The notes under the pieces are model-generated. The model made no database searches. It was not told the DNA's origin and saw only the letters and a program-made list of their open reading frames with translations. From the IMG/VR virus record IMGVR_UViG_3300035661_000015, positions 64,001-128,000 of that record: a stretch of DNA of 64,000 nucleotides. One strand, 5' to 3'. Made by a program: the position numbers and the translations under genes. Shown piece after piece: positions 1 through 64,000 of this stretch. Source of the stretch: a virus. The first letter of the stretch is position 1. Every line of letters begins with the position of its first letter.

Positions 1-404
1 CCGATAAATCAGTCTCCAAGATTGAAGAATATTTATCCATGTCGGGCGAAACCGTTAGAAAGCTACATCCGATCGAACTAGCTGAAATCGGCCTAAATAT
101 ATCCTCTTACCTAGTTTTTTTTCAAAAAGAATATAATAGGCATAAGGTTAGATATGATTGGGCTTATGCTGAGATTAACCGAGTTATTGCGGAAGAATTT
201 AAAAATGTGGTAGCCTATAACTATGAAGAGAGAAAGTACCAGGCCATATCGTCTTTAGATTATGCGACCCGATTAGAGAAAATCAGAGTTAAGTCTCAAG
301 CGGCCCTAAACTATATGAACTTCATTGATATTAGATTGACCGAATTCAAGAAAAGTATTAATGACTATAGATACGCAATTAGTCAGAAGGTGGGAGATAT
401 CTAA
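1..404 (+). CDS. Hypothetical protein, 5' end outside window
   Basis: The reading frame is open from the left edge (frame starting at base 3), so the gene is probably cut by the window; the first ATG inside is at 39. The visible part, about 134 residues, is hydrophilic and predicted helical, with alternating charged residues in its second half that look like a coiled coil. It has no signal peptide or membrane segment. Its stop overlaps the next start (TAATG at 402-406), so it is the upstream member of the replication operon. I do not recognise the family; small helical proteins like this are common in phage replication blocks. The coding call is firm, the function unknown. Confidence 0.75.
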   Translation, partial: DKSVSKIEEYLSMSGETVRKLHPIELAEIGLNISSYLVFFQKEYNRHKVRYDWAYAEINRVIAEEFKNVVAYNYEERKYQAISSLDYATRLEKIRVKSQAALNYMNFIDIRLTEFKKSINDYRYAISQKVGDI

Positions 405-583
405 TGATCGTTGTAATTTTTGCCACACATACAGATCAAAAAACGGGAAAAAAGTCCCCTGTGGTTTCTCATGGTGTAGATACTGAGACACTTCAAGATA
501 TAGTTTTACCTTTTATAAGAGCCGAAGATGTTCACAAAATAGCTAAGCTAGATATGGAAATAAACGAATGGGTGATAAATTAG
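404..583 (+). CDS. Small hypothetical protein (59 aa)
   Basis: A short frame starting at the ATG of the TAATG overlap with the upstream gene and ending in TAG just inside the next gene (ATG at 568). It begins MIVVIFATHTDQKTGKKSP and continues with an acidic helical tail. The tight coupling on both sides supports translation. There is no recognisable domain, signal peptide or membrane segment. Confidence 0.55.
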   Translation: MIVVIFATHTDQKTGKKSPVVSHGVDTETLQDIVLPFIRAEDVHKIAKLDMEINEWVIN

Positions 584-723
584 AAATAAAACATATATGT
601 ATTCACTGTAGAAAAGAAATATTAAAGGATAGGTTCTTTTGTTCAGAAGAATGTGAATCTAGATTTAAAAATATCGTGGACGTAAAGCCCTTTGAAAAGG
701 CTAAACGTGAGCGGAGAAATTAA
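568..723 (+). CDS. Small zinc-finger protein (51 aa)
   Basis: The frame starts at ATG 568 inside the end of the preceding gene. It has a CIHC pair at residues 11-14 and a CSEEC pair at 25-29, a treble-clef/FCS-like arrangement that would bind one zinc. The tail is basic (KAKRERRN), compatible with nucleic-acid binding. The last codons are built from a copy of the dispersed AGCGGAGAAA repeat (710-719). Function unknown; a small DNA- or RNA-binding accessory protein is plausible. Confidence 0.6.
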   Translation: MGDKLEIKHICIHCRKEILKDRFFCSEECESRFKNIVDVKPFEKAKRERRN

Positions 724-734
724 ATGGGGGGCGT

Positions 735-1466
735 ATGACCAAGTTAGAAAAAGCGATGATGGCGGCTGTTAAGAAGGGTGATATCTTAAAGGCCCAACAG
801 ATCATGGAAAAAATCAACAAATCAATTGAGAGGGCAGCGGCGAAAGCGAAGAAACCGGCCCCTAAGAAAAAGCAGTCGTCTACAAAACAACAAATTATAA
901 AACAAGAGGCTAGGGTCCAGGAAAAGATCCAAAAGGACTTTGTTAAAAAAGAACGGGCCAAGGTTCTAAAGTCAAAGGGTAAATCTCCGGGAAGGCCCAA
1001 AAAGACAGTGGCCCCAAAACCCGTCGAAGAAATTCAGCCGGAACCCGAGGTCGCCCAAACTCCAAAAAAAACCACTAAGAAATTTTCGGACCCCTCGTTT
1101 ATGGCCCCAAGTCGAGATGTAAATAAAAAGAGGGGGGGTAAAAATTATGCCGAACCTACACCTATGGTTAATAAAAATCGTGATATAAAATTCATTGATT
1201 CGAGTGCCTCTTTGTTTACAAATAAGGATAAGCAAAATTTTAAAAAGGACGGGGAGATTGATAAGAAGTTGTGGGGCGACAATGAACCGGGTGAAAGGCG
1301 TGACCCCGTAAAGAAAATATCCGTAGTTTGCCGCGTTTGCCGCAAAAAATACATGGTTTTCCCTTCTCAAATTCCCCCGAACCTTGAGGGCGAATCGATT
1401 GGTTATGTGTGTTTAACATGCGTCCCTTCTAGTGATAGTTCGGCACTTGGAGAAGATGATGAGTAA
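735..1466 (+). CDS. Lys/Ala-rich basic protein with C-terminal zinc ribbon
   Basis: This 243-residue protein has a short helical N-terminus, a strongly basic Lys/Ala/Pro-rich low-complexity middle (about residues 30-120), and a C-terminal CRVC...CLTC zinc ribbon around residues 198-228, ending in an acidic tail. A GGGGGGCG stretch lies just upstream of the ATG. The composition suggests a disordered DNA-binding or partner-binding arm. It overlaps the start of the replicative helicase by a few bases, so an accessory role at the fork, for example helicase loading, is possible. No family is recognised, so that role is inference from position only. Confidence 0.7.
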   Translation: MTKLEKAMMAAVKKGDILKAQQIMEKINKSIERAAAKAKKPAPKKKQSSTKQQIIKQEARVQEKIQKDFVKKERAKVLKSKGKSPGRPKKTVAPKPVEEIQPEPEVAQTPKKTTKKFSDPSFMAPSRDVNKKRGGKNYAEPTPMVNKNRDIKFIDSSASLFTNKDKQNFKKDGEIDKKLWGDNEPGERRDPVKKISVVCRVCRKKYMVFPSQIPPNLEGESIGYVCLTCVPSSDSSALGEDDE

Positions 1467-2916
1467 TTTTTCAGACGCCCCCTTAGAACGTGCCCTACTT
1501 GCCGGTATTATCAAAGGGGGTTTTGACTCATATGTAGATATATCAGACATTTTAGATATTTCAACCTTTACGGTTGACTCAAATCAGGCCATCTATCGGA
1601 TAATTAAAAATGTTTACGAGTCCGATAATGAGGCCCATCTAGATTTTCCGCTTATATTATCCAAAGCAAAAGACCTGGGGATTGCAGAATTCTTTCAGCA
1701 AAATGGAGAAAAAGAGTATTTAGAAAGAATTTTCTCTTTCCCCACTGATCCCAATAATGTTTTCAAATTCGCCGCTAAACTAAGAAAGACTCAGGTCGCC
1801 AAACTTCATTATGAAGAACATATTAAGGCGGCTAAACGGCTGGAAAACCTTACGGGTGCCGAAACCTATGAGGAAATTTTAACAATCTCGAATGGTGATA
1901 TTGAATCCCTGGTGGATAAATTAGATGGTGATAATAATACACCCATGATTTTATCGGAAGGTGTTGATGAATGGTTAGCAAATATTGAAAAGAATCCAGA
2001 TACTTTGCCAGGTATTTCCACCGGGTTTAAAAGGCTTGATTTAATTATAGGTGGTGGTTTACACATTCCTTCTGTTAATGTTGTGGTTGGACGCCCTGGT
2101 AGCGGGAAGACGCAATGGGGGGGTAACTTTGCAATTAATATTAGTTCAAGAGATCAGGACGTTTTGATACTAGACACAGAGATGGATGATACCCAATTAA
2201 AAAATAGAATTTTGGCTTATCTATCTAGAGAAACTTGTGATGATATTAAATTTGGACGAGTATTTAAAAATTCATTCAAAAAGAAGAGAGTCGCGGCGGC
2301 GGCTGAGAAATTTAAAAATCTACCGATTAGTTGGATGAGCGTTAAAGGTAAGCCTATTCAACAAACTATTCAAATTATTAAAAGGTGGAATGCTCGTAGA
2401 CCAAATAAGGATAAGCCCCCAGTTGTTATCTATGACTATATTAAAGTTATGTCTGAGGGGGAAATATCGAATAATAAATCAGAATCAATGATCTTGGGTA
2501 TCATTGCGACCGAATTACATAATTGTATGGCTAAAATTGGCGGTGCTTGTGTAACCTTTGCCCAAATGAATAGGTTGGGACTTAAGGGTCAAGATACGGA
2601 TGTTGTTTTCGGTAGCGATAAAATTCTACAGTATGTAGATACTTTGATGATGTATAAGGCTAAGGGTGAGGCGGATATTGATGGGGAAGATGAAGCGGTT
2701 GATTTAGAATCGGGCAGTCATAAATTATATTTTGCCAAGGTTCGTAATGGTGGCGGCGTCGATCCTAACGATTATCTCAATATTATCTTTGAAAAAGAAT
2801 ACGCCACTCTTAAAGAGGGTAAATTATTTAGTGAAATTAAAAAAGAAAAAAGGGAAAGAAAAAGGCGGGAGGCGGAAAATCAAGATGACGACGATGTTTC
2901 GTTTGACCCAAATTGA
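1459..2916 (+). CDS. dnaB: Replicative DNA helicase, DnaB/SF4 type
   Basis: Ring helicase that would unwind duplex DNA ahead of the phage polymerase. The 485-residue protein has an N-terminal helical domain (about 1-110), a linker, and a RecA-like ATPase domain with Walker A GRPGSGKT at residues 211-218. A Walker B-like strand (VVIYDY) and a downstream FAQMNRLG glutamine finger-type motif follow. I chose the ATG at 1459, not 1432 or 1456, because GGAG at 1449-1452 is best spaced to it. Its 3' end overlaps a small frame, and the primase follows closely, the usual helicase-primase pairing. The C-terminus is Lys/Arg-rich then acidic. The family call is firm. Confidence 0.93.
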   Translation: MSNFSDAPLERALLAGIIKGGFDSYVDISDILDISTFTVDSNQAIYRIIKNVYESDNEAHLDFPLILSKAKDLGIAEFFQQNGEKEYLERIFSFPTDPNNVFKFAAKLRKTQVAKLHYEEHIKAAKRLENLTGAETYEEILTISNGDIESLVDKLDGDNNTPMILSEGVDEWLANIEKNPDTLPGISTGFKRLDLIIGGGLHIPSVNVVVGRPGSGKTQWGGNFAINISSRDQDVLILDTEMDDTQLKNRILAYLSRETCDDIKFGRVFKNSFKKKRVAAAAEKFKNLPISWMSVKGKPIQQTIQIIKRWNARRPNKDKPPVVIYDYIKVMSEGEISNNKSESMILGIIATELHNCMAKIGGACVTFAQMNRLGLKGQDTDVVFGSDKILQYVDTLMMYKAKGEADIDGEDEAVDLESGSHKLYFAKVRNGGGVDPNDYLNIIFEKEYATLKEGKLFSEIKKEKRERKRREAENQDDDDVSFDPN

Positions 2917-3004
2917 AATTGACAATATTGAATCCCCAGTACTTGACTTTATCCGCGACTATGGTACAATGGAGAAAATTCACAACACTCTGGAGGTTAT
3001 ATGA
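2885..3004 (+). CDS. Possible 39-aa protein between helicase and next gene
   Basis: A frame from ATG 2885 (or 2894) to TGA 3004 overlaps the helicase tail and shares ATGA with the next start. The product (LTQIEIDNIESPVLDFIRDY in the middle) is soluble and helical with normal codon use. A GGGAGG lies 12 bases upstream of the ATG, farther than ideal. The same stretch also contains a promoter-like sequence, so it may be regulatory rather than coding. Confidence 0.4.
   Translation: MTTMFRLTQIEIDNIESPVLDFIRDYGTMEKIHNTLEVI
2943..2970 (+). promoter_or_regulatory. Possible sigma70-type promoter before 3001 gene
   Basis: TTGACT, 16 bases, then TACAAT preceded by TGG (extended -10-like). It sits in the only gap between helicase and the 3001 gene and could boost expression of the primase segment. 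Pattern match only. Confidence 0.4.
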
Positions 3005-3279
3005 TTCCTTACTTGGTTTTTACAGAAGGTAAAAGTATTATCTTTGGATACTATCATATGGATATTTGTGGTATTCCTACAGATCTAAAGCTTATTAGAG
3101 CTAGAATTGTAGCTTGGATAGATATAACTCTTGAAGAATGTACTATTTTAAGAGCATTTAAGGAAAGTACGAATATCGTCGCAACTAGACCTTTCGAGTA
3201 CATGATAGTAAAACCACAACTTATAATTAAAGTTCCCGAAGACCTTGTTGGTCGTTTTGAAAAAGAGTATGTTAAGTAA
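3001..3279 (+). CDS. Hypothetical protein (92 aa)
   Basis: Starts at ATG 3001 behind a good GGAGG ribosome site and ends 11 bases inside the primase start. The product is a mixed alpha/beta small soluble protein without cysteines in metal-binding spacing, signal peptide or membrane helix. It lies between helicase and primase, so a replisome-associated role is possible, but nothing in the sequence identifies one. Confidence 0.7.
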   Translation: MIPYLVFTEGKSIIFGYYHMDICGIPTDLKLIRARIVAWIDITLEECTILRAFKESTNIVATRPFEYMIVKPQLIIKVPEDLVGRFEKEYVK

Positions 3280-4384
3280 TCGGGCCTTCCAAGAAAAAAT
3301 CCGCCTTCTAAACGAATTTCTAGCCGAACATATTGAGGAATTATTAGATGAATTAGGTGTAGGTTATAGAAGGTCGGGCCAAGATTACATCCTCCATTGT
3401 CCTATTCATGGAGGAGATTCTTGGGCCACCACTATCTATAGTCAAGGATCAACTGTTCCTGGTTTTTGGAAATGTAGGACCGCCGGTTGTCATGACCACT
3501 TTGCTAAAAATTTAATTGGTTTTACTCGTGGCGTTATGTCGGCCAATAATGGTTGGTCAAAGCCTGGTGATAAAACTTATGGATTTAAAAATACGATAGA
3601 CTTTCTTTGCAGAGTTTTCAATATTGATTTCGATAAATATGAAGTTAATCTTGTGGCCCTGGATAAAAGGGACTTTATAAAGAGCGGAAGTGAGCGGAAG
3701 AAGTTAGGGGGGCGACCACTAGAGGAAGTTAGGGCGGCCCTCGACATTCCTTCACCCTACTTTTTGGGTCGTGGTATTCCTTGGCAAACCCTAATTAATT
3801 TTAATGTGGGTGAATGTATGAACCCCGATAAGAAAATGTTTCAGAGGGCGACGGTTCCGGTTCTTGATATTGAGGGCAAAATAGCGGTGGGCTCTACGGG
3901 GCGATCTATTTTTGAGAAGTGTCCCAAATGTAAGGGCTTTCATAATCCGGACGAGTATTGTTCTAAGGTGGCTAAATGGATAAATGCGGGTAAATTTGCG
4001 GACACCTATCTTTATAATTTGTGGAACGCGAAGGATAAAATTAAGGAAACCGGAGTTGCCGTACTCTGCGAAGGGCAGGCTGATGTTTGGGCCGCTTGGA
4101 GTGCTGGAATTAAAAATGTGGTCGGTATATTTGGCACCGAATTATCCCCCGGCCAAATGGCGACTTTAGAAGAGTTGGGCACTATGGGTCTAGTTTTATG
4201 TTTAGACAACGACGATGCCGGTAAAAGTGGAATCGCCCGAATAGTTGATAAGTACAGTAAGTTGTTTTACACAAACGCCCCTACATTTTCCGCTCATGAT
4301 TTGGGCGATATGAGTAGTGATAAAATAAAAGAGATAATTATTCCTGAGATTAATAGAATGGAGAAAAAGTGTTCGATTTCTTAA
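3269..4384 (+). CDS. dnaG: DNA primase, DnaG type
   Basis: Would synthesise RNA primers for lagging-strand replication. The start at 3269 gives 371 residues. An N-terminal CHC2-like zinc finger has C44, H47, C69 and C74. The Toprim core follows, with the acidic residue in VLCEGQADV at about 268 and LDNDDAG at about 312-318 for metal binding. A second cysteine cluster (CPKCKGF...YC, about 218-231) lies before Toprim and may bind another zinc. No C-terminal helicase-binding domain of bacterial DnaG size is present, so it is shorter than cellular DnaG. It follows the helicase, the standard phage arrangement. Confidence 0.9.
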   Translation: MLSNRAFQEKIRLLNEFLAEHIEELLDELGVGYRRSGQDYILHCPIHGGDSWATTIYSQGSTVPGFWKCRTAGCHDHFAKNLIGFTRGVMSANNGWSKPGDKTYGFKNTIDFLCRVFNIDFDKYEVNLVALDKRDFIKSGSERKKLGGRPLEEVRAALDIPSPYFLGRGIPWQTLINFNVGECMNPDKKMFQRATVPVLDIEGKIAVGSTGRSIFEKCPKCKGFHNPDEYCSKVAKWINAGKFADTYLYNLWNAKDKIKETGVAVLCEGQADVWAAWSAGIKNVVGIFGTELSPGQMATLEELGTMGLVLCLDNDDAGKSGIARIVDKYSKLFYTNAPTFSAHDLGDMSSDKIKEIIIPEINRMEKKCSIS

Positions 4385-4449
4385 AAAAGACAACAGCGTT
4401 TTTAACAATGTCCGATAGCTATAGAATACTATAATAGAAAGAATTTAAA

Positions 4450-5238
4450 ATGAAACTATTAGGTTTTTCAGGTAAGAAAGATTCCGGCAAAGATACACTC
4501 GTACGTTACATCGTAGGACGAGAATTACAAAAGGTCGGAAAGGTTATTAAGTTTGAGGTTAGTGAAAATACTAACGGCCAACTATTAGTTGATGTTTACA
4601 ATGGTGTTGGCGAAAATGAATTTGACATTCAGCAAGGTATTTTGAATCTTTACATGACCGACAAAGAAACCCTTGACTTCTTCAAAGAATATTGTTATCC
4701 TTATGTAAGAGTATTCGGCTTTGCTGATAAGGGTAAGACTTTTCTAAATGAGTTTTTTGGGATTAGTCGGGAAAAGATGTATGGGACGAATAAAGAGAAG
4801 GATGAGCTAAGTAGTTTTAATTGGGAACAACTTCCAGCTTCGCTTCCTAAAGGCGAGGTTAAGACAATAGGTAGAGTTGTTAAAAAAACCGGCCCCATGA
4901 CTTATCGCGAAGTGATGGAAGAGTGGTTGCAGATTATTTTAAGGGGCGTTGATGAAAAATGCCATATTAACGCAACTTTCAGTGAGATCAATCAGTCAAA
5001 CACCAAGTTCGCCATTATTAAAGATGTAAGAAATGAAAATGAGATCGACGCGATTCAATCAGTTGGGGGTAAAGTAATTCGTCTTCTTAAGGATTCTCAT
5101 GGATCTACCCATGAGGGCGAAATATCCCTTGACAATTACGATCCGACCGGATATGATTATGTCTTAAATAACATGGGTCAAACTCTTGAAGAAACGATTA
5201 AAGAGTTAGAAAAGGTTTTAACTAAGTGGGGGTGGTAA
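4450..5238 (+). CDS. Deoxynucleoside monophosphate kinase-like P-loop protein
   Basis: 262 residues with an N-terminal P-loop GKKDSGKDT (about residues 9-17), the form seen in phage dNMP kinases of the T4 gp1 type, which phosphorylate dNMPs to dNDPs for phage DNA synthesis. The rest fits an adenylate-kinase-like fold: a lid-like middle, then FAIIKDVRNENEIDAI, a strand-helix segment often seen near the C-terminus of this family. A 65-base gap upstream contains a TATAAT (4430-4435) but no matching -35. A promoter for the next genes is buried in its 3' end. Substrate specificity is inferred from family. Confidence 0.75.
   Translation: MKLLGFSGKKDSGKDTLVRYIVGRELQKVGKVIKFEVSENTNGQLLVDVYNGVGENEFDIQQGILNLYMTDKETLDFFKEYCYPYVRVFGFADKGKTFLNEFFGISREKMYGTNKEKDELSSFNWEQLPASLPKGEVKTIGRVVKKTGPMTYREVMEEWLQIILRGVDEKCHINATFSEINQSNTKFAIIKDVRNENEIDAIQSVGGKVIRLLKDSHGSTHEGEISLDNYDPTGYDYVLNNMGQTLEETIKELEKVLTKWGW
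5129..5157 (+). promoter_or_regulatory. Sigma70-type promoter inside kinase 3' end
   Basis: TTGACA, 17 bases, TATGAT: a near-consensus promoter about 80 bases upstream of the small exported-protein genes. It would give them expression independent of the replication operon. Not proven. Confidence 0.55.
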
Positions 5239-5239
5239 T

Positions 5240-5611
5240 CTGCGTAAAATTTACTTGATTCTTATCCTTTTGTTTATATGGTCAACGGGTGTATCGGCCC
5301 AAAACATCCGATCCTTTTTCCCAGGAACCACAACTGGATTCTCCCAAGAGCCGCAAGCTTACAATGAGCAATTTTATAATCCACGCGGAGAATTGGTTAC
5401 ATTGTCGATTTATGGCACAAAGACGTACACTCAGTATGGCCCACGATATTATTTGGGCAATCGTATTCATGGCGGCGTTTATGGAACGTATGGGCATGGA
5501 ACGCGAAACATTGTAAATGGTCAAACCTATGTTAATTCGGGGCATTATAATTCATTTGCCCCATTGCCTCCAGTTCATTTTAATTCAAACACAAATCGGA
5601 GATCAAGATGA
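5240..5611 (+). CDS. Small exported protein with signal peptide
   Basis: The frame is open from the upstream stop to TGA 5611. The first conventional start is TTG 5255, but that begins in the middle of the hydrophobic core. Starting at CTG 5240 restores a textbook signal peptide: a basic RK, a Leu/Ile-rich core, and a VSAQ cleavage site. A G-rich run (5228-5235) lies just upstream of the CTG. The mature part (about 100 residues) is rich in Tyr, Gly, Asn and Pro, without Cys, and looks like a low-complexity envelope or extracellular protein. It overlaps the next gene by ATGA. Function unknown. Confidence 0.6.
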   Translation: MRKIYLILILLFIWSTGVSAQNIRSFFPGTTTGFSQEPQAYNEQFYNPRGELVTLSIYGTKTYTQYGPRYYLGNRIHGGVYGTYGHGTRNIVNGQTYVNSGHYNSFAPLPPVHFNSNTNRRSR

Positions 5612-5868
5612 AAAAGATTATTTTTGCAGTTGCCGTTGTAGCCTCACTTTGTCTTACCACTAATGTTAATGCACAATGCCCAGGTGGCGTCTGTCCAGTA
5701 CAAACCCGAGTTGTCGGCGGTTTTAATACCGTACGATACGTCCCACAAACCGTTTATGTAAGTCCGGCCCCAGTAGTCCAGTTGGTTCAACCACGTGCGG
5801 TTAAAATTCGTAAGGTTAAGGTTAAGCGTGGTTTCTTTGGCCTTTTTAGTGGTTGTGGCTGTAAGTAA
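5608..5868 (+). CDS. Small exported Cys-containing basic protein
   Basis: 86 residues: a signal peptide (MKKIIFAVAVVASLCLTT...NAQ), then a CPGGVCP motif, a Val/Pro-rich stretch, and a strongly basic C-terminus (VKIRKVKVKRG) closing with CGCK. The cysteines could form disulfides after export. Small CPGGVCP-type exported proteins occur in planctomycete genomes, the main hint at host type. It is translated as a pair with the upstream exported protein and followed by a terminator. It could modify the host envelope during infection, but that is inference. Confidence 0.7.
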   Translation: MKKIIFAVAVVASLCLTTNVNAQCPGGVCPVQTRVVGGFNTVRYVPQTVYVSPAPVVQLVQPRAVKIRKVKVKRGFFGLFSGCGCK

Positions 5869-5871
5869 ATA

Positions 5872-5881
5872 AGCGGAGAAA
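5872..5881 (+). repeat. Dispersed AGCGGAGAAA repeat, intergenic
   Basis: Exact AGCGGAGAAA followed at once by the G-rich arm of a terminator hairpin (AGGGGTCG). One of the copies associated with transcript ends. Confidence 0.7.
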
Positions 5882-5883
5882 GT

Positions 5884-5914
5884 AGGGGTCGTGTAAAAGC
5901 GGCCCTTATTTTTT
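5884..5914 (+). terminator. Rho-independent terminator
   Basis: AGGGGTCG (5884-5891) pairs with CGGCCCTT (5900-5907), including two G-U pairs, over an 8-base loop, followed by ATTTTTT. It closes the exported-protein pair. Confidence 0.65.
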
Positions 5915-5926
5915 AAAGGGGATCTT

Positions 5927-6100
5927 ATGGACTTTCGGGAAAGAAAAGCCGAGCGTACCGCATATTATAATAAATATGTAGAGGGTTGGAAAAAGAGAAA
6001 ATGTACGGCGTGTAATGGAAGTGGTTTTTATGACCATAACGGTTCTCCAAAATGTGGTTCCTGTAATGGAACGGGAAAAGAAAGGTATAAAGATGACTGA
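5927..6100 (+). CDS. Small DnaJ-type zinc-finger protein (57 aa)
   Basis: Starts at ATG 5927 after AGGGG. It has two CxxCxGxG knuckles, CTACNGSG (residues 26-33) and CGSCNGTG (43-50), the repeat of the DnaJ zinc-binding region, here free-standing. The N-terminus is basic and helical. It overlaps the next start (ATGACTGA). Such isolated modules occur in phages and may bind nucleic acid or assist folding; the specific role is unknown. Confidence 0.65.
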   Translation: MDFRERKAERTAYYNKYVEGWKKRKCTACNGSGFYDHNGSPKCGSCNGTGKERYKDD

Positions 6101-6404
6101 CTGTTCTGATCTTGAAGATGGTAGCTTATTAGAATCTGTCGAACTATTACCAAAAACCGATCCGCGTTTGGGTGAGCATCGTTATAAAGGATTAGATCCT
6201 AGTAAAAATAAAATTTTTGTAGATATGATCGACGATGATTTAGCTATTCAACTATATCGTGAAGAAATTACTACTGAAACTTATGGGTACTATAATAAGG
6301 ATGGACATAGGGTAATTGTAAGATCTAGTAAAAATTCTAATTATAGTCCAAGTATAAAAATCCCAGTTAATCAATTGCTATTAGAAGGAAATGAAAATGC
6401 CTGA
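6093..6404 (+). CDS. Hypothetical protein (103 aa)
   Basis: The start at ATG 6093 overlaps the end of the zinc-finger gene; the longer upstream extension is out-of-frame read-through of that gene and is discarded. The product is acidic at its N-terminus, soluble, and without recognisable motif. Its 3' end overlaps the next gene. Confidence 0.6.
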   Translation: MTDCSDLEDGSLLESVELLPKTDPRLGEHRYKGLDPSKNKIFVDMIDDDLAIQLYREEITTETYGYYNKDGHRVIVRSSKNSNYSPSIKIPVNQLLLEGNENA

Positions 6405-6708
6405 AATTTTTAGTGATCCGATACCGCTATTAGCATCGATAGATGAAGCTGTCCGTCAGTCACTTTATAAACCGCCGCCCAAATTGCCCAAAAGATATTT
6501 AGTTTTCTTTTCAGACGTAGAATCTAAATTGGTTGGCTGGGACCATTTTTATATTGCCTTAGATGATATTGAAGAAGCGAAAGATATTTTGGAAAAATTA
6601 AAAACCACCTATTGTCAAAGTATGGATAGGTTAGGGTGTGGTTGCGAACATGGCGGACATATTGTTGACATTAATACGATGAAAATTGTTTACACTCTAG
6701 ACGAATGA
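6397..6708 (+). CDS. Hypothetical protein (103 aa) with Cys/His cluster
   Basis: Start chosen at ATG 6397, seven bases after AAGGA, rather than ATG 6391. A proline-rich stretch (KPPPKLPKRY) precedes a compact alpha/beta domain. A CGCEHGGH cluster near residues 80-87 could bind a metal. It overlaps the downstream membrane protein by ATGA. No family is recognised. Confidence 0.6.
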   Translation: MPEIFSDPIPLLASIDEAVRQSLYKPPPKLPKRYLVFFSDVESKLVGWDHFYIALDDIEEAKDILEKLKTTYCQSMDRLGCGCEHGGHIVDINTMKIVYTLDE

Positions 6709-6914
6709 AAAAATATCTCGGCTGGTTTGCCAATGCCCTTCTGATTGTAGGGGCCATTTTAATTGGAGAGAAGTATAGGGTCGCTTTCCTCTTTACTTTT
6801 TTGGGCGAAGTCCTATGGACCATTCGACTCTTAAAAAGTCGCCAGTGGGACATGATAGCCATCTGCGTTATATTTGGCCTAATCGCCCTCAAGAATTTTA
6901 TTTTTTGGACATGA
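6705..6914 (+). CDS. Small membrane protein (69 aa)
   Basis: Two to three hydrophobic helices (about residues 5-22, 25-42, 48-66) with short basic loops; an inner-membrane protein by composition. It sits between two exported or envelope-directed genes. Possible roles include superinfection exclusion or lysis accessory, but no motif supports either. Confidence 0.6.
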   Translation: MKKYLGWFANALLIVGAILIGEKYRVAFLFTFLGEVLWTIRLLKSRQWDMIAICVIFGLIALKNFIFWT

Positions 6915-6944
6915 TTATTACATTTTAATTAAGGATATACAAAA

Positions 6945-7328
6945 ATGAAAAAGATTATTTTTTCCGCAGTAGCTTTCGCCGCCATCACCCTAACTTCTTC
7001 CGCTCATGCCCAGGCCCCCGTTAGTGACCCTCAAACATTTTTAAATTGGGTCAACTCTTATCGTGCTTCTGCTGGTCTTCGTGCCGTAGGCTATGATCAA
7101 AATTTAGCAAATTGGGCTTATCAAAATAGTTGTCAGCAAGCTAGTCGTGGAATTGGACACTTTGTAATGGGTACAGCTAGACGACAAAATAGTGGTATGG
7201 GGGCTCTTAGTACAGTTTGTCATATGTGGACAACTTCACCCGCACATAGAGCGGCTCTACTTGATCCAACAATTAGTTTTGTCGGTATTGCGGGGGCCGG
7301 AATGTATTGGACTTATAATGCCTATTGA
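6945..7328 (+). CDS. Exported CAP/SCP-domain protein
   Basis: 127 residues. A signal peptide (MKKIIFSAVAFAAITL... ending AHAQ) precedes a compact CAP (cysteine-rich secretory, antigen 5, PR-1) domain: FLNWVNSYRASAGLRAVGYD resembles CAP helix 1, GIGHFVMG carries the conserved His region, and MWTTSPAHRAALLDP is the signature W/S-x-x-H-R block. Two Cys (in NSCQQ and TVCHM) could pair outside the cytoplasm. CAP proteins bind lipids or cell-wall components in various systems. A phage-encoded exported CAP protein is unusual. It may act on the host envelope; the specific activity is unknown. Confidence 0.75.
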   Translation: MKKIIFSAVAFAAITLTSSAHAQAPVSDPQTFLNWVNSYRASAGLRAVGYDQNLANWAYQNSCQQASRGIGHFVMGTARRQNSGMGALSTVCHMWTTSPAHRAALLDPTISFVGIAGAGMYWTYNAY

Positions 7329-7461
7329 AAAACAAAAGGGTTTAATTTATGCCGCTAGGGTAAGTCCCGGTTGCACTTATCCTAAAAATAACGGTTTTGA
7401 TTTTTTATTTTTATGGTTGATTATAAGTATTTTTATTTGGTTTTTAATGAATTTAAAATAA
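7318..7461 (+). CDS. Possible small membrane protein (47 aa)
   Basis: ATG 7318 overlaps the CAP gene end. The product has a soluble basic N-terminus and one C-terminal hydrophobic helix (FLFLWLIISIFIWFL). The ribosome site is weak. The clean hydrophobic profile and tight packing make it plausible. Confidence 0.4.
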   Translation: MPIEKQKGLIYAARVSPGCTYPKNNGFDFLFLWLIISIFIWFLMNLK

Positions 7462-7470
7462 GGGGCTTAT

Positions 7471-7743
7471 GTGGAAACTTTTTCAATTTATGGCGTATGT
7501 GACTACTTGAATGACTTGCTAGATCTTGATAGGTCTTCAATTTCAGAGATTTTTACTAATCAGATTTTGGTAAATGCAGAATTAGAAAATGTAATTATTG
7601 TAAACCAAGATGGTAAGACTGGACCACTTGGTATTCTTAATGGCCTTTTTATTAATTCGGAAAACGTAATCGTAAAGAACTATGATGAGGAAACGGGTAT
7701 TGTGTCCAGTTTTTCAATTCAGCCAAAGTTGAAATTCGCCTAA
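7471..7743 (+). CDS. Hypothetical protein (90 aa), GTG start
   Basis: GTG at 7471 follows AAGGGG; the ATG overlapping it by two bases gives a very short frame. The product is acidic and beta-rich, without metal or membrane motifs. It ends in TAATG, coupling it to the nuclease gene. Function unknown; position suggests a partner of the nuclease. Confidence 0.6.
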   Translation: METFSIYGVCDYLNDLLDLDRSSISEIFTNQILVNAELENVIIVNQDGKTGPLGILNGLFINSENVIVKNYDEETGIVSSFSIQPKLKFA

Positions 7744-8750
7744 TGTTTATAACCTACTTAAGATCATCTAGCTACAACGCGTATTCAGAGTGTCAGCAAA
7801 AATACTATCTGAATTATGTTTTAAATATCCCTTCGACCAGCAATAAACGTGCGGCGATTGGTAATTGCTTTCATAAGGCCGCTGAAATCTTAGCACAGAA
7901 AAAATTAATGGAACAAGATGGGGTGACTTCTTACGAAGATGATCTTGGGACCGTTTTCCTTTCTGATATCACTATTGACTTTGCTATTGAGAGCGGGTAC
8001 AATCATTACGTAAAGCTTGAACCGGACTGGGACTGGAATGAGAGGTCCGATAAGAAGGAACTTTATAAGTGGATGGACCAGCTACTCAATAGTTGGTTTG
8101 AAAACTATTCGCCCCTAACCTCTAATATAATTGCCCCCGAAAAGAAGTTTGACTTCGTTATCGAAAAAGATTGGGCAAAGTACGTGTACAATATTAGCGG
8201 AGAACAAGTGGTGGGGCATCTTGGAATCAAGGGCACTTCTGACTTGGTTCGGGATTTGGGTGACGGGACTATCGAGGTTGTAGACTATAAGACGGGCAAA
8301 ACCCGCAACGACTGGATTACGGGCGAAGAGAAGAATTATAAATCTTTCTGCAAAGACCCCCAACTCCTCTTGTACTATTATGCCATGAAGAACACATATC
8401 CTGACGCCAAGGATATTATTATGACCATTATTTATATGGAAGCTGGTGGTCCTTTCTCCGTCCCTATCGGTGATTTAAAAATTCCCCAGATTGAAGACAT
8501 GTTAAAGACGCGGTTCAAGGAAATTAAAGAGAATCAGCGGCCCACCCTAAATAAATCTTGGAAGTGTGCCAAGTTCTGTCACTATGGAAAGAATATCCAA
8601 CCGGGATCAACTGACACGATCTGTAAGTTCTTCGCTGACAAAGTTCGTAAAGATGGCGTGAATAAGACGTTTGAAAACTATGGGGATTTAAATAAATTAA
8701 CATCCTATCAAGATGGTGGCGGAAGAAAGGCGAAAAAATCAGATGGATAA
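7743..8750 (+). CDS. Cas4/RecB-like PD-(D/E)XK nuclease with Fe-S cysteines
   Basis: 335 residues with the RecB-family nuclease core: H44 in GNCFHKAAE, D167 in GTSDLV and the D181-x-K183 pair in EVVDYKTGK, followed by QLLLYYYAM, the QhxxY-type motif. C17 plus C275, C279 and C294 reproduce the split four-cysteine iron-sulfur arrangement of Cas4 and AddB. It would process DNA ends, as 5'-3' exonuclease or resection enzyme, in phage recombination or host DNA degradation. There is no Cas1/Cas2 nearby, so a CRISPR role is not suggested. A variant dispersed-repeat copy lies inside at 8196. Confidence 0.85.
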   Translation: MFITYLRSSSYNAYSECQQKYYLNYVLNIPSTSNKRAAIGNCFHKAAEILAQKKLMEQDGVTSYEDDLGTVFLSDITIDFAIESGYNHYVKLEPDWDWNERSDKKELYKWMDQLLNSWFENYSPLTSNIIAPEKKFDFVIEKDWAKYVYNISGEQVVGHLGIKGTSDLVRDLGDGTIEVVDYKTGKTRNDWITGEEKNYKSFCKDPQLLLYYYAMKNTYPDAKDIIMTIIYMEAGGPFSVPIGDLKIPQIEDMLKTRFKEIKENQRPTLNKSWKCAKFCHYGKNIQPGSTDTICKFFADKVRKDGVNKTFENYGDLNKLTSYQDGGGRKAKKSDG

Positions 8751-8979
8751 ATTTGAAAAAATGATTTGTGGTTTTATACTAATCATGGCCCTAACCATAT
8801 CCCTACTGATGGGATCTATTTTATTCAATTATTTAACCTATAAAACACGGATTGCTAGTCGTGATAATATTTATTATGATGTAAAAGTAATAGAGCGTGA
8901 CGAAAATTATATCATTTTTATCGATAAATGGAAAGCAAAGCATATCATTAACGGGTCGTATGAATATACGGAAAAATAA
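8743..8979 (+). CDS. Single-pass membrane protein (78 aa)
   Basis: Start at ATG 8743 overlaps the nuclease stop. One strong N-terminal hydrophobic helix (about residues 7-30) is followed by a small soluble domain rich in Lys, Asp and Tyr. The topology looks like a membrane-anchored protein. No family is recognised. Confidence 0.6.
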   Translation: MDKFEKMICGFILIMALTISLLMGSILFNYLTYKTRIASRDNIYYDVKVIERDENYIIFIDKWKAKHIINGSYEYTEK

Positions 8980-8999
8980 ATAAGAAAGAGGAAAATACT

Positions 9000-9818
9000 A
9001 TCGGTTACGCAAAAATTGAAAACCTTTACAGAGCAAATCATCTATTAGAATGTTATGCTCTTGAGAAAATTCACGGACAATCAGCGTGGATTTATTGGAG
9101 GCCGGACCATATAACTATTCATCCGGAAATTGAAAAATGTGTTCCGAGCAAGTCGGAATTAGCGGAGAAATTTAAAAGGGCGATTGTGGGCGAACCACAA
9201 AAGGTCGACGTTTTTGGCGAACAGTTTGGGGGCAAACTTCAAGGAATGTCGGCGGTCTACGGTAAAGAGACCCGCTTTATGGTCTTCGAGGTTTGTATTG
9301 ATGGCGAATTTTTAAGTGTGCCAGATGCCGAAGAATTTGCCCTTGCCCTTGGATTAAGATTTGTGCCCTATGAAAGAGGCCCCCTAACAAAAGAATTTTT
9401 AGATCAAGAGCGGGACCGCCCATCCTTGGTAGCCATTGTACCGGACGCTATTCGAGAAGGGGTCGTAGTTCATCCCATTTACGAGGCCAAATTTAATAAT
9501 GGGGGCCGCTGGATCTTTAAACATAAGCACGAAAAATTCCGCGAAACCTCTACGCAAAAAGAGCTTAGTCCGGACAAATTAGCTGTTTTGACTGAGGCTA
9601 ATGAAATCGCCCAAGAGTGGGTTACGCCCATGCGATTAAATCACGTTCTACAAAAAACCCCCTTTACTTCTTCCGCTGATATTGGTACAATCATTATTGC
9701 AATGATCGAAGATGTTCGATTGGAGTCAGAGGGCGAAGTTGTTTGGTCGAAAATTGTCGCTTCGGCTATTGGTAAAAGAACAGCAGAATTACTAAAAACA
9801 TATCAGGTGGCCCCATGA
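9000..9818 (+). CDS. Rnl2-type RNA ligase, apparent ATC start
   Basis: Joins 3'-OH and 5'-phosphate RNA ends through a ligase-AMP intermediate. A GTG at 9186 is the first conventional start, but the same frame is open back to TGA 8961 and the missing part holds motif I: EKIHGQ with nucleophile K23, preceded by YAKIENLY as in T4 Rnl2-like enzymes. Later motifs follow: FGEQFGG, FEVCIDGEF (IIIa region), REGVVV (motif IV) and IFKHKHEKF (motif V). No ATG, GTG or TTG lies between 8961 and 9186. ATC 9000 sits 8 bases after GAGG and gives 272 residues. A dispersed-repeat copy encodes LAEKFKR (9161-9183). Family call strong, start codon inferred. Confidence 0.82.
   Translation: MGYAKIENLYRANHLLECYALEKIHGQSAWIYWRPDHITIHPEIEKCVPSKSELAEKFKRAIVGEPQKVDVFGEQFGGKLQGMSAVYGKETRFMVFEVCIDGEFLSVPDAEEFALALGLRFVPYERGPLTKEFLDQERDRPSLVAIVPDAIREGVVVHPIYEAKFNNGGRWIFKHKHEKFRETSTQKELSPDKLAVLTEANEIAQEWVTPMRLNHVLQKTPFTSSADIGTIIIAMIEDVRLESEGEVVWSKIVASAIGKRTAELLKTYQVAP
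9161..9183 (+). repeat. Dispersed bipartite repeat inside RNA ligase
   Basis: AGCGGAGAAA plus AGGGCGA with 6 bases between, read in frame as LAEKFKRA. It lies between ligase motif I and FGEQFGG, a loop region. Confidence 0.65.
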
Positions 9819-10282
9819 ATATTTTTAAAGAATTCCTACATTTATTTGAGTCAAAGATTTATATTAAATTTCTAACTTCACTTGTTGCAAAGTTACCGAC
9901 CAGAGCACATGATGGAGACGCTGGATTAGATATATTTGCTGGCGGTGTAGATGATTATATTTTATTGCCCCATACGGTTACTAAAGTTCCGACTGGAATA
10001 GCTGTAAAGTTTAAAAAGGGCCATGTTTTTAAGATTGAAAATAAATCCTCTTTAGGGTCACAGGGGATCATGGTTATGGGTGGTATTATTGACCATCCAT
10101 ATACTGGTGAAATCAGTATTATGTTAGCGAATATTACGGACGAGGAAATTATTATTCATAGTGGTCAAAAAGTCGCACAAGGTATTCTTTATCCAATCAA
10201 GCTACCTAAGCCTATTAGGGTAGAGTATTTACCTGAAACGAGTCGTGGTTCTAATAGTTTTGGCTCTAGTGGTAAATTTTAA
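9815..10282 (+). CDS. dut: dUTPase, trimeric type
   Basis: Hydrolyses dUTP to dUMP and pyrophosphate, keeping uracil out of phage DNA and feeding dTMP synthesis. All five motifs are visible in 155 residues: AHDGDAGLDI (I), NKSSLGSQGI (II), GGIIDHPYTGEI (III), HSGQKVAQGI (IV) and RGSNSFGSSGKF (V). Motif II has KSS where most have RSG, a mild variation. It overlaps the ligase stop by ATGA and starts with a 15-residue N-terminal extension. Confident call. Confidence 0.93.
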   Translation: MNIFKEFLHLFESKIYIKFLTSLVAKLPTRAHDGDAGLDIFAGGVDDYILLPHTVTKVPTGIAVKFKKGHVFKIENKSSLGSQGIMVMGGIIDHPYTGEISIMLANITDEEIIIHSGQKVAQGILYPIKLPKPIRVEYLPETSRGSNSFGSSGKF

Positions 10283-10297
10283 TTAAGGGGATTTTGT

Positions 10298-10917
<620 letters not shown>

Positions 10918-10921
<4 letters not shown>

Positions 10922-12852
10922 AGTATTATAATTTACATGGTCATAGTCACTATAGTTTGCTGGACGGCCTCCCCTCGCCGTCCGACATTATTAAAAGAGC
11001 TACAAAGATTGGGATGGGGGCGATTGCCCTAACAGATCATGGTTCCTCGTCTGGTATTGTTAAGTTTGAAAAAGCCGCCAAAGAGGCTGGAATTAAAAAT
11101 ATTAACGGACAAGAACTCTATCTTTCTAGAGAACATGCTTCAATTAAAAACCCCACAAATAAAAATTGGGCACATTTAGTCGTATTAGCGAAGAATTTAA
11201 AAGGGTGGAAATCGCTCTTAAAGATTATTGCCGAATCTAATAGGGCCGAATACTTTTATAATAAGCCCCGTCTATCCCTCGATCAATTGGCCCCCTTTCT
11301 CGATGGCAACCTAATTTCTTTTTCTGGTCATCCCGGATCAGAAATGGCCAACATTCTCTTTACTGATTACAAAAAGGCATATGCGGCTAAAACAAAGGGC
11401 GAAGTTTTAAAATATATTGATCCCGACTATTTAAAAAATGGAATCGCCCTTGCTTATAAGTACAGAGATTTGTTTGGAGTCGAAAACTTTTCTCTTGAAG
11501 ATCAGCGAATCGACCGAGAGTTCTTTAAAGCCGCCGATGTTATTTCTGAGTGTCTTGGGGAAATTTCAAGAGCAACCGGAATTCCCCTTGTAGCAACTGC
11601 TGATAGTCACTATACTGATAAAGAGAATGCGGTTGACCAACGGGTTCTTCTCTGTTCCTCTTTACAGACCACATTTTCTAAAGTTCAAGAACAAATGGAT
11701 AATGCCGAAGAAATTGCCCTTGGTAGCTTTTTCCGCTCAACTAATTATCATATTCCTGATGAAAAAGAAATGTTCTCACTATATAAGGGCTCCGAGGAAG
11801 CTATTGCCCGAACGCAAATGATTGCAGATATGTGTGAGAATTATTCAATTTGTAGTAAACCCAAAATACCTATCTTTGATTGTCCTGACGGTATGGACCA
11901 GGACGAATATTTTAAACAGGTTTGTCGAGATGGTTGGAAAAGAAAAATTGCTAAAAAGGTTAAGGGTGACCCCGAATTAAAAAAGACTTATGTGGATCGT
12001 GTTAAATACGAATTGGATACCTTACTACCTATCGGTTTAGGTGGATACTTTTTAATTGTACGGGATTACATTGATCATATTCTTAAGGATGGTGGTTGGG
12101 TTGGAAAAGCACGTGGTTCGGCTTCCGGTTGTTTAGTTAGTTATTTAGCTGATATTACACAGGTTGATCCTATTCCTTACAATCTATTCTTTGAACGATT
12201 TTATAATGCCGGTCGTAATTCACCGGGTCGTATTGCTAATCCAGATATCGATACGGACTTTGAGCCTCAAGATAGGGAAAAGGCGGTTCATTATTGTCGT
12301 AATAAATATGGAAATGATAAGGTTTCAGCCATTTGTAATTTTGGTAGTTTAAAAGGACGAAGCTCTATAAAGGAAGTTTTACGTGTTCATTCAGCCTGTT
12401 CATTCGACGAAATGAATGAGATTACTAACAATATTCCGGACGAAGCTGCAATTTCTGATCAACTACAAGAAATGATCGACGATGGACAAGACCCCTCTAT
12501 TATTATGTGGGCATTGGAAAATAATGGAAAAGAACTTTCTCGTTGGTGTGAATTAAAAGACGACGGAAGTTTAGGGGGTGACCTTGCAGAATTCTTTAGT
12601 CAAGCTATTAGACTAGAAGGATGTAAAAAAAGTCAGGGTAAACATGCATCTGGCTATCTTATTAGTGCGGACCCTCTTGATACTTATTTACCAATGATTC
12701 ACTCTAAATCTAGTGATGATTTAATTTGTGGGTTTGAAGGCAAAGATCTAGAGGAAGCTGGTGGAGTTAAATTTGACTTTTTATCAACAAAAGTTTTAAG
12801 TGTTATGCATGACATAGCGAAAACCTTAAGACAGGACAAATCTCTAATATGA
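10918..12852 (+). CDS. dnaE: DNA polymerase III alpha, N-terminal half (PHP + palm)
   Basis: Replicative C-family polymerase, first part of a split gene. TTG 10918 overlaps the upstream stop. The PHP domain opens with HGHSHYSLLDG (H7, H9, H11), followed by ALTDHGSSSG. The palm carries GKARGSASG and the catalytic pair in PDIDTD (D443, D445). The third catalytic Asp is D620 in VKFDFLS. The protein stops about 24 residues later, where intact DnaE continues into the fingers; that part is encoded from 13526. Functional polymerase would need non-covalent assembly of the two chains. No split-intein fragment is seen at its end, so trans-splicing is not indicated. Confidence 0.92.
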
Positions 12853-12861
12853 GCGGAGAAA
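12852..12861 (+). repeat. Dispersed AGCGGAGAAA repeat as ribosome site
   Basis: AGCGGAGAAA, then TAT, then ATG of the exonuclease. Here the GGAG of the repeat is properly spaced to serve as Shine-Dalgarno; the G-rich second half is absent. Confidence 0.6.
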
Positions 12862-12864
12862 TAT

Positions 12865-13545
12865 ATGCCTATTAATACCCGACCTATTCTTGTGTATGAC
12901 TTTGAGACTAGCGGTGTAGATCCGTATACCTGCCTACCCTTTGAACTTGGCTGTATCGCCATTGACCCCCAGACTTTTGAAATTATCGAGAATGGGGTTT
13001 TTTGTAGTAAGATGGGGCACTCCGAAGAGGACTTAAATGCTCTAGATCAGGGTAAATTAAATAGTGCCCTTAAGGTCAATAATCTAAAGAGAGAAGATAT
13101 TCTAACGGCCCCCTCTGAACAGGTTGTCTTTAAGGAATTCGCCTCGTTTGTTAAGCGTTTTAATCCCAGTGGAAAAGATTTTACTCGCCCAATCCCCTCT
13201 GGATTTAATATTGATGGATATGATTCAATTATTATTGATCGTCTTTGTAAGAAGTATGGTTATGTAGATAAAGAGGGGCGTCAGGGGCTTTTTTATCGGG
13301 TCTCGCTCGATATGTACAAAGAGATTTTTTGGTGGCTTGACACACTAAAAGACCCGGAGTATATTGGTATGGATAAGCTGCGGGATTATTTTAAAATTCC
13401 TAAGGATGGGGCACATACGGCAACTAAAGACTGTTATGATACTATTTGGCTTATTCAGCGTTTTAATGGTATGAAGAGAAAAATTATTCAGAAGAATGAT
13501 AGGGTGGGAAGGTTAAGGGGGGCTTATGCCAATCAAGAGGCTTGA
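12865..13545 (+). CDS. dnaQ: DnaQ-like 3'-5' exonuclease
   Basis: DEDD-family proofreading exonuclease of 226 residues: D12 and E14 in YDFETSG, D120 in GFNIDGYD, and H184/D189 in GAHTATKD (DEDDh). It lies between the two polymerase halves and overlaps the second by 20 bases, so the three are very likely made together and form a polymerase-proofreading complex, as epsilon does with alpha. The only ribosome site is the GGAG of a dispersed repeat. Confidence 0.9.
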   Translation: MPINTRPILVYDFETSGVDPYTCLPFELGCIAIDPQTFEIIENGVFCSKMGHSEEDLNALDQGKLNSALKVNNLKREDILTAPSEQVVFKEFASFVKRFNPSGKDFTRPIPSGFNIDGYDSIIIDRLCKKYGYVDKEGRQGLFYRVSLDMYKEIFWWLDTLKDPEYIGMDKLRDYFKIPKDGAHTATKDCYDTIWLIQRFNGMKRKIIQKNDRVGRLRGAYANQEA

Positions 13546-16099
13546 GTGTGGTTGTGAATTCGAGACTGATGAGAATGGAATTATATTTGATCCGGAAAAG
13601 ATTAATCATAATTGCCAACTTACCTATGATTTAATTGGCCAAGGGAATACGGTCGGGGGTTTTCAGATCGAGTCATCTTTGGGGCGACATTGGTGTAAAG
13701 AGGTCAGTCCTCGTGATGAATATAAAGAGGCCCCTATTCTTCAATTAGCTGACGTTATTGCTATTATTCGCCCCGGTATGTTAAAATCTTTTACTAATGA
13801 CGCTGACGGTAAAAGAATTAGTAATACGGAAATGTTTGTTAGGCGAAAAAACGGAACCGAGGAAATAGAATATCCTCACCCATTACTTGAGCCAATTTTA
13901 AATAAAACCTATGGGCTCATGGTTTATCAGGAACAGATTCTAGAAATCTCTAAAGTTATTGGTGGCTTTAACTTAGTTGAGGCCGACTCTCTTAGAAAAG
14001 CTATTGGAAAAAAGGATGCAAAACTATTGGCAGAATGTCGTCAAAAGTTTTTGGATGGTGCTAATCGAGTTGGCTTAATTACGGGAGATAGGGCGGCTGA
14101 ACTTTTTGATACCATTGAAAAGTCTAACCGCTACCTCTTTAATAAGTGCAAGTCGTTTGATACCAAGATGTTGCGACCACTCAGTAGAAAAGGGCAGTCT
14201 CAATATACTTTAGAACATATGTATAAGATTAAAAATGATATTAGTTATGCTAAAAAAACAGGACATCTTAATCTTTATAAAAAATGGAAAAGGTTAAAAA
14301 GTTATGGGACCGCTCATTCACTGTGCTCTGATGGAAGGATTCGCCCAAACGTAATAGTTGATATAAAAGAAGCTGGTATTCAAAAAGTATATCTTATAAC
14401 CCTAGAAAATGGTGCTACCGATAAGTCCACAATTAATCATAAGTACCCAACACCAAATGGAAAATTTTGTCTACTAGATCTTAAGATTGGCGATGAATTA
14501 TACATTAAAGACGAATATGAAAAGGGTAATGGGAAAAAATATGGACATAGTAATTTTTCAAATAAAGATAAGAGGCAGAGTGGCAAAGTGAACGGGGCAT
14601 TTGGTATAAATAATTATGCTTATACTAATGGATCTTATACCGACCTTGTAAATTTTAAAACAATATCCCCAAGGGTATGCTACAGGTGTAATATTAGCGG
14701 AGAAAATAATGGGGTTAGATTAGAAGCTCATCATATTGATGGAGATAGATCTAATAGTAAGCCAGAAAATCTTGAAAATCTATGTGTTTCTTGCCATAAA
14801 AAGACAGAATATAAAAATGGACGAGTCAGGAAAGGTCAAAAGGGTTACCCCTCTCTTACAAGTAAAATTGTCTCTATTGAATACATTGAAGAATGTATGA
14901 CTTATGATGTAGAGATGGCGGGGCCGAATCATAATTTTGTCGTAGACTCAGGTATAGTCACAAGTAATAGCCACTCTGTTGGTTACGCCATGACCTCTTA
15001 TGACACGGTGTATTTAAAGGCCCACTTCCCACGGCATTTTTATCGTTCCGCCCTCGCTTGGTGCTACGAAGAACAAAAGCCCCACGAAGAAATTCGCCGC
15101 CTAGTTAACGATGCCAAAAAGATGAATATCGAGATTTTGCCCCCTAATATTCTCGACATTCGCCCCAAGGATAAAATTATTTCCACAGACCTTAATTTCT
15201 CCGCTAAGCACTTTTATATTAAAAAGGGGTCGATCTACTTTGGTCTAGCCGACATTAAAGATATTTCTGAGAATGTGGTTGAGACAATGTATGCGGTCGC
15301 AAAAGTATGTGAGGATAAGTTGGAAAAACCTTTTGAAAAATTTAATTGGTTAGAGTTTTTAATGTTCTTCACTGAAGAGAAAATTCTAATATCCAGTGGT
15401 AGAAAGGCCGGAATTAATTCTAAGGTAGTTACAAGACTTATTCAGGTCGGTGCTCTCCCCTTTACTCTTGACAGACAACAGATGTTACAAGAGTACGAGC
15501 GTGTTTGGTCAGAGTTAACAGAAAAAGAAAAAGATTTTTGTAGAGACTTATACTTGACAACGCCCGACATTTATAGTACACTGATTGAAGTAATGAACGA
15601 ACTAGAGCCCACTAAGAAAGAAGGGGGTGGGACTTCAAACAAGAATAGATCTGAAATAGTAAGGTCCATGATTGTCCAATTAAAACTACCACCATCTAAC
15701 CTAACAGATACGGCACGCCAAATATCTCAACTAGAGTATGAAGCCCTAGGAGTCCCCCTAACTTGTTCGGCAATGGATGAAAAGAAAAACATGTACTATA
15801 AGAATATGACCTGTAAGGAATTTGCCGAAGGTAAAAAGCAAAAGCCCTATAACTATATTCTTGCTGCCGAAATTAAAATTGTTAGAACTATTAAATGTAA
15901 AAACGGTAATTCGACTGGTAGGGAAATGGCCTTTCTTACTATTGACGACGGTACAATGGAGATTGATAATGTATGTGTATTTCCAGACGATTGGGATAAT
16001 TTAAAAAATTCTATTTATGAAAGGGCTACGACTTTGATTAAGGGTGATAGGGACAGAAACAAGGGAAGTTTAATCGTAAAAGAAGTTTCAAATATATGA
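13526..16099 (+). CDS. dnaE: DNA polymerase III alpha, C-terminal half with intein
   Basis: 857 residues. A short Cys-containing leader (ECGCEF...HNC, residues 7-30) precedes the fingers, which open with NTVGGFQIES, the counterpart of the cellular GVFQLES motif. The extein runs to NRYLFNK (207), is interrupted by a 274-residue intein (208-481), and resumes SHSVGYAMTSYDTVYLKAH. The extein continues through the helix-hairpin-helix/linker region to a C-terminal OB-fold (about residues 760-857). After splicing the half would be about 583 residues. It overlaps the exonuclease start-to-stop and the next gene by ATGA. Confidence 0.92.
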   Translation: MPIKRLECGCEFETDENGIIFDPEKINHNCQLTYDLIGQGNTVGGFQIESSLGRHWCKEVSPRDEYKEAPILQLADVIAIIRPGMLKSFTNDADGKRISNTEMFVRRKNGTEEIEYPHPLLEPILNKTYGLMVYQEQILEISKVIGGFNLVEADSLRKAIGKKDAKLLAECRQKFLDGANRVGLITGDRAAELFDTIEKSNRYLFNKCKSFDTKMLRPLSRKGQSQYTLEHMYKIKNDISYAKKTGHLNLYKKWKRLKSYGTAHSLCSDGRIRPNVIVDIKEAGIQKVYLITLENGATDKSTINHKYPTPNGKFCLLDLKIGDELYIKDEYEKGNGKKYGHSNFSNKDKRQSGKVNGAFGINNYAYTNGSYTDLVNFKTISPRVCYRCNISGENNGVRLEAHHIDGDRSNSKPENLENLCVSCHKKTEYKNGRVRKGQKGYPSLTSKIVSIEYIEECMTYDVEMAGPNHNFVVDSGIVTSNSHSVGYAMTSYDTVYLKAHFPRHFYRSALAWCYEEQKPHEEIRRLVNDAKKMNIEILPPNILDIRPKDKIISTDLNFSAKHFYIKKGSIYFGLADIKDISENVVETMYAVAKVCEDKLEKPFEKFNWLEFLMFFTEEKILISSGRKAGINSKVVTRLIQVGALPFTLDRQQMLQEYERVWSELTEKEKDFCRDLYLTTPDIYSTLIEVMNELEPTKKEGGGTSNKNRSEIVRSMIVQLKLPPSNLTDTARQISQLEYEALGVPLTCSAMDEKKNMYYKNMTCKEFAEGKKQKPYNYILAAEIKIVRTIKCKNGNSTGREMAFLTIDDGTMEIDNVCVFPDDWDNLKNSIYERATTLIKGDRDRNKGSLIVKEVSNI
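14147..14968 (+). mobile_element. HNH-containing intein in DnaE fingers
   Basis: The intein starts at Cys (CKSFDTKML), has a block B-like STINHKY, and ends with block F/G MTYDVEM...HNFVV...IVTSN followed by extein Ser. The penultimate residue is Ser rather than His, as in some natural inteins. Between the splicing blocks is an HNH homing endonuclease: CYRC, EAHHIDGDRSNSKPENL, CVSCHK. It interrupts FNK^SHS, a highly conserved polymerase motif and a few residues from the site of the cyanobacterial split DnaE intein. A dispersed repeat copy (14696-14705) lies within the HNH segment. Confidence 0.88.
15554..15582 (+). promoter_or_regulatory. Possible sigma70 promoter inside dnaE
   Basis: TTGACA, 17 bases, TACACT. 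It is inside coding sequence about 800 bases upstream of SSB; it could add transcripts for the small protein and SSB, or be chance. Confidence 0.3.
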
Positions 16100-16374
16100 T
16101 TACTATGGTAATAGAAAAAATTGAAGAGACGGTTGATTCACAGGTAACTTTTGATTCATTAGAAATCGGTGGAATATTTACAGTTATAAATCCAGATATT
16201 TGTAAATATATAAAAATATCTTATGAGAACACAAATAATGTGTTAAAAGTATACAAGAATAGAATTGATAATAAAACACATGTGGAGTGTTTTAGCTTTA
16301 GAGATCTGACTTTTTTAAGTTCTATAAAGATTGACAAATTAAGTAAAGTTACACTTATTTTCGGGGAGATTTGA
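16096..16374 (+). CDS. Hypothetical protein (92 aa)
   Basis: Overlaps dnaE by ATGA. The opening pattern (TFDSLEIGGIFTVIN...YIKIS) resembles a class of small beta-barrel-like phage proteins with an FxxLxxGxxF motif, known only as a conserved unknown. It ends against the SSB ribosome site. No catalytic residues are evident. Confidence 0.6.
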   Translation: MITMVIEKIEETVDSQVTFDSLEIGGIFTVINPDICKYIKISYENTNNVLKVYKNRIDNKTHVECFSFRDLTFLSSIKIDKLSKVTLIFGEI

Positions 16375-16376
16375 AA

Positions 16377-16838
16377 ATGGCAAAGAATCATTTGAATGTT
16401 GTAGTAGTTGGCGGAAACCTTACGGCAGATCCGGAGACTGAAATTTTTGCAAGTGGTAAGAGCGTAACCAAGTTTTCGGTTGCTAGTAACCGTTCGTTCG
16501 GCAAAGAAGAAGTTAGCTTCTTTAATTGCAAAGCATGGGGAGATAAGGGCGACGTAATTGCCAAGTATATTAAAAAGGGTATGCCGATTATCGTTCGCGG
16601 ATCAATTATTCAAGAACGATGGGAAACCGATGGCGAAAAACGCAGTACAGTTATTATTAATGTAGAAGACTTTACTTTTGTTTCTAGTGGTAATCCACAA
16701 TCAGAAAACAGTGAAGAAGAAAAACCAGGGGGTAAAGTTGCTCCTAAGGCGTCAGCACCACCAAAGGGTAAAGCCCCTGCTAAAAAAGCCAAGCCGCCCG
16801 TTGATGACGATGACGACGACGATGACGAAGGATTTTAA
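16377..16838 (+). CDS. ssb: Single-stranded DNA-binding protein
   Basis: Start at ATG 16377, eight bases after GGGGAG; the TTG at 16371 is too close. An OB-fold spans residues 1-105 (LNVVVVGGNLTADPE, VTKFSVASNRSF, IIVRGSIIQERWE). A Pro/Lys/Ala-rich linker follows, then an acidic tail of eight Asp ending EGF. Bacterial SSB ends DDDIPF; here the aromatic-terminated acidic tip is kept in different form, probably binding replication partners. It coats ssDNA at the fork and during recombination. A terminator lies immediately downstream. Confidence 0.92.
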   Translation: MAKNHLNVVVVGGNLTADPETEIFASGKSVTKFSVASNRSFGKEEVSFFNCKAWGDKGDVIAKYIKKGMPIIVRGSIIQERWETDGEKRSTVIINVEDFTFVSSGNPQSENSEEEKPGGKVAPKASAPPKGKAPAKKAKPPVDDDDDDDDEGF

Positions 16839-16849
16839 TTAAAAAACTA

Positions 16850-16875
16850 AGCGGAGAAAGTAGGTGGGGGCGATT
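16850..16875 (+). repeat. Dispersed bipartite repeat at ssb terminator
   Basis: AGCGGAGAAA, 6 bases, GGGGGCGA. The second half doubles as the left arm of the terminator hairpin. Confidence 0.75.
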
Positions 16876-16903
16876 CATTGATTTGAGGCCCCCGCCCCTT
16901 TTT
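16863..16903 (+). terminator. Rho-independent terminator after ssb
   Basis: GGTGGGGGC (16863-16871) pairs with GCCCCCGCC (16888-16896) across a 16-base loop and is followed by CC and five T. It separates replication from the glycan cassette. Confidence 0.7.
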
Positions 16904-16914
16904 GGGAGACCAGT

Positions 16915-17499
16915 ATGTCAGAATGTGAGTATTGTAGAAATAAAGATATTTTTTTTGCCCGATGTAATCTATGTTCTAAAAAATGGTGTTCCAGTCACTG
17001 TGTTCTTATAAACGGAGCGGTATTTGATGTGCTCGATAGAGCCTATTACTGTCAAGATTGTTACGAAGTCATCAAAGGTGTTAAAAAGGATATGGGTGAA
17101 AAAGCCCAAACCGCCCCTATTTCTCCGCTTAAAGAACTTTATAAAATCTATTATGGTAAAGATTGTAAGGATATTTTATATATAGAAGTTACTGGCGGTA
17201 TTGTAGAATTAGAGACGATTATTTACGAAAAATACTGGAATACCCTTGAACGTTTTACTCTTAATCTTTATAGAATAGCATTTTGTGATGGTAAGATGGT
17301 GGAAATATCAAATTGTTTAAATAGAACGCCATACGAGTATTGGTTTGAGCAAATTCCAAAAATCTTTCAGGGAATAGCTGTTCGAAATGGTCACTTAATG
17401 TATTCACAATGCAGGACTCGATACTATAGAGAGTTTGTTTTAGCACTTAGGGAATATAAAGATGAACAAAAAGAAAATTTTATTTGTAACCGAAGCTAG
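16915..17499 (+). CDS. Cys-rich N-terminal zinc-finger protein
   Basis: 194 residues. The first 55 contain CEYC, CNLC, CSSHC and CQDC, a cross-brace-like double zinc site. The remainder is alpha/beta with several aromatic residues and no membrane segments. It opens the long operon after the ssb terminator, and its 3' end overlaps the first glycosyltransferase by 38 bases. Function unknown; a regulator or adaptor role is conceivable. Confidence 0.65.
   Translation: MSECEYCRNKDIFFARCNLCSKKWCSSHCVLINGAVFDVLDRAYYCQDCYEVIKGVKKDMGEKAQTAPISPLKELYKIYYGKDCKDILYIEVTGGIVELETIIYEKYWNTLERFTLNLYRIAFCDGKMVEISNCLNRTPYEYWFEQIPKIFQGIAVRNGHLMYSQCRTRYYREFVLALREYKDEQKENFICNRS
17112..17129 (-). repeat. Dispersed bipartite repeat, reverse orientation
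   Basis: CGCCCC, 2 bases, TTTCTCCGCT: the reverse complement of the consensus with a short spacer, inside the zinc-finger gene and antisense to it. Confidence 0.6.
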
Positions 17500-19045
17500 T
17501 TACTTAACTACCGGCTACAGCAACTATACGCGGTGCTTGCTTCAAGAACTACATGATAGCGGCAAGTACGAATTATTTGAACTTGGGTGCTATGGTCACC
17601 AAAATCATCCAGATGTTGCAAAAATCCCCTGGACCTTCTTTGGAAACCTACCAGAGAACGACCAGGAAGCCGCAATTTATAATTCAAACCCATCTAACAT
17701 GTTTGGCCTATGGAAGTTCGACGATATTTGCCTAAAAGTTCAACCCGATATCGTAGCGGATTTTCGGGATGAGTGGTATTTTAATTGGCAGGCTAATTCG
17801 GCCTATCGGGACTTTTTTCATTGGGTTATTCAGCCAACAGTTGATGCTGAACCACAAAATGAAGAGTGGCTTGCGACCTTCCAAAAGGCCGATGCAGTTT
17901 TAACATATCAGGACTGGTCACTTAAGGTTCTTCAAAGGGCCGATCCGTCCGGACTATTAAAATTAAAGGGCTCTGCGGTTTGCGGCATAGAAGATACTTT
18001 TAAAATTATTGGAGATAAGGCGGCCCATAAGAAGAATTGCGGACTAGATCCCGAATCATTTATTATTGGGTTCGCCTCACGCAATCAAATCAGAAAACAG
18101 TTTGGGCCGCTCTTGCGGGACTTTGCTAAACTACTTAGTGAGTTGCCCGCCCACAAGGCCGCAAAAACCCTTCTCTATTTACACACTACCTATCCGGATC
18201 AGGGTTGGGATATTCCACGTTTAATTAAAGAGTATGGGCTAAGTCAAAAGGTTCTCTTTACCTATCAGTGCCAAAATTGCGGGAACGCCAATATTCTACA
18301 CTTCCAGGAGTCGAAGACCTTTTGCCCGACCTGTAAGCAATACGCGGCGGTTCTACCTAATCCTGAGTTTGGCGTTAGTCGCGAAGCACTTGGTTATATT
18401 TATAATTTAATGGACTTGTACGTTCAATATTCAAACTCGGAGGGACTCGGCATAACATCAATTGAGGCAACGAGTTGTGGCGTTCCCCTATTCGCCCCCA
18501 ACTATTCCGCCATGTCCTACGTTGTTGATAAAACCCGTGGAATTAAATTAAAAACCCAAGACCTTATCATTGATCCGACAAATGGCGGCTGTAAAAGGGC
18601 GGTTCCCGATGGTACATCGTTCGTTGCCGAAATTAAAAAATATATGGAATTGCCCTCCGACCTAAAGGAAAAACGCCGCCACGAAACTCGCCGACTCGCC
18701 CTTGAACATTTTTCTTGGAAGAAGTGTGCGGCTAAATGGTCCGAAGTATTTGATACTTTTCCGCTGAAGGATGTAAACACCACTTGGAAATCGCCCCCTA
18801 GGATTTTTACCCCAAACCTTCAATTACCCCAGGGAATTAGCTTCAAAGATGCAGTTAGATGGGGAATTAATAATATTCTCGGCGACCCACGCTTGATGAA
18901 TACTTATATGGAATTGAAAATGGTAAATGATGCGGTCACGTATTCATCCAATAAAATTGACCACATAAATGTCTATCTAAATCAGATGTTACAATTACGA
19001 AATAGCATGAATGCGGCTGAAGAAAAACGGGCAAAGACTTTATGA
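17462..19045 (+). CDS. GT-B glycosyltransferase (GT4-like) with zinc knuckle
   Basis: 527 residues. The N-terminal Rossmann domain begins ILFVTEASYLTTGYSNYTR. The C-terminal half has the GT4 donor-site pattern: YVQYSNSEGLGITSIEATSCG with the E-x7-E pair, then NGGCK and a helical tail. Between the domains is an unusual CQNCG...CPTC zinc ribbon (about residues 271-294). It would transfer a sugar from a nucleotide donor; acceptor unknown. It is the first of several glycosyltransferases in the operon and is followed by an ATGA-coupled small gene. The fold call is good, the substrate unknown. Confidence 0.85.
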   Translation: MNKKKILFVTEASYLTTGYSNYTRCLLQELHDSGKYELFELGCYGHQNHPDVAKIPWTFFGNLPENDQEAAIYNSNPSNMFGLWKFDDICLKVQPDIVADFRDEWYFNWQANSAYRDFFHWVIQPTVDAEPQNEEWLATFQKADAVLTYQDWSLKVLQRADPSGLLKLKGSAVCGIEDTFKIIGDKAAHKKNCGLDPESFIIGFASRNQIRKQFGPLLRDFAKLLSELPAHKAAKTLLYLHTTYPDQGWDIPRLIKEYGLSQKVLFTYQCQNCGNANILHFQESKTFCPTCKQYAAVLPNPEFGVSREALGYIYNLMDLYVQYSNSEGLGITSIEATSCGVPLFAPNYSAMSYVVDKTRGIKLKTQDLIIDPTNGGCKRAVPDGTSFVAEIKKYMELPSDLKEKRRHETRRLALEHFSWKKCAAKWSEVFDTFPLKDVNTTWKSPPRIFTPNLQLPQGISFKDAVRWGINNILGDPRLMNTYMELKMVNDAVTYSSNKIDHINVYLNQMLQLRNSMNAAEEKRAKTL

Positions 19046-19260
19046 TGTATAAGTGGGGAAGATCAAACGCTCAAATATATACAAGAAAAGAAATACTTTC
19101 ACTTAAACTAAAGGGTTTTATATATCGTTCTCTTGTAACGTGGTACGAAGTTTTACAAAAACAATCCTCCGATATTATTTTCGATAGGCAAGATTTATAT
19201 ATTAAAGTATATGGTTTAGATAAAAAATTATTTAAAGGAAAAAGATATAGTTTAAAATGA
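19042..19260 (+). CDS. Small basic hypothetical protein (72 aa)
   Basis: ATGATG at 19042 overlaps the upstream stop, and its own stop overlaps the next ATG. The product is Lys/Tyr/Leu-rich (net basic), helical, with no cysteine pattern or membrane helix. Position within the cassette is the only clue. Confidence 0.55.
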   Translation: MMYKWGRSNAQIYTRKEILSLKLKGFIYRSLVTWYEVLQKQSSDIIFDRQDLYIKVYGLDKKLFKGKRYSLK

Positions 19261-19730
19261 AATATCGACAAATTAAATTTAATAATGGTGAACAAAGTTT
19301 AGTAAATCTTGAAAAGTGTGGCTATATCTACATTGATACGAATAAGAGCCTTATTGAGTTTTTTGGCGAGTTCACTGGCGAAAATATTGAGTCTACTGAT
19401 TTTTCTATGAATTATAAGTTCCTATTTGGAACAACCGCAGATAAGGATCATTTAGAAGCTCTTATATATTATTTAAATCAACACAGAGATTTTGAATTAA
19501 TTGAATCAAATACTGAAGATGGTAGAAAACTTATCTTTGCTGTTAATTTTGACAAGTTCATTTACTGTGTTAAGTCTGAAACCGGATGGCGATGTTATTA
19601 TACTAATGATAAATTCATTGATTTGAACTTTGACTTTATTGATATTTTTTCGGTAGTCTTAAAGGCGGTAAGGGAGTTCGACAAAGAGACCCAATATATC
19701 ACTAACCTAAAAAATCAGGAAACCGTATGA
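19257..19730 (+). CDS. Hypothetical protein (157 aa)
   Basis: ATGA-coupled at both ends. A soluble alpha/beta protein rich in Phe, Asp and Asn, with no identifiable motif. It sits between two GT4-like enzymes. Confidence 0.6.
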   Translation: MKYRQIKFNNGEQSLVNLEKCGYIYIDTNKSLIEFFGEFTGENIESTDFSMNYKFLFGTTADKDHLEALIYYLNQHRDFELIESNTEDGRKLIFAVNFDKFIYCVKSETGWRCYYTNDKFIDLNFDFIDIFSVVLKAVREFDKETQYITNLKNQETV

Positions 19731-20788
19731 ACATTCTTATGATTGCCCCTTTCGATACAACTGGCTATGGACAAGCTTCTCTAGCCGTTCTTAAATCCCT
19801 TCGTACATTCGCCAACGTAACCCCTAAGGTTTTAAATCTTGGGGGCTGTTACGAATTAAATGAAGAGGAGAAATCATATTTTAATGAAACGGGTGTCGCA
19901 GACTATGATGCTGTAATTCAAATGAGTCTACCCGAACATTTTACTTATGATGCTAGGGCCGGTATTAATATTGGGTGGTTTTTCTGGGAGTCAGACCGTT
20001 TACCACAATGGTGGGTCAATCCATTAAAAACAATGGATATGATTTTCGTATCCAATAAAACAACATTACAAGCATCTATCAACTCACTTGGACATAAAGC
20101 TAATCTTCGTGTAGTTCCCATTCCGTGTGATCCGGAAATTTATAAGAAAGAACATACGGGCTTTAATATCAAATTCAACTCAAATAAAAAGCCATATATA
20201 TTCTATTCTATCGGAGAATGGACTGAGCGAAAGAATTATAGGGATTTGGTGAGAGCATTCCACCTTGCTTTTGATCCAAATGATCCGGTCGAACTCATTA
20301 TTAAGACGGGTGGGGCTACCGACGAACAGATTTGGGGCGATATTAACACGGTTAAACAATCTCTTGGTTTATATGAGGATATCGATCACTATAAGAAGGA
20401 AATAATTATAAATCAACCGCTCCCATATAAGAGTATTCTTTCTATGCACCAAAATTGTGACTGCTTTGTCTCAACGTCTTTGGGCGAGGGTTGGAGTTTG
20501 CCGACTTTTGATGCCTATGCTTTTGGTAATCCGACGATTAGTCCAGTTTCTTTTGAAGAGAATAATTTTTCTGATTTTCATCTATATAGATCGGAAGAAA
20601 GGTGTAATCAACCGCCGCTCTATACGGGGGATCAAAAAATGTATCGACCGTCAGTTGATCAGGTTATTAGATGTATGAGAGAGGCTTATAAGAGTCCGGA
20701 GAAGTATGAAATTGATGTAAGTAAATTTTCCTATGAGAGTATTGGGAAAATGATTGGACAAAAATTACAATATATTGAGGATGTTTAA
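19727..20788 (+). CDS. GT-B glycosyltransferase, GT4-like
   Basis: 353 residues. NILMIAPFDTTGYGQASLAVL forms the first Rossmann strand and glycine loop. YSIGEWTERKNYRDLVRAF is the typical start of the donor domain, and CFVSTSLGEGWSLPTFDAYAFG is the E-x7-D/E nucleotide-sugar motif. The opening motif closely parallels that of the 17462 enzyme, so they are probably paralogues. It adds a sugar of unknown kind to an unknown acceptor. Overlaps the preceding gene by ATGA. Confidence 0.85.
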   Translation: MNILMIAPFDTTGYGQASLAVLKSLRTFANVTPKVLNLGGCYELNEEEKSYFNETGVADYDAVIQMSLPEHFTYDARAGINIGWFFWESDRLPQWWVNPLKTMDMIFVSNKTTLQASINSLGHKANLRVVPIPCDPEIYKKEHTGFNIKFNSNKKPYIFYSIGEWTERKNYRDLVRAFHLAFDPNDPVELIIKTGGATDEQIWGDINTVKQSLGLYEDIDHYKKEIIINQPLPYKSILSMHQNCDCFVSTSLGEGWSLPTFDAYAFGNPTISPVSFEENNFSDFHLYRSEERCNQPPLYTGDQKMYRPSVDQVIRCMREAYKSPEKYEIDVSKFSYESIGKMIGQKLQYIEDV

Positions 20789-20790
20789 AC

Positions 20791-21081
20791 ATGTATTACT
20801 GCGTCCTAATATCTTCGCGGGATGAGCCCCTAATTAAAAAATACAAAGGCCCCAAATATCAGCTTTATGGGTTCACTAAGATTTTCACGGACAAAGAAAT
20901 GTCCAAAATTATAAAACTACTTCAGCCCTATGATATCAGACTTTTTGAAAGAATCGTATTTAAAGATAAAAAAGAGTCATCATTAAAAAATAAGATAAGG
21001 GCGGTTATGGGGCCAAGTATGGATTTGATTGAATGTAGAATTTTAGCAAAGAAATTTTTACCACTAGAGAAAGTTATATGA
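20791..21081 (+). CDS. Hypothetical protein (96 aa)
   Basis: Starts three bases after the glycosyltransferase stop and shares ATGA with the kinase-like gene. A basic soluble protein with no known motif. The segment RAVMGPSMDLIECRILAKKF resembles ordinary helix packing only. Confidence 0.55.
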   Translation: MYYCVLISSRDEPLIKKYKGPKYQLYGFTKIFTDKEMSKIIKLLQPYDIRLFERIVFKDKKESSLKNKIRAVMGPSMDLIECRILAKKFLPLEKVI

Positions 21082-21584
21082 TGGGACAATTATGGGCAAC
21101 GATAGGGCCAGCACGATCGGGAAAAAGTACGTGGGCAACAGAATGGAAGTATGATGAAAGAATTATTGGGAATAAATGTATTTTTGAAGATGATCATTTG
21201 CGACTCTCCCTACATGGAGAACGCTATAAAAGGTTAGCCGAACCGATGATCTTTGGGATGAAGTATACGACTTTAAGAGCACTCTTAAAATCAAACGACC
21301 ATGTTCTAAATCCCGAAACAAATACTACCGAGAGGTCTATACGAAATTTATTAGAGATCGACCCAAAATGTATTTTTATTATCTTCGACACGCCCCTAGA
21401 AATTTGTATTCAGAGAGCTATTGACACAGGGCAGTCCGACCTTATAGAATGTAATGTAATCAACCGACATTACCAAAATATGTTAAATCTTACGAACAGT
21501 AATTCACTTGAATCTTCGGACTTATATAGCCATACATATAAAATACAACAATTTATCGCAGAGATTAGAAAAGAATATTCATGA
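21078..21584 (+). CDS. P-loop kinase, polynucleotide-kinase-like
   Basis: 168 residues starting at tandem ATGs. The P-loop GPARSGKST is at about residues 10-18. EDDHLRLSLHGERY resembles the acceptor-binding region of T4 PNK-type kinases, and FIIFDTPLEICIQRAIDTGQ is the strand plus Arg lid segment of the AAA_33/PNK group. It may phosphorylate 5'-OH ends or a small metabolite such as a sugar or nucleoside. With an RNA ligase elsewhere in the genome a repair role is possible; being embedded among glycosyltransferases, a sugar-kinase-like role is the alternative. Confidence 0.65.
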   Translation: MMGQLWATIGPARSGKSTWATEWKYDERIIGNKCIFEDDHLRLSLHGERYKRLAEPMIFGMKYTTLRALLKSNDHVLNPETNTTERSIRNLLEIDPKCIFIIFDTPLEICIQRAIDTGQSDLIECNVINRHYQNMLNLTNSNSLESSDLYSHTYKIQQFIAEIRKEYS

Positions 21585-21733
21585 AAAATCGCAAAAAGAA
21601 GTTGTTTGCATTTGGGATTATCACCCCCGATGGTAGAAAAATTCAGCTATCTGGGACCAAGGATGGTGAAAGAATTGAAAATGCCAAATCTATTTGTCAT
21701 GAATTAAATTCATTACTAGAAAAGTCAAATTAA
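21581..21733 (+). CDS. Small hypothetical protein (50 aa)
   Basis: ATGA overlap with the kinase gene, ending TAA 21733. Basic N-terminus (MKNRKKKLFAFGIITPDGRK), then an amphipathic helix. Reads as an ordinary coding frame. Confidence 0.55.
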   Translation: MKNRKKKLFAFGIITPDGRKIQLSGTKDGERIENAKSICHELNSLLEKSN

Positions 21734-21734
21734 A

Positions 21735-21812
21735 ATGGTTACAATTATTGATCAAATGCAGACCGAGTTTATTACCATACTTATATGTTCGTATTTCTTT
21801 ATAGGTTTTTAA
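21735..21812 (+). CDS. Possible 25-aa membrane miniprotein or broken 5' part
   Basis: ATG 21735 to TAA 21812 encodes a short peptide ending in a hydrophobic helix (FITILICSYFFIGF). The frame continues after TAA and TAG stops into the next membrane frame, so this may be the start of a decayed gene. Confidence 0.3.
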   Translation: MVTIIDQMQTEFITILICSYFFIGF

Positions 21813-21821
21813 TTGCTATAG

Positions 21822-21971
21822 ATTCGGCGAATAAGAAAGAAATTTTTTTTAATTGTAGTTGTACTATGGCCCATCGTTATCTTAAAATTAATATATAGGG
21901 CCGCAATACCTACATTAAAATTTCTTAAAAATTCCATTTATGAATTCTTCATTTACATTAAGGAAATATAA
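21822..21971 (+). CDS. Small membrane protein frame lacking ATG (49 aa)
   Basis: The frame immediately after TAG 21819-21821 reads IRRIRKKFFLIVVVLWPIV and onward to a TAA one base before the next gene. A basic N-terminus followed by one strong hydrophobic helix is a classical inner-membrane anchor. No ATG, GTG or TTG is in frame; ATT 21822 or ATA 21831 would have to initiate, or it is the remnant of a gene whose first part is at 21735. It is not merely a shadow, since no other gene covers this stretch. Confidence 0.4.
   Translation: MRRIRKKFFLIVVVLWPIVILKLIYRAAIPTLKFLKNSIYEFFIYIKEI
21859..21888 (+). promoter_or_regulatory. Weak promoter-like site before 21973 gene
   Basis: TTGTAC, 18 bases, TAAAAT, ending 85 bases before the glycosyltransferase start. 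It overlaps a possible small gene, so support is modest. Confidence 0.25.
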
Positions 21972-21972
21972 T

Positions 21973-22977
21973 ATGAGTCCGATTAAACAAATTCTACACA
22001 AGGCTCTACGAAAGCCGACCGACCGACTAAATGTAATTACTTTTTCAACCCACGAGGGTTATCAAACAAACCTACGTAACGTCAACGCTAATTTTTATTG
22101 CTTTGATGGTGGTGGTTTTAAAATATGGAATAGGGCATCTAGGCCCGTTCCTAACAATCATTATATCATCCCGCTACCAACCTCCGAAAACCTAATCCAG
22201 TTCCTCCCACTTGGAACGATGTATGACCTAGTTTTCTCACAAAATAATCATGTCCATTTTAATCAAGCTTATCAGTTATCACGACAATTAAATATTCCAC
22301 TGATCAATCTACAACACTGTCTTCCTCAAACAAAAGACCCTAAATATATTAATCAGATTAAAGGTATGAGGGCCGATATCGATGTTTTTATTACGGACTT
22401 TTCTAGAGATGAGTGGGGTTGGGGCGAAAATGAAGCACGTGTTGTAAAGCACGGAATGGACACTGATCTTTTTACAGATCAGGATAAGCGGAGAAATATA
22501 AATGTATTATCGGTCGTAAATGACTTTATTAACCGAGATGCTCAGGTCGGGTATTCAGTCTGGAAAGAAACGGTCGGGGGCTTTACCACAAGAGTTTTGG
22601 GCGAAACGCCGGGACTTTCAGTTGGGGCCAAAGATAACGACGAACTTGTAGACGCCTATAATACTTGCGGCGTATTTTTAAATACAGCTACCTCGTCCCC
22701 AATTCCTATGAGTTTAATGGAGGCAATGTCTTGTGGGGCACCTTGCGTTTCTTTGTGGAACCCTATGATTGCTACTGTTATTAGACATGGTGAGAATGGA
22801 CTTATAGCAAAAGATGTAGGGGGGCTAAGGGCGGGATTAAAATACATGTTGGAGAATCCTGAGTTAGCCAAAAAGATGGGGAATGAGGCCCGCCACGATA
22901 TTATAAAGTATTATTCCCTTCAAAGGTTTACAGACGATTGGGACGCCCTATTTCAAGATGCGATTAAACTTTTTTGA
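21973..22977 (+). CDS. GT-B glycosyltransferase, GT4-like
   Basis: Start at ATG 21973, eight bases after AAGGA, rather than the upstream ATG at 21940. 334 residues. The N-terminal domain includes LVFSQNNHVHFNQAYQLS. The donor domain includes VFLNTATSSPIPMSLMEAMSCG (E-containing nucleotide-sugar motif), HGENGLIAKD and a C-terminal helical hook. It is another member of the cassette's GT4 set, with a dispersed repeat copy (22487-22496) in frame as DKRRN. Substrates unknown. Confidence 0.85.
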   Translation: MSPIKQILHKALRKPTDRLNVITFSTHEGYQTNLRNVNANFYCFDGGGFKIWNRASRPVPNNHYIIPLPTSENLIQFLPLGTMYDLVFSQNNHVHFNQAYQLSRQLNIPLINLQHCLPQTKDPKYINQIKGMRADIDVFITDFSRDEWGWGENEARVVKHGMDTDLFTDQDKRRNINVLSVVNDFINRDAQVGYSVWKETVGGFTTRVLGETPGLSVGAKDNDELVDAYNTCGVFLNTATSSPIPMSLMEAMSCGAPCVSLWNPMIATVIRHGENGLIAKDVGGLRAGLKYMLENPELAKKMGNEARHDIIKYYSLQRFTDDWDALFQDAIKLF

Positions 22978-23057
22978 TCAGGGTAATAATTTTAATTATA
23001 CTGGTGGCAAGATTTATAGAAATTTTAAAAACAATAAAGGCGGAGTGGAATAAATGA
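22974..23057 (+). CDS. Possible 27-aa membrane microprotein
   Basis: TTG 22974 overlaps the upstream TGA, and the frame ends in TGA sharing ATGA with the next gene. The product (IRVIILIILVARFIEIL then a basic-acidic tail) is a single transmembrane helix. The double overlap fits the operon's style. No clear ribosome site, so tentative. Confidence 0.35.
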   Translation: MIRVIILIILVARFIEILKTIKAEWNK

Positions 23058-23521
23058 AAATTAATTTAACGATAAACAATCTGGTAGTTATGGGGGATTG
23101 GGTAAATGTAGACCCGCTTTGTGGCGACGGAACTAAAAAGAATGTACCCCTTGATAATCTCGACGAAATTTGCGATAATGGTGAAGTTGAGGTAATTAGG
23201 GCCAACATGGTTCTTTCTTTCTATTCGTATAGGGTCACCCAATCAATTATTAATCATTGGGCCAAAAAACTAGAGATTGGCGGCAAACTCATCTTAATCG
23301 AAAAAGATGCCGATCAAATCATCAACGCTTTTAAAAATCGAAAGATTCAGGTCGGGGACCTTAATACCCTTATGCTTGGCGAACAAAACTACCCGTTTCA
23401 GTATTGTCGATCATTAACTAATTTGAAGCAAATGACAAGATATATTGAGAACGCCGGACTAAAAGTTACTATGACAGACTTTGGTAACATTTATTTTACA
23501 ATTGAGGCAATTAGACAATGA
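23054..23521 (+). CDS. SAM-methyltransferase-like protein, degenerate
   Basis: 155 residues. It has the late part of a class I methyltransferase fold: VIRANMVLSFYSYRVTQSII (strand 4 and helix), WAKKLEIGGKLILIEKDAD (the L.pGG.l.i motif and strand 5), then a final hairpin. The early glycine-rich SAM loop is not clear; DPLCGDGTKKN may replace it. Similar small proteins accompany LPS/O-antigen genes. It may methylate a sugar or be a non-catalytic relative. Confidence 0.6.
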   Translation: MKINLTINNLVVMGDWVNVDPLCGDGTKKNVPLDNLDEICDNGEVEVIRANMVLSFYSYRVTQSIINHWAKKLEIGGKLILIEKDADQIINAFKNRKIQVGDLNTLMLGEQNYPFQYCRSLTNLKQMTRYIENAGLKVTMTDFGNIYFTIEAIRQ

Positions 23522-24318
23522 GTGATGAAAATGTAAACGCCCCCGTAGCCTTCTCTTGCTTTAACTGTTTTTTCGCAGAATTAAGCGGAGAAAGTCAAGT
23601 GGGGTGTTCTTTGGGCCTTATCGACAAGTATAGGGCTCAAACAGAGGTTGAACTAAGGGACGGTTTTTTTAGCGTTGTGGGGCGGGCCGGTTGCCGAACA
23701 TTCCGCCACAAGGATTCCGTAGTTAATCCCCCTGATAATTTCTCCGCTCAAGTATTTGATGAGGCTAGTTTTACTTTCGATTTAGTTATGTCTGTAGATA
23801 AGACCGAATCGGATTTTGTGCAGGTAATCGATTTTGCAAGAAATATTGTTAATGGGTCCAAGGTAAAGCCCCTGGGCGTCTATTTCGTATTACGCCCCAA
23901 CACCTTTTTGGCTAGTGATTTTTGGGTCGAAATTAATAAAAATCCTCTTGGCGTACCTTTTTATATTACGACCATACAAGAGGATTGTAATCACTTAAAG
24001 GCAATTGACGAGGGTGTTTCAAAATGCACAGCCGAATGGGTTTGGACAATTCGGTCGGTTGACTTTACTCGTTATGATTTTATTGATCGTGCTAACTACT
24101 TAATTAACCATAAGTTAGATCGATTCGTATTGACCGATATGGGTAACGGCAGCCTTACTAGACGTGATATTTTTAATACTTTAGGTGGTAATGTGCCCGT
24201 ATTAGAAGATCCGGAGAGGCCCCTAAAAAATTATGTTGATAAAGTTATGTATTTTGCCGACAAGGATCAACATCACTACCTAATTAAAAATAATCGACAT
24301 ACTTTTTATGAGGAATAA
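23518..24318 (+). CDS. Hypothetical protein with N-terminal Cys cluster (266 aa)
   Basis: ATGA overlap upstream. The first 65 residues contain CFNC, GCSLG and GCRTF, a likely metal-binding site. The rest (about 80-266) alternates strands and helices and includes FYITTIQEDCNHLKAIDEG and VWTIRSVDFTRYDFI. That is reminiscent of a GT-A-like nucleotide-diphosphosugar fold, but no clear DxD is present. Two repeat copies in opposite orientation (23584, 23739) lie within it. Function unknown. Confidence 0.6.
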   Translation: MSDENVNAPVAFSCFNCFFAELSGESQVGCSLGLIDKYRAQTEVELRDGFFSVVGRAGCRTFRHKDSVVNPPDNFSAQVFDEASFTFDLVMSVDKTESDFVQVIDFARNIVNGSKVKPLGVYFVLRPNTFLASDFWVEINKNPLGVPFYITTIQEDCNHLKAIDEGVSKCTAEWVWTIRSVDFTRYDFIDRANYLINHKLDRFVLTDMGNGSLTRRDIFNTLGGNVPVLEDPERPLKNYVDKVMYFADKDQHHYLIKNNRHTFYEE

Positions 24319-24664
24319 TGTGCTTAATATAGTTGAAAAAGATTGGGGCTGGGAAAAGTGGATTGTTAATAATGATTTTTATTGTGGTAAAATCCTCCAT
24401 ATTAACGTCGGTGCATCGACCTCTTACCATAAGCACATACAAAAGCTAGAAACATTATTTGTTCAAAGTGGTACACTTAAGGTACTATATGGAGAAGAGG
24501 ATAGTCCTAGTATATATTATTTAAGTGAAGGCGAGTCTATGACAATCTATAAGAATATTTTTCATAAACTTATCGCCTTTAACGAAGCCGTAGAGTTGAT
24601 TGAGTTTTCAACCCACCACGAGGATAGCGATAGTATCAGAAAAAAGTTTGTGTACAATGTATAA
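24308..24664 (+). CDS. Cupin-domain protein
   Basis: 118 residues forming one cupin barrel: GWEKWIVNNDFYCGKILHI, then TSYHKHIQKLETLFVQSG with the HxH...E metal residues, and FHKLIAFNE as the second cupin motif. It resembles the C-terminal cupin of mannose-6-phosphate isomerase/mannose-1-phosphate guanylyltransferase enzymes. In this cassette it probably isomerises or epimerises a sugar or nucleotide sugar. Overlaps both neighbours. Confidence 0.75.
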   Translation: MRNNVLNIVEKDWGWEKWIVNNDFYCGKILHINVGASTSYHKHIQKLETLFVQSGTLKVLYGEEDSPSIYYLSEGESMTIYKNIFHKLIAFNEAVELIEFSTHHEDSDSIRKKFVYNV

Positions 24665-25331
24665 TCTAAATTATTTTGAAAAAGGAATTTGTCTCTGTCT
24701 CGACAAACGATATAAGACTCAGTGGCTTGATTTAAAAAAACAATTTACTAGCCGAAATTTTCAAGTGGAAGACTTTATTACAGGAGGGGGAACCGATCTT
24801 CCATATGCTACGTATTCTAGGATTGATGATCCTTGGCCAAAAAGTAATAAGGTCAAACATCGTGAAAATTTTAATGCAATGTATAAAAGGTGCCAGGACT
24901 CTGGTTATAAAAATGCCCTATTCCTAGAGGATGATGTTATCCTACTGGATAATTTTAACGAAGTGTTCAATAAGGCTATTTCTGACATTGAAACACTTAA
25001 TATCAAATGGGACTTATTGTATCTTGGGGTTAATTTGAGCTGGGCGAAATCAGAAGAAGTCACGCCAAACTTATTAAGATTGAGGGAAAACGCCCTTACA
25101 ACCCACGCCTTTGCAATTAATAATGAGCACCATGATATGTTCACAAGGCTAAGACAGCTTGGTCCCGGTGAAACAGATTTAAAAATCGCCGATGTTATAC
25201 AGACGAACCCCGAATTTGGCTGTTATTCAATCTGGCCAAATATTGCTATTCAAAAAACTGGCTTTAGTCATATTGTTGGTGGTAATCTAGATTATGATGA
25301 ATATTTTAAAAATAGGGGAACGTGTTTATGA
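24657..25331 (+). CDS. GT25-like glycosyltransferase
   Basis: Start at ATG 24657, overlapping the cupin stop. 224 residues. YFEKGICLCLDKRYKTQWLDL matches the opening of family 25 LPS glycosyltransferases, and ALFLEDDVILL is the EDDV acidic metal motif of that fold. Ends ATGA-coupled to the next gene. Likely adds galactose or a related sugar, but specificity cannot be read. Confidence 0.8.
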   Translation: MYNLNYFEKGICLCLDKRYKTQWLDLKKQFTSRNFQVEDFITGGGTDLPYATYSRIDDPWPKSNKVKHRENFNAMYKRCQDSGYKNALFLEDDVILLDNFNEVFNKAISDIETLNIKWDLLYLGVNLSWAKSEEVTPNLLRLRENALTTHAFAINNEHHDMFTRLRQLGPGETDLKIADVIQTNPEFGCYSIWPNIAIQKTGFSHIVGGNLDYDEYFKNRGTCL

Positions 25332-25828
25332 AAATAAGTGTTTTAGTTTTTGAGGATTTTGGCACCGTAGAATACTTTAATAAGGCTATAAAATTATTGT
25401 TAGAAGAAAATAATGGTAGTATACTTATAAAAGATAAATGTTCTGACATTATAAACTTAGAACCGTTTCGTGAAAAGGTCAAACAAAATCCTGATTACGG
25501 ATTTATGTATGGGGACTCTTTATTACTAGGAGAAACCCAAGTGCCTATCTATAGAGAACCTTTTGATGCACACCGTTTAATGAATTTTAACTTTGTTGGT
25601 GGACCCGTACTATTTAATCTACAAGCACTTACTCTTCTTGGTGAAGATCTTATAGATAAAAATTTAAGAATTTTTAAGTTATATGATCTGTGCTTACGTG
25701 TGAGTAAAACTCGTATAGGTCACCATATTCCAAAAATAATTGCCACCGAATCAACCCTTGTCTGGAGTCCGGCATTATTACAAAGTGAAATTACGTACTT
25801 ACAAAGAAAATATGGAGTCGCCCAATGA
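25328..25828 (+). CDS. GT-A (GT2-like) protein, short
   Basis: ATG 25328 follows AGGGGA. 166 residues. It keeps the middle of a GT2 fold: YGFMYGDSLLLGETQ with a GD acidic pair where DxD would be, then PFDAHRLMNFNFVGGPVLFN, typical of the acceptor-side strand. The N-terminal nucleotide-binding unit is much reduced, and the whole is shorter than usual GT2 enzymes (about 230 or more). It may work as a partner of a neighbour. Catalysis not assured. Confidence 0.6.
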   Translation: MKISVLVFEDFGTVEYFNKAIKLLLEENNGSILIKDKCSDIINLEPFREKVKQNPDYGFMYGDSLLLGETQVPIYREPFDAHRLMNFNFVGGPVLFNLQALTLLGEDLIDKNLRIFKLYDLCLRVSKTRIGHHIPKIIATESTLVWSPALLQSEITYLQRKYGVAQ

Positions 25829-26544
25829 GATCAACGACCCCAGCTAAAAAAGCCATAGTTAATGAGCCCGTAGACGTAATAATTCCAGCCGCTACGCTTA
25901 AGCGGAAAATATCACAGTTGGGGCCGGTCTCTCTTTTTAAGCTAGGTAGTGGCAAAACCCTTATTGAAGATCAGGTATATAAAATTAAAAAGGTATTTGG
26001 GCGGGCCGACTTCTATTATGTGGGGGGTGAACAAATAGATAAGATCGCCCCTACTAATTTCCCCGCTCATATTAGACTCCTAGAGAATGAGCTACATGAA
26101 CAGACCGGAACCGCCCGATCTATGGAGATAGCTTCCCGAGTAACAAAAGCACCAAGGGTTTTAATTGTTTATGGCGATCTTTATTTTGACCAATCTATTA
26201 TTAGTGCCCTAGTTGCCCTTAATAAAGAAGATTGTTCATACGTATTGTCGGGAGAGAACCAGGGGGATAAAAAAATTGGCGTTCACTCTATTGATAAAGT
26301 TGTTACTAATTTGTATTATGATATAGAGCATAGATGGCTACAGATCGCTTATCTTACGGGCAAAGAATTAGACATATTTAAAAAAGTGTCTGCAAATCCA
26401 CTTAATCGCCCCCTTCTTGGTTTTGAAATTATAAATCAAATTATACAAGAGGGTGGAATCCTAAAAGAATTGTTCGTTAAAGGATATATATTTGATGTTT
26501 CAAAACTAGAAGATATTAAAAGGCTAAAAGGCCAAGGGGGCTAG
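25825..26544 (+). CDS. Sugar nucleotidyltransferase-like protein
   Basis: 239 residues. VDVIIPAAT...GSGKTLIEDQV resembles the opening of NTP-transferases, with the usual G-x-G-T-R/K loop altered. RVLIVYGDLYFD holds the acidic metal motif. SVLSGENQG and a C-terminal helix-strand region complete an approximate GT-A/nucleotidyltransferase fold. It could activate a sugar-1-phosphate for the glycosyltransferases. The degenerate nucleotide loop leaves activity uncertain. Confidence 0.65.
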   Translation: MRSTTPAKKAIVNEPVDVIIPAATLKRKISQLGPVSLFKLGSGKTLIEDQVYKIKKVFGRADFYYVGGEQIDKIAPTNFPAHIRLLENELHEQTGTARSMEIASRVTKAPRVLIVYGDLYFDQSIISALVALNKEDCSYVLSGENQGDKKIGVHSIDKVVTNLYYDIEHRWLQIAYLTGKELDIFKKVSANPLNRPLLGFEIINQIIQEGGILKELFVKGYIFDVSKLEDIKRLKGQGG

Positions 26545-26545
26545 T

Positions 26546-26740
26546 TTGGATATTAGAACACAAGCGGGAATATTTTTAATCGTATGGAGTATATTATTTG
26601 TATTAGTCGACGTTTATGCACGTATCTTTGGGGGTAAAGAAGCTACATTTTCATATCTTATTAGTGAGTTTTCACAAAATAATCAGGCCGTACCTTTTGT
26701 GCTTGGTTTTATTATGGGTCATATTTTTTGGAGAATGTAA
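26546..26740 (+). CDS. Small membrane protein, TTG start (64 aa)
   Basis: TTG 26546 directly after the TAG of the previous gene. Two hydrophobic helices (about residues 8-27 and 50-64) flank a polar loop. It could anchor the glycan machinery at the membrane. No family. Confidence 0.5.
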   Translation: MDIRTQAGIFLIVWSILFVLVDVYARIFGGKEATFSYLISEFSQNNQAVPFVLGFIMGHIFWRM

Positions 26741-27817
26741 TTGAAAATTGTAATTAATGTAGATAATCGTTGTGGTCACTATCCATATAAAAAAGGTATA
26801 GCTAATGTACTTCGTTATTGTGGACATCAGGTTTATTTGTGGTATACAGAATTTCCAGACGCACCAGCTATTCTAGATATTTTTTCACAATTTAAACCCG
26901 ATATTCTTTACACAAATTCATATAGCTTAGATTCGGCGACGATGAAGGCTATGGAAAAATATCCGGAAACAAAACTAATTCTCTTTTCTTCGGCCCACGG
27001 TGAAGCTAATACTTTGCCGATGGAATATCCGCTCGTTAGAGTTACGGACCAAGAAAAAGAATATGTTGAACACCTAAGAAAGATTGATCGCCCCAACTTT
27101 ATGTTTTTACACCACCATAATAATGTAATCGACTTTACCCTAGGTGGATGGAAAAAAGAATTCGGCGTCAATATTGCTGGAATCAAACATGGTGGCGACC
27201 TATTTACCTTTTTCAAGGGCCAACGCGACAAGAATTTAATTTGCGATATCGGATATTGCGGCGGCTACTGGGCCTATAAGGGAATTAATATTCGGAAGTT
27301 TATTTTTCCCCTATGTGACCCCAATAGAATTCCTCCGCTCAATGTTAAGATTTTTGGTAATCAGGGGGATTGGGCCAATCTACCACAATATTTGGGTTTT
27401 GCACAAGATCAAACCCTAAATAATCTATTCGCTTCTGCTACAATATGTCCTAATGTACATGAACCACATTCGACCGACTATGGTATCGACGTGGTAGAAC
27501 GTCCATTCAAAGTTATTTCTTCGGGTGGTTTTTGTATTTCTGACCATGTAAAATCTCTTGTAGAAGACTATTTTCCTGATAATGAAATCCCAACAGCTAC
27601 AACTGGTGAAGAATATGGCGAACTGGTTAACTATTATTTAAAAAATGAAGATGAGCGGGAAAAGTTAAGGGGGCGACAATACAAAAGAGTTTTGGGCGAA
27701 CATACCTATTTTGAAAGTGTGGCCGATATCTTTGCCAATCTCAATATGCCCGATATGGTTCGTGACGTTATGAATCATAAAATTATTTTCTTAGCACAAA
27801 ATGGAGTTAATTTATGA
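26741..27817 (+). CDS. CgeB-like glycosyltransferase
   Basis: TTG 26741 directly follows the previous stop. 358 residues with GT-B features: KIVINVDNRCGHYPYKKGI, DILYTNSYSLDSATMKAM in the N-terminal domain. The C-terminal VVERPFKVISSGGFCISD is the hallmark of the CgeB/glyco_trans_1_2 group (the motif binding the nucleotide sugar). A repeat variant (27654-27676) is in frame as ERE KLRGRQ. Ends ATGA-coupled to a 56-aa gene. Confidence 0.8.
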   Translation: MKIVINVDNRCGHYPYKKGIANVLRYCGHQVYLWYTEFPDAPAILDIFSQFKPDILYTNSYSLDSATMKAMEKYPETKLILFSSAHGEANTLPMEYPLVRVTDQEKEYVEHLRKIDRPNFMFLHHHNNVIDFTLGGWKKEFGVNIAGIKHGGDLFTFFKGQRDKNLICDIGYCGGYWAYKGINIRKFIFPLCDPNRIPPLNVKIFGNQGDWANLPQYLGFAQDQTLNNLFASATICPNVHEPHSTDYGIDVVERPFKVISSGGFCISDHVKSLVEDYFPDNEIPTATTGEEYGELVNYYLKNEDEREKLRGRQYKRVLGEHTYFESVADIFANLNMPDMVRDVMNHKIIFLAQNGVNL

Positions 27818-27984
27818 CCACGTTTTTTATACAAGTTTCTCCGGGTAAAATTATTAATTGTTCAAACATATGTCACACTGAGACGGTCTCTGATAACGGT
27901 GGTCTTATTATTTTTTTTGCAAAAGACCATTATATTGTAATTAACGCTACAGAAGCTAAAAAATTTTTAAAGGAATTCAATTGA
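27814..27984 (+). CDS. Small hypothetical protein (56 aa)
   Basis: ATGA overlap upstream and TTGA overlap downstream. Beta-rich with two Cys. No recognised family. Confidence 0.5.
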   Translation: MTTFFIQVSPGKIINCSNICHTETVSDNGGLIIFFAKDHYIVINATEAKKFLKEFN

Positions 27985-28826
27985 TAAACACACTACTTCC
28001 ATCAAAGAATAGACCGGGCCAATTAAAATTAACCCTTGATTCAATCGAGCGTTTTTGTCCAAATTTATTTGATATTAATGTTCTATATACGGCAACTGAT
28101 AGTAAATACTGGGAAGGTTATCAAAAATTAATCGATGAAAGTAAAAAATATTCTTTCCATGTACGGTTTATAAAAGAGTCAAATTTTTATGAAGACTTTA
28201 AAAATGTTTTATTTACAAAGTCTCTGTTTCATTTAATAACTGACGATACGGTATTTTATAAAAGTTCTCCAATAGCATCGGATATAGATATCGAATTACT
28301 CTTTTTTGAAAATCCTGAACTATTCTCTTTCTCTTTTAGACTTGGTTTAAACACTAAGGTCCAAACATATTATTTAAATCAAACACAGCCAGATTTAAAT
28401 GATTATAAAATTATGGGACATGATGAAAATATAATTATGTGGAATTTTAAAAATATTCCATCATGTTATAATTACGGATATTTTCCAGCGTGCGACAGTG
28501 TTGTTTATGATACTAATAGATTTTGGAATGTTATTAAAAGTAAAAAATTCAATTGTTTAAGGGGGTTAGAAGGCTTTCATTCTACTTATGATTCCATAAA
28601 ACAAAATCCTTATAGTTTCGCCTCAAGTTTTAAACAAAGTGTAGCTGTAAACCTATCGGTCAATTGTGTTAGTGAGGATGGGGTTCCATCTGGACTTGTT
28701 TATCCATTAACCACAGAAGAAATTAATACTAAGTACTTGGATGGTTATAAACTATTTGTTGAAATAGATCCTGATTCGGTAAAAGGTTGTCATACAGAAT
28801 TACCTATTACATTCATAAAGGAATAA
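27981..28826 (+). CDS. GT2-like glycosyltransferase
   Basis: 281 residues, TTG start overlapping the upstream stop. TLLPSKNRPGQLKLTLDSI is the SxxRP opening of GT2-type enzymes, and LFHLITDDTVFY has the DD metal motif at the end of the nucleotide-binding half. The C-terminal half contains the PACDSVVYDTNRFW acceptor-side block. It probably transfers a nucleotide-activated sugar. Four bases separate it from the epimerase. Confidence 0.75.
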   Translation: MINTLLPSKNRPGQLKLTLDSIERFCPNLFDINVLYTATDSKYWEGYQKLIDESKKYSFHVRFIKESNFYEDFKNVLFTKSLFHLITDDTVFYKSSPIASDIDIELLFFENPELFSFSFRLGLNTKVQTYYLNQTQPDLNDYKIMGHDENIIMWNFKNIPSCYNYGYFPACDSVVYDTNRFWNVIKSKKFNCLRGLEGFHSTYDSIKQNPYSFASSFKQSVAVNLSVNCVSEDGVPSGLVYPLTTEEINTKYLDGYKLFVEIDPDSVKGCHTELPITFIKE

Positions 28827-28829
28827 TAT

Positions 28830-29696
28830 ATGGACCGTCAAAAAGTGCTTATTCTTGGGGGCAATGGCTTTTTAGGCTCCCATCTTCATAAACGTCTCAT
28901 TGATAGTAATCGATATGAAATCTATGTTCCACCCCGAAATCTCGATTTAGAAAATGTTCACCATGTACAAACACTTTTTAATTTGTATCGGTGGGACATT
29001 GTTTTTCACCTAGCGGCGGTCCAAGGTAGTAATCCAAATTGCTTAGATATTAATAAAACAATAACTCAAAATATTCTAAATCATATAAATAAAAAAACAC
29101 GCCTCATCTTCGCCTCGTCTTCGACGGTCTATGGCGATATTGAAGTTGGTAGGGCAGCTTCCGAGTTTGATCAATTAATTCCAACCTCTGAGTATGGTTA
29201 TTCAAAACTATGTTCTGAAAGATACATCACTAACTTTCATGATAATTTTGTAATTTTAAGATTTTGTGCTATTTGTGGACCAGGAAATAAAAAGGGTTTG
29301 ATTACAGATCTAATCAACAAAGTTAAAAATAATCCATGTGACATATCTACGAAAAAGAAAATTGATGTTTTTGGAAAACCACCCGGTTCCACCAAACCCT
29401 ATATTTATGTTAAAGATGCTACCCACGCCCTTGAAGTCGCTATAGATGTAGAGTTAGGTATTTATAATATTTCTAGTGACACGACTATCTCTGTTTTAGA
29501 TGCGGCACACGTTATCCATAATAATACAATAACATATTTTAATATAATCTGTGAATTCAATAATATTGACTCGACTAATGACAATAAATATGTTAATCTA
29601 GATAATTCACTATTCAAAGAGAAAGCCAAGTTCTCTTATTTATGGCCGACTTCGGAATCTGCTATTATAGAAACGGTTAGAAAAAGTGATTTATAA
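28830..29696 (+). CDS. NAD-dependent sugar epimerase/dehydratase
   Basis: Extended short-chain dehydrogenase of 288 residues: GGNGFLG NAD loop at residues 10-16, HLAAVQGSN, Ser triad ASSSTVYG, and Y122-x3-K126 in EYGYSK. The later part is shorter and more diverged than in GalE or RmlB. It likely converts a nucleotide sugar for the neighbouring glycosyltransferases. It is a paralogue of the 30802 protein (same opening motif). Confidence 0.85.
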   Translation: MDRQKVLILGGNGFLGSHLHKRLIDSNRYEIYVPPRNLDLENVHHVQTLFNLYRWDIVFHLAAVQGSNPNCLDINKTITQNILNHINKKTRLIFASSSTVYGDIEVGRAASEFDQLIPTSEYGYSKLCSERYITNFHDNFVILRFCAICGPGNKKGLITDLINKVKNNPCDISTKKKIDVFGKPPGSTKPYIYVKDATHALEVAIDVELGIYNISSDTTISVLDAAHVIHNNTITYFNIICEFNNIDSTNDNKYVNLDNSLFKEKAKFSYLWPTSESAIIETVRKSDL

Positions 29697-29922
29697 AATT
29701 CAATATGTGGAACCTTTGGATAACAAGAATCTTTTTGCTGTTGCGGGTGACGACTCTGGGCTTAGTAAAAATGGTAAAGTTTGGTCTACTCTCGGTTATC
29801 TTAAAAGTCATATTACAGGGCGTCATGATTGTCATAAATATAATGACGACTATGAAGTTATTGAATACGAGATGGTGGAAGTAAAAAGGTACAAAGTGTC
29901 GGAGCTTAATAAAAATAAATGA
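29686..29922 (+). CDS. Hypothetical protein, GTG start (78 aa)
   Basis: GTG 29686 overlaps the epimerase stop. The product is hydrophilic with an acidic/basic C-terminus (VEVKRYKVSELNKNK). Of the kind often seen as small phage accessory proteins. No motif. Confidence 0.5.
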   Translation: MIYKIQYVEPLDNKNLFAVAGDDSGLSKNGKVWSTLGYLKSHITGRHDCHKYNDDYEVIEYEMVEVKRYKVSELNKNK

Positions 29923-29985
29923 GAGCTAAAGATGGATATAATTGAAGATTATAGTGTTTATAATATTGAATAATGGAGATTAATT

Positions 29986-30222
29986 TTGAAAATCAACTTA
30001 GAAAATTTGGCAACAACAATTGGTAAAGATGGATCTATTCGAGAATCTATGAAAATAGGAGTTTGAGCCATTAAATTAAGTTTTTCTGATGATTAATATC
30101 AAAATAGATACGAAATGGTATTAACCACCGAGGAGGCAAAAGGGTTGAGTGATAATATTTTGAATTTAATTAGTGAATACGAGAACTTTAAGTCAAATGA
30201 TGTACTTATCAAAAATAAATAA
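29986..30222 (+). pseudogene. Broken small protein gene with two in-frame stops
   Basis: From TTG 29986, after GGAG, the frame reads a normal-looking protein interrupted by TGA (30064) and TAA (30094), and continues to TAA 30222. The part after the stops (YEMVLTTEEAKGLSDNIL) is typical folded sequence. The continuous frame of good composition with two different stops suggests decay. The last part could still be made from ATG 30115 (35 aa). Confidence 0.5.
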
Positions 30223-30625
30223 CGGTTCGTATGATAACCGAATACTTTCAATTGAATTAGAACCTGATTTTCTAGAGTATATCAAAGGTGTTCGGGATAA
30301 GATTTTACAGACAGGTTTAAATATTTTTACGACACGGGTAAGTCATGATACAGTAAAAGCTAGATTTATTAATCCTCAAAATGATTGTTATGAAGATAGG
30401 AGTAAGAAACCATTTTTAGGAGAAGAAGATCGGCTGAGTTATTTTGGATACGATATATGTAAAGATTATTTTCCTAACGAAAACTTTTGGTATGAACAAA
30501 AGCCCGACGTAGTATATCTAGAAATATATAAAGATTACTTTGGCTTTTCTTTTGAAGAAAAGGGTATTCTCCATACCGGATCATTAATAAACCTTATTGA
30601 TTGGGAAATGAATTTTAATATATGA
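30197..30625 (+). CDS. Hypothetical protein (142 aa)
   Basis: Start at ATGATG 30197-30202, overlapping the broken frame. Soluble and aromatic-rich (DYFPNENFWYEQ), without catalytic signature. Ends ATGA-coupled to a zinc-ribbon gene. Confidence 0.6.
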   Translation: MMYLSKINNGSYDNRILSIELEPDFLEYIKGVRDKILQTGLNIFTTRVSHDTVKARFINPQNDCYEDRSKKPFLGEEDRLSYFGYDICKDYFPNENFWYEQKPDVVYLEIYKDYFGFSFEEKGILHTGSLINLIDWEMNFNI

Positions 30626-30801
30626 ATAATTATGATGAAGATGAAGAAAAGTGTTTAACAAACCGTGATAAAAAACTCGCCCCGAAACTTGGGATCTACT
30701 GGTGTAGAGGTTGTGATTTTTATTTAGTTAGAAGTCACAAACCCTGTCCTAATTGCAAATATATAAATGGCAAAAAAAGATTTAAAGCAAAAAGAGGTTA
30801 A
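30622..30801 (+). CDS. Small zinc-ribbon protein (59 aa)
   Basis: ATGA overlap upstream, and the stop is directly followed by the next ATG. CRGC (28-31) and CPNC (42-45) form a zinc ribbon; the N-terminus is acidic and the C-terminus basic (GKKRFKAKRG). Likely nucleic-acid- or protein-binding; role unknown. Confidence 0.6.
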   Translation: MNNYDEDEEKCLTNRDKKLAPKLGIYWCRGCDFYLVRSHKPCPNCKYINGKKRFKAKRG

Positions 30802-31791
30802 ATGATAACTTACAAAAATAAAAAGGTTCTCGTATTTGGGGGCAACGGGTTTTTGGGCAAGCATGTTTGCGAAGAACTACGTGATAACTCCTATGATGTA
30901 TACGCCCCGACCAGTAAAGAAATTAATTTACTGACGGCCACCTGTAATGACCACTACAAATACTATCTAAGGGACCATAATTTAATTAAGGCCCCTAATA
31001 TTTCCCGCTTAGATTATGGAATTAATTTAGCTGCATTACAGGGTGGAATTTTATTTCAGAGAAGTAATCAAGCTAATATCTATCATGACAACTTGATTAT
31101 GGGAATTACAGCTTTTAATCTATTTAAATGGTTGGGAGTAAAGAAAGTTGTTAATGTAGCTACTTCTTGCTCTTACGACTGTTCTAAAGAGGTTTTAGTG
31201 GAAGGAGATTTTTATAATGGAAGGCCCCATGAGTCCGTTGAGTTTTTTGGACTTGCTAAGCGTGGCGTAGAAACCTATGCACGTGCGATGAACAAAAACT
31301 TTGGGACCAGCTTTGTAACATTAGGAATCACAAATTTGTATGGGCCGGGCGACTCGACGGATTTAAATAAAACAAAGGTTACTATGGCTCTTGTCAAAAA
31401 ATTTGTTGATGCCCATATTAATAAAGATCCTTCTGTAATAGTTTATGGTGACGGCTCACCTTTACGCGATCTATTATATGTTGATGATGCGGCATTCTTT
31501 ATTCGTAAAGCAATGGAGAAATATGAGGATAAAGAATCCGTCCTGAATATTGGTAGCGGCAAAGAAATCAGTATTAAAGACTTAGCGGAGAAAGTTAAGG
31601 GGTTGGTGGGTTATGAGGGCGAAATCGAATGGATTAAGTCGGCCCCCAATGGACAAATGCGTAAATTTATAGACTGTTCTAAGCTATCCAAAGAGATTGG
31701 TTTTAATCCAAACTATCTAGTGCCTATTGAGGCGGGCTTACAAAAAACTATCAACTATTATAAAGAGTCCTGTTTTACGGGCGTTTCCTAA
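30802..31791 (+). CDS. GDP-fucose synthase-like epimerase, Tyr replaced
   Basis: 329 residues, extended SDR fold: GGNGFLGK at 13-20, INLAALQGG, VNVATSCSY (Ser triad) and NLYGPGD, a pattern closest to GDP-L-fucose synthase (WcaG/Fcl), which epimerises and reduces GDP-4-keto-6-deoxymannose. The catalytic Tyr-x3-Lys is F149-x3-K153 (FFGLAK), so the proton-donor Tyr is missing. It may be altered in reaction, or catalytically weak. A dispersed repeat encodes LAEKVKG (31584-31606). Confidence 0.8.
   Translation: MITYKNKKVLVFGGNGFLGKHVCEELRDNSYDVYAPTSKEINLLTATCNDHYKYYLRDHNLIKAPNISRLDYGINLAALQGGILFQRSNQANIYHDNLIMGITAFNLFKWLGVKKVVNVATSCSYDCSKEVLVEGDFYNGRPHESVEFFGLAKRGVETYARAMNKNFGTSFVTLGITNLYGPGDSTDLNKTKVTMALVKKFVDAHINKDPSVIVYGDGSPLRDLLYVDDAAFFIRKAMEKYEDKESVLNIGSGKEISIKDLAEKVKGLVGYEGEIEWIKSAPNGQMRKFIDCSKLSKEIGFNPNYLVPIEAGLQKTINYYKESCFTGVS
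31584..31606 (+). repeat. Dispersed bipartite repeat in epimerase gene
   Basis: AGCGGAGAAA, GTTAA, GGGGTTGG; the second half is imperfect. In frame as LAEKVKGLV, helix region. Confidence 0.55.
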
Positions 31792-31818
31792 TTTTTCCAT
31801 CCCAATGTGCCGAGATCT

Positions 31819-31843
31819 GGGTATATATTAATGTACCCTTTTT
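31819..31843 (+). terminator. Possible weak terminator
   Basis: GGGTA (31819-31823) and TACCC (31834-31838) around a 10-base loop, then five T. A five-pair stem is marginal. Confidence 0.3.
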
Positions 31844-31871
31844 GATTCTCGTACATTGGATAGGAAGAATA

Positions 31872-32324
31872 ATGAAAAAAATAGGTTTCTTTGTAGACAA
31901 ACTTGATAGTTCTGAACTTGCTTTTTTAATTTTAAATCAGGTCAATAAGAATGCCGATGTAAAAATAGACGCAACTATATTCACCACCTCACCATCTCTG
32001 CCTATGGTTTTACCTCAATGTGCTGTTATGGGGGCCGTTGAACTTTATGACTACGATGGAGTCGCCGTAGCAACATCCTTAGAAACGGCTCAAATTTTAT
32101 CTAATATGATTGGGCCGAAGAAAAAGGTTTTTTATATTTGGGACTTAGAATGGATGCGTATTCCACAAAAGTCCTATGAGGCCCTAGCCCCAATTTACCA
32201 AGACCCCCAGTTTATCATAGCTGCCCGATCTAACGAGCACGCTAAGGTTATTGAGAACGCTTGGAATATTAAGGTAAATATAATTAATCCGAATGTTGAG
32301 ATTGGGGGGTTTATCAATGTCTAA
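31872..32324 (+). CDS. Glycosyltransferase-like Rossmann protein, truncated
   Basis: Start ATG 31872 after AGGAAG. 150 residues resembling only the N-terminal domain of a GT-B enzyme: KKIGFFVDKLDSSELAF, YDGVAVATSLETAQILSN, VFYIWDLEWMRIP. The C-terminal donor domain is absent, so catalysis alone is unlikely. It may partner another glycosyltransferase. Confidence 0.55.
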   Translation: MKKIGFFVDKLDSSELAFLILNQVNKNADVKIDATIFTTSPSLPMVLPQCAVMGAVELYDYDGVAVATSLETAQILSNMIGPKKKVFYIWDLEWMRIPQKSYEALAPIYQDPQFIIAARSNEHAKVIENAWNIKVNIINPNVEIGGFINV

Positions 32325-33093
32325 GCCCCTACTCTTCACCAAAGACTTTTTAGAAAAAGAACTTCAAACAAAAAGCCCCGGACAAATAGCCGACGAAAAT
32401 TCCACATATACTAAAAAAATACAAAGACTGATGACTTACTATGGAATTAAGGGTCGGAGTAAATCGGAGGCTACTTCACTTGCCCTAAAAGAAGGTCGTA
32501 TCAAACATCCGACAGCGGGCCGCGAAAGAACCGAAGATGAAAAGATGCGGATTGCAAAGGGGTTAGTGGACACCTATACAGCCCTCGACCAAAAAGAAAA
32601 AGAACGTCGTACTCAAGTCTGTAAAGAAAAGTGGGACAATAGGCCCCCTGAGAAAAAAGCCGCTATGCACCAAAAAGCTATGGAAGGAATCAGGGAGGCG
32701 AGTCGAACGGGCTCTAAGTTAGAAAAATATATTAACGAACGTCTCAATGACCTTGGTTTTCCCGCTTATCTTCATAAGGCCGACCTTATCAATGAGAATT
32801 TAGAGTGCGATATAACCATATCAAGCGTAGGGGTTTACATCGAATTAGACGGTCTCTCTCATTATGAACCAATCTTCGGAGAAGAAAAGTTAATTAAAAC
32901 TATGGCATCTGACCATGAGAAAAACGCGATCGTCATTGGTAGCGGTGGTATTATGATCAGAGTAAAAGTTGAACAATCTTCTGAAAGCACTGTACATCGT
33001 GAACGATTTATGGTACAATTAGTAGATCTTCTCAACAGTATAAAAGAAAAAAGACCAGGACAAATAGATAGTTTGATCAATATTACTTATTAA
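32317..33093 (+). CDS. Vsr/EDxHD-like endonuclease with DNA-binding N-terminus
   Basis: Start ATG 32317 after GGGGGG. 258 residues. The N-terminal third looks like helix-turn-helix DNA-binding (SPGQIADENSTYTKKIQRLM). The C-terminal GSKLEKYINERLNDLGF... and YIELDGLSHYEPIFGEE match the core of Vsr-like nucleases and the EDxHD homing endonucleases described from phages. Standing at the edge of the glycan cassette, it could be a free-standing homing endonuclease that mobilised it. Alternatively it could be a repair nuclease. Confidence 0.6.
   Translation: MSKPLLFTKDFLEKELQTKSPGQIADENSTYTKKIQRLMTYYGIKGRSKSEATSLALKEGRIKHPTAGRERTEDEKMRIAKGLVDTYTALDQKEKERRTQVCKEKWDNRPPEKKAAMHQKAMEGIREASRTGSKLEKYINERLNDLGFPAYLHKADLINENLECDITISSVGVYIELDGLSHYEPIFGEEKLIKTMASDHEKNAIVIGSGGIMIRVKVEQSSESTVHRERFMVQLVDLLNSIKEKRPGQIDSLINITY
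32991..33019 (+). promoter_or_regulatory. Possible promoter before 33112 gene
   Basis: TGTACA, 17 bases, TACAAT with TGG ahead (the same TATGGTACAAT seen at 2960-2970). About 90 bases upstream of the annealing-protein gene. Confidence 0.3.
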
Positions 33094-33111
33094 GGAAAAG
33101 AGAAAAGTTAA

Positions 33112-33858
33112 ATGGCAAAGAAAAAAATTGAAACCCCACTGTTTGAAGTCGAGTTAGCGGAAAATGTAGGCGTAGATGTAGATGTAGATGAAACAATCAT
33201 ACCGCTTGAATTAGATATTACTGACGAAAAGTGGCAAGATTATATCTTTAGTTTCTTACAGGAGGATGAGGTTTTTAATGGACGACCAACCGTAGATGGT
33301 TTAAGACGAATAACAGAATTGGTTATGGGGCCAATTGTGCAAAGTTCGGCCAATGTCGTTACTTTTCCAAGTGATAAAAATAATAGGGCTATTGTCAATT
33401 ACACTATCGCTGTAAATGTTCTTAAGGGTGATGTCCATTTTAAGGGCGAAGTTCATCCTGGATATCTAAAAGTAGTCACAGAGCCGGGCGAATGCAATGA
33501 ATTAAATACCGACGAACATATGTGGCCCCATATGACTTCATACGCGGCGACTCGTGGTGAAGGTCGTGCTTTGCGAAAACTTTTGAAATTGCGTAAGGTA
33601 ACGGTCGCTGAAGAAGTTAAGGAAGAAGATGTAGCGACTATTCCGGATTGGGCAACTATTAATAATAATCAAATTAATCTTATGAAGATTTTAACTAAAC
33701 GTGTCGGTATCGACCTTGTTAAGTTTTATAATTCGGGCAAGCATAAGTATGGTAAGATTGAGGATATCAGTGAAGTAGCTGCACAAAAGATGTTAGCTCA
33801 ACTAAATAACTTTCAAAATGGTTCGACACCAATTCCTAGTGAATTAAAAATTAAATGA
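33112..33858 (+). CDS. Putative ssDNA-annealing/recombination protein
   Basis: 248 residues. The core (FNGRPTVDGLRRITELVMGP, NRAIVNYTIAV, SYAATRGEGRALRKLL) matches a conserved phage protein group of Rad52/Sak-like appearance, and the C-terminal helical segment (about 185-235) resembles those appended to annealing proteins. It would anneal single strands or mediate strand exchange with SSB. The family link is from memory of pattern, not a search; a different conserved phage unknown is possible. Confidence 0.5.
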   Translation: MAKKKIETPLFEVELAENVGVDVDVDETIIPLELDITDEKWQDYIFSFLQEDEVFNGRPTVDGLRRITELVMGPIVQSSANVVTFPSDKNNRAIVNYTIAVNVLKGDVHFKGEVHPGYLKVVTEPGECNELNTDEHMWPHMTSYAATRGEGRALRKLLKLRKVTVAEEVKEEDVATIPDWATINNNQINLMKILTKRVGIDLVKFYNSGKHKYGKIEDISEVAAQKMLAQLNNFQNGSTPIPSELKIK

Positions 33859-33977
33859 GTGATAATAATATTGAAAAACAAATCGCCGAAGAAATGGCCA
33901 ATAGGCTATTAGATAAAGTCAATAGGGATTTTATACGAAAAAAAAGAAATTATAATTATATAACCGCGTGGTCTTAA
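33855..33977 (+). CDS. Small hypothetical protein (40 aa)
   Basis: ATGA overlap with the upstream gene. Helical, with an acidic start and basic end. Coupled position supports it. Confidence 0.5.
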   Translation: MSDNNIEKQIAEEMANRLLDKVNRDFIRKKRNYNYITAWS

Positions 33978-33989
33978 GAAAGGTACAAT

Positions 33990-34439
33990 ATGAAACTTAC
34001 AGTACAATTATCGAAAGCCCTATCAGTTGAAATCGAAGGGGCTACACAAAAGAAATTGTTTGACGCCCTTGTAGAAGCCGAAAAATTAAAAGAGATCTTC
34101 GCCCCACGCTGCTGTGGTGTTTGTGGATGTAAGGATATTGGCTACAATCTACGAGAGGCAAAGTATACCGACGACAGGGGTAAAGAAAAAACCGCCTTCT
34201 ATCCTGAAATATTCTGCAAGAATGTTTATAATGAGGATGAGTCAGATAATTGTGGTGCTAAATTACCCGTTCATCAAAACGAGATTGGCGAAACACTCTA
34301 CACTACAGAGAAAAAGAACGGCAAGGTTCTTCCTAATGGTGGCTGGTCAACAAAATTCCGCTATCGCCCCTATAAGCCAAAAGATGATGAGGAGGGTGAT
34401 AAGCCCGCACCAAACGTTAGTCCGAAGGACAAAAATTAA
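33990..34439 (+). CDS. Zinc-finger hypothetical protein (149 aa)
   Basis: ATG 33990. CCGVCGCKD (about 41-49) and the later FCKNVYNEDESDNCG supply four metal ligands. A basic/proline tail (KPKDDEEGDKPAPNV) looks disordered. It is the last + strand gene before the convergent terminator. Of a type seen near recombination or late genes in phages, function unknown. Confidence 0.65.
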   Translation: MKLTVQLSKALSVEIEGATQKKLFDALVEAEKLKEIFAPRCCGVCGCKDIGYNLREAKYTDDRGKEKTAFYPEIFCKNVYNEDESDNCGAKLPVHQNEIGETLYTTEKKNGKVLPNGGWSTKFRYRPYKPKDDEEGDKPAPNVSPKDKN

Positions 34440-34466
34440 ACGCCCCCTAACTTGTTCCACTAACAA

Positions 34467-34498
34467 TAAAAAAGGCCCCTTTCGGGGCCTTTTTTATT
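34467..34498. terminator. Bidirectional terminator between convergent halves
   Basis: Perfect GGCCCC-TTTC-GGGGCC stem (34474-34489) flanked by A7 and T7 runs, so it ends transcription from both sides. It marks the junction of the + and - transcription halves. Confidence 0.95.
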
Positions 34499-37400
34499 TA
34501 ACAGTCTGAGCTAATCGCCTTATACTTATTCTCAAGAGCAAAGAACCCAAAGTAAATATGTTTTCCACTCGGAACCGTCACATTCAAATCATTATAAATT
34601 AAAATTCTGTCCATGTTAGTTCCATTTCCAAGTACTACGTCCACATATCCACTTGAGTTAGCAACAATTCCACCACTGATTGTTATACCATCAAAAAGAC
34701 TAGGTTGAGCCCAAACCTTTCTATATGGACACCAACGTATATCAGCTAATGTTCCTGCCTTCCATAAGTCCTGTCTCTTTAATCCATTCGTATAAAAATT
34801 ATTAGATAAATCCGCATTATAAACACCTGTTAGTGGAATCCCGGAAACATTATAACCACTCGCGTTAGGAACCGGCTTACCCCAAACATCATATCCAAAA
34901 CCGGCCAATGACATCGGCCCCTTCATTCCTATAAATCTTGTATTCGAGTAATCGATTCCACGCTTCGGCACATTTAACCCATTGTAACCACTTCCCCAAC
35001 TCACCCACTGAATATCAGAACCACTACACCAAGGTGTTACAGTGTCATTTGTTTGTGCTGAAATCAGTCTTGTGTCAGCGGCCTCATAGTGAGGTAAGAA
35101 ACCCGATCCCAATGTTTTATTTGTGCTCATTGGTCTTAATAAACCATCCATCGACATGGCGGCGGTTCTTTGATACACGGAAGTCTTAGTAACTTTAATA
35201 TTAGCTACAGACTCTTTATATTTTTGAGAACTAACGAGTGATAACATACTATCGCCCGAAGGATTCATACGACTGTGGCCAACAATAACACCTTGCGGAC
35301 TCTCTTGATTAACAGCAACGCCAAGCCTAGTTAACATTCCTGCATTATAACTTCCCACCAAAGCATTAGATTGTTTTCTTTGAAGCTCGGCAATTCGCAT
35401 TCTTTTTCTTAGGGCAACCAAAGCTGTACCAATTTTTTGAACACGCTCCGCCTGTGCTTTAGCAAAAACTCCTCGTCTTGGAGTATAGGTATGAAGTCCA
35501 TATTTTGTTTTAACTCCATCGATACCATAACTTAAACTAACCGAAGTAATTTCACTACCGGCCCCAACTAATTGATCACCAATAGATTTTTCTGGAAATC
35601 CTGGTAATTCAACATTTCCGGTTTCAGCGGAAAGAAATAGGGTGGCGGCGTTTATGATTCGGGCGTTCGCGGCCTGATTTAGTGCCGTATATCCGCCATA
35701 TGTCCACGGATTAAGAGACGAATCTATCTCTATGGTCGTTTTGCCCTGTGGGCCGATTTTACCCCACGGTCCATAATTATCAATATTTGACCTAATGGGA
35801 AGGGCAATATAGTCCGGAGCATAAGCACGTGGATAAATCCTCATAGGGAAAGTTTCACCATAATTATCACAGGCATTAATTAAAATTGTCGGAGTTGTTC
35901 CTAAGATAGCCGCTATATCGGCTATATTCCCAAGCGAAGAATCAGATTGAGAAAAGAGGGGCTGATCATAATTAATTAGGGCGGCGTAATTATTTGTTCC
36001 GGGGATTTTATAAATAGTCTCTTGAACATTACACCCAATATAAAGAGATGTAAAAGAATTTGATCCGGCTGGTACATCTTGTAAAACACTTGAGTCCGGA
36101 TTTACATTTGATAAGTCGGCTAAATTTAAATCAGTTTGAAAAAGAGAGAATGCTTTAAATTTTCCTTCTTCGTCTAAAAATGTTAACTCGTTTAAATACG
36201 ATAGGCCAAGCGGACTAGATCCCTCTGGTAAATATGCACTATTTGTAGGTACATAGGCATACTTTACATTATTAGTTTCTGACTCAAGTTGTAGGGCGTT
36301 AAAGGTTGGCATAACAACCATAAATTGTTTACCATAATAAGTTTCAGCCGTTGCCTTAACAAAGTCATAAAGCTTACCAGTTAAGTTAACAATATGCGAT
36401 GTAATACCGGATGAAACAATATTTGCTGTAAAAACATCATCGGCAATAAAGTCCGTTATGATATCGGCGATAGGAGAATTATCATTAGAAACCGCACTAA
36501 AAATACCGAGATCTTGGGCAATTGAAGTTTTTTGCGTAGCGACATAGGCGGCCCATGAATCATAATCGGCCAAAGCACATCTTAGTTCAGCAAAACTTAC
36601 ATTATATTTTAAAGTAGGTATTGTTAAGTATCCTAAAACATCGGCTATTGGGGCGGCATTTAAATCAACTCTATAATAATCGCCAACACCACTTCCTATA
36701 ACCGGGGTTCCATCTGTATTCAGACCGAAAAATGGATATACATTCGAGCCCGTATTAGTAATGAGTGAAAGTTGTTCTTGCTGGCCACCAATTAAAAATA
36801 TGCTGGTCGGCTCATTCCTAAGTTCAAGACCTCTATCACTAGAGATTACATTTGACTGAGCATTTATAAAATCATGAATTTGATTTAGTGTTGGTTGTAC
36901 GGTTCGGTCAATAGATTTAAAAGAAATTGTATGGGGACCATATCCCGCACCTGTAGTCAAAACTGTAATATAATCGTGGCCCGCCTCACTGTATAATCCA
37001 TTGAATAAATCAGACAGTGAAATCGTTGGTCCATTTATTCTATAGTAAGATGGCACTCCAAGATCAGCTTGTATTCCTGATAAATTTAATACATAGTGAT
37101 GGTTATTAAAATAAATTCCAGAGCCATATACGCCACCACCCGCCCCATTATTCACAATGGACTCTAGGGCCGGTTTAACGCCAAGGTATCCGACGCCACT
37201 AATACTAAGTGCCCCAGATGCCGAAACGCTTAAAGCACTAATAGGATAGTTCCAAGGGGCTCCACCCGCATTTGTTAGGGCCGAACCAAAACCATAAAGG
37301 TTTTCCTGAAAGCCATAAGTATTAATTACATTAGGAACGTCCGAAACACTTCCTCTAAAACCATCAACAATAACTTGAACGCCACCTAACAAATCGCCAA

Positions 37401-37650
37401 CAGATTGAAGGTATGCCGTAATAAGCGTACCCCCAGTCCCCGACGACCGCGTATGATATTGAAGTAAACCATCAAACCTAAAACCACTAACCTCAATACT
37501 TGCTGGACTACCTATCGGCGGGGGAGAAAAAACTTGACCAATACTATTATCTTCAACCAAATCAATTCTTACCCCGATAGGTTGATCACCAAGATTGCCG
37601 TTTGCTTCAAAGCCCCTAACGGTCGCTCCTAAAAAATTATATGTTTGCAT
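34498..37650 (-). CDS. Large tail/virion structural protein (1050 aa)
   Basis: Last gene of the leftward late operon. Ser/Gly/Asn/Tyr-rich, beta-rich, without cytoplasmic enzyme motifs. Contains segments such as VIVGHSRMNPSGDSMLSL and a C-terminal WGSGYNGLNVPKRG...VWGKPV region typical of tail-tip or fibre-like proteins. It follows the 37657 tail protein by 6 bases. It is probably part of the distal tail or adhesion device. No hydrolase motif recognised. Confidence 0.75.
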   Translation of the reverse strand: MQTYNFLGATVRGFEANGNLGDQPIGVRIDLVEDNSIGQVFSPPPIGSPASIEVSGFRFDGLLQYHTRSSGTGGTLITAYLQSVGDLLGGVQVIVDGFRGSVSDVPNVINTYGFQENLYGFGSALTNAGGAPWNYPISALSVSASGALSISGVGYLGVKPALESIVNNGAGGGVYGSGIYFNNHHYVLNLSGIQADLGVPSYYRINGPTISLSDLFNGLYSEAGHDYITVLTTGAGYGPHTISFKSIDRTVQPTLNQIHDFINAQSNVISSDRGLELRNEPTSIFLIGGQQEQLSLITNTGSNVYPFFGLNTDGTPVIGSGVGDYYRVDLNAAPIADVLGYLTIPTLKYNVSFAELRCALADYDSWAAYVATQKTSIAQDLGIFSAVSNDNSPIADIITDFIADDVFTANIVSSGITSHIVNLTGKLYDFVKATAETYYGKQFMVVMPTFNALQLESETNNVKYAYVPTNSAYLPEGSSPLGLSYLNELTFLDEEGKFKAFSLFQTDLNLADLSNVNPDSSVLQDVPAGSNSFTSLYIGCNVQETIYKIPGTNNYAALINYDQPLFSQSDSSLGNIADIAAILGTTPTILINACDNYGETFPMRIYPRAYAPDYIALPIRSNIDNYGPWGKIGPQGKTTIEIDSSLNPWTYGGYTALNQAANARIINAATLFLSAETGNVELPGFPEKSIGDQLVGAGSEITSVSLSYGIDGVKTKYGLHTYTPRRGVFAKAQAERVQKIGTALVALRKRMRIAELQRKQSNALVGSYNAGMLTRLGVAVNQESPQGVIVGHSRMNPSGDSMLSLVSSQKYKESVANIKVTKTSVYQRTAAMSMDGLLRPMSTNKTLGSGFLPHYEAADTRLISAQTNDTVTPWCSGSDIQWVSWGSGYNGLNVPKRGIDYSNTRFIGMKGPMSLAGFGYDVWGKPVPNASGYNVSGIPLTGVYNADLSNNFYTNGLKRQDLWKAGTLADIRWCPYRKVWAQPSLFDGITISGGIVANSSGYVDVVLGNGTNMDRILIYNDLNVTVPSGKHIYFGFFALENKYKAISSDC

Positions 37651-37656
37651 TTTTTA

Positions 37657-39723
37657 TTATCCTGAATACGGGAATGTTTGCGAATACGTATATCTTCCAT
37701 TTTGAATACTAAAACTTTCAGTTGGATCTAAGGCATATGTTCCGATTGGTCTAAGACCACTAGGAGTAAATAAAAGGATTGGAGCGGGGTTTGGTTTCGC
37801 CGCATATAAACTTGAATATCCGCCCGTTCCTATAGGAACAACTAACTCAATACTAATTGTTACAGATCTTTGAGTTGGGGTTGAAATATTTTGCGTAATA
37901 GGTCCGCTTGATCTTCCGGGTATTGGAATAACCGCATAGGTATCGCCGCCACCATTATTGGTCATAGTTATAATTTCGGACAAAGCCCCACTAAAGATTG
38001 GCGGTGCGGTCGAATCATAACTATAATTATATGAAACCGTTCCACCTATAGGATTTCTACCTTCCGAAATACTAACGTAAACCCCGGTATTAACAAGTGG
38101 ACTTCCGTACATAATAGCACGCATTGGGATAAGCGGAGAAATAGAGGCGTAGTAACCGCTTGCATTAGCATACTTGACCGCTTGAATATCTGACCCCGAA
38201 ACGCCAACCGAATAAATATTTGTCGCAAGCCCTATAATATTTCCATTGACCGACACTTTTGTAACGCCATCGCCTCTGTCAAAACTCTTAGATACTTCAT
38301 ATTGCTCAATAACAGAGTCTAGGGGGCGATTCGTATAGGTGAAGGAAAAGTTAATTGAGCCATTAATAATGTCTTCTGACTGTGAGGCATCGGCGGGCGT
38401 CGGCATAAGGCCCGAAACCTTTGAGTATTGTGTGGCGTAATTATAAAAGCCGCTCGCCGCCACAAGTTGATCAAAGGCGTATTGGGCGGTTGCAAGTTTA
38501 GTGGTTGGGTCGCTGAACGATCTACCAATAATATTGCCGTCGACTTTAACCGTAATTATATAATCTTCTAGGGACTGAGTTCTTACGACACTTAACTCCA
38601 TCCTTGTTCCACTTGTTCCGGTTGACCTATTATCATAACTTGTATTATAATTGACCGTACCGTTAGTGGGGTCATAATCGATGTTAGAAACGGAGGGGAG
38701 ATTATTTAAATTAATGCCGGAAGAAATTAACCCACTCGCACGAGTAAATAATTGACCCGCCACATAATTATCATAATACAACTTGGCATTCGTAAAACGT
38801 GTGACGTAATCATTTAAATTTACGTAAAGTCCCTTGATCTGACCCTGAATCGAAACTGACTGAGTAAAATTACTACCCTCAAAAGCATTAGTAACATTGG
38901 CCGTATAGTTTTCAACCGCATTACCACTCGCCAAAATCCATGTTTCATTAACACCGTAAGAGCCGCCTAACTCGTCAATATTTTCTGTACGAGAATAGTT
39001 ATAGGGGTTAAGGCCAGTTAAATTAAGGGTCGAATTAGCAAAAACTGAAGATCCTGCGATTAGGCCAAGACCCGGATTCGTGTTATATCCAAGTCCAAGT
39101 TGATTATTAACAAAACTACGGGCATACTCCCAAGCCGAAGACGGCCTAACTCCACTTAAATAATAAGTCTGCCCAACCGCATTAGTATTGTGACTTAAGC
39201 TATATGTATAGGGCGTATCGCCGGGATTAACTTCCCATGTATCGGTGGCCGAAGCAATTTTTTCCGAAAACGCCACATCATTTTCCGCTGAGAATGGACT
39301 ATCAATAAAATCATTAACACCTAACTCTATAGTATAATCACTCCTATCTGTCCAAATACCTTCGGCAAAATTAATATCACCCCTTATAACTGGATAACAA
39401 CTTACGGGAGTAGAGGTATTGTCCGGAGATTGGTATTGAAATAATTTTCCATCTTGTGAAAAAAGCGACCTTAAAGCTTCCTGTTTTCTTGATGTTGACG
39501 CTAACCTACTAACCTGTGCTATATTTTCATCAGCAAGGTCCGCACCGCCAACGGTAGAAAAAACGCCGGAGGAGTTTGGGGAACCCCTCCAAGCGATCAA
39601 TGAACCATTTAAAACGATCGTATAATTAACACCCAATTTTGTTTCATCGCCCGCCCTAGAAAATGACTTTCTGTAATTAACTAGGGGGGCTGGTGTCAAC
39701 CGATAACCATTATATGATAACAT
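37657..39723 (-). CDS. Tail protein with three internal repeats
   Basis: 688 residues, starting after GGGAG and overlapping nothing. An N-terminal domain (about 1-230) is followed by three diverged copies of an 80-110-residue unit with a VxGxIxGL strand, an AxxYxxxLVAASG-like helix and a G(T/S)(V/I)xYNxSYDN strand. It lies immediately after the tape measure gene, the usual place of distal tail protein or baseplate hub components. A dispersed repeat copy (38132) is antisense to it. Confidence 0.75.
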   Translation of the reverse strand: MLSYNGYRLTPAPLVNYRKSFSRAGDETKLGVNYTIVLNGSLIAWRGSPNSSGVFSTVGGADLADENIAQVSRLASTSRKQEALRSLFSQDGKLFQYQSPDNTSTPVSCYPVIRGDINFAEGIWTDRSDYTIELGVNDFIDSPFSAENDVAFSEKIASATDTWEVNPGDTPYTYSLSHNTNAVGQTYYLSGVRPSSAWEYARSFVNNQLGLGYNTNPGLGLIAGSSVFANSTLNLTGLNPYNYSRTENIDELGGSYGVNETWILASGNAVENYTANVTNAFEGSNFTQSVSIQGQIKGLYVNLNDYVTRFTNAKLYYDNYVAGQLFTRASGLISSGINLNNLPSVSNIDYDPTNGTVNYNTSYDNRSTGTSGTRMELSVVRTQSLEDYIITVKVDGNIIGRSFSDPTTKLATAQYAFDQLVAASGFYNYATQYSKVSGLMPTPADASQSEDIINGSINFSFTYTNRPLDSVIEQYEVSKSFDRGDGVTKVSVNGNIIGLATNIYSVGVSGSDIQAVKYANASGYYASISPLIPMRAIMYGSPLVNTGVYVSISEGRNPIGGTVSYNYSYDSTAPPIFSGALSEIITMTNNGGGDTYAVIPIPGRSSGPITQNISTPTQRSVTISIELVVPIGTGGYSSLYAAKPNPAPILLFTPSGLRPIGTYALDPTESFSIQNGRYTYSQTFPYSG

Positions 39724-42700
39724 TTATACTCCCACTTCCTTTCCTGATAGTTCGGCAAATCTTGCCGATATTCTTTCGTTAATAATTTTTTCAACCTGTG
39801 GTCCAAGAGAAGCTAGAAGTTCCGCACCATTCAATCTTACATCCACAACACTATTAACATTCGCACTAATTTCACTAGGTATACTAGTTGTTTTAAGTGC
39901 GTCGGCCAAAGCGTTAGCGGAAGAAGCAAAGGTGTTTAGGGTCGGGTTCGAGAAATTAGATGCCTGTTTTGTCGCATCAACCGGAATGTCGGGCGTACTA
40001 AAACCACGTCTTTCTGAAATTTTACCTTTCTGTAAATTAGGTAATCCACGTTCTCTTCGGGGCACCACAGTATTATCTATAATACCCGAACTAACCCCAT
40101 TGAGGGCGGCGTTTCTTAAGTTTGATCGGTCATTACCGATTGAGGCCCCCGTAAAATTGACCGGACCCCTTCTTCTTTTCTGAATTATATTTTCAGGATT
40201 GTTAGGGGGCGTTTCTGGTAATCTAGCGGTCGGGTCCATCTCACTTGTAATTCCTCTTGCTAATCCAGATAGTGGAGACTCACCAACACCTTTTCCAAAA
40301 TAAGTTTTAAATATACTCTCTAGACCCTGTAAAAATTTATTATTCGAGTCGGTTAGATTATTAATTAAAACATTGGAAGCTTGTTCGGCGGCACTACCAG
40401 CCTTACTAATTTCTCCGTTTAGGGCGTTTCTCTGTCTGAATGCGGGATCTCTAGAATCCTGTAATCCTCCACCGCTATTTTTAATTAAGGTGTTTTTCAC
40501 ATTTTGGGCCGAGTCAAAGGTGGCATTTCCCCTTGCATCAACGCCCGTTTGAATTCTAGTTTCTCCCAACTGATTAAGACCAGCTAAAGCCCCCTTAATT
40601 TGCTTATCACCAAAACCTTGAAAACTACCATTATTAATAGCGGCCTGTGCAAAGTTCTGATTTTTTAAAGTCTCACGCCTTTCTTGGGGTGTAGCATTTA
40701 AAAAGCTTTCTGCGGAACCTAATCTAGACTTAGCGTCACCCTCAATTTGCTGATTAACGCGGGCTAATTTTTCTTGAGCCGCCGCCGTACTAGCTGCGGT
40801 ATCTTTTAAATTCTCAAGGGCCTTTATACCATCGGCAACTGACTTACTGAATTTAGTTACTTCGGAAGCGGCCTGGATAGTAGCTTCGGCGGCACCAGCT
40901 TCGGGTGAGTTTTGATTAGCGGCAACCCTAGCCTGTGCATTAGTCAAACTATCCTGATCACTTCTTAATTTTGCCCCAATCTTCTGGGGATCGAAAGCAT
41001 CTTGCGTATTAAATCCAGTTAATCTTTTTTGTTTTTCAACAAATGGAGCATTAAGGTCTTGTAAAGAAATACGGTCGATGTCAGTCTGTTCGCGACTCGT
41101 ATCTAATCCAAAACCCCTACCCTTACCACCAAATAGCTGAGATGCCGTAACGACTGGTAATTTATTTGAAAAGCCCACATTACCAAAATTGGTCTGTGCA
41201 TTTTCCGTATCGATCCTAGCCTTCTGTCTTAAATTACCAACCTGAATACCATTATTCTGATCAAGTTCGGCATCAATTCTACTAAGATTAGAAGCAATAA
41301 TATCAAGACCCTGAGTTAAGTCAGATCCAGCCTTTTCTAAATTCGCCGTAATCTTAGAGAACTTGTCATTATAATGGTTAAAGCTTCCTAATAACTCATC
41401 CGTAATCTTATCAAATTCGCCGTTCTTAGCCTGTTTTTTAATATTGCTAAATTTTTCATGATCATCAATATTAGCAAGAATATTTTGGCCAATCGGTCCA
41501 TTAATTCCAGACTTAATTAAAATTCCCTGTCTGGCCGATTTTGTCTGAGTTACACTCCTAGTCGGATTAGCTTCGGAATCTCTAATAAGTTGCTCTACAG
41601 TATCGGGCAACTGATTCTTAGCGTGTTCAATAAAACCACCACGACCAGCAAAAGCATTGATTTCTTGACCATTATTACCTAAAACATTAGCACCAAATTT
41701 AACATTTCCACTTCCACCCTGTCCCGTAAGAGCCGAATTAGAAAAAGAAAGATTAGAAAAACTTTTATTTAAATCATCGGTCGAATGTTCTACTGCGTCC
41801 GTAAATCTTGAAATAAAACTAGCAGCCTTAGAAAATTGTAAATTAAGAACTTGAACCGTATTCGTAATAGTTTTAGCGGCCTGAGCTTCTTCAAATTGTT
41901 TCTTTAGACCAGCTTTCGCCGCCCTAGAAGATACGCCGCTACTATCGGTTGGATCAGCACTACCGGCAGTTATACCTTCGATAATATTTTTTCCAACCTT
42001 GCTATTAGTAAACTTATCAAAATTACCAACTTTATCCGTCTTTAATAGTTGATCAAAAACAGCATGAGATCTTTCGGCGACAGGTTGACCTTCCGTAATA
42101 ATTTCTTTTAATTTGGTATTATCGATATTACCATATTTAGTGATAGTGCTATTATTTATAGCGTTCTGATTTTCACTTTGTCCAGGGGAAAGACTATCAT
42201 AAAAGCCCTTGTCAACTATACCACCCTTATCACTCGTATGTCTTTCTAAAAGTGATTGAAGTATATATTTTCCAAAGTTGACTGTATCCTTACCCGCCTC
42301 TTTAAAAGGACCAATCGGATCACTAAGTCTTTCAAGGTATGTTCCACCACCAGTCACATTTTTAGACAAGATGTTATTTTTAATTTGCAAGTCTTGCGAC
42401 TTTTTAGTGTTAGCAATAAGATCGGTAAAATCTACATTTTCCTTACTTCCAAAATCGCCCTTACTAACTAAGAATTTTTCAATACTCTTATCGAAATTTT
42501 CAATTGATTTAGATTGATTTATTTTAGCTAATTCTTCATCAAATTCACTAGCGGCCTTTTTGGCACCGATAATAGCACCTACAAGTCCAATTAGCCCACC
42601 GACAACTAATCCTGTGGGTCCACCAATAGCACCAGCGGCAACCGCACCTTGGCCAACACTACTTATAATGGAACCAACAACTTTTCCGGCTTTAGCACCA

Positions 42701-45700
42701 CCTGTACCAAAAACACCTGGCTTTTCTGCTGTGCCGGTAAAAGTTTCTGCTAGGCTAGGACCAAAAACAGTAGCCAAAGCACCAGCTGTTGTAGCGATCT
42801 TACTAAATTTAGAACCAGGGTTTTTACCAACTGTCGGAACTGCGGAATCAATATATTGACCGTTATCACCGGGTCCGTTCGGCCCGTTGGGTCCGCTGGG
42901 TCCGTTTTTTGATCTCCTTGATTTCTTTGATCTACTACCAGTACTATTATCATCACAAACACAATCTTTATCCTGTTTATCTACAATAGTATCATTACTC
43001 TTAGTTTTATTCTTGCCAGCATATTTTGACTTATCAAAATCTGACATTCCAAAAGTATTAGTAGAGGTCGATTCTTTTGATAAGCTTGCTGCTATAGCTT
43101 CATCTTTAATTCGTTTTAAATTTAAAATTTCCCCCGGCGTACTTCTAACTAAAGGTTTAGATAAAGGAACATCTTTTTGTGAAGCACGATGTTCAAGTTC
43201 TTTAGTAACCCTTTGCTTAGCCTTATAATAAGCCTCTTCGGTTGATTTACCCTTGCTTAATAAAATAACCTCTTCTTGAAAAGCTCTATTTAATAAAGTT
43301 AACTCTTCATTTTTTTCAATTTCAGAATTTTTTCTATCAAATAGTTTTCCAACAAGTTTACCTGTCTTTGTTTTATTCGCACCAGAATTACCAGAAATAT
43401 TATTACCCGCATAGTTTTCAATAGCGTTAGCAAATATTTCGCCCCTTAATGACTCGTTAACAGATCTTTGCTTTGCTTTAAATTCTTTTTTATTACTTGG
43501 AATACCTACAGTTTTATCATATCTATCCTCGTACTTAGTTTTATATCTATCATATTTTTCTTGAGGATAACTGGAGAAATTAGCGTCAGTAATTTTCTTT
43601 TCAATAGTACCCTTTTTAGAACTTTCGGGTGTATCTGTAGGTTTAGAATTATTTCTAAAGTCGAAAGCGTGAGCAGCTTCATGAGCTAATATGGGTAATC
43701 TTTCATTACCACGTAAGCCAGAATCAATTTTTATGACCTTAGATTTTCTAGAAAATGAACCTTTTGCACCGTCGAGCGGTAACTCTTGTATGCCATTAAT
43801 ATATTTACTAGGATCTACTGGAAAATTAACACCAGCATTTTTTAATTTATAAAAAACACTATTGGGATTGAGATTAACGCCACTAAGCTGATTTTTATCA
43901 ATATCATCCAGCGGCTTATTAAATTTATTATACCTAGCTGTACCAGGAGTTTTAGCGTCCACTATATTTCTAACAAAATCTTTGCTATATGGTTTTCCAC
44001 TTTCCTTATCAACATAATTCTTTTTAAATAAATCAATTTTACCAGGTTTTAAAATCCTTGATTTAATATTATCGCCGATATCTTTAACATCACTAACTCT
44101 TTCCCCTATGAATCCAGGAATCTTTGATTTAATATTGTTACCAATATCTTTAACATCATTAATTTTTTCCCTCGTGAATCCACTTATAATATCCAACCTA
44201 TTATCATTATCAATAAAAGATTTTACATCTTGTATCTTATTAGAAGTATAGTTACCAACCTTATTTACATTTGTTGTAAAAAAGTTTTTAACCCCATCTA
44301 TATATTCTTGTCTTTTTTCCTTTTTAGCCAAGATCTGTAATTCTTCATAATTTTTTTGATCAACAACACTAGACTGTCGCTCTTTGATTCTTTTTATTCT
44401 CTGTTTTTCTCTATCCTTCTTACTTACCTCGCCACCTTCGGCAAAGTGAGGAATGTCACCATGATCATTTAAATAATCTAACTTACGTCTCCCTAATTTA
44501 GTAGCAGAGTCCTTTTTAATTACGAATTCACCGGGAGTAGCAAGAATGGGGATATTGTCCGCGTTACCGCTACCGGGAATAGATCCACCATGAGCACGTT
44601 TAGTAATGTTGTTATAAATATTTGTACCAACGCCAGCAACACCTAACCCTAATTTCAAACCGCCAAGTAAAAGTAATCCCGGAAGAACGCCCTGTAAACT
44701 TTTTGCTAATATATTTAAGCCTGTGGCTAAATTAAGAACAAGGTCAGCAAATTGTTGAATAGGTTTAGAATTTATAATTATTTTGAAAATTTCCTCAAAC
44801 TGTTCCTTAACCTTAATTAATTTAACTTCAAGCTTTTCTTGTGCTTGAATAGAAGCAAGGTCCAAAGAGTTTGTACCACGTTTCGCAATATTCACAGCTT
44901 CCTGAGCCGTAGCAAAGTTCTTCAAACCAGGAATAATTTTACCAATCTGTCTAACGCCACCGATCTTCTCAACAATATCGAAATACTGTTGGCTCTTATC
45001 TCCAAGTTTTTCAAGACCCGCCGACAATAGTCCGAACGCACGATAGGCCCCCACAAAATTACCTTCCGTATCGCGTAAACTAATCCCGAGTTCTTTAATC
45101 TTGTCAATCGTATCGGATTTTTGAAGATTAGAAAAAATGGTTTTAAGACCAGTTGCGATACTTTCCGGATCTTCACGAGTCGCCTGTCTAATAGATGTAA
45201 AAAGACCAAGGAATTCTTCTAATTCGCCGCCACTCTGTTTGAATGACGCACCAGCAGTACGAATAGCCGTAACTAAGTCGTTAGACTCAACAGCAAATCT
45301 ATTAGAAACCGCATTAATAGAACCGAGTGCTTTTTCAAAATCTTTAGCCTGAATACTAAACTGACCCTTTAAAGCAATCAAACCTTCCGTAGCATTATTA
45401 AAATCAGTAAAAGATGGTGCTAAAGACGCCTTAGCCAAACCACCAAGAGACTTCTTAGTTTCTTCGGCAGACAAACCCGCCTGTCTTAATGTCGATGCAA
45501 CTTTAATTAAATTACTAGAGTTTAGGCCCAAAGATGTAGAAAGTCTTACAACCTCATCACTTACAGACTTAATTGACGTAGCCGAATCACCACCGACCTG
45601 TTTTAACTTAACAAGTTCGTCCTGATAGTTAATACTTTCTCTAACAGCAACACCAACAGCGTCCGCAATACGATTAAAAATTTGTGCAATACCAACATAT

Positions 45701-46089
45701 GCAGCAAAGCTTAAAGCCGTGCTCTTAACACGCTTTTCAAATAAACTTAATTCAGTACTAGCTCCAGCCGCCGCGTCCGATATACCTTTTATTTTCTTTG
45801 CAGAATTATTATTAGCAGAAGCCGCCTTACTAAATCCCCTTACCGATTTTGCTAAATCATCTAAAACCGCACCCAGGTTCTTACCCTGTGAGGCCGCACT
45901 AGCAAAACCGCTTTCAAGTTTACCTAAACTACCCCTAACCTTATTTAATTCACCATCAAGCCCCGGAGCAATCTTAATTCCTATGTTACCATTCAGACCA
46001 CTTAAAGACTTAGAAATAGCATTAGCAATAGATTTTAGATTAGCCGGTGGCAATAGTTTCAGTTGCCCAACAATATCGAAATCTGCCAT
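39724..46089 (-). CDS. Tail tape measure protein with zincin-like domain
   Basis: 2121 residues from ATG 46089 (GGAG seven bases upstream). The N-terminal 100-450 region is the TP901-type tape measure domain (GIAQIFNRIADAVGVAVRES, TREDPESIATGLKTIFSNLQ). Hydrophobic segments lie at about 460-485 and 1140-1178 (glycine-rich, membrane-spanning type). HEAAH at about 803-807 with downstream RGEIFANAIE gives a zincin-like metallopeptidase core. A collagen-like GPNGPNG stretch and long coiled-coil helices follow. It sets tail length and probably enters the host envelope; the peptidase may act on the cell wall or itself. Confidence 0.93.
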   Translation of the reverse strand: MADFDIVGQLKLLPPANLKSIANAISKSLSGLNGNIGIKIAPGLDGELNKVRGSLGKLESGFASAASQGKNLGAVLDDLAKSVRGFSKAASANNNSAKKIKGISDAAAGASTELSLFEKRVKSTALSFAAYVGIAQIFNRIADAVGVAVRESINYQDELVKLKQVGGDSATSIKSVSDEVVRLSTSLGLNSSNLIKVASTLRQAGLSAEETKKSLGGLAKASLAPSFTDFNNATEGLIALKGQFSIQAKDFEKALGSINAVSNRFAVESNDLVTAIRTAGASFKQSGGELEEFLGLFTSIRQATREDPESIATGLKTIFSNLQKSDTIDKIKELGISLRDTEGNFVGAYRAFGLLSAGLEKLGDKSQQYFDIVEKIGGVRQIGKIIPGLKNFATAQEAVNIAKRGTNSLDLASIQAQEKLEVKLIKVKEQFEEIFKIIINSKPIQQFADLVLNLATGLNILAKSLQGVLPGLLLLGGLKLGLGVAGVGTNIYNNITKRAHGGSIPGSGNADNIPILATPGEFVIKKDSATKLGRRKLDYLNDHGDIPHFAEGGEVSKKDREKQRIKRIKERQSSVVDQKNYEELQILAKKEKRQEYIDGVKNFFTTNVNKVGNYTSNKIQDVKSFIDNDNRLDIISGFTREKINDVKDIGNNIKSKIPGFIGERVSDVKDIGDNIKSRILKPGKIDLFKKNYVDKESGKPYSKDFVRNIVDAKTPGTARYNKFNKPLDDIDKNQLSGVNLNPNSVFYKLKNAGVNFPVDPSKYINGIQELPLDGAKGSFSRKSKVIKIDSGLRGNERLPILAHEAAHAFDFRNNSKPTDTPESSKKGTIEKKITDANFSSYPQEKYDRYKTKYEDRYDKTVGIPSNKKEFKAKQRSVNESLRGEIFANAIENYAGNNISGNSGANKTKTGKLVGKLFDRKNSEIEKNEELTLLNRAFQEEVILLSKGKSTEEAYYKAKQRVTKELEHRASQKDVPLSKPLVRSTPGEILNLKRIKDEAIAASLSKESTSTNTFGMSDFDKSKYAGKNKTKSNDTIVDKQDKDCVCDDNSTGSRSKKSRRSKNGPSGPNGPNGPGDNGQYIDSAVPTVGKNPGSKFSKIATTAGALATVFGPSLAETFTGTAEKPGVFGTGGAKAGKVVGSIISSVGQGAVAAGAIGGPTGLVVGGLIGLVGAIIGAKKAASEFDEELAKINQSKSIENFDKSIEKFLVSKGDFGSKENVDFTDLIANTKKSQDLQIKNNILSKNVTGGGTYLERLSDPIGPFKEAGKDTVNFGKYILQSLLERHTSDKGGIVDKGFYDSLSPGQSENQNAINNSTITKYGNIDNTKLKEIITEGQPVAERSHAVFDQLLKTDKVGNFDKFTNSKVGKNIIEGITAGSADPTDSSGVSSRAAKAGLKKQFEEAQAAKTITNTVQVLNLQFSKAASFISRFTDAVEHSTDDLNKSFSNLSFSNSALTGQGGSGNVKFGANVLGNNGQEINAFAGRGGFIEHAKNQLPDTVEQLIRDSEANPTRSVTQTKSARQGILIKSGINGPIGQNILANIDDHEKFSNIKKQAKNGEFDKITDELLGSFNHYNDKFSKITANLEKAGSDLTQGLDIIASNLSRIDAELDQNNGIQVGNLRQKARIDTENAQTNFGNVGFSNKLPVVTASQLFGGKGRGFGLDTSREQTDIDRISLQDLNAPFVEKQKRLTGFNTQDAFDPQKIGAKLRSDQDSLTNAQARVAANQNSPEAGAAEATIQAASEVTKFSKSVADGIKALENLKDTAASTAAAQEKLARVNQQIEGDAKSRLGSAESFLNATPQERRETLKNQNFAQAAINNGSFQGFGDKQIKGALAGLNQLGETRIQTGVDARGNATFDSAQNVKNTLIKNSGGGLQDSRDPAFRQRNALNGEISKAGSAAEQASNVLINNLTDSNNKFLQGLESIFKTYFGKGVGESPLSGLARGITSEMDPTARLPETPPNNPENIIQKRRRGPVNFTGASIGNDRSNLRNAALNGVSSGIIDNTVVPRRERGLPNLQKGKISERRGFSTPDIPVDATKQASNFSNPTLNTFASSANALADALKTTSIPSEISANVNSVVDVRLNGAELLASLGPQVEKIINERISARFAELSGKEVGV

Positions 46090-46095
46090 ATTCAT

Positions 46096-46193
46096 TCTCC
46101 ATTTATAAAATTAAAGCCATGCACACCCCTAAGTGAATAAGGGCGACATGGCTATGATATCCTTGGGTATAAAGCCCAAAATCTGAAAGAGTA
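46096..46193. other. Structured gap before tape measure gene
   Basis: No frame. AGCCATG (near 46118) pairs with CATGGCT near 46146, enclosing an inner CCCCT/AAGGG stem; a second stem TTGGG-loop-CCCAA follows at about 46163-46180. In the leftward late transcript these would lie just upstream of the tape measure start and could control its expression. Confidence 0.5.
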
Positions 46194-46234
46194 AGCGGAG
46201 AAAGTTATAGGGGGCGATTCCCCTATTTTCCGCT
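46194..46234. repeat. Inverted pair of dispersed repeats (hairpin)
   Basis: AGCGGAGAAA...ATAGGGG-GCGATT-CCCCTAT...TCCGCT: a copy and its reverse complement in one hairpin with a 6-base loop. Probably both an RNA stem-loop and a terminator or processing signal between the 46258 gene and the tape measure. Confidence 0.8.
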
Positions 46235-46257
46235 CATCTTTATAATTATAAATACAC

Positions 46258-47058
46258 TTAGTCCGTGAACGGTACGAACTCTACTAGATAGTCGCCCTTC
46301 TCATCTAATAAGTTGCCCTTGTCGTCGACTCTCTTACCATCGTCATTCAGTAAATAGCCATCTTCGTCGATGCGTTTTCCGATAAGATTGATAAGGTGGC
46401 CCTCTTTATTAATTAGACGCATTTTATCATCAACCATTTTGTGGTCGGTCAAAAATTTATATTCAACGCGGGTCTTAACGCCTTCGGAGCTATCACCATA
46501 TAAAAGGATCTGGGCTTCGAGAGTCGCCTTCTGTGCAATATCTTCATCTATTCGGGCCAAGTAATCGTTCTCATCTTTAAAAACTAAAACGCCGTCTTCT
46601 GAGTAAAAGGTGATACGGGGGACAATATAATTAAATCGCGTGGCTTCTGCGAAAGCTTCGGCTGTTCTCTCATAGAAATCGCTCGTAACCATAATATAGC
46701 CAAGTCGTTCGCTACGGTCCCTAATCATCTGAATCGCCACTGATTGGCCAGACTCTTTATCAAGGCCCCAAAGCGGAATTCCGCCCTTAGCTAACTTTCG
46801 TTCGCCCCCTAGTAATTTCTCCGCTAACTCCGTGACCTTTGTCTCAACTTCCTCAGTTAAAAGACCGGCCTGTTTTGCAAGATCATTAACGCGGGACTGC
46901 AAAATATAATTGCCCGACTTAACGGCATTGGTCCAAGCCCCGTTATAAACCTTACCGGCATCGTTAGCCAATTTTTGACTTGGGACACGAACCTCTACGT
47001 CAACTTCCTTTGAATCCTGCGTAGCTTTAAAAAATCTGACATTCTTGTTGTTGGTCAT
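46258..47058 (-). CDS. Tail-associated protein with acidic C-terminal repeats
   Basis: 266 residues. The first 200 are helical (tail-assembly-chaperone-like by position before the tape measure). The last 55 residues are short repeats around (K/R)R(I/V)DxxGxLLxxxG, rich in Asp and Gly, possibly a small beta-solenoid or ion-binding arm. The gene holds a perfect repeat copy (46802-46825) in frame as LAEKLLGGER. Function inferred from position only. Confidence 0.6.
   Translation of the reverse strand: MTNNKNVRFFKATQDSKEVDVEVRVPSQKLANDAGKVYNGAWTNAVKSGNYILQSRVNDLAKQAGLLTEEVETKVTELAEKLLGGERKLAKGGIPLWGLDKESGQSVAIQMIRDRSERLGYIMVTSDFYERTAEAFAEATRFNYIVPRITFYSEDGVLVFKDENDYLARIDEDIAQKATLEAQILLYGDSSEGVKTRVEYKFLTDHKMVDDKMRLINKEGHLINLIGKRIDEDGYLLNDDGKRVDDKGNLLDEKGDYLVEFVPFTD
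46802..46825 (-). repeat. Dispersed bipartite repeat, full consensus
   Basis: Reverse complement reads AGCGGAGAAA, TTACTA, GGGGGCGA. Sense to the gene and in frame as AEKLLGGE. The best full-length copy in coding sequence. Confidence 0.75.
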
Positions 47059-47067
47059 GATACTTCC

Positions 47068-47460
47068 TTACTTGTCTAGTGGAACAATTGGTAAATTTCT
47101 AATTCTTTTCCAGGTTACTTCGTACTCGTCAACTTCTGAATTATTTAGCCGAATTTGATGGTTTCCATGATTAAGAATATCATTTCGGAGTTCTTCCCAT
47201 CTCGCCCTAAATTTTAATTGCTCTGGCGTACAATCTCTTTGGTGAAGACCAAACCCCCATAAGTCGCCTATAGACTTCTCTACTTTATCAATAATACCTA
47301 TAAAGGTCGTCCTGATTCTTTTGGTCGTACTTGATTTTAAATTCTTCTTAGATCCCTCATTGTACACCTGTTGAACTTGTTTTTTTTCAACCTTGTCGTA
47401 CTGTGCAGCTAACTGCATTTTTCCCCTAATATCTTCACAAAGCCTGTTATAAGCATCCAT
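47068..47460 (-). CDS. Hypothetical tail-region protein (130 aa)
   Basis: Overlaps the upstream stop by one base. A basic helical protein. Position between major tail and tape measure genes suggests a tail assembly chaperone, but no slippery sequence or fusion frame was found. Confidence 0.55.
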   Translation of the reverse strand: MDAYNRLCEDIRGKMQLAAQYDKVEKKQVQQVYNEGSKKNLKSSTTKRIRTTFIGIIDKVEKSIGDLWGFGLHQRDCTPEQLKFRARWEELRNDILNHGNHQIRLNNSEVDEYEVTWKRIRNLPIVPLDK

Positions 47461-48524
47461 TAATGTCCCCCATGTCGTGTCATAAATTGATTAACGGCTA
47501 AAGCAAATTTTTGCTGGACCTCTGGAAAGTCAGCTTCATTGACTGTACCGCGTGTTTGAACCATATTCATTTTTTGTCGTTTGAGCATTTTACCCATATC
47601 GGAATTAAGTTCTTCTATCTCGCGAGCATCTTCGATATTGTCGGCAATAATAAAAACTTCATCCGAGTTAGCTATCTTCTCATTATCAATCTTGAATCTT
47701 TCTTTTTCCTCTACCTTACTCTTACGTTGTTGTAATATAATCCACCCGTCAAGGGCATCGTCATCTTCAACAGTTTTGGCGTCAGGTTTTTCGGGCGAAT
47801 TAAAAATGTTGTCATAGGTTAAAGACCACAAAGATAACACCCTCTGTTCTTCGGTTAACTCTGAGGCGGCCTTACCAAATAGGCCAAGTCCCGCCGATTC
47901 CCTACATCCCCAAATAGAACGCCACGGATCGGTACGTGCCAACTCTCTAAAAGTTGATTCACTAATTCTATTCTTAGATAATGAGGAAAGTGTTTCGTCT
48001 ATAATGTAGTTATATTTATTAGCACGATAATTACTAGATGGTTTAGACCAGAGGGGCTTACCATTTTTGTAATAAATAGAACATGCTGTTAAATATTTAT
48101 AGCGGGCCGTTTGAGCTAGACCCATAGCGGAGAGATGATCATAGGAGTGTCGGACTGAGTAAAGTTCAGAATGTAAATTTCTAAAGTGGGCGAGATTAAA
48201 CTTAAGAAGCTTTCTCTCGTCAGACCGAAATTTTGATTTGAAAATCTGTACTTTGAATTCTTCAATATCCTTTTCGATTTTTGAAAAACTTTCCTGCTGT
48301 TCTACCGTCCAAATTCCCTGATCAATTAAAAAGTTAAGCACGTCATCTTCTGACATTAACCCATCTTTTATTCCACCATCTAGTATTGACCTAAAAAGTT
48401 CTTCGGCCAAATACTGGTTTTCCAAACTAACATTACGAATTACAAATTCTTTGTTATCTATATAGTACCGAAACTGACCACTAACTATCCGGGATATGTA
48501 ATAACTTTTCTCATATTGTTCCAT
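47460..48524 (-). CDS. Hypothetical tail-region protein (354 aa)
   Basis: ATG 48524 is used because AGGTGG precedes it; the GTG at 48530 lies in that site. A helical, charged, soluble protein with a long coiled-coil-like first half (EEFKVQIFKSKFRSDERKLL) and an acidic late middle. Likely virion assembly rather than structural shell. No family recognised. Confidence 0.55.
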   Translation of the reverse strand: MEQYEKSYYISRIVSGQFRYYIDNKEFVIRNVSLENQYLAEELFRSILDGGIKDGLMSEDDVLNFLIDQGIWTVEQQESFSKIEKDIEEFKVQIFKSKFRSDERKLLKFNLAHFRNLHSELYSVRHSYDHLSAMGLAQTARYKYLTACSIYYKNGKPLWSKPSSNYRANKYNYIIDETLSSLSKNRISESTFRELARTDPWRSIWGCRESAGLGLFGKAASELTEEQRVLSLWSLTYDNIFNSPEKPDAKTVEDDDALDGWIILQQRKSKVEEKERFKIDNEKIANSDEVFIIADNIEDAREIEELNSDMGKMLKRQKMNMVQTRGTVNEADFPEVQQKFALAVNQFMTRHGGH

Positions 48525-48613
48525 AGCCACCTTTTGTTAGAGTTTTGTTTTCCGTAAATATAGTACCGAAAAAAGAAAGTTTGAGAAAATTTCCTAAAAA
48601 CAATTCCTACCCC

Positions 48614-48642
48614 TTGACAAGATTTTTACCTAAGAGTAAAAT
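48614..48642 (+). promoter_or_regulatory. Strong sigma70-type promoter, rightward
   Basis: CCCC then TTGACA, 17 bases, TAAAAT. The opening CCCCTTGACAAGATTTTT is shared with the - strand promoter at 63930-63958. It points against the local genes and has no frame downstream, so a noncoding or antisense transcript is likely. Confidence 0.65.
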
Positions 48643-48766
48643 GAATAAGAGGTATTACCCATATGATAAAGCTTACGAACAAAAATAAAAGTTACACTAT
48701 AAGAGTTATGCTTATGGTTACCTAGTTTATCTCAGTACTTAAAGTTTACCCATACCTAAATACGTG

Positions 48767-48789
48767 AGCGGAGAAATATGGTGGGGCGA
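48767..48789 (+). repeat. Dispersed bipartite repeat, intergenic
   Basis: AGCGGAGAAA, 6 bases, GGGGCGA. The following GCGAA...TTCGC and TGGTG...CACCA can pair as a small hairpin (48780-48820). Confidence 0.7.
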
Positions 48790-48871
48790 ATAACTCTAGC
48801 CTGTTCGCTATATCACCAGTAGGTTAAAATAAAGATGATACTTAATGTAACTAGGGCCAATTTTAATTCAG

Positions 48872-48946
48872 TACCAAGGAAGGGACTCGAACCCCCAAGA
48901 ACTTGCTTCTAAGGCAAGTATGTCTTTCCAGTTGCATCACCTTGGC
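48872..48946 (-). tRNA. tRNA, anticodon UAG (Leu by code), short variable arm
   Basis: Reading leftward from 48946: acceptor GCCAAGG/CCTTGGT (one G-U), D arm with GG, anticodon stem CTTGC/GCAAG with loop CTTAGAA (anticodon TAG), 5-base variable region, T arm GGGGG-TTCGAGT-CCCTT, discriminator A; no encoded CCA. TAG should read CUA Leu codons, but bacterial Leu tRNAs are class II with a long variable arm. Lies downstream of the 48992 gene on the same strand. Confidence 0.85.
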
Positions 48947-48991
48947 AATAAAGAAGGCCCCATTAAGAGGCCCCCTATTTTCTCAGCTAAA

Positions 48992-49324
48992 TTATGGTAA
49001 AAAACTATGAACGCCATCAGTATAAACCTGAATTAGTCCAGTATACTTATCTTTATCTGTTATTAAGCAAATATCGTTACCTTTTGTGCAACGCTCACTT
49101 CTTACGCCCACGACTGGTCCCTCTCTGTCGCAAACTGATAGCATAGCCCCTTTACCATTCTTATTATTTTCAGTAACCCATATTCCGGCAAGTCCGGCAG
49201 TCACTTGTATATCTATCCTATACTTATCATTACCAATAGAGATATGGTCGGGCTTGACAATATTTTTTAATTTAGCAATTTCTTCTTCTAGGTGCTTAAC
49301 CCTATCTTCAAGTTCTTTAATCAT
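48992..49324 (-). CDS. Coiled-coil plus beta-domain hypothetical (110 aa)
   Basis: Begins with a heptad helix (MIKELEDRVKHLEEEIAKLK) followed by a compact beta domain with two Cys. The N-terminal helix suggests a trimer or dimer, as in small spike or head fibre proteins. Good ribosome site (AGGATT). It is placed between the major-tail candidate and the tRNA. Confidence 0.65.
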   Translation of the reverse strand: MIKELEDRVKHLEEEIAKLKNIVKPDHISIGNDKYRIDIQVTAGLAGIWVTENNKNGKGAMLSVCDREGPVVGVRSERCTKGNDICLITDKDKYTGLIQVYTDGVHSFLP

Positions 49325-49335
49325 AAAAATAATCC

Positions 49336-50427
49336 TTAACTAGTTAGACCACCCGGATCTTGTGGGTGAAGAACAGTATAATCATTGAAAGTAATGTAGC
49401 TATATTTAAATGTTACGTTTCCACCACCCGTATCACCACCGCCCATTGTTACGGACTGCAATTTATTTTGCGTTCCAAGGTCGATATAAGTACCTTCTTG
49501 AGAAGCAATTTTAATCGTACGTGGCAAAAGGTTATTTCCATAAGTCTGTACACCGGCTTCCGTAGCCGAAATCTTATCCCACTGAGTACCAATCGTTTCT
49601 ATTTCCGAACGAACCTGAACTGGGAATTGAACATATCTAACATATGGTGATTTATTACCAAGTTGATAGATTGGGGTACGACCAAGGTCAGTACTAACAG
49701 AAATACTTTGAATGTGGGCATTATAAAAACCAGCCGAGTTGACTAGGTTAGTTCCACTCGCCGTAATACCATCAATATCCGGAGGAAGAATGGTGGCGGG
49801 CTTAGCAAATGTTACCGCGACTTGATTATTCGCATCTAAAGTAGTGATCGTAGCAGGAATAGCATAAACTAAGTGCTGTCTACGATTTATACCACCAGAA
49901 GCACCGATAGCAAGAGGAACTTCATTTCCAGGGAAAGTGTTTGCGTTTACAAAGCTACCAACACCAGTTGTCCATACTTTATTATTTGCGATAAGGCTGA
50001 GTGTTTCACTAAAATTACCCTGTACTGGGAAACTAAAAGCAGTTGAATTTGGATAAGCACCGGAAACAATAACTTCACTAATCGGAACGCCCGAAGCGGA
50101 AGTTTGAGTATCGGCATAAATATCCATAGCAAAACTACATCTAGCGTTTGATCTACCCGCTAAAGTTCCGTTTGGGGCACCATTGGTAGCCTGTAAGAAC
50201 ATCGGGGCAGTACCATCAAAAAGCTTTTCAAGATTAATTTCGATGTCGGGAATATTTTCAATGTTTTGAAAAATCTGAATTTGACCAATTTCAAAAGCCT
50301 GTTCAAGATTAAAGCTGGTAGTCATACCAATACTCTGTAAACCCTGTAGGCGGGTGTAGCTAGTGCTACCGTCTTTAGCAATGCCTGCCGCAAGACAGGC
50401 AAAGAAAATTCTATTATTAGCGGCCAT
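49336..50427 (-). CDS. Probable major tail tube protein
   Basis: Start ATG 50427, seven bases after GGAG. 363 residues, beta-rich with Ser/Thr/Asn/Gly, no cytoplasmic signature. MTTSFNLEQAFEIGQIQIFQ and PDIEINLEKLFDG match the opening pattern of long-tailed-phage tube proteins. Position between neck genes and tape-measure genes supports it. It would polymerise into the tail tube. Call from position plus pattern. Confidence 0.65.
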   Translation of the reverse strand: MAANNRIFFACLAAGIAKDGSTSYTRLQGLQSIGMTTSFNLEQAFEIGQIQIFQNIENIPDIEINLEKLFDGTAPMFLQATNGAPNGTLAGRSNARCSFAMDIYADTQTSASGVPISEVIVSGAYPNSTAFSFPVQGNFSETLSLIANNKVWTTGVGSFVNANTFPGNEVPLAIGASGGINRRQHLVYAIPATITTLDANNQVAVTFAKPATILPPDIDGITASGTNLVNSAGFYNAHIQSISVSTDLGRTPIYQLGNKSPYVRYVQFPVQVRSEIETIGTQWDKISATEAGVQTYGNNLLPRTIKIASQEGTYIDLGTQNKLQSVTMGGGDTGGGNVTFKYSYITFNDYTVLHPQDPGGLTS

Positions 50428-50442
50428 TAACATGCTCCTATT

Positions 50443-51420
50443 TTAAAATTCGGGAAAGTCTATTTCTAATGTCGCCCTGATAGTAGCAGTCATTAAAAAG
50501 GGCGTTGCTGTTTGATCTTGAGCTATCACTCTATCGAACACAAGTCTTTTGTACCTAAAGCCATCGGGTTGAGGATTTACCATCTCTGGATAAGTAAAAG
50601 CGTTATTATTAAATACACCGTCCCAACCTAATGGAAACACCCCGGACCTAGCTACAAGATTACGATCATATAAGTAAATTGTACTATCTTTTTGATTACA
50701 AATAATATCTTTTAAAGTCCTGGTATCCGAACTATATTCGCCAAAAATATGAAATAAAACATCTTCTTTTACAAAGTGCCCACCCCCAACATTCGCGGGT
50801 CTCGCTGAGTTTCGCCCTACAACCTCTACTATGATTGCTGGCATTTGAACCCTAGTTTGTCCAAGCGTATTTCTACTTCCCGAGGCGGCTAGTTTCATTG
50901 AAGGATCATCTAGTCTCAATGAATTAAATTCTAGTTGCTTAAACCACGGCGAATCACTTGTTTGGATAGATACATTTCTATAACTATATTCGGCCTGAAC
51001 AGTTGATGAGGCTGGTATAGGGGAATTAAAAATAATACGACCTAGGGGATAATTAATCTTATAGGCGTATGGTCCAGTGGTAGCTAATGGAAGAAAAGTA
51101 TTATTAAGGTAGATACCACTTATATTAATTGGGTGGACGGGATAATCAAAACTCACCCCAGACGCCTTAGCTTCCCAAACCCAATTTTCCTTAAAGCCCT
51201 CAAAAATAGTATTATCTGTAAAATTAGGATCGTGTACTGGTCTCATTACACTACCGTTATTACCATATGCACCAGAAGTACTTAGGGTAATATTACTAAA
51301 ACCACCTATATTCAAAAGTCCCCAATTTAGGAAGTCGACAAGGTTTAAGCCAAGATTCTGTTCAAACCCAACATCACCTATTTCCGTCGTCCCTTTTATT
51401 TGCGTAAATGGATATGACAT
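50443..51420 (-). CDS. Neck/tail structural protein
   Basis: 325 residues. ATG 51420 follows GGGGGCG. Beta-rich, virion-type composition. Lies between the neck-adaptor gene and the tail tube gene and so is probably a tail terminator or completion protein. No precise family. Confidence 0.55.
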   Translation of the reverse strand: MSYPFTQIKGTTEIGDVGFEQNLGLNLVDFLNWGLLNIGGFSNITLSTSGAYGNNGSVMRPVHDPNFTDNTIFEGFKENWVWEAKASGVSFDYPVHPINISGIYLNNTFLPLATTGPYAYKINYPLGRIIFNSPIPASSTVQAEYSYRNVSIQTSDSPWFKQLEFNSLRLDDPSMKLAASGSRNTLGQTRVQMPAIIVEVVGRNSARPANVGGGHFVKEDVLFHIFGEYSSDTRTLKDIICNQKDSTIYLYDRNLVARSGVFPLGWDGVFNNNAFTYPEMVNPQPDGFRYKRLVFDRVIAQDQTATPFLMTATIRATLEIDFPEF

Positions 51421-52073
51421 TACGCCCCCTTCTTAATTTCTTCTAATAGTATTTTTCCGAATCTTTCCTTAATCGTTTTTATGTCAAGGGCTTTTGTTAG
51501 AAAGTTATAGCCGGGCATACCCGCGTGTTCCGGTGGCACTCGCCATGTTCCGCCAGGAATCATAACGGCCTGATGTGATCTAGAAGGAACTAAGCTTGTA
51601 TATAAAATATGATGGTCTACAACTATGATCCTGTCACCCTGAGTTAAAAGCCACTCTAACCAATTGATCGTATAAGAATTCGATTTATATGAAGTATTGG
51701 GGATGACGAACAAATCCTGATAGTCGGATTTTAAAATTGAAAAAGAAAATTTACCACCAGTGCTTAGCGTAGAAATAGTATATGGAATAAAGTCTATCTC
51801 TAGACTATTTTTAATTACAACTAAGAGTCTATCAAGAATGTGTCGGGGCGAAATCAAACCCATTTGGGCCTGTAAATTATTGACGCCCTGTCCTAAAAGT
51901 GAGTTGTATGTGGGCGACTCTTTTATGAGGGTTTCGACTAACGCTTTAAAGCGTTCTGATATGATGGGCCGCCTCTTGGAAATCGCCCCATTAATTTTCT
52001 TCGCAAAAGCCGCCCCTATACTTTCCGCTAATTTTGACGAATCAAAAACTAACTGTAGTCCTATATCATTCAT
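51420..52073 (-). CDS. Head-tail adaptor/neck protein
   Basis: 217 residues, overlapping both neighbours by a few bases. It has an N-terminal helix (SSKLAESIGAAFAKKINGAI) and a mixed C-terminal domain of the HK97 gp10-like neck type by size and position. Two repeat copies in reverse orientation lie nearby (52021). The exact family is not certain. Confidence 0.55.
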   Translation of the reverse strand: MNDIGLQLVFDSSKLAESIGAAFAKKINGAISKRRPIISERFKALVETLIKESPTYNSLLGQGVNNLQAQMGLISPRHILDRLLVVIKNSLEIDFIPYTISTLSTGGKFSFSILKSDYQDLFVIPNTSYKSNSYTINWLEWLLTQGDRIIVVDHHILYTSLVPSRSHQAVMIPGGTWRVPPEHAGMPGYNFLTKALDIKTIKERFGKILLEEIKKGA

Positions 52074-52591
52074 GACCTATCCCAATAGCAATTAAAAAAG
52101 TTATCTTTGAAAAAACCATTTTGATCTATTGGCTCAGAAGAAAGAAGGTAAGAAAATTTTTGTTCGGACTGTAATTCGGGCTGAACGACCATCCTGTTAC
52201 ACTGTTGAACTTTAGGAAAATCTTCTATTTTACCACGTGTTAATATTCTTGAGTCCGGAATTCTTACATTAACATTCCCATTTGGAATCCATTTTTTTAG
52301 ATTAGTAACTACAACCATCTGTATATCTTCACTAGATTCTTGAGCTATACTATTAGTACCGCCGCAAGACGGACAGGTTCCAAGGGAATTAATTTGTCCG
52401 CCATGTAAATAAAAGCTAGATGACCTTACACTTTCATCGGATGCGGCAGCTAGGGCATCTGCACAGGTTGAGCAATCCACTATGATGGATGGATAATAAA
52501 GGCGACAAGTCTTTGAGAAAAGATCATGTTCATCTTTAACGTATTGAAGTAATTGGGCTTTCTGGGAAATTATAAAATCAAAAGCACCCAT
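52070..52591 (-). CDS. Zinc-binding neck protein
   Basis: 173 residues with C-x2-C (CSTC) and CPSCGGTN, four ligands for one zinc, the arrangement seen in a conserved neck protein of many siphophages. Starts after GGGGG. Likely joins the connector to the tail. Confidence 0.6.
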   Translation of the reverse strand: MGAFDFIISQKAQLLQYVKDEHDLFSKTCRLYYPSIIVDCSTCADALAAASDESVRSSSFYLHGGQINSLGTCPSCGGTNSIAQESSEDIQMVVVTNLKKWIPNGNVNVRIPDSRILTRGKIEDFPKVQQCNRMVVQPELQSEQKFSYLLSSEPIDQNGFFKDNFFNCYWDRS

Positions 52592-52600
52592 ATGACCCCC

Positions 52601-53125
52601 TTACGGTAAAAATCCCAAATATTGAAAAGCACCGCGTCTTTGACCGGCAAAAAAGCCGTTCGCATAATATCCAACTCTGAAAGGTGTAAGAATCGCCCTA
52701 CCATTCATCCTAGTGGCAATTGTATATTGTAAACGAGCATCGTCATATAATTGATTAGCCAATGATGCTTCGGTTTTTAGGGCATCCTGAAGTTTCGTCG
52801 TATCAACCGTAGAGCCCCCAATATCCTTAACTATAATTCCAGCCGCACTAGATTTTAATTTAGAATTACTGAGGATTTGGGCCGCTTTTAAACAAGTTAA
52901 AACAGTAAAGTCCGGATCAAACGTATCTGTAATAGTTGGATCTGGCGTAATTCCAGTTGCAACAATGTCGAAGGTATATGTTTGATTAAAAGTTATTTCC
53001 CTACTAGCTTGAAGACCAGCTACAACTAATAATTGTTGAACGCGACCATCGGAATAGGTTGGGGGCGAACCTAGATCATTAATCATATATCTAAATTCTA
53101 GAGCCATTTGATCTTGCCAAGCCAT
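52601..53125 (-). CDS. Head completion/connector protein
   Basis: ATG 53125, four bases after GGAGG. 174 residues of mostly helical, soluble sequence (LTCLKAAQILSNSKLKSSAAG). Immediately downstream of the major capsid gene, where head-completion proteins usually lie. No motif beyond that. Confidence 0.6.
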   Translation of the reverse strand: MAWQDQMALEFRYMINDLGSPPTYSDGRVQQLLVVAGLQASREITFNQTYTFDIVATGITPDPTITDTFDPDFTVLTCLKAAQILSNSKLKSSAAGIIVKDIGGSTVDTTKLQDALKTEASLANQLYDDARLQYTIATRMNGRAILTPFRVGYYANGFFAGQRRGAFQYLGFLP

Positions 53126-53196
53126 AGTACCTCCAAAAATAAAAGGGCGGGCGTCGAACACTCGCCGCCGCCCCAATAAAAATGTTTGAAAGCATG

Positions 53197-53254
53197 AGCG
53201 GAGAAAGTAAAGGATTAGGGCGATTTTAAGGCCGCCCCTACCTATTTCTCCGCT
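53197..53254. repeat. Inverted pair of dispersed repeats (long hairpin)
   Basis: AGCGGAGAAA (53197) and TTTCTCCGCT (to 53254) with inner GGGCG/CGCCC pairing, in the gap after the major capsid gene. Outer arm 10 bases perfect. Could end or process the capsid transcript. Confidence 0.8.
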
Positions 53255-53261
53255 TATCTTC

Positions 53262-54281
53262 TTAGTAAGAGCCTAGGATAATCGGACGGTTGTCAGTGAT
53301 AGCGAAACCATGTTCGCCTTCACCCCACCAACCCTGCTTACGTGCTCTACGTAGACTGTCGTCCGGACGTAGACTGACTTCTTCTAGGATTGGATTTTTA
53401 AATGCGTCAACAGTTTCAAGGTCTAGACCAAGAATTAATTCAACATCACTACCCTGTAGGACACCACCTAAATCAGTCTGATAGAAGTTTTGATATTCCT
53501 GATCTTCACCAAGTTCGTCGATGTCGTGAAGATTAACACTAAAGATACGGTTAAAGGAACCGTCTTCGGCCAAGAAAATGTCTCTACGGGTAAATTCGTC
53601 AACCTGATCAAGATTCCAATTACGCATGTCTTCAATGCCTTCTGGCGAAATGAACATGTCGGTAAGCTTAAATCTCTCAACCGAGGTCGAGTTACCACCA
53701 CCGTTACGTCTCATCACAACCTTCATAAGAGAAATAAGTCTCTTAGAGAATTGACCCTGAATCGCGTCCGAATCGTAGACAACTACGTTACGGTCAACAC
53801 CAGCGGCCATTAAAAGGTGCCAAGCGTCATCATTCCGTTTCTTGATGAAACCAGCTTCAAGAATTTCCATAGCACGAGCGACAACATCCCAACGGGCGTC
53901 ACGAGCGTACTTTTCGGACCAGTCGATACCATTACCAACCACGTAGGTTGGAACCATTAGGTAATCACCTTCGATATATTTATTAGGAATCATACCAACA
54001 CGAGGAACGGTATAAGCAACATAGTCTTTTTCCGTACCGGGGGCGATAGGATCTAATGGGTATTCAATAGCAATACCGGGCTGAAAGGTATTTTTGGTAA
54101 AGATATCGGAAGTGATATCACCAGGAAAAATACCCATACGAAGTTGGTCGCCAAGCATACTAGCTAAAAGTTCTTTAGCTTCCTCGACTTGACGGGCGGA
54201 ACCACTTTTAAAATAGGTGGCCTTCAATACATCACGCATTTCCTGAGTGATTTTACTTTCATCATAACGCTTACGAGCCAT
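53262..54281 (-). CDS. Major capsid protein, HK97-fold
   Basis: 339 residues. ATG 54281 behind GGAGATATAAAT. N-terminal arm (RDVLKATYFKSGSARQVEEA), E-loop-like P-rich region, P-domain-like helix (WDVVARAMEILEAGFIKKRNDDAWHLLMAAG) and A-domain (FKLTDMFISPEGIEDMRNW). This is the pattern of HK97-type shells, where it forms the icosahedral lattice. Flanked by decoration and protease/scaffold genes and portal, as expected. Strong call. Confidence 0.88.
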   Translation of the reverse strand: MARKRYDESKITQEMRDVLKATYFKSGSARQVEEAKELLASMLGDQLRMGIFPGDITSDIFTKNTFQPGIAIEYPLDPIAPGTEKDYVAYTVPRVGMIPNKYIEGDYLMVPTYVVGNGIDWSEKYARDARWDVVARAMEILEAGFIKKRNDDAWHLLMAAGVDRNVVVYDSDAIQGQFSKRLISLMKVVMRRNGGGNSTSVERFKLTDMFISPEGIEDMRNWNLDQVDEFTRRDIFLAEDGSFNRIFSVNLHDIDELGEDQEYQNFYQTDLGGVLQGSDVELILGLDLETVDAFKNPILEEVSLRPDDSLRRARKQGWWGEGEHGFAITDNRPIILGSY

Positions 54282-54306
54282 ATTTATATCTCCAAATTAT
54301 ATTTGA

Positions 54307-54768
54307 TTACTGTGGTAAGTTAACTTCAAGTTTGACATAACCATCTTCGTCGGGCGAGCTAAGGAACTGGCCGACAGGAGGATTAATAAGGGCCGAAGCT
54401 TGGGTAGGTGTCGCAACGCCCGAACTTCCAAGATATGCCTTAGCACCACCTGTAGGACTTCCGGAATAATTACTTGTTACAGCCCAACCCTTACGCATAA
54501 GGTTTGCCTTACCACCAATCTGGGTTTCATCTTTGTGGAAGTTAATGTGCTGTTTGGTTAGGTCGTAGTTAACGAAATCATTCATTAACATACCAATTGG
54601 ATAAGAACCCGAAGAGTTATTTGCATAAGCTACGGCGGCATTAGCCTGATCTAGAGCAGCACCACTACCAGCCGTTACGATAGAAGCAATTCCACCACGG
54701 GTTGAAACCGAGTTGCAGAAAAAGCTAATATCTTCCTGAATTACTAGACGATCACCTTTAAGAGCCAT
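54307..54768 (-). CDS. Head decoration/stabilisation protein
   Basis: 153 residues, beta-rich, Gly/Ala/Ser-rich (GGIASIVTAGSGAALDQANA), immediately upstream of the major capsid gene. Size and place match the small capsid decoration proteins of HK97-like phages. No signature motif. Confidence 0.6.
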   Translation of the reverse strand: MALKGDRLVIQEDISFFCNSVSTRGGIASIVTAGSGAALDQANAAVAYANNSSGSYPIGMLMNDFVNYDLTKQHINFHKDETQIGGKANLMRKGWAVTSNYSGSPTGGAKAYLGSSGVATPTQASALINPPVGQFLSSPDEDGYVKLEVNLPQ

Positions 54769-54788
54769 ATTCTATATCTCCGATTTAA

Positions 54789-56213
54789 TTACTTTGACTT
54801 AGTTTTAGTTTTAGCTTTGCTACGGTTAACAGGTTCCGCAGAACCTAGGAAACTTGCAACCGAAGTTTTAAGTTCGGTGAATTTGCTAGTGTTTTCGGTT
54901 GGATTGATTGGGGCCGCTTCTGGCTCAGCATTTTCAATTGCAGCTACAGCGGTTTTAACTTCTTCAACTTTAGGTTCAACAACAGGTGTTGATATAGATG
55001 CTTCAAGTGGCTTAATAGTTTCAACCAAGTCATTAAAAGTAGATTCATCTAACTTGCTAAACTTAGCGACAAGCTCACTAGCTTTATCTTTATTAAAACC
55101 GGCAGATAATAGAGTATTAAGACGGGTATCTTCAATCTTTGAAGCTTGTAGAGTAGCAACTTCCGTTTTAACATCAGAAATGGTTTTGTTAAGGTCAACC
55201 TTTTCGCTTTCTAAAGTCTGTACAGTTGTCTTATAAGTAGCAACTTCTGTTTTAAGAGTTTCAATTACAGTTTCTTTAGTTGCAAGTTCGTTTTCAAGCT
55301 TACCAACTTTAGCGGTAAGATCTTCTTTTTCTTTATTAGCTAGACTATTTTTTAATGCCTCAAATTCGGCCTTTATAGTCTGCAATTCTTTTAATTCTGG
55401 TGATTCCATTAATGTGTCTCCGATTGAACTTATTAGTACAGATGTTTTTGGTGAAATACTGGCGGTAGAATTAATAATAACACTATCTGGATTTGCGGGA
55501 TTATCTGTTAAGCCCTGGCCTGAAAAAATATACTTTCTAGGTACTATGCAAACAGTGTGTCCGTCGTACTGACCAGTGCCCCCAAAGACCTTTAAGTATT
55601 TGGTGAGATAAGACGTTTCGTCGTTTCTCGCTATGATATTAAATACACCATTGGGCTTTTTAGCCGCGTAATCAAACTCATCATAAAGGCACTCCATTGA
55701 GACGGCCCATTTATCTTCGGGAATTTCGCCCACGATTTTATCAATCTTGTCTTTTCTATCTTTGTCACGCCAGTTTCTATAAATGACGCCCTTCGATTGA
55801 AGATGAAACTTTTCTGGCAAATCAGCTAAGATTGTATCGTCATTAATTAGATTTAATTCATCGTCGATTGGGAAAGAACAATTAAGGTGTCCGATAATGT
55901 CGAATTCATTATGATTTAAATTAAATGGCTTATCTTTACCCGTATTTCTAGCGGCCCAAAGATCTTCATGAGTAAAATAAACATCGTTCAAATTTTTACC
56001 AGTGCTAACAAGAATAGCGTCAACTGGATAAACATCGGAAAAGGTAAGGGTTTCTGCTAAAAGAAAATCATTTTTAGTTCTAGAAGCAAGCAATTCTTTT
56101 GGGGCTTCCGTAATTAAACTTGGCCTTATACTCGCCATAATATTTAAACTAGATCGGCTAGAGATTATGTCCCCTAGCCCATCTTTATGTTCGTATCTAT
56201 AAACCTTAGCCAT
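54789..56213 (-). CDS. Prohead protease fused to scaffold coiled coil
   Basis: 474 residues. The first about 250 form a herpesvirus/HK97-type protease: H101 in FNLNHNEFD and S172 in WAVSMECLYD are candidate catalytic residues. The last about 200 are a long charged coiled coil (from about 270 to 380) and an acidic/basic tail, typical of scaffold. Such fusions make scaffold with built-in protease that is removed during maturation. It starts upstream of the decoration gene. Confidence 0.8.
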   Translation of the reverse strand: MAKVYRYEHKDGLGDIISSRSSLNIMASIRPSLITEAPKELLASRTKNDFLLAETLTFSDVYPVDAILVSTGKNLNDVYFTHEDLWAARNTGKDKPFNLNHNEFDIIGHLNCSFPIDDELNLINDDTILADLPEKFHLQSKGVIYRNWRDKDRKDKIDKIVGEIPEDKWAVSMECLYDEFDYAAKKPNGVFNIIARNDETSYLTKYLKVFGGTGQYDGHTVCIVPRKYIFSGQGLTDNPANPDSVIINSTASISPKTSVLISSIGDTLMESPELKELQTIKAEFEALKNSLANKEKEDLTAKVGKLENELATKETVIETLKTEVATYKTTVQTLESEKVDLNKTISDVKTEVATLQASKIEDTRLNTLLSAGFNKDKASELVAKFSKLDESTFNDLVETIKPLEASISTPVVEPKVEEVKTAVAAIENAEPEAAPINPTENTSKFTELKTSVASFLGSAEPVNRSKAKTKTKSK

Positions 56214-56216
56214 CTA

Positions 56217-56510
56217 TTAGTCCTTTCTGAAAAAAGAACTTAAGTCTTTCTTTAGGTTGGTTTTATTATCTCTAGAGGCGGATAGAGTTTTTATACCGTC
56301 ATTAATAACTGTTGCGTAAATCGTTTGTGTCTTAGTAGTGTCACCAACCTTTTCACTTGAATTTAAACTAACCGAAACTTCTTCTTCGTCACTACCATAC
56401 TCTTTATACCTATAGGCCGAGACGCTATAAAGATTGGGAACTTCCGCACCATCGATAGTAGCTGAAAGAGTCTCCGCCTTAGTGTCTATGGTCACGACAA
56501 TTAATGCCAT
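56217..56510 (-). CDS. Hypothetical protein in head module (97 aa)
   Basis: Overlaps the portal stop by one base. Beta-rich, acidic, no motif. Head-associated by position. Confidence 0.5.
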   Translation of the reverse strand: MALIVVTIDTKAETLSATIDGAEVPNLYSVSAYRYKEYGSDEEEVSVSLNSSEKVGDTTKTQTIYATVINDGIKTLSASRDNKTNLKKDLSSFFRKD

Positions 56511-58627
56511 TATTCTTCTCCCGTTTTTATAATAGAATAAATCAAACCTTGTAAGTTAGAACTATCTTTAAATTCTTCTGTATAGTTAGATAATAAGCAC
56601 TGATCAAAAATTGTGTCAGCAATAGAAGTATCTTTAAGTAAAATACACTTAAGTGATTCGGACGTAATCTCTTGACTGTCAATATTCATTAAAGATGCGA
56701 ATATCATCTTTTCGCAATTAATTTTACCTTCTTGGGAACCGAGTGTGCCCATTTTCTCATAAGCGGAGAAAAGTATAGGGGCGATTTTGTTATATTTCTC
56801 GCGTCCCTCGTACATCGCATCGATGAAAGCCTTCGACGTTTGGGGCTTGACATTTTTGGGCGGTCTCTTTGAACTATCCTTGCTATTTACGGGGCGACCT
56901 TGGCCGGACCTACCAACGGGCTTATTTAAATCTTCACTCCTCACCTTTTGAAGATCAAGTAAGGAAACTTCGCCGGGAGCACGTTCATTTAGTTCAAGAC
57001 CAGCCTCACTTGGGGTAATCTGGCCATTTTGAAGGGCAATTTTAGTAAGGGTAAGTTGGGGATTTGCGTCAGGATAGGCACCGGCTTTTGGTGCAAACCT
57101 ACCATCGACTTGGCCCCTATACTCTCTCTTTGCCCTACTCGCTTCGATATCTGGCAATAGGCCGAACCTTTCCTGTAGGGTTTCAACACTAATTATATTT
57201 CTATCTACCAACTGAATCCAAAGGGCTTTTTCGGCGGATTCATCAGAAAGTGACATATAATCAAAAACGATCTGGGCGGGCGTAGGAATCCCCATAGCTT
57301 TAGAGAAAAGTTCAATTTCCTTTTCCCAAAAACGTGTTAGGGCGTCCCGGCCATACTTAAGTCTTTCTAATAGGGTTTTGGTAGAAATAAAATTATTAGT
57401 TAATCCGCCCCCAGATTTTCCCGCTAACGACGGCGGTACACCTAGTCCGGAAAAAATCATAGACTTACATTCCTGGTATTTTTCACTACCAAGGAATTGG
57501 TGACCGTCCGACTCAGTTTCAACTAAGCTAATAGCGTCGTTCCAAACAATGTCGGTAACGCCCCCAGGAACCTGATTCATTAAAAGATCATTAAAAGCTG
57601 AAAGCAATCCGGCGGTTGGGGCAATTTTATGTTCTAAGCTACCTAGTTTCCAAACGCGAACTTTAGAGATAGCACCATCTAGGGCCGAAGCGTCAGCCAT
57701 AACCATTTTGTTATATTGTATGATCGAATCAATAATAGGGGCGGTCATCGGATAGGCAAAAATCTGCCAATCATCTTTTTTATAGAAGTGAATGCCGAAC
57801 TTATCGGGCGGCAATTCAATCATATTTTTCTTTTCATTAATATTGTCGGCAGAGAAAGGTGGGAGGGATTGTTTAATATGGATTTCTTGGGCGGTCTTAG
57901 GATTGAGTAGGGCTTTTTTAATTGACCCACTAATTCTAATACCGTAACGAATTCTACCAATAGACAATTCTAAATCTTCTCCGATTGGTTCAATGACGAG
58001 CGGATTAAGAAAAGTATAAATCCAAGGTATCTCTCTTTTTTCTAGACTTTCACCCTGAGGAATACCTTGCAAGTCGGCATTAGCTTTTTGAGTATACATT
58101 TTCTTAACATCGGTCGGCTTTAGCTTAGCTGTTGTTCTATAAAAGGGAACTTGGCCCGCTTTATAAAATAAGTTAAGAAATCTCTCACTACGCTCTTTAC
58201 CATTAACTTTCTTAAACCAATACTTAAAGATCTTCTCATGTCTTTTTGTTTTATGAACTAGGCGAATCCCTTGACTGCCTAGCTCACTCATCATATCAAT
58301 AACTTCATGTACGATCGGATTCTTATCATAGGCCGCCATACAAGCCGAAACCATACCTTTAATATAGGTTGGTGTAGCTTCGTTTGGCCGAAACCAATCC
58401 CTATCCTCTGATGTAAATGCGTCCCTAATAGAGACATTAGGAAGAATATTTTTAAAACGAAGGTTTGATTCAAGAACTCGTTTTTGATTACCGTCAGCAT
58501 CGTCTAAATATCTATCAAATTGGTCGGCCACCTGACTCATAATAGTCTTACGATCAGCATCATTGTCCCACGTTAACAATTCCGCCCTATCTCTTTGACC
58601 CGACATAACTTGTATTTTGTTATTCAT
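56510..58627 (-). CDS. Portal protein
   Basis: 705 residues. ATG 58627 after AAGGA. Central core of portal type: FLNLFYKAGQVPFYRTTAK, PWIYTFLNPLVIEPI, SMIFSGLGVPPSLAGKSGGG, followed by a C-terminal helical and charged extension. Twelve copies would form the dodecameric DNA gate at the capsid vertex. It lies between terminase and protease genes, the standard order. Contains repeat copies at 56762 and near 57415. Confidence 0.88.
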   Translation of the reverse strand: MNNKIQVMSGQRDRAELLTWDNDADRKTIMSQVADQFDRYLDDADGNQKRVLESNLRFKNILPNVSIRDAFTSEDRDWFRPNEATPTYIKGMVSACMAAYDKNPIVHEVIDMMSELGSQGIRLVHKTKRHEKIFKYWFKKVNGKERSERFLNLFYKAGQVPFYRTTAKLKPTDVKKMYTQKANADLQGIPQGESLEKREIPWIYTFLNPLVIEPIGEDLELSIGRIRYGIRISGSIKKALLNPKTAQEIHIKQSLPPFSADNINEKKNMIELPPDKFGIHFYKKDDWQIFAYPMTAPIIDSIIQYNKMVMADASALDGAISKVRVWKLGSLEHKIAPTAGLLSAFNDLLMNQVPGGVTDIVWNDAISLVETESDGHQFLGSEKYQECKSMIFSGLGVPPSLAGKSGGGLTNNFISTKTLLERLKYGRDALTRFWEKEIELFSKAMGIPTPAQIVFDYMSLSDESAEKALWIQLVDRNIISVETLQERFGLLPDIEASRAKREYRGQVDGRFAPKAGAYPDANPQLTLTKIALQNGQITPSEAGLELNERAPGEVSLLDLQKVRSEDLNKPVGRSGQGRPVNSKDSSKRPPKNVKPQTSKAFIDAMYEGREKYNKIAPILFSAYEKMGTLGSQEGKINCEKMIFASLMNIDSQEITSESLKCILLKDTSIADTIFDQCLLSNYTEEFKDSSNLQGLIYSIIKTGEE
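56762..56784 (+). repeat. Dispersed bipartite repeat inside portal gene
   Basis: AGCGGAGAAA, AGTATA, GGGGCGA, antisense to the gene. Confidence 0.65.
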
Positions 58628-58686
58628 TTATAAAAATCCTTATGGATATAGGTAACAGGCATAGTATTAAATACACCCCGGATATA

Positions 58687-58800
58687 AGCGGAGAAAGTAA
58701 AGGGTTGGGGCGATTACCTTTTATAAATGGTTGGGATGGCCGCCCCTCTAAACCAGTCGGGGCAAGACGAATACATTTCGCCCCCTTTACTTTTCTCGCT
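58687..58800. repeat. Inverted pair of repeats around terminase 3' end
   Basis: A + copy at 58687-58713 (AGCGGAGAAA ... TTGGGGCGA) and a - copy at 58778-58800 (TCGCCCCC...TCTCGCT) about 65 bases apart. The right copy overlaps the terminase C-terminal coding; the left lies just past its stop. Confidence 0.65.
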
Positions 58801-60837
58801 CATATGCCCAAGAATACCGCCGATTGCCAAATCATTTTTGGGCTCATTAAATCGCGTAAGTCTACGGGCGGCATAGTTCGCCATAATAATGGCCGAGTAG
58901 CGGTCTTTCTTCATACGACCCTTTTTCATATCGGGCGTTTTTGTTTCGGGCGTATCCCAGTGTTCTTTACCAGTCTTTTCAGTCCTTGTAACAACAATCG
59001 ATGCCAATTCGGTTTTAATTTCCTGAATTTCAATAGAGCATTCTTCAAGGGTGTCAAATTCACGCTTATTTAAGTTATCATCTTCACATGCGACAGACAT
59101 TGTGATTGGGTCAACATAGGGAAAAAGAATAGCCTTGTCTTCAAGGTCTTTTCTCATCGCATTGTTACTCATGGTCATATATTCAGATTGACCGAACTGG
59201 ACCATCTCAACGATATGTTTGCCCGGCATATCATCTTCCGGCTTTTCTTTTGCCGTACCAAAAATATGATCTTTATTAATTTCCCAAATAGGTACTTCAC
59301 CGACCTTTAATTTGTCTTTGTCGTGTAACGCCTCAAGAATACTTTTACCGCCGCCCTGGCTATCCATAGAAATTAATTCAATATCAAATTTCTGCATAAG
59401 GGTTCTAATTTTACGGGCGACATAACTATTATATTCGTTCTCTTCGACAAGACCTTTGGTGACTTGCTCTTTGTGCTTTTTAAGATTGGTGGTCCAACAA
59501 TAAACGACACGCCGATGGTCCGGATGGACTTCTAATACGACAAGGGCCAAATTATCTTGAGACATAGCGGGGTCAATACCCATAACATATTTGCAACCAT
59601 GAGTACCCTTAAGCATCGGATTAAATTGAACCGGGCCGGATGGTAATTGGATGGGCTCATTACAAGTGCAACTATGAATAAGTGACATCTTAAAGAAGCC
59701 GTTTGAATCTTTACTAAATACCGCGTTATACTCGTTACCGAATAGGTTTTCGGGCAATGAGAGTTTTGAGCGTGATATGTTAACCATGTCCATGAATCCC
59801 TCTGGGAACAAGTAATAGGGGACGCGAATAACGGCGTAGTGCTCCCAATTAAAATTCTCCTCGACTTGGCCCCTACCAAAAATACTCTCTAACTTTTCCG
59901 GATCGCCCTCGGTATTTATAATATCAGTATACTTTTTAAAATACTTGGAGAAATGGCCGAAGTCATAATCAGCCGTACCTAGAATAATTGATTGGTTGGG
60001 GCGTTTGGCGAATTTATGGACCTCTTCCTGTTCGGGCGTCCATAGGCCCCTTTCCTTAAGGAATCTTCTTTTTGCCGAATCGACCACATTCTGATAGGGG
60101 TCACTTGAGGTTGCACCGAACCCCTGAATAACTTCCTCATAAATCTGGGGGTTCTGACTCTGAAATTCGTCCGCAATAACAATATTCGCACGGAAACCAC
60201 GAATCTTTTTACCGTCACCAATAGGAATAGCCGAAGCTTCCGATCGCCCAATTGTCATGGTCCATCTATCATTATACTTTTTAATTCCGGAACTAGGATC
60301 ATTGCCGATCAAGTCTTTAAGAATAGGAGACGAGTTATACATCTTCTCCATATATTCAAAGATAAGACGTGACTGACGGAAACCAACGCCCACCATAATC
60401 ACCTTTGTTCCCTGATACAATAGGAGCATAAGAATAATGTATAGGGCGATTGTGAAAGTTTTAGATCCACCACGACAAGCAATAACTAGCGGGAAGGGGT
60501 GCTCAAACATGACCTTTAACCAAAGGGCCTGAAACGGCAAAACATTAATGCCGAAGAAGTATTTTGCGGCGAATGGAAAATAATCGGGGTCTCTCAAAAG
60601 CCTAAGTAAATCTTTACCTGGGTCTTCTCCGAAATTAATATATTCTTTTAGGGGGTTTTTCGAGTCCCTTAAAAGTTGCATTGTCTCTTCAAAGCCAATA
60701 CCATAGGTGGCCAAACACGACGCATAATATTCTATATCATTACTCTGATCATCTACCTTAAAGATTCGGCCATACTTAGCCTCTTTCCTATCCTTAACCT
60801 TGATGTAGTAATTTTTATGACCCTTGGCTTTATTCAT
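58714..60837 (-). CDS. terL: Terminase large subunit
   Basis: 707 residues. The ATPase has Walker A CRGGSKT at 121-127 and Walker B NIVIADE at 218-224. The nuclease domain has GIDPA (D422) and SMDSQGGG (D492). It translocates DNA into the prohead and cuts it. The start at 60837 (GGTAGAA just upstream) overlaps the ERCC4 nuclease. Size is at the upper end for the family. Confidence 0.92.
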   Translation of the reverse strand: MNKAKGHKNYYIKVKDRKEAKYGRIFKVDDQSNDIEYYASCLATYGIGFEETMQLLRDSKNPLKEYINFGEDPGKDLLRLLRDPDYFPFAAKYFFGINVLPFQALWLKVMFEHPFPLVIACRGGSKTFTIALYIILMLLLYQGTKVIMVGVGFRQSRLIFEYMEKMYNSSPILKDLIGNDPSSGIKKYNDRWTMTIGRSEASAIPIGDGKKIRGFRANIVIADEFQSQNPQIYEEVIQGFGATSSDPYQNVVDSAKRRFLKERGLWTPEQEEVHKFAKRPNQSIILGTADYDFGHFSKYFKKYTDIINTEGDPEKLESIFGRGQVEENFNWEHYAVIRVPYYLFPEGFMDMVNISRSKLSLPENLFGNEYNAVFSKDSNGFFKMSLIHSCTCNEPIQLPSGPVQFNPMLKGTHGCKYVMGIDPAMSQDNLALVVLEVHPDHRRVVYCWTTNLKKHKEQVTKGLVEENEYNSYVARKIRTLMQKFDIELISMDSQGGGKSILEALHDKDKLKVGEVPIWEINKDHIFGTAKEKPEDDMPGKHIVEMVQFGQSEYMTMSNNAMRKDLEDKAILFPYVDPITMSVACEDDNLNKREFDTLEECSIEIQEIKTELASIVVTRTEKTGKEHWDTPETKTPDMKKGRMKKDRYSAIIMANYAARRLTRFNEPKNDLAIGGILGHMSEKSKGGEMYSSCPDWFRGAAIPTIYKR

Positions 60838-61300
60838 TTCTACCCTCTAGTATTTTGCCCATCTTCTTAAAAATTATCTTACAGATATTTCTACCATTTC
60901 CTTCAGCCAGTATAATTTTTGTTTTATAATTTATATGGTAGTCATAAAGGGTACTCTCGATAAACTTAGCCGATACCTGTAAATCTTTCCACTTATTTTC
61001 GGGGATACCACTATCAGCGGGAAAATTAAGGATGTCGTCTATAGAGAAGTCCAAAATTAAAAAGGGCCACCTGAATTTCTCTAGTCGTTCTAACTCTCTT
61101 TTAAAGCGGGCCTGAGTTATATTCTGGGCAAATTCGCCCGTATTCTTTTTCCGCTCAATAACGAACTCCCCCTCAAGACCCTCTATGGTATAGTCGCCCG
61201 TACTGAGAGTTCTTATTTCGGTGCCCCAACAATCACTGTCCATCTCCCAGTGCCAACTCCCCTCCCTCTCCCTCGTGTCCTTTATTATCTTGTATTTCAT
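60830..61300 (-). CDS. ERCC4/XPF-type nuclease
   Basis: 156 residues. The ERCC4 signature is visible: KDTRERE (D/E ligands), LSTGDYTIEG and EFVIERKK (GDxxxxG...V/I-ERKxxxD-like), then FKRELERLEKF. Such nucleases cut branched DNA at 3' flaps. Located with HNH and terminase, it may resolve replication or packaging intermediates. Overlaps HNH by 68 bases. Confidence 0.8.
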   Translation of the reverse strand: MKYKIIKDTREREGSWHWEMDSDCWGTEIRTLSTGDYTIEGLEGEFVIERKKNTGEFAQNITQARFKRELERLEKFRWPFLILDFSIDDILNFPADSGIPENKWKDLQVSAKFIESTLYDYHINYKTKIILAEGNGRNICKIIFKKMGKILEGRNE

Positions 61301-61652
61301 CTGGTTTCTTTCCGTATTTAATTAAAAGAATGTTTGTGGGCGAGCCGGTCCTTTTTATATTTGCAAGAACCTTGGACATGAAAAGAGGCTCAAAAGATTC
61401 CTCTTTTCCGTTAACCCTTCTAGAGTGACATGACACACACAGGACGACCCCATTATTAATGTCGTATCTAAGATATTCAAAGTTCGCCCACCTTTTTATG
61501 TGATGAACGTGGAACTTGGTCCGAACCAAATTTTTGTCACATAGCTGACACCGCTTGCCATCTCTGGCTACAACCGCGTTACGCCACTTCCAATATAATT
61601 CATCATCAAGTTCTCTGGGGTTTTTCCAGACCTTCTTACGCCTTTTTGCCAT
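61233..61652 (-). CDS. HNH endonuclease next to terminase
   Basis: 139 residues. Zinc ligands CQLC and CVSC plus HVHHIKRW and NNGVVLC, the His-Asn-His core. HNH proteins adjoining the terminase genes are known in many HK97-like phages and assist DNA cutting in packaging. It overlaps the upstream HTH gene by 17 bases. Confidence 0.85.
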   Translation of the reverse strand: MAKRRKKVWKNPRELDDELYWKWRNAVVARDGKRCQLCDKNLVRTKFHVHHIKRWANFEYLRYDINNGVVLCVSCHSRRVNGKEESFEPLFMSKVLANIKRTGSPTNILLIKYGKKPDEIQDNKGHEGEGGELALGDGQ

Positions 61653-62568
61653 TTTTCACCGTCTTCGATGTAAGAATTGGTCGTCCCCATTCACCGTCCG
61701 AGTACTGGTGTTCGGCCCCAAGCATTTCCTCTTGTTTTTTAACAGCCGCCTTAACCAGTTTCATAGAATCGCCCTCACGCCTCTTAACATCTTCCTCACC
61801 AAGTTCTACAATGAGGCCGATGTAACTCTGTCTCTTACTGTTTTCCAGCTTAGAAATACGCTGGTCTCTGGTCGATTTCAAACTCTTCCTAATGTCTAAC
61901 ATCTTTTCTGAATTATTTTTATATTCGATTCCGGAAGACTGTTGGCATGAGCGGAGAATGTTAAGTTGGTTTTCTAGTTGCTGAATCATATTAATACTAT
62001 CTTCGCGATTCTTATCATTGATATTAGCCAAGAGCTTATCAATCTCTTTATGGATATTATCCATTTGGGACAAGACCCGCCGCTTCTCTTTTAAATTTCT
62101 ATGCAGAAGAACGTGGTACTTAACAAGGTCGAAAACCGAACTCTCTTCAATCATATTAATATCTTCGAGGGTACTCATGATTTTGCCGTACTCGTGCTCG
62201 AAAATAAAAAACTCGTCGGGCATTAGTTCCTGGGTAATCTGTTTCCACTCGGGCCGCTTTTTTAATTCAATAACAGCCCGCTGTATTTCAATCGAGTCCT
62301 GTACAATATCATCACCCAATAGAAGCTCTTTTTGACGCACATTCCTAATATTGGTTTCGTGCCGATTCATTTGGGCCGCTATTTCAATATCATCAAAGCC
62401 CAGTTGAAAAAGCCGTATAAGTTCTTCCCTTTCAGCCTTACTCATTGGGCCGGACTTTTTATAAGAACCATTTTTTATAGCCACTTCCTTGGCCGCCGCC
62501 TTAGTCGCCGCCTTAGCCTTACGATGTTCCTTAAGAATGTCGTGCCCACTCTTTTCTACTTTAGCCAT
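61636..62568 (-). CDS. HTH protein, possible small terminase subunit
   Basis: 310 residues, ATG after GGAGG. A helix-turn-helix near residues 45-75 (ELIRLFQLGFDDIEIAAQMNR) with flanking Lys/Ala-rich segment, followed by long helical coiled-coil (about 160-235) for oligomerisation. DNA binding plus ring-forming helices and its place beside HNH and large terminase suggest packaging-site recognition. It could alternatively be a regulator. Confidence 0.6.
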   Translation of the reverse strand: MAKVEKSGHDILKEHRKAKAATKAAAKEVAIKNGSYKKSGPMSKAEREELIRLFQLGFDDIEIAAQMNRHETNIRNVRQKELLLGDDIVQDSIEIQRAVIELKKRPEWKQITQELMPDEFFIFEHEYGKIMSTLEDINMIEESSVFDLVKYHVLLHRNLKEKRRVLSQMDNIHKEIDKLLANINDKNREDSINMIQQLENQLNILRSCQQSSGIEYKNNSEKMLDIRKSLKSTRDQRISKLENSKRQSYIGLIVELGEEDVKRREGDSMKLVKAAVKKQEEMLGAEHQYSDGEWGRPILTSKTVKNGKKA

Positions 62569-63208
62569 TTAAAAAATCCTCCAAACTCTCGAACCTCCCA
62601 TCCTCAATTATAATTTTCTTTACGGCCCCCCTAACCTCTTCTTTTACAGTCGTCGGCACCGAAACGCCCGCAACCATTCTTAGAAAATGAGAACGAAGAT
62701 TGGCTGAAAGTTTATAGTCGATGATGTCGATAAGATCGTCACGTTCAGTTAATTCGTCGGTGTAAAAAACCTGATCTTCAACACCTGGATCAAAAATACT
62801 TTGAGGGGAGTTAATAGATTGCTTTGAGTCATTTTTAATCTTCCAAATTCTGTATAATTCGCAATTGTCCTTCTCGTCGAAAGATAAACAGCCACTATTC
62901 GATCTCTTAAATTTTTTATCAAAAGATGAGCATCCAACACAGGGCTTTTCACAGCGGGCCGTATTGTCGCGTTGAAAGTTTCTTAGGCGATTATTCAAGT
63001 GGACAAAGAGAATATTTTCAAGGGGGCGTTTGCCGTCGTACTTACCGCCACGTAAAAAGGTGAGGGCAATGATATGGGCCTCTTGGGTCAAATCTTCGGC
63101 TGAGTGAAAACTGAATTGATATTTGGGGCCAAGATAAGCCATTACTTTTTCGACCATCTCGTAGAAGGCTTGTTCGGTCGTATTTGCACTTTTGTAATGA
63201 TCACTCAT
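62561..63208 (-). CDS. Sigma70-region-2-like protein with Cys cluster
   Basis: ATG 63208 used (GGAG nine bases upstream); it overlaps the preceding stop. 215 residues. SAEDLTQEAHIIALTFLRGG and PLENILFVHLNNRLRNFQRD match sigma region 2 (core-binding helix and -10 helix) of gp55-like late sigma factors. It is followed by a C86, C90, C93, C107, C116 cluster, likely zinc, then a linker and C-terminal helices. It may direct host RNA polymerase to late promoters. Sits first among late genes. Confidence 0.65.
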   Translation of the reverse strand: MSDHYKSANTTEQAFYEMVEKVMAYLGPKYQFSFHSAEDLTQEAHIIALTFLRGGKYDGKRPLENILFVHLNNRLRNFQRDNTARCEKPCVGCSSFDKKFKRSNSGCLSFDEKDNCELYRIWKIKNDSKQSINSPQSIFDPGVEDQVFYTDELTERDDLIDIIDYKLSANLRSHFLRMVAGVSVPTTVKEEVRGAVKKIIIEDGRFESLEDFLNG

Positions 63209-63371
63209 TTTTAGGGGCTCCATCTTCGTTATCGACTAGGGTACGAAACCGGGCGAATTCATTTTTAATTTCGGTTTCAGTTGTGGTGGTTTTATTTAGG
63301 TCCGATGCTACTAAGGTTTTAGCTTTTTCCGTAGGGGCTAACAAAACCTCTTTTATTTTTATATTTGACAT
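63201..63371 (-). CDS. Small leader protein (56 aa)
   Basis: ATG 63371 with GGAG nine bases upstream; a longer frame to 63521 is rejected. Hydrophilic, acidic/Thr-rich. First gene of the leftward operon, about 550 bases after its promoter. Function unknown. Confidence 0.6.
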   Translation of the reverse strand: MSNIKIKEVLLAPTEKAKTLVASDLNKTTTTETEIKNEFARFRTLVDNEDGAPKNE

Positions 63372-63452
63372 ACTTGAGTACTCCAATAGTTGGTAAGTGG
63401 TTAACACTACTATATATATACCCCGCAATACAGTTAGTGGTTCAAATTGATA

Positions 63453-63543
63453 AGCGGAGAAAGTTAGGTGTGGATTTATTACGATAGATATGACTAGAAA
63501 GACTGATACTTTATGTATCAAATTCTTAGGGGTGAAACTGATT
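63453..63543 (+). repeat. Structured repeat unit A
   Basis: AGCGGAGAAA, GTTAGGTG, then ATAGAT, ACTAGAAA, a hairpin (TGATAC-TTTAT-GTATCA), and TTAGGGGTGA, followed by a second small hairpin (AAACT/AGTTT). Same order as unit B with different stem bases. Confidence 0.65.
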
Positions 63544-63596
63544 AGTTTGTCGCAGAACTTTTTCGGAGATATAAGATGGGATTATTAGCGGAGAAA

Positions 63597-63719
63597 TATA
63601 GGTGGGGTCAATAGATGTAGAATTACTAGAAACCCTGTTACTTTAAGCAACAAGGTTTTAGGGGCGACTTCGGAATTGTCGTTGGGCGAAATTAACGAAG
63701 GCCCCCTTATTTCTCCGCT
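63597..63719 (+). repeat. Structured repeat unit B with closing inverted copy
   Basis: AGCGGAGAAATA...ATAGAT...ACTAGAAA, hairpin (CCCTGTT/AACAAGG), TTTTAGGGGCGA, hairpin (CGAC/GTCG), then a reverse copy ending TATTTCTCCGCT that pairs exactly (12 bases) with the start. Confidence 0.7.
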
Positions 63720-63929
63720 CATGAATTTTCTTCAAAAGGGTGAGGCCACTAGCTTTGAAGGGCGAAAGCCCGATATGAGAAGATTGGGTAGGACAAACTG
63801 TAGAGGGACGAGTCACGGGATATTAGAACAAGAATTGACATACGACTAAAACATAAAGTTCATAATCACTAGCACATTCATTTTGGTCAGGGCTTGATCT
63901 TGAATGCTAAGACCTAAATTCCTTTTTTC

Positions 63930-63958
63930 ATTTTAATCAATGTCAAAAATCTTGTCAA
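63930..63958 (-). promoter_or_regulatory. Strong sigma70-type promoter of leftward operon
   Basis: Read leftward: TTGACA, 17 bases, TAAAAT (then GAA), preceded by CCCC. It matches the 48614 promoter in its first half. Directs transcription toward the sigma-like, terminase and structural genes. Confidence 0.75.
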
Positions 63959-64000
63959 GGGGTAAGTGGCAAAAAGGGAAAATTTTTTTATTTTCTTTTT

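Follow-up and report, generated by a model that had tools for sequence, protein, structure and literature searches.

A fixed-position gene cassette with which a large family of uncultured phages probably builds its own sugar coat

Relation to described systems

Jumbo cyanophages carry surface-polysaccharide clusters that combine several glycosyltransferase families with SDR epimerases and a cupin (PMC7824862). Mycobacteriophages are known to have glycosylated capsids (Freeman 2023, as cited in PMC12691614). The ~15-kb block of sugar-attaching genes analyzed here lies in a window of 64,000 nucleotides (positions 64,001 to 128,000 of the 128.9-kb IMG/VR record IMGVR_UViG_3300035661_000015). It shares with the cyanophage clusters the packing of many glycosyltransferase families, SDR epimerases and cupins in a large phage genome, but those clusters are sporadic and polymorphic (PMC7824862), whereas here the core order is fixed in nearly all loci while accessory genes vary. 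The cyanophage clusters also use PfkB kinases and HIGH-type nucleotidyltransferases, neither of which appeared in a Pfam scan of the cassette proteins; this cassette instead encodes a LicC-like nucleotidyltransferase and a Cys4/GT-A protein.

The locus further resembles mycobacteriophage virion glycosylation, for which phage-encoded glycosyltransferases are proposed to act on virion proteins (PMC12691614, PMC11256854). Mycobacteriophage Maravista, for example, has two putative glycosyltransferases, compared with seven core and variable accessory genes here. As in T4-type DNA glucosylation, phage glycosyltransferases are encoded with DNA-metabolism genes; unlike that system, the sister records lack a hydroxymethylase, and no cassette protein matches the T4 alpha- or beta-glucosyltransferase families. 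Wzx/Wzy-type capsule or O-antigen loci contain similar glycosyltransferases and nucleotide-sugar enzymes, together with a priming enzyme and a flippase that were not found in the 22 phage records searched here. A literature search returned no description of the cassette.

Organization of the cassette and its proteins

All genes lie on the + strand, and the core adjoins DNA-replication genes. Coding density is ~100% from 17462 to 33112, and 11 of the 25 junctions in this interval are exact 4-nt start-stop overlaps, in keeping with the tight packing recorded in the first-pass annotation, which was made from this sequence alone. The features are as follows:

16371..16838, +, ssb, left landmark (Pfam SSB, 6.5e-22)
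16860..16905, +, G+C-rich hairpin plus trailing T run in the gap from ssb to the cassette; candidate terminator (RNA fold -25.4 kcal/mol, z -2.5)
17462..19045, +, core 1, GT4-Zn, GT4 with a zinc-ribbon insert (Glycos_transf_1, 4e-8)
19727..20788, +, core 2, GT4b (Glycos_transf_1, 7e-8; phrog_2170, 1.6e-27); follows GT4-Zn in most sisters
21940..22977, +, core 3, GT4c (Glycos_transf_1, 1e-14); position common to G002 and G006
23054..23521, +, core 4, small methyltransferase-like protein (family with 78 hits; no Pfam family above cut-off)
23518..24318, +, core 5, FamB, Cys4 head and predicted GT-A-fold domain without DxD
24308..24664, +, accessory cupin, sugar-isomerase or dioxygenase-like (Cupin_2, 1.2e-6; phrog_7851, 1.2e-28)
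24657..25331, +, accessory GT25-type glycosyltransferase (Glyco_transf_25, 1.5e-5; LEDD motif; homologues in G002 and G006)
25328..25828, +, possible half GT-A protein (no Pfam match; weak match to a sister 264-aa ORF)
25825..26544, +, core 6, FamC, LicC/GlmU-like nucleotidyltransferase (profile match to 1jyk, 9e-10)
26546..26740, +, small protein of 64 aa with a single predicted membrane segment
26741..27817, +, accessory CgeB-like GT-B glycosyltransferase (Glyco_trans_1_2, 1.7e-18; 36-38% identity in G002 and G006)
27981..28826, +, accessory GT-A-like protein with invariant DD (family alignment; no database match)
28830..29696, +, accessory SDR epimerase/dehydratase, YxxxK intact as YGYSK (Epimerase, 1.6e-28)
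30802..31791, +, accessory SDR related to GDP-L-fucose synthase (Pfam SDR, 1.2e-38; 7ll6, 7.6e-38)
31842..32324, +, core 7, FamD, half GT-B-like protein (start at 31872 in the first-pass annotation); directly before 32293 in sisters too; no database match
32293..33093, +, right landmark, endonuclease-like protein (phrog_559, 2e-11); position conserved
33112..33858, +, right landmark, conserved replication/recombination-block protein; homologous to 8 sister ORFs, order kept

The GT4c start is that of the longest ORF, previously placed at 21973. Promoter and terminator scans gave no signal above shuffles.

The block is a glycan-making operon, as originally proposed. Five of the eight glycosyltransferases named then exceed Pfam cut-offs (17462, 19727, 21940, 24657 and 26741); the remaining three (25328, 27981 and 31872) have no database match, although the second belongs to a conserved family and the third is a conserved core gene. 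Sisters carry a ~260-aa gene at the position of 25328, whose product resembles part of the longer sister protein, and relatives of the 27981 protein lie near the terminase in L011, L012, L013 and L084. Both SDR epimerases and the cupin pass their Pfam cut-offs, and the nucleotidyltransferase call at 25825 is backed by its LicC match. The methyltransferase-like protein represents a conserved family, but its methyltransferase identity was seen by eye only. Of the interleaved membrane proteins only one is supported, the 64-aa ORF at 26546 with its predicted segment.

GT4-Zn contains a GT4 C-terminal domain (PF00534) above cut-off and keeps E(x7)E in 78 of 79 relatives. An invariant zinc ribbon was considered for this protein and rejected, as the ribbon is intact in about half of the family: the four cysteines are strictly present in 43/79, occur with longer spacing in 2 more and are lost in a subgroup. 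FamB, by comparison, has C14, C17, C30 and C59 invariant in 55/55 sequences. Its AF2 model, predicted from these 55 sequences (pLDDT 88) and replacing an earlier one from 8 sequences (pLDDT 57), shows a GT-A fold with a Cys4 head, residues 84-264 superposing on 6yv7 with Z 14. Positions 179-182, at the DxD metal site, vary among the 55 sequences and keep no catalytic DxD. FamB, a new uncharacterised protein family, may be an accessory or scaffold protein.

Canonical catalytic residues have been lost from several other components as well. The PK motif of FamC is intact in about 26 of 59 sequences, and in this phage its active-site Lys is replaced. The 30802 SDR has Phe for the catalytic Tyr of YxxxK (FGLAK), and three sisters have His (HGxAK). 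Its best PDB match is a GDP-L-fucose synthase (7ll6, 7.6e-38), and it scores 161.6 bits (3e-47) against NCBIfam GDPFucSynFcl, below the curated cut-off of 500. No GMD partner for a GDP-fucose route was found in this genome; several sisters carry an epimerase-family SDR near the terminase, the L008 copy being GMD by Pfam. The chemistry is uncertain because FamB, FamD, the 30802 SDR and FamC of this phage lack canonical active-site features.

Conservation and vertical inheritance of the core

Kin of the phage were reached through the terminase. The order GT4-Zn, GT4b, GT4c, methyltransferase-like protein, FamB, FamC and FamD recurs between ssb and recombination-type genes, and at least 569 related IMG/VR stretches carry GT4-Zn. 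The ssb gene is found no further than two genes upstream of GT4-Zn in 76 of 79 loci. Among the 56 loci with enough downstream sequence, the methyltransferase-like protein is found in 54, FamB in 53 and FamC in 52, with the order kept where they are present; this ordered conservation across relatives excludes a chance grouping. GT4-Zn and terminase distances correlate (Mantel r 0.70, p 1e-4, 12 phages), showing that the core is inherited vertically with the phage backbone, whereas the accessory sugar genes vary strongly between phages. The core is an inherited, fixed-position cassette of the whole phage lineage, which a single sequence could not reveal. A multi-gene glycan pathway at one fixed site in a large, widespread lineage points to glycosylation as central to phage life rather than an occasional extra, and the cassette is a possible lineage marker.

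When the cassette was compared by megablast with 50,697 phage records, no match appeared, and tblastn against isolate phages gave none for three proteins of this phage (GT4-Zn, CgeB-like and capsid); a sister GT4-Zn matched only distant glycosyltransferases of S-CBS4, S-EIV1 and TJE1. Scanning with one protein, the SDR, gave no hit. Among GTDB genomes, GT4-Zn was confined to seven contigs, and the MAGs that contain them belong to unrelated phyla; because most have the phage gene order, these contigs resemble phage contigs and therefore give no host. One secreted protein prompts a guess at a Planctomycetes host.

Candidate targets of the glycan

A sugar coat made by the phages themselves is probable, as the core sits at the same place in a large uncultured phage family, and it would most likely be built on their own particles. 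We tentatively favor, at slightly below even confidence, a cytosolic phage-encoded glycosylation cassette with virion proteins as its chief, putative acceptors. The seven core proteins, presumably acting together, would make a base glycan, to be extended and varied by glycosyltransferases and nucleotide-sugar enzymes that are specific to each phage and whose genes are interspersed among those of the core. Transfer would proceed in steps and without any lipid carrier, the acceptors being phage proteins made in the infected cell, above all those of the virion, and the likely benefit would be a shielded or changed particle surface.

The first-pass annotation left virion and host surface as alternatives. 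That the enzymes act early in infection on a host glycan such as the LPS core or O antigen, for instance to shut out rival phages, is possible though rather unlikely. The cassette includes a GT25 and a GDP-fucose-synthase relative, which are typical of LPS loci. Its several glycosyltransferase families, SDR epimerases and cupin recall the cyanophage surface-polysaccharide clusters (PMC7824862), its accessory genes differ strongly between phages, and its place among early-type genes fits early action. However, the priming glycosyl-1-phosphate transferase (PF02397) was found in 0/22 phage records (controls positive 9/14) and the Wzx-type flippase (PF01943) in 0/22 (controls positive 13/14). The cassette proteins are almost all soluble, one marginal hydrophobic segment occurring in 15 of 663 (80 loci). 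A lipid-linked surface polymer is therefore unlikely, and the core, fixed in order and tracking the phage backbone, is unlike a polymorphic surface locus. Against the virion reading, inner-leaflet LPS-core enzymes are likewise soluble, and a primase and a flippase could come from the host.

The constant site between ssb and nuclease/recombination-type genes would also suit a core that adds sugars to phage DNA bases, as would the zinc-ribbon insert that many members have in their GT4, and the GT4-conflict similarity. We consider this improbable: the ribbon is missing in many members, and the earlier conclusion that DNA glycosylation is not indicated now extends to the rest of the record and 30 sister records. 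The thymidylate-synthase/hydroxymethylase family (PF00303) is absent from all 30 sisters, and the copy in this genome matches ordinary thymidylate synthases and lies beside DHFR, which makes T4-type DNA glycosylation unlikely. Tet/JBP was not found either, in a weak search in which Tet_JBP matched no control genome. We give similarly little credence to a different acceptor in the cytosol, where glycosylation of a host protein or a small metabolite would disable defence or redirect metabolism. A soluble pathway without a defined acceptor is compatible with such a target, and the phage manipulates host metabolism, as its NAD-salvage and macrodomain genes show, but the many different sugar enzymes suggest that the glycan is large and variable and not a single small modification. 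An incidental set of host-derived sugar genes with no common task would explain why accessory genes are unlike between phages and some apparently degenerate, yet it is highly improbable, contradicted by a core whose order is kept over dozens of loci and which descends together with the backbone. Doubtful, too, is a dedicated machine new in kind, in which scaffolds without canonical active sites (Cys4-headed FamB and half GT-B FamD) would work with real glycosyltransferases on a universal phage target, for instance the virion's major proteins or the genome during its replication, and would mark a very large group of uncultured phages.

Against glycosylation of virion proteins by the cassette stands the position of the core, in the replication block and not beside structural genes, and no Thr/Pro-rich virion protein was found in this phage itself. 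The mucin-like Thr/Pro tails on virion proteins of some sisters nevertheless incline us toward the virion: (TP)n stretches occur in homologues of the 34498 protein in G003, G005 and G009, and of the 52070 protein in G003 and G008. Sister records with (TP)n virion proteins also contain a GT60-family gene (PF11397, 8e-71); the two features are not independent, being found together in one subclade only. In G003, G008 and G009, further glycosyltransferases, including GT60, follow the cassette and precede the Thr/Pro-rich proteins.

Gene content of the glycosyltransferase cassette

Between 17.4 and 32.3 kb, the window carries a compact gene series on the + strand with numerous 4-nt overlaps, in keeping with the tight start-stop packing described in the first-pass annotation. 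Family assignments, with ORFs named by their window start coordinates, were as follows:

17462, 19727 and 21940, + strand: GT4 proteins, above Pfam cut-offs
24657, + strand: GT25 protein, above the Pfam cut-off
26741, + strand: CgeB-like GT-B protein, above the Pfam cut-off
Two SDRs and a cupin, + strand: above Pfam cut-offs
25825, + strand: LicC/GlmU-like protein, profile match

Of the eight glycosyltransferase-fold proteins initially proposed, these GT4, GT25 and CgeB-like members were recovered, whereas 25328, 27981 and 31872 matched no family; the last two are members of conserved phage families. The proposed SDRs, cupin and nucleotidyltransferase-like protein were likewise recovered. The annotation had also described membrane proteins, but 26546, a small ORF, is the only one in the window cassette that looks membrane-bound.

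Conservation across the phage lineage

The cassette is real, ordered and conserved. Alignment searches with the terminase retrieved 498 related viral contigs. A 530–560-aa GT4 resembling 17462 (GT4-Zn) is carried by sister phages G001–G004, G006, G008, G009 and G011, all with ssb upstream of it, and homologues of 32293 (endonuclease-like) and 33112 (a replication/recombination block protein) lie downstream of the cassette in the GT4-bearing sisters. A GT4 search confirmed at least 569 relatives, from which 80 loci were retained; ssb lies at most two genes upstream of GT4-Zn in 76 of 79 loci. Among the 56 loci with more than 5.5 kb of downstream sequence, the methyltransferase-like gene (54), FamB (23518 in the window; 53) and FamC (25825; 52) keep their order, with the half GT-B-like FamD and then the endonuclease-like gene further downstream in loci of sufficient length. 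The window order is identical: 17462, 19727, 21940, 23054, 23518, 25825, 31842, 32293, 33112. Cassette size ranges from four genes (L139, L143, L141) to about 30 kb (G002). Across 12 phages, GT4-Zn and terminase identity distances were correlated (Mantel r 0.70, p 1e-4), indicating that the cassette core travels with the phage backbone. Genes between core genes vary from phage to phage; the small ORFs 19257, 20791, 21078 and 30173 and the cupin had no homologue among the compared sisters.

A single small ORF separates ssb from GT4-Zn in G001, G002 and G006, that of G006 (L134:2746-3261) being sigma-70-like by Pfam; ORFs of 150–220 aa occupy this gap in many other sister loci and are absent from the window phage. 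Seven GTDB MAG contigs (L227–L233), labeled SAR202, Verrucomicrobiales, Lokiarchaeota and others, carry the cassette and are apparently phage contigs that ended up in MAG bins.

The closest described kind, with similar gene content, is a jumbo cyanophage surface-polysaccharide cluster, interpreted as diversifying the O antigen to counter other phages (PMC7824862), from which fixed position, vertical core and FamB set the window cassette apart. No description of the cassette was found in the open literature, most subscription papers and preprints lying outside the search.

At the protein level, the E(x7)E motif is present in 78 of 79 GT4-Zn sequences; in 43 of 79, standard spacing separates all four cysteines of the zinc-ribbon insert, 2 more have a longer spacing, and the insert is degenerate in one subgroup. 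FamB has four invariant cysteines (55/55 sequences). Its predicted model (pLDDT 88) shows a GT-A fold from residue 84 on (best Z 14), and its head (1–83) matched no known fold. Because the DxD site is not conserved, FamB is unlikely to be an ordinary glycosyltransferase. About 26 of 59 FamC sequences retain the nucleotidyltransferase PK motif; that of the window phage does not. SDR 30802 has GDP-L-fucose synthase as its nearest match and was not filed as such, since Phe replaces the catalytic Tyr (His in three sister cassettes).

Candidate glycan acceptors

Three acceptors were weighed. The most likely reading, a tentative one, is a cytosolic pathway that would glycosylate virion proteins, the putative acceptor; virion glycosylation is known in mycobacteriophages (PMC12691614; PMC11256854). 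Thr/Pro mucin-like stretches occur on sister homologues of structural proteins 34498 and 52070. A GT60-family gene accompanies them in G003, G005, G008 and G009; G023, G024 and G028 have long Thr-rich stretches without GT60, and none were seen in G022, G025, G026 and G027. This supports a virion-protein acceptor for one subclade of sisters and is only suggestive for the window phage, in which no such stretches were seen. Long sister stretches lie at L141:15995-17668, L142:7849-10581, L144:2315-5044 and L281:3399-6056, some of the sister stretches on 34498 homologues.

Host-surface modification by the cassette enzymes ranks next after virion glycosylation. A lipid-linked surface polymer appears unlikely: neither PF02397 nor PF01943 was found in 22 phage records, with control genomes positive, and nearly all cassette proteins are soluble. 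Enzymes acting directly on the LPS core, or relying on host carriers, would still be compatible with both observations. Against DNA as acceptor, none of 30 sister records has a PF00303 family gene, and the window phage's copy matches thymidylate synthases and adjoins DHFR, as would be expected for thymidylate synthesis. The initial view that DNA glycosylation is not indicated extends to the rest of the record and to 30 sister records. A Tet/JBP search was uninformative, its controls giving no signal.

Source genome and other genes

The full IMG/VR record comprises 128,912 bases, of which the window covers 64001–128000. This is a very divergent phage: its capsid protein matched none of 50,697 phage records, and matches to its terminase reach only about 20–31% identity. 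DNA polymerase III alpha is apparently split in two genes around a proofreading-exonuclease gene (window 10918-12852, 12865-13545, 13526-16099), identically in sisters; the second half in the window phage looks intein- and HNH-bearing. Both ribonucleotide reductase subunits show apparent intein interruptions (L005:6641-8557 and 8557-11304). At L005:14524-17240, adjacent CTP_transf-like and NAPRTase/NAMPT-like genes, followed by a macrodomain gene, suggest an NAD-salvage pair. The record opens with an alanine-rich repeat protein (about 160–270 aa) present in four tandem copies (L003:1-2802), with long repeats readable in the remaining frames too. One sister has a GDP-mannose 4,6-dehydratase (2e-91) within its terminase block (L008:1828-2853); epimerase-family genes lie near the terminase in several further sisters and not in the window phage. 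The latter has GT4 and GT2-type glycosyltransferase-like genes outside the cassette, at L004:12114-13169 and L003:4983-5810.
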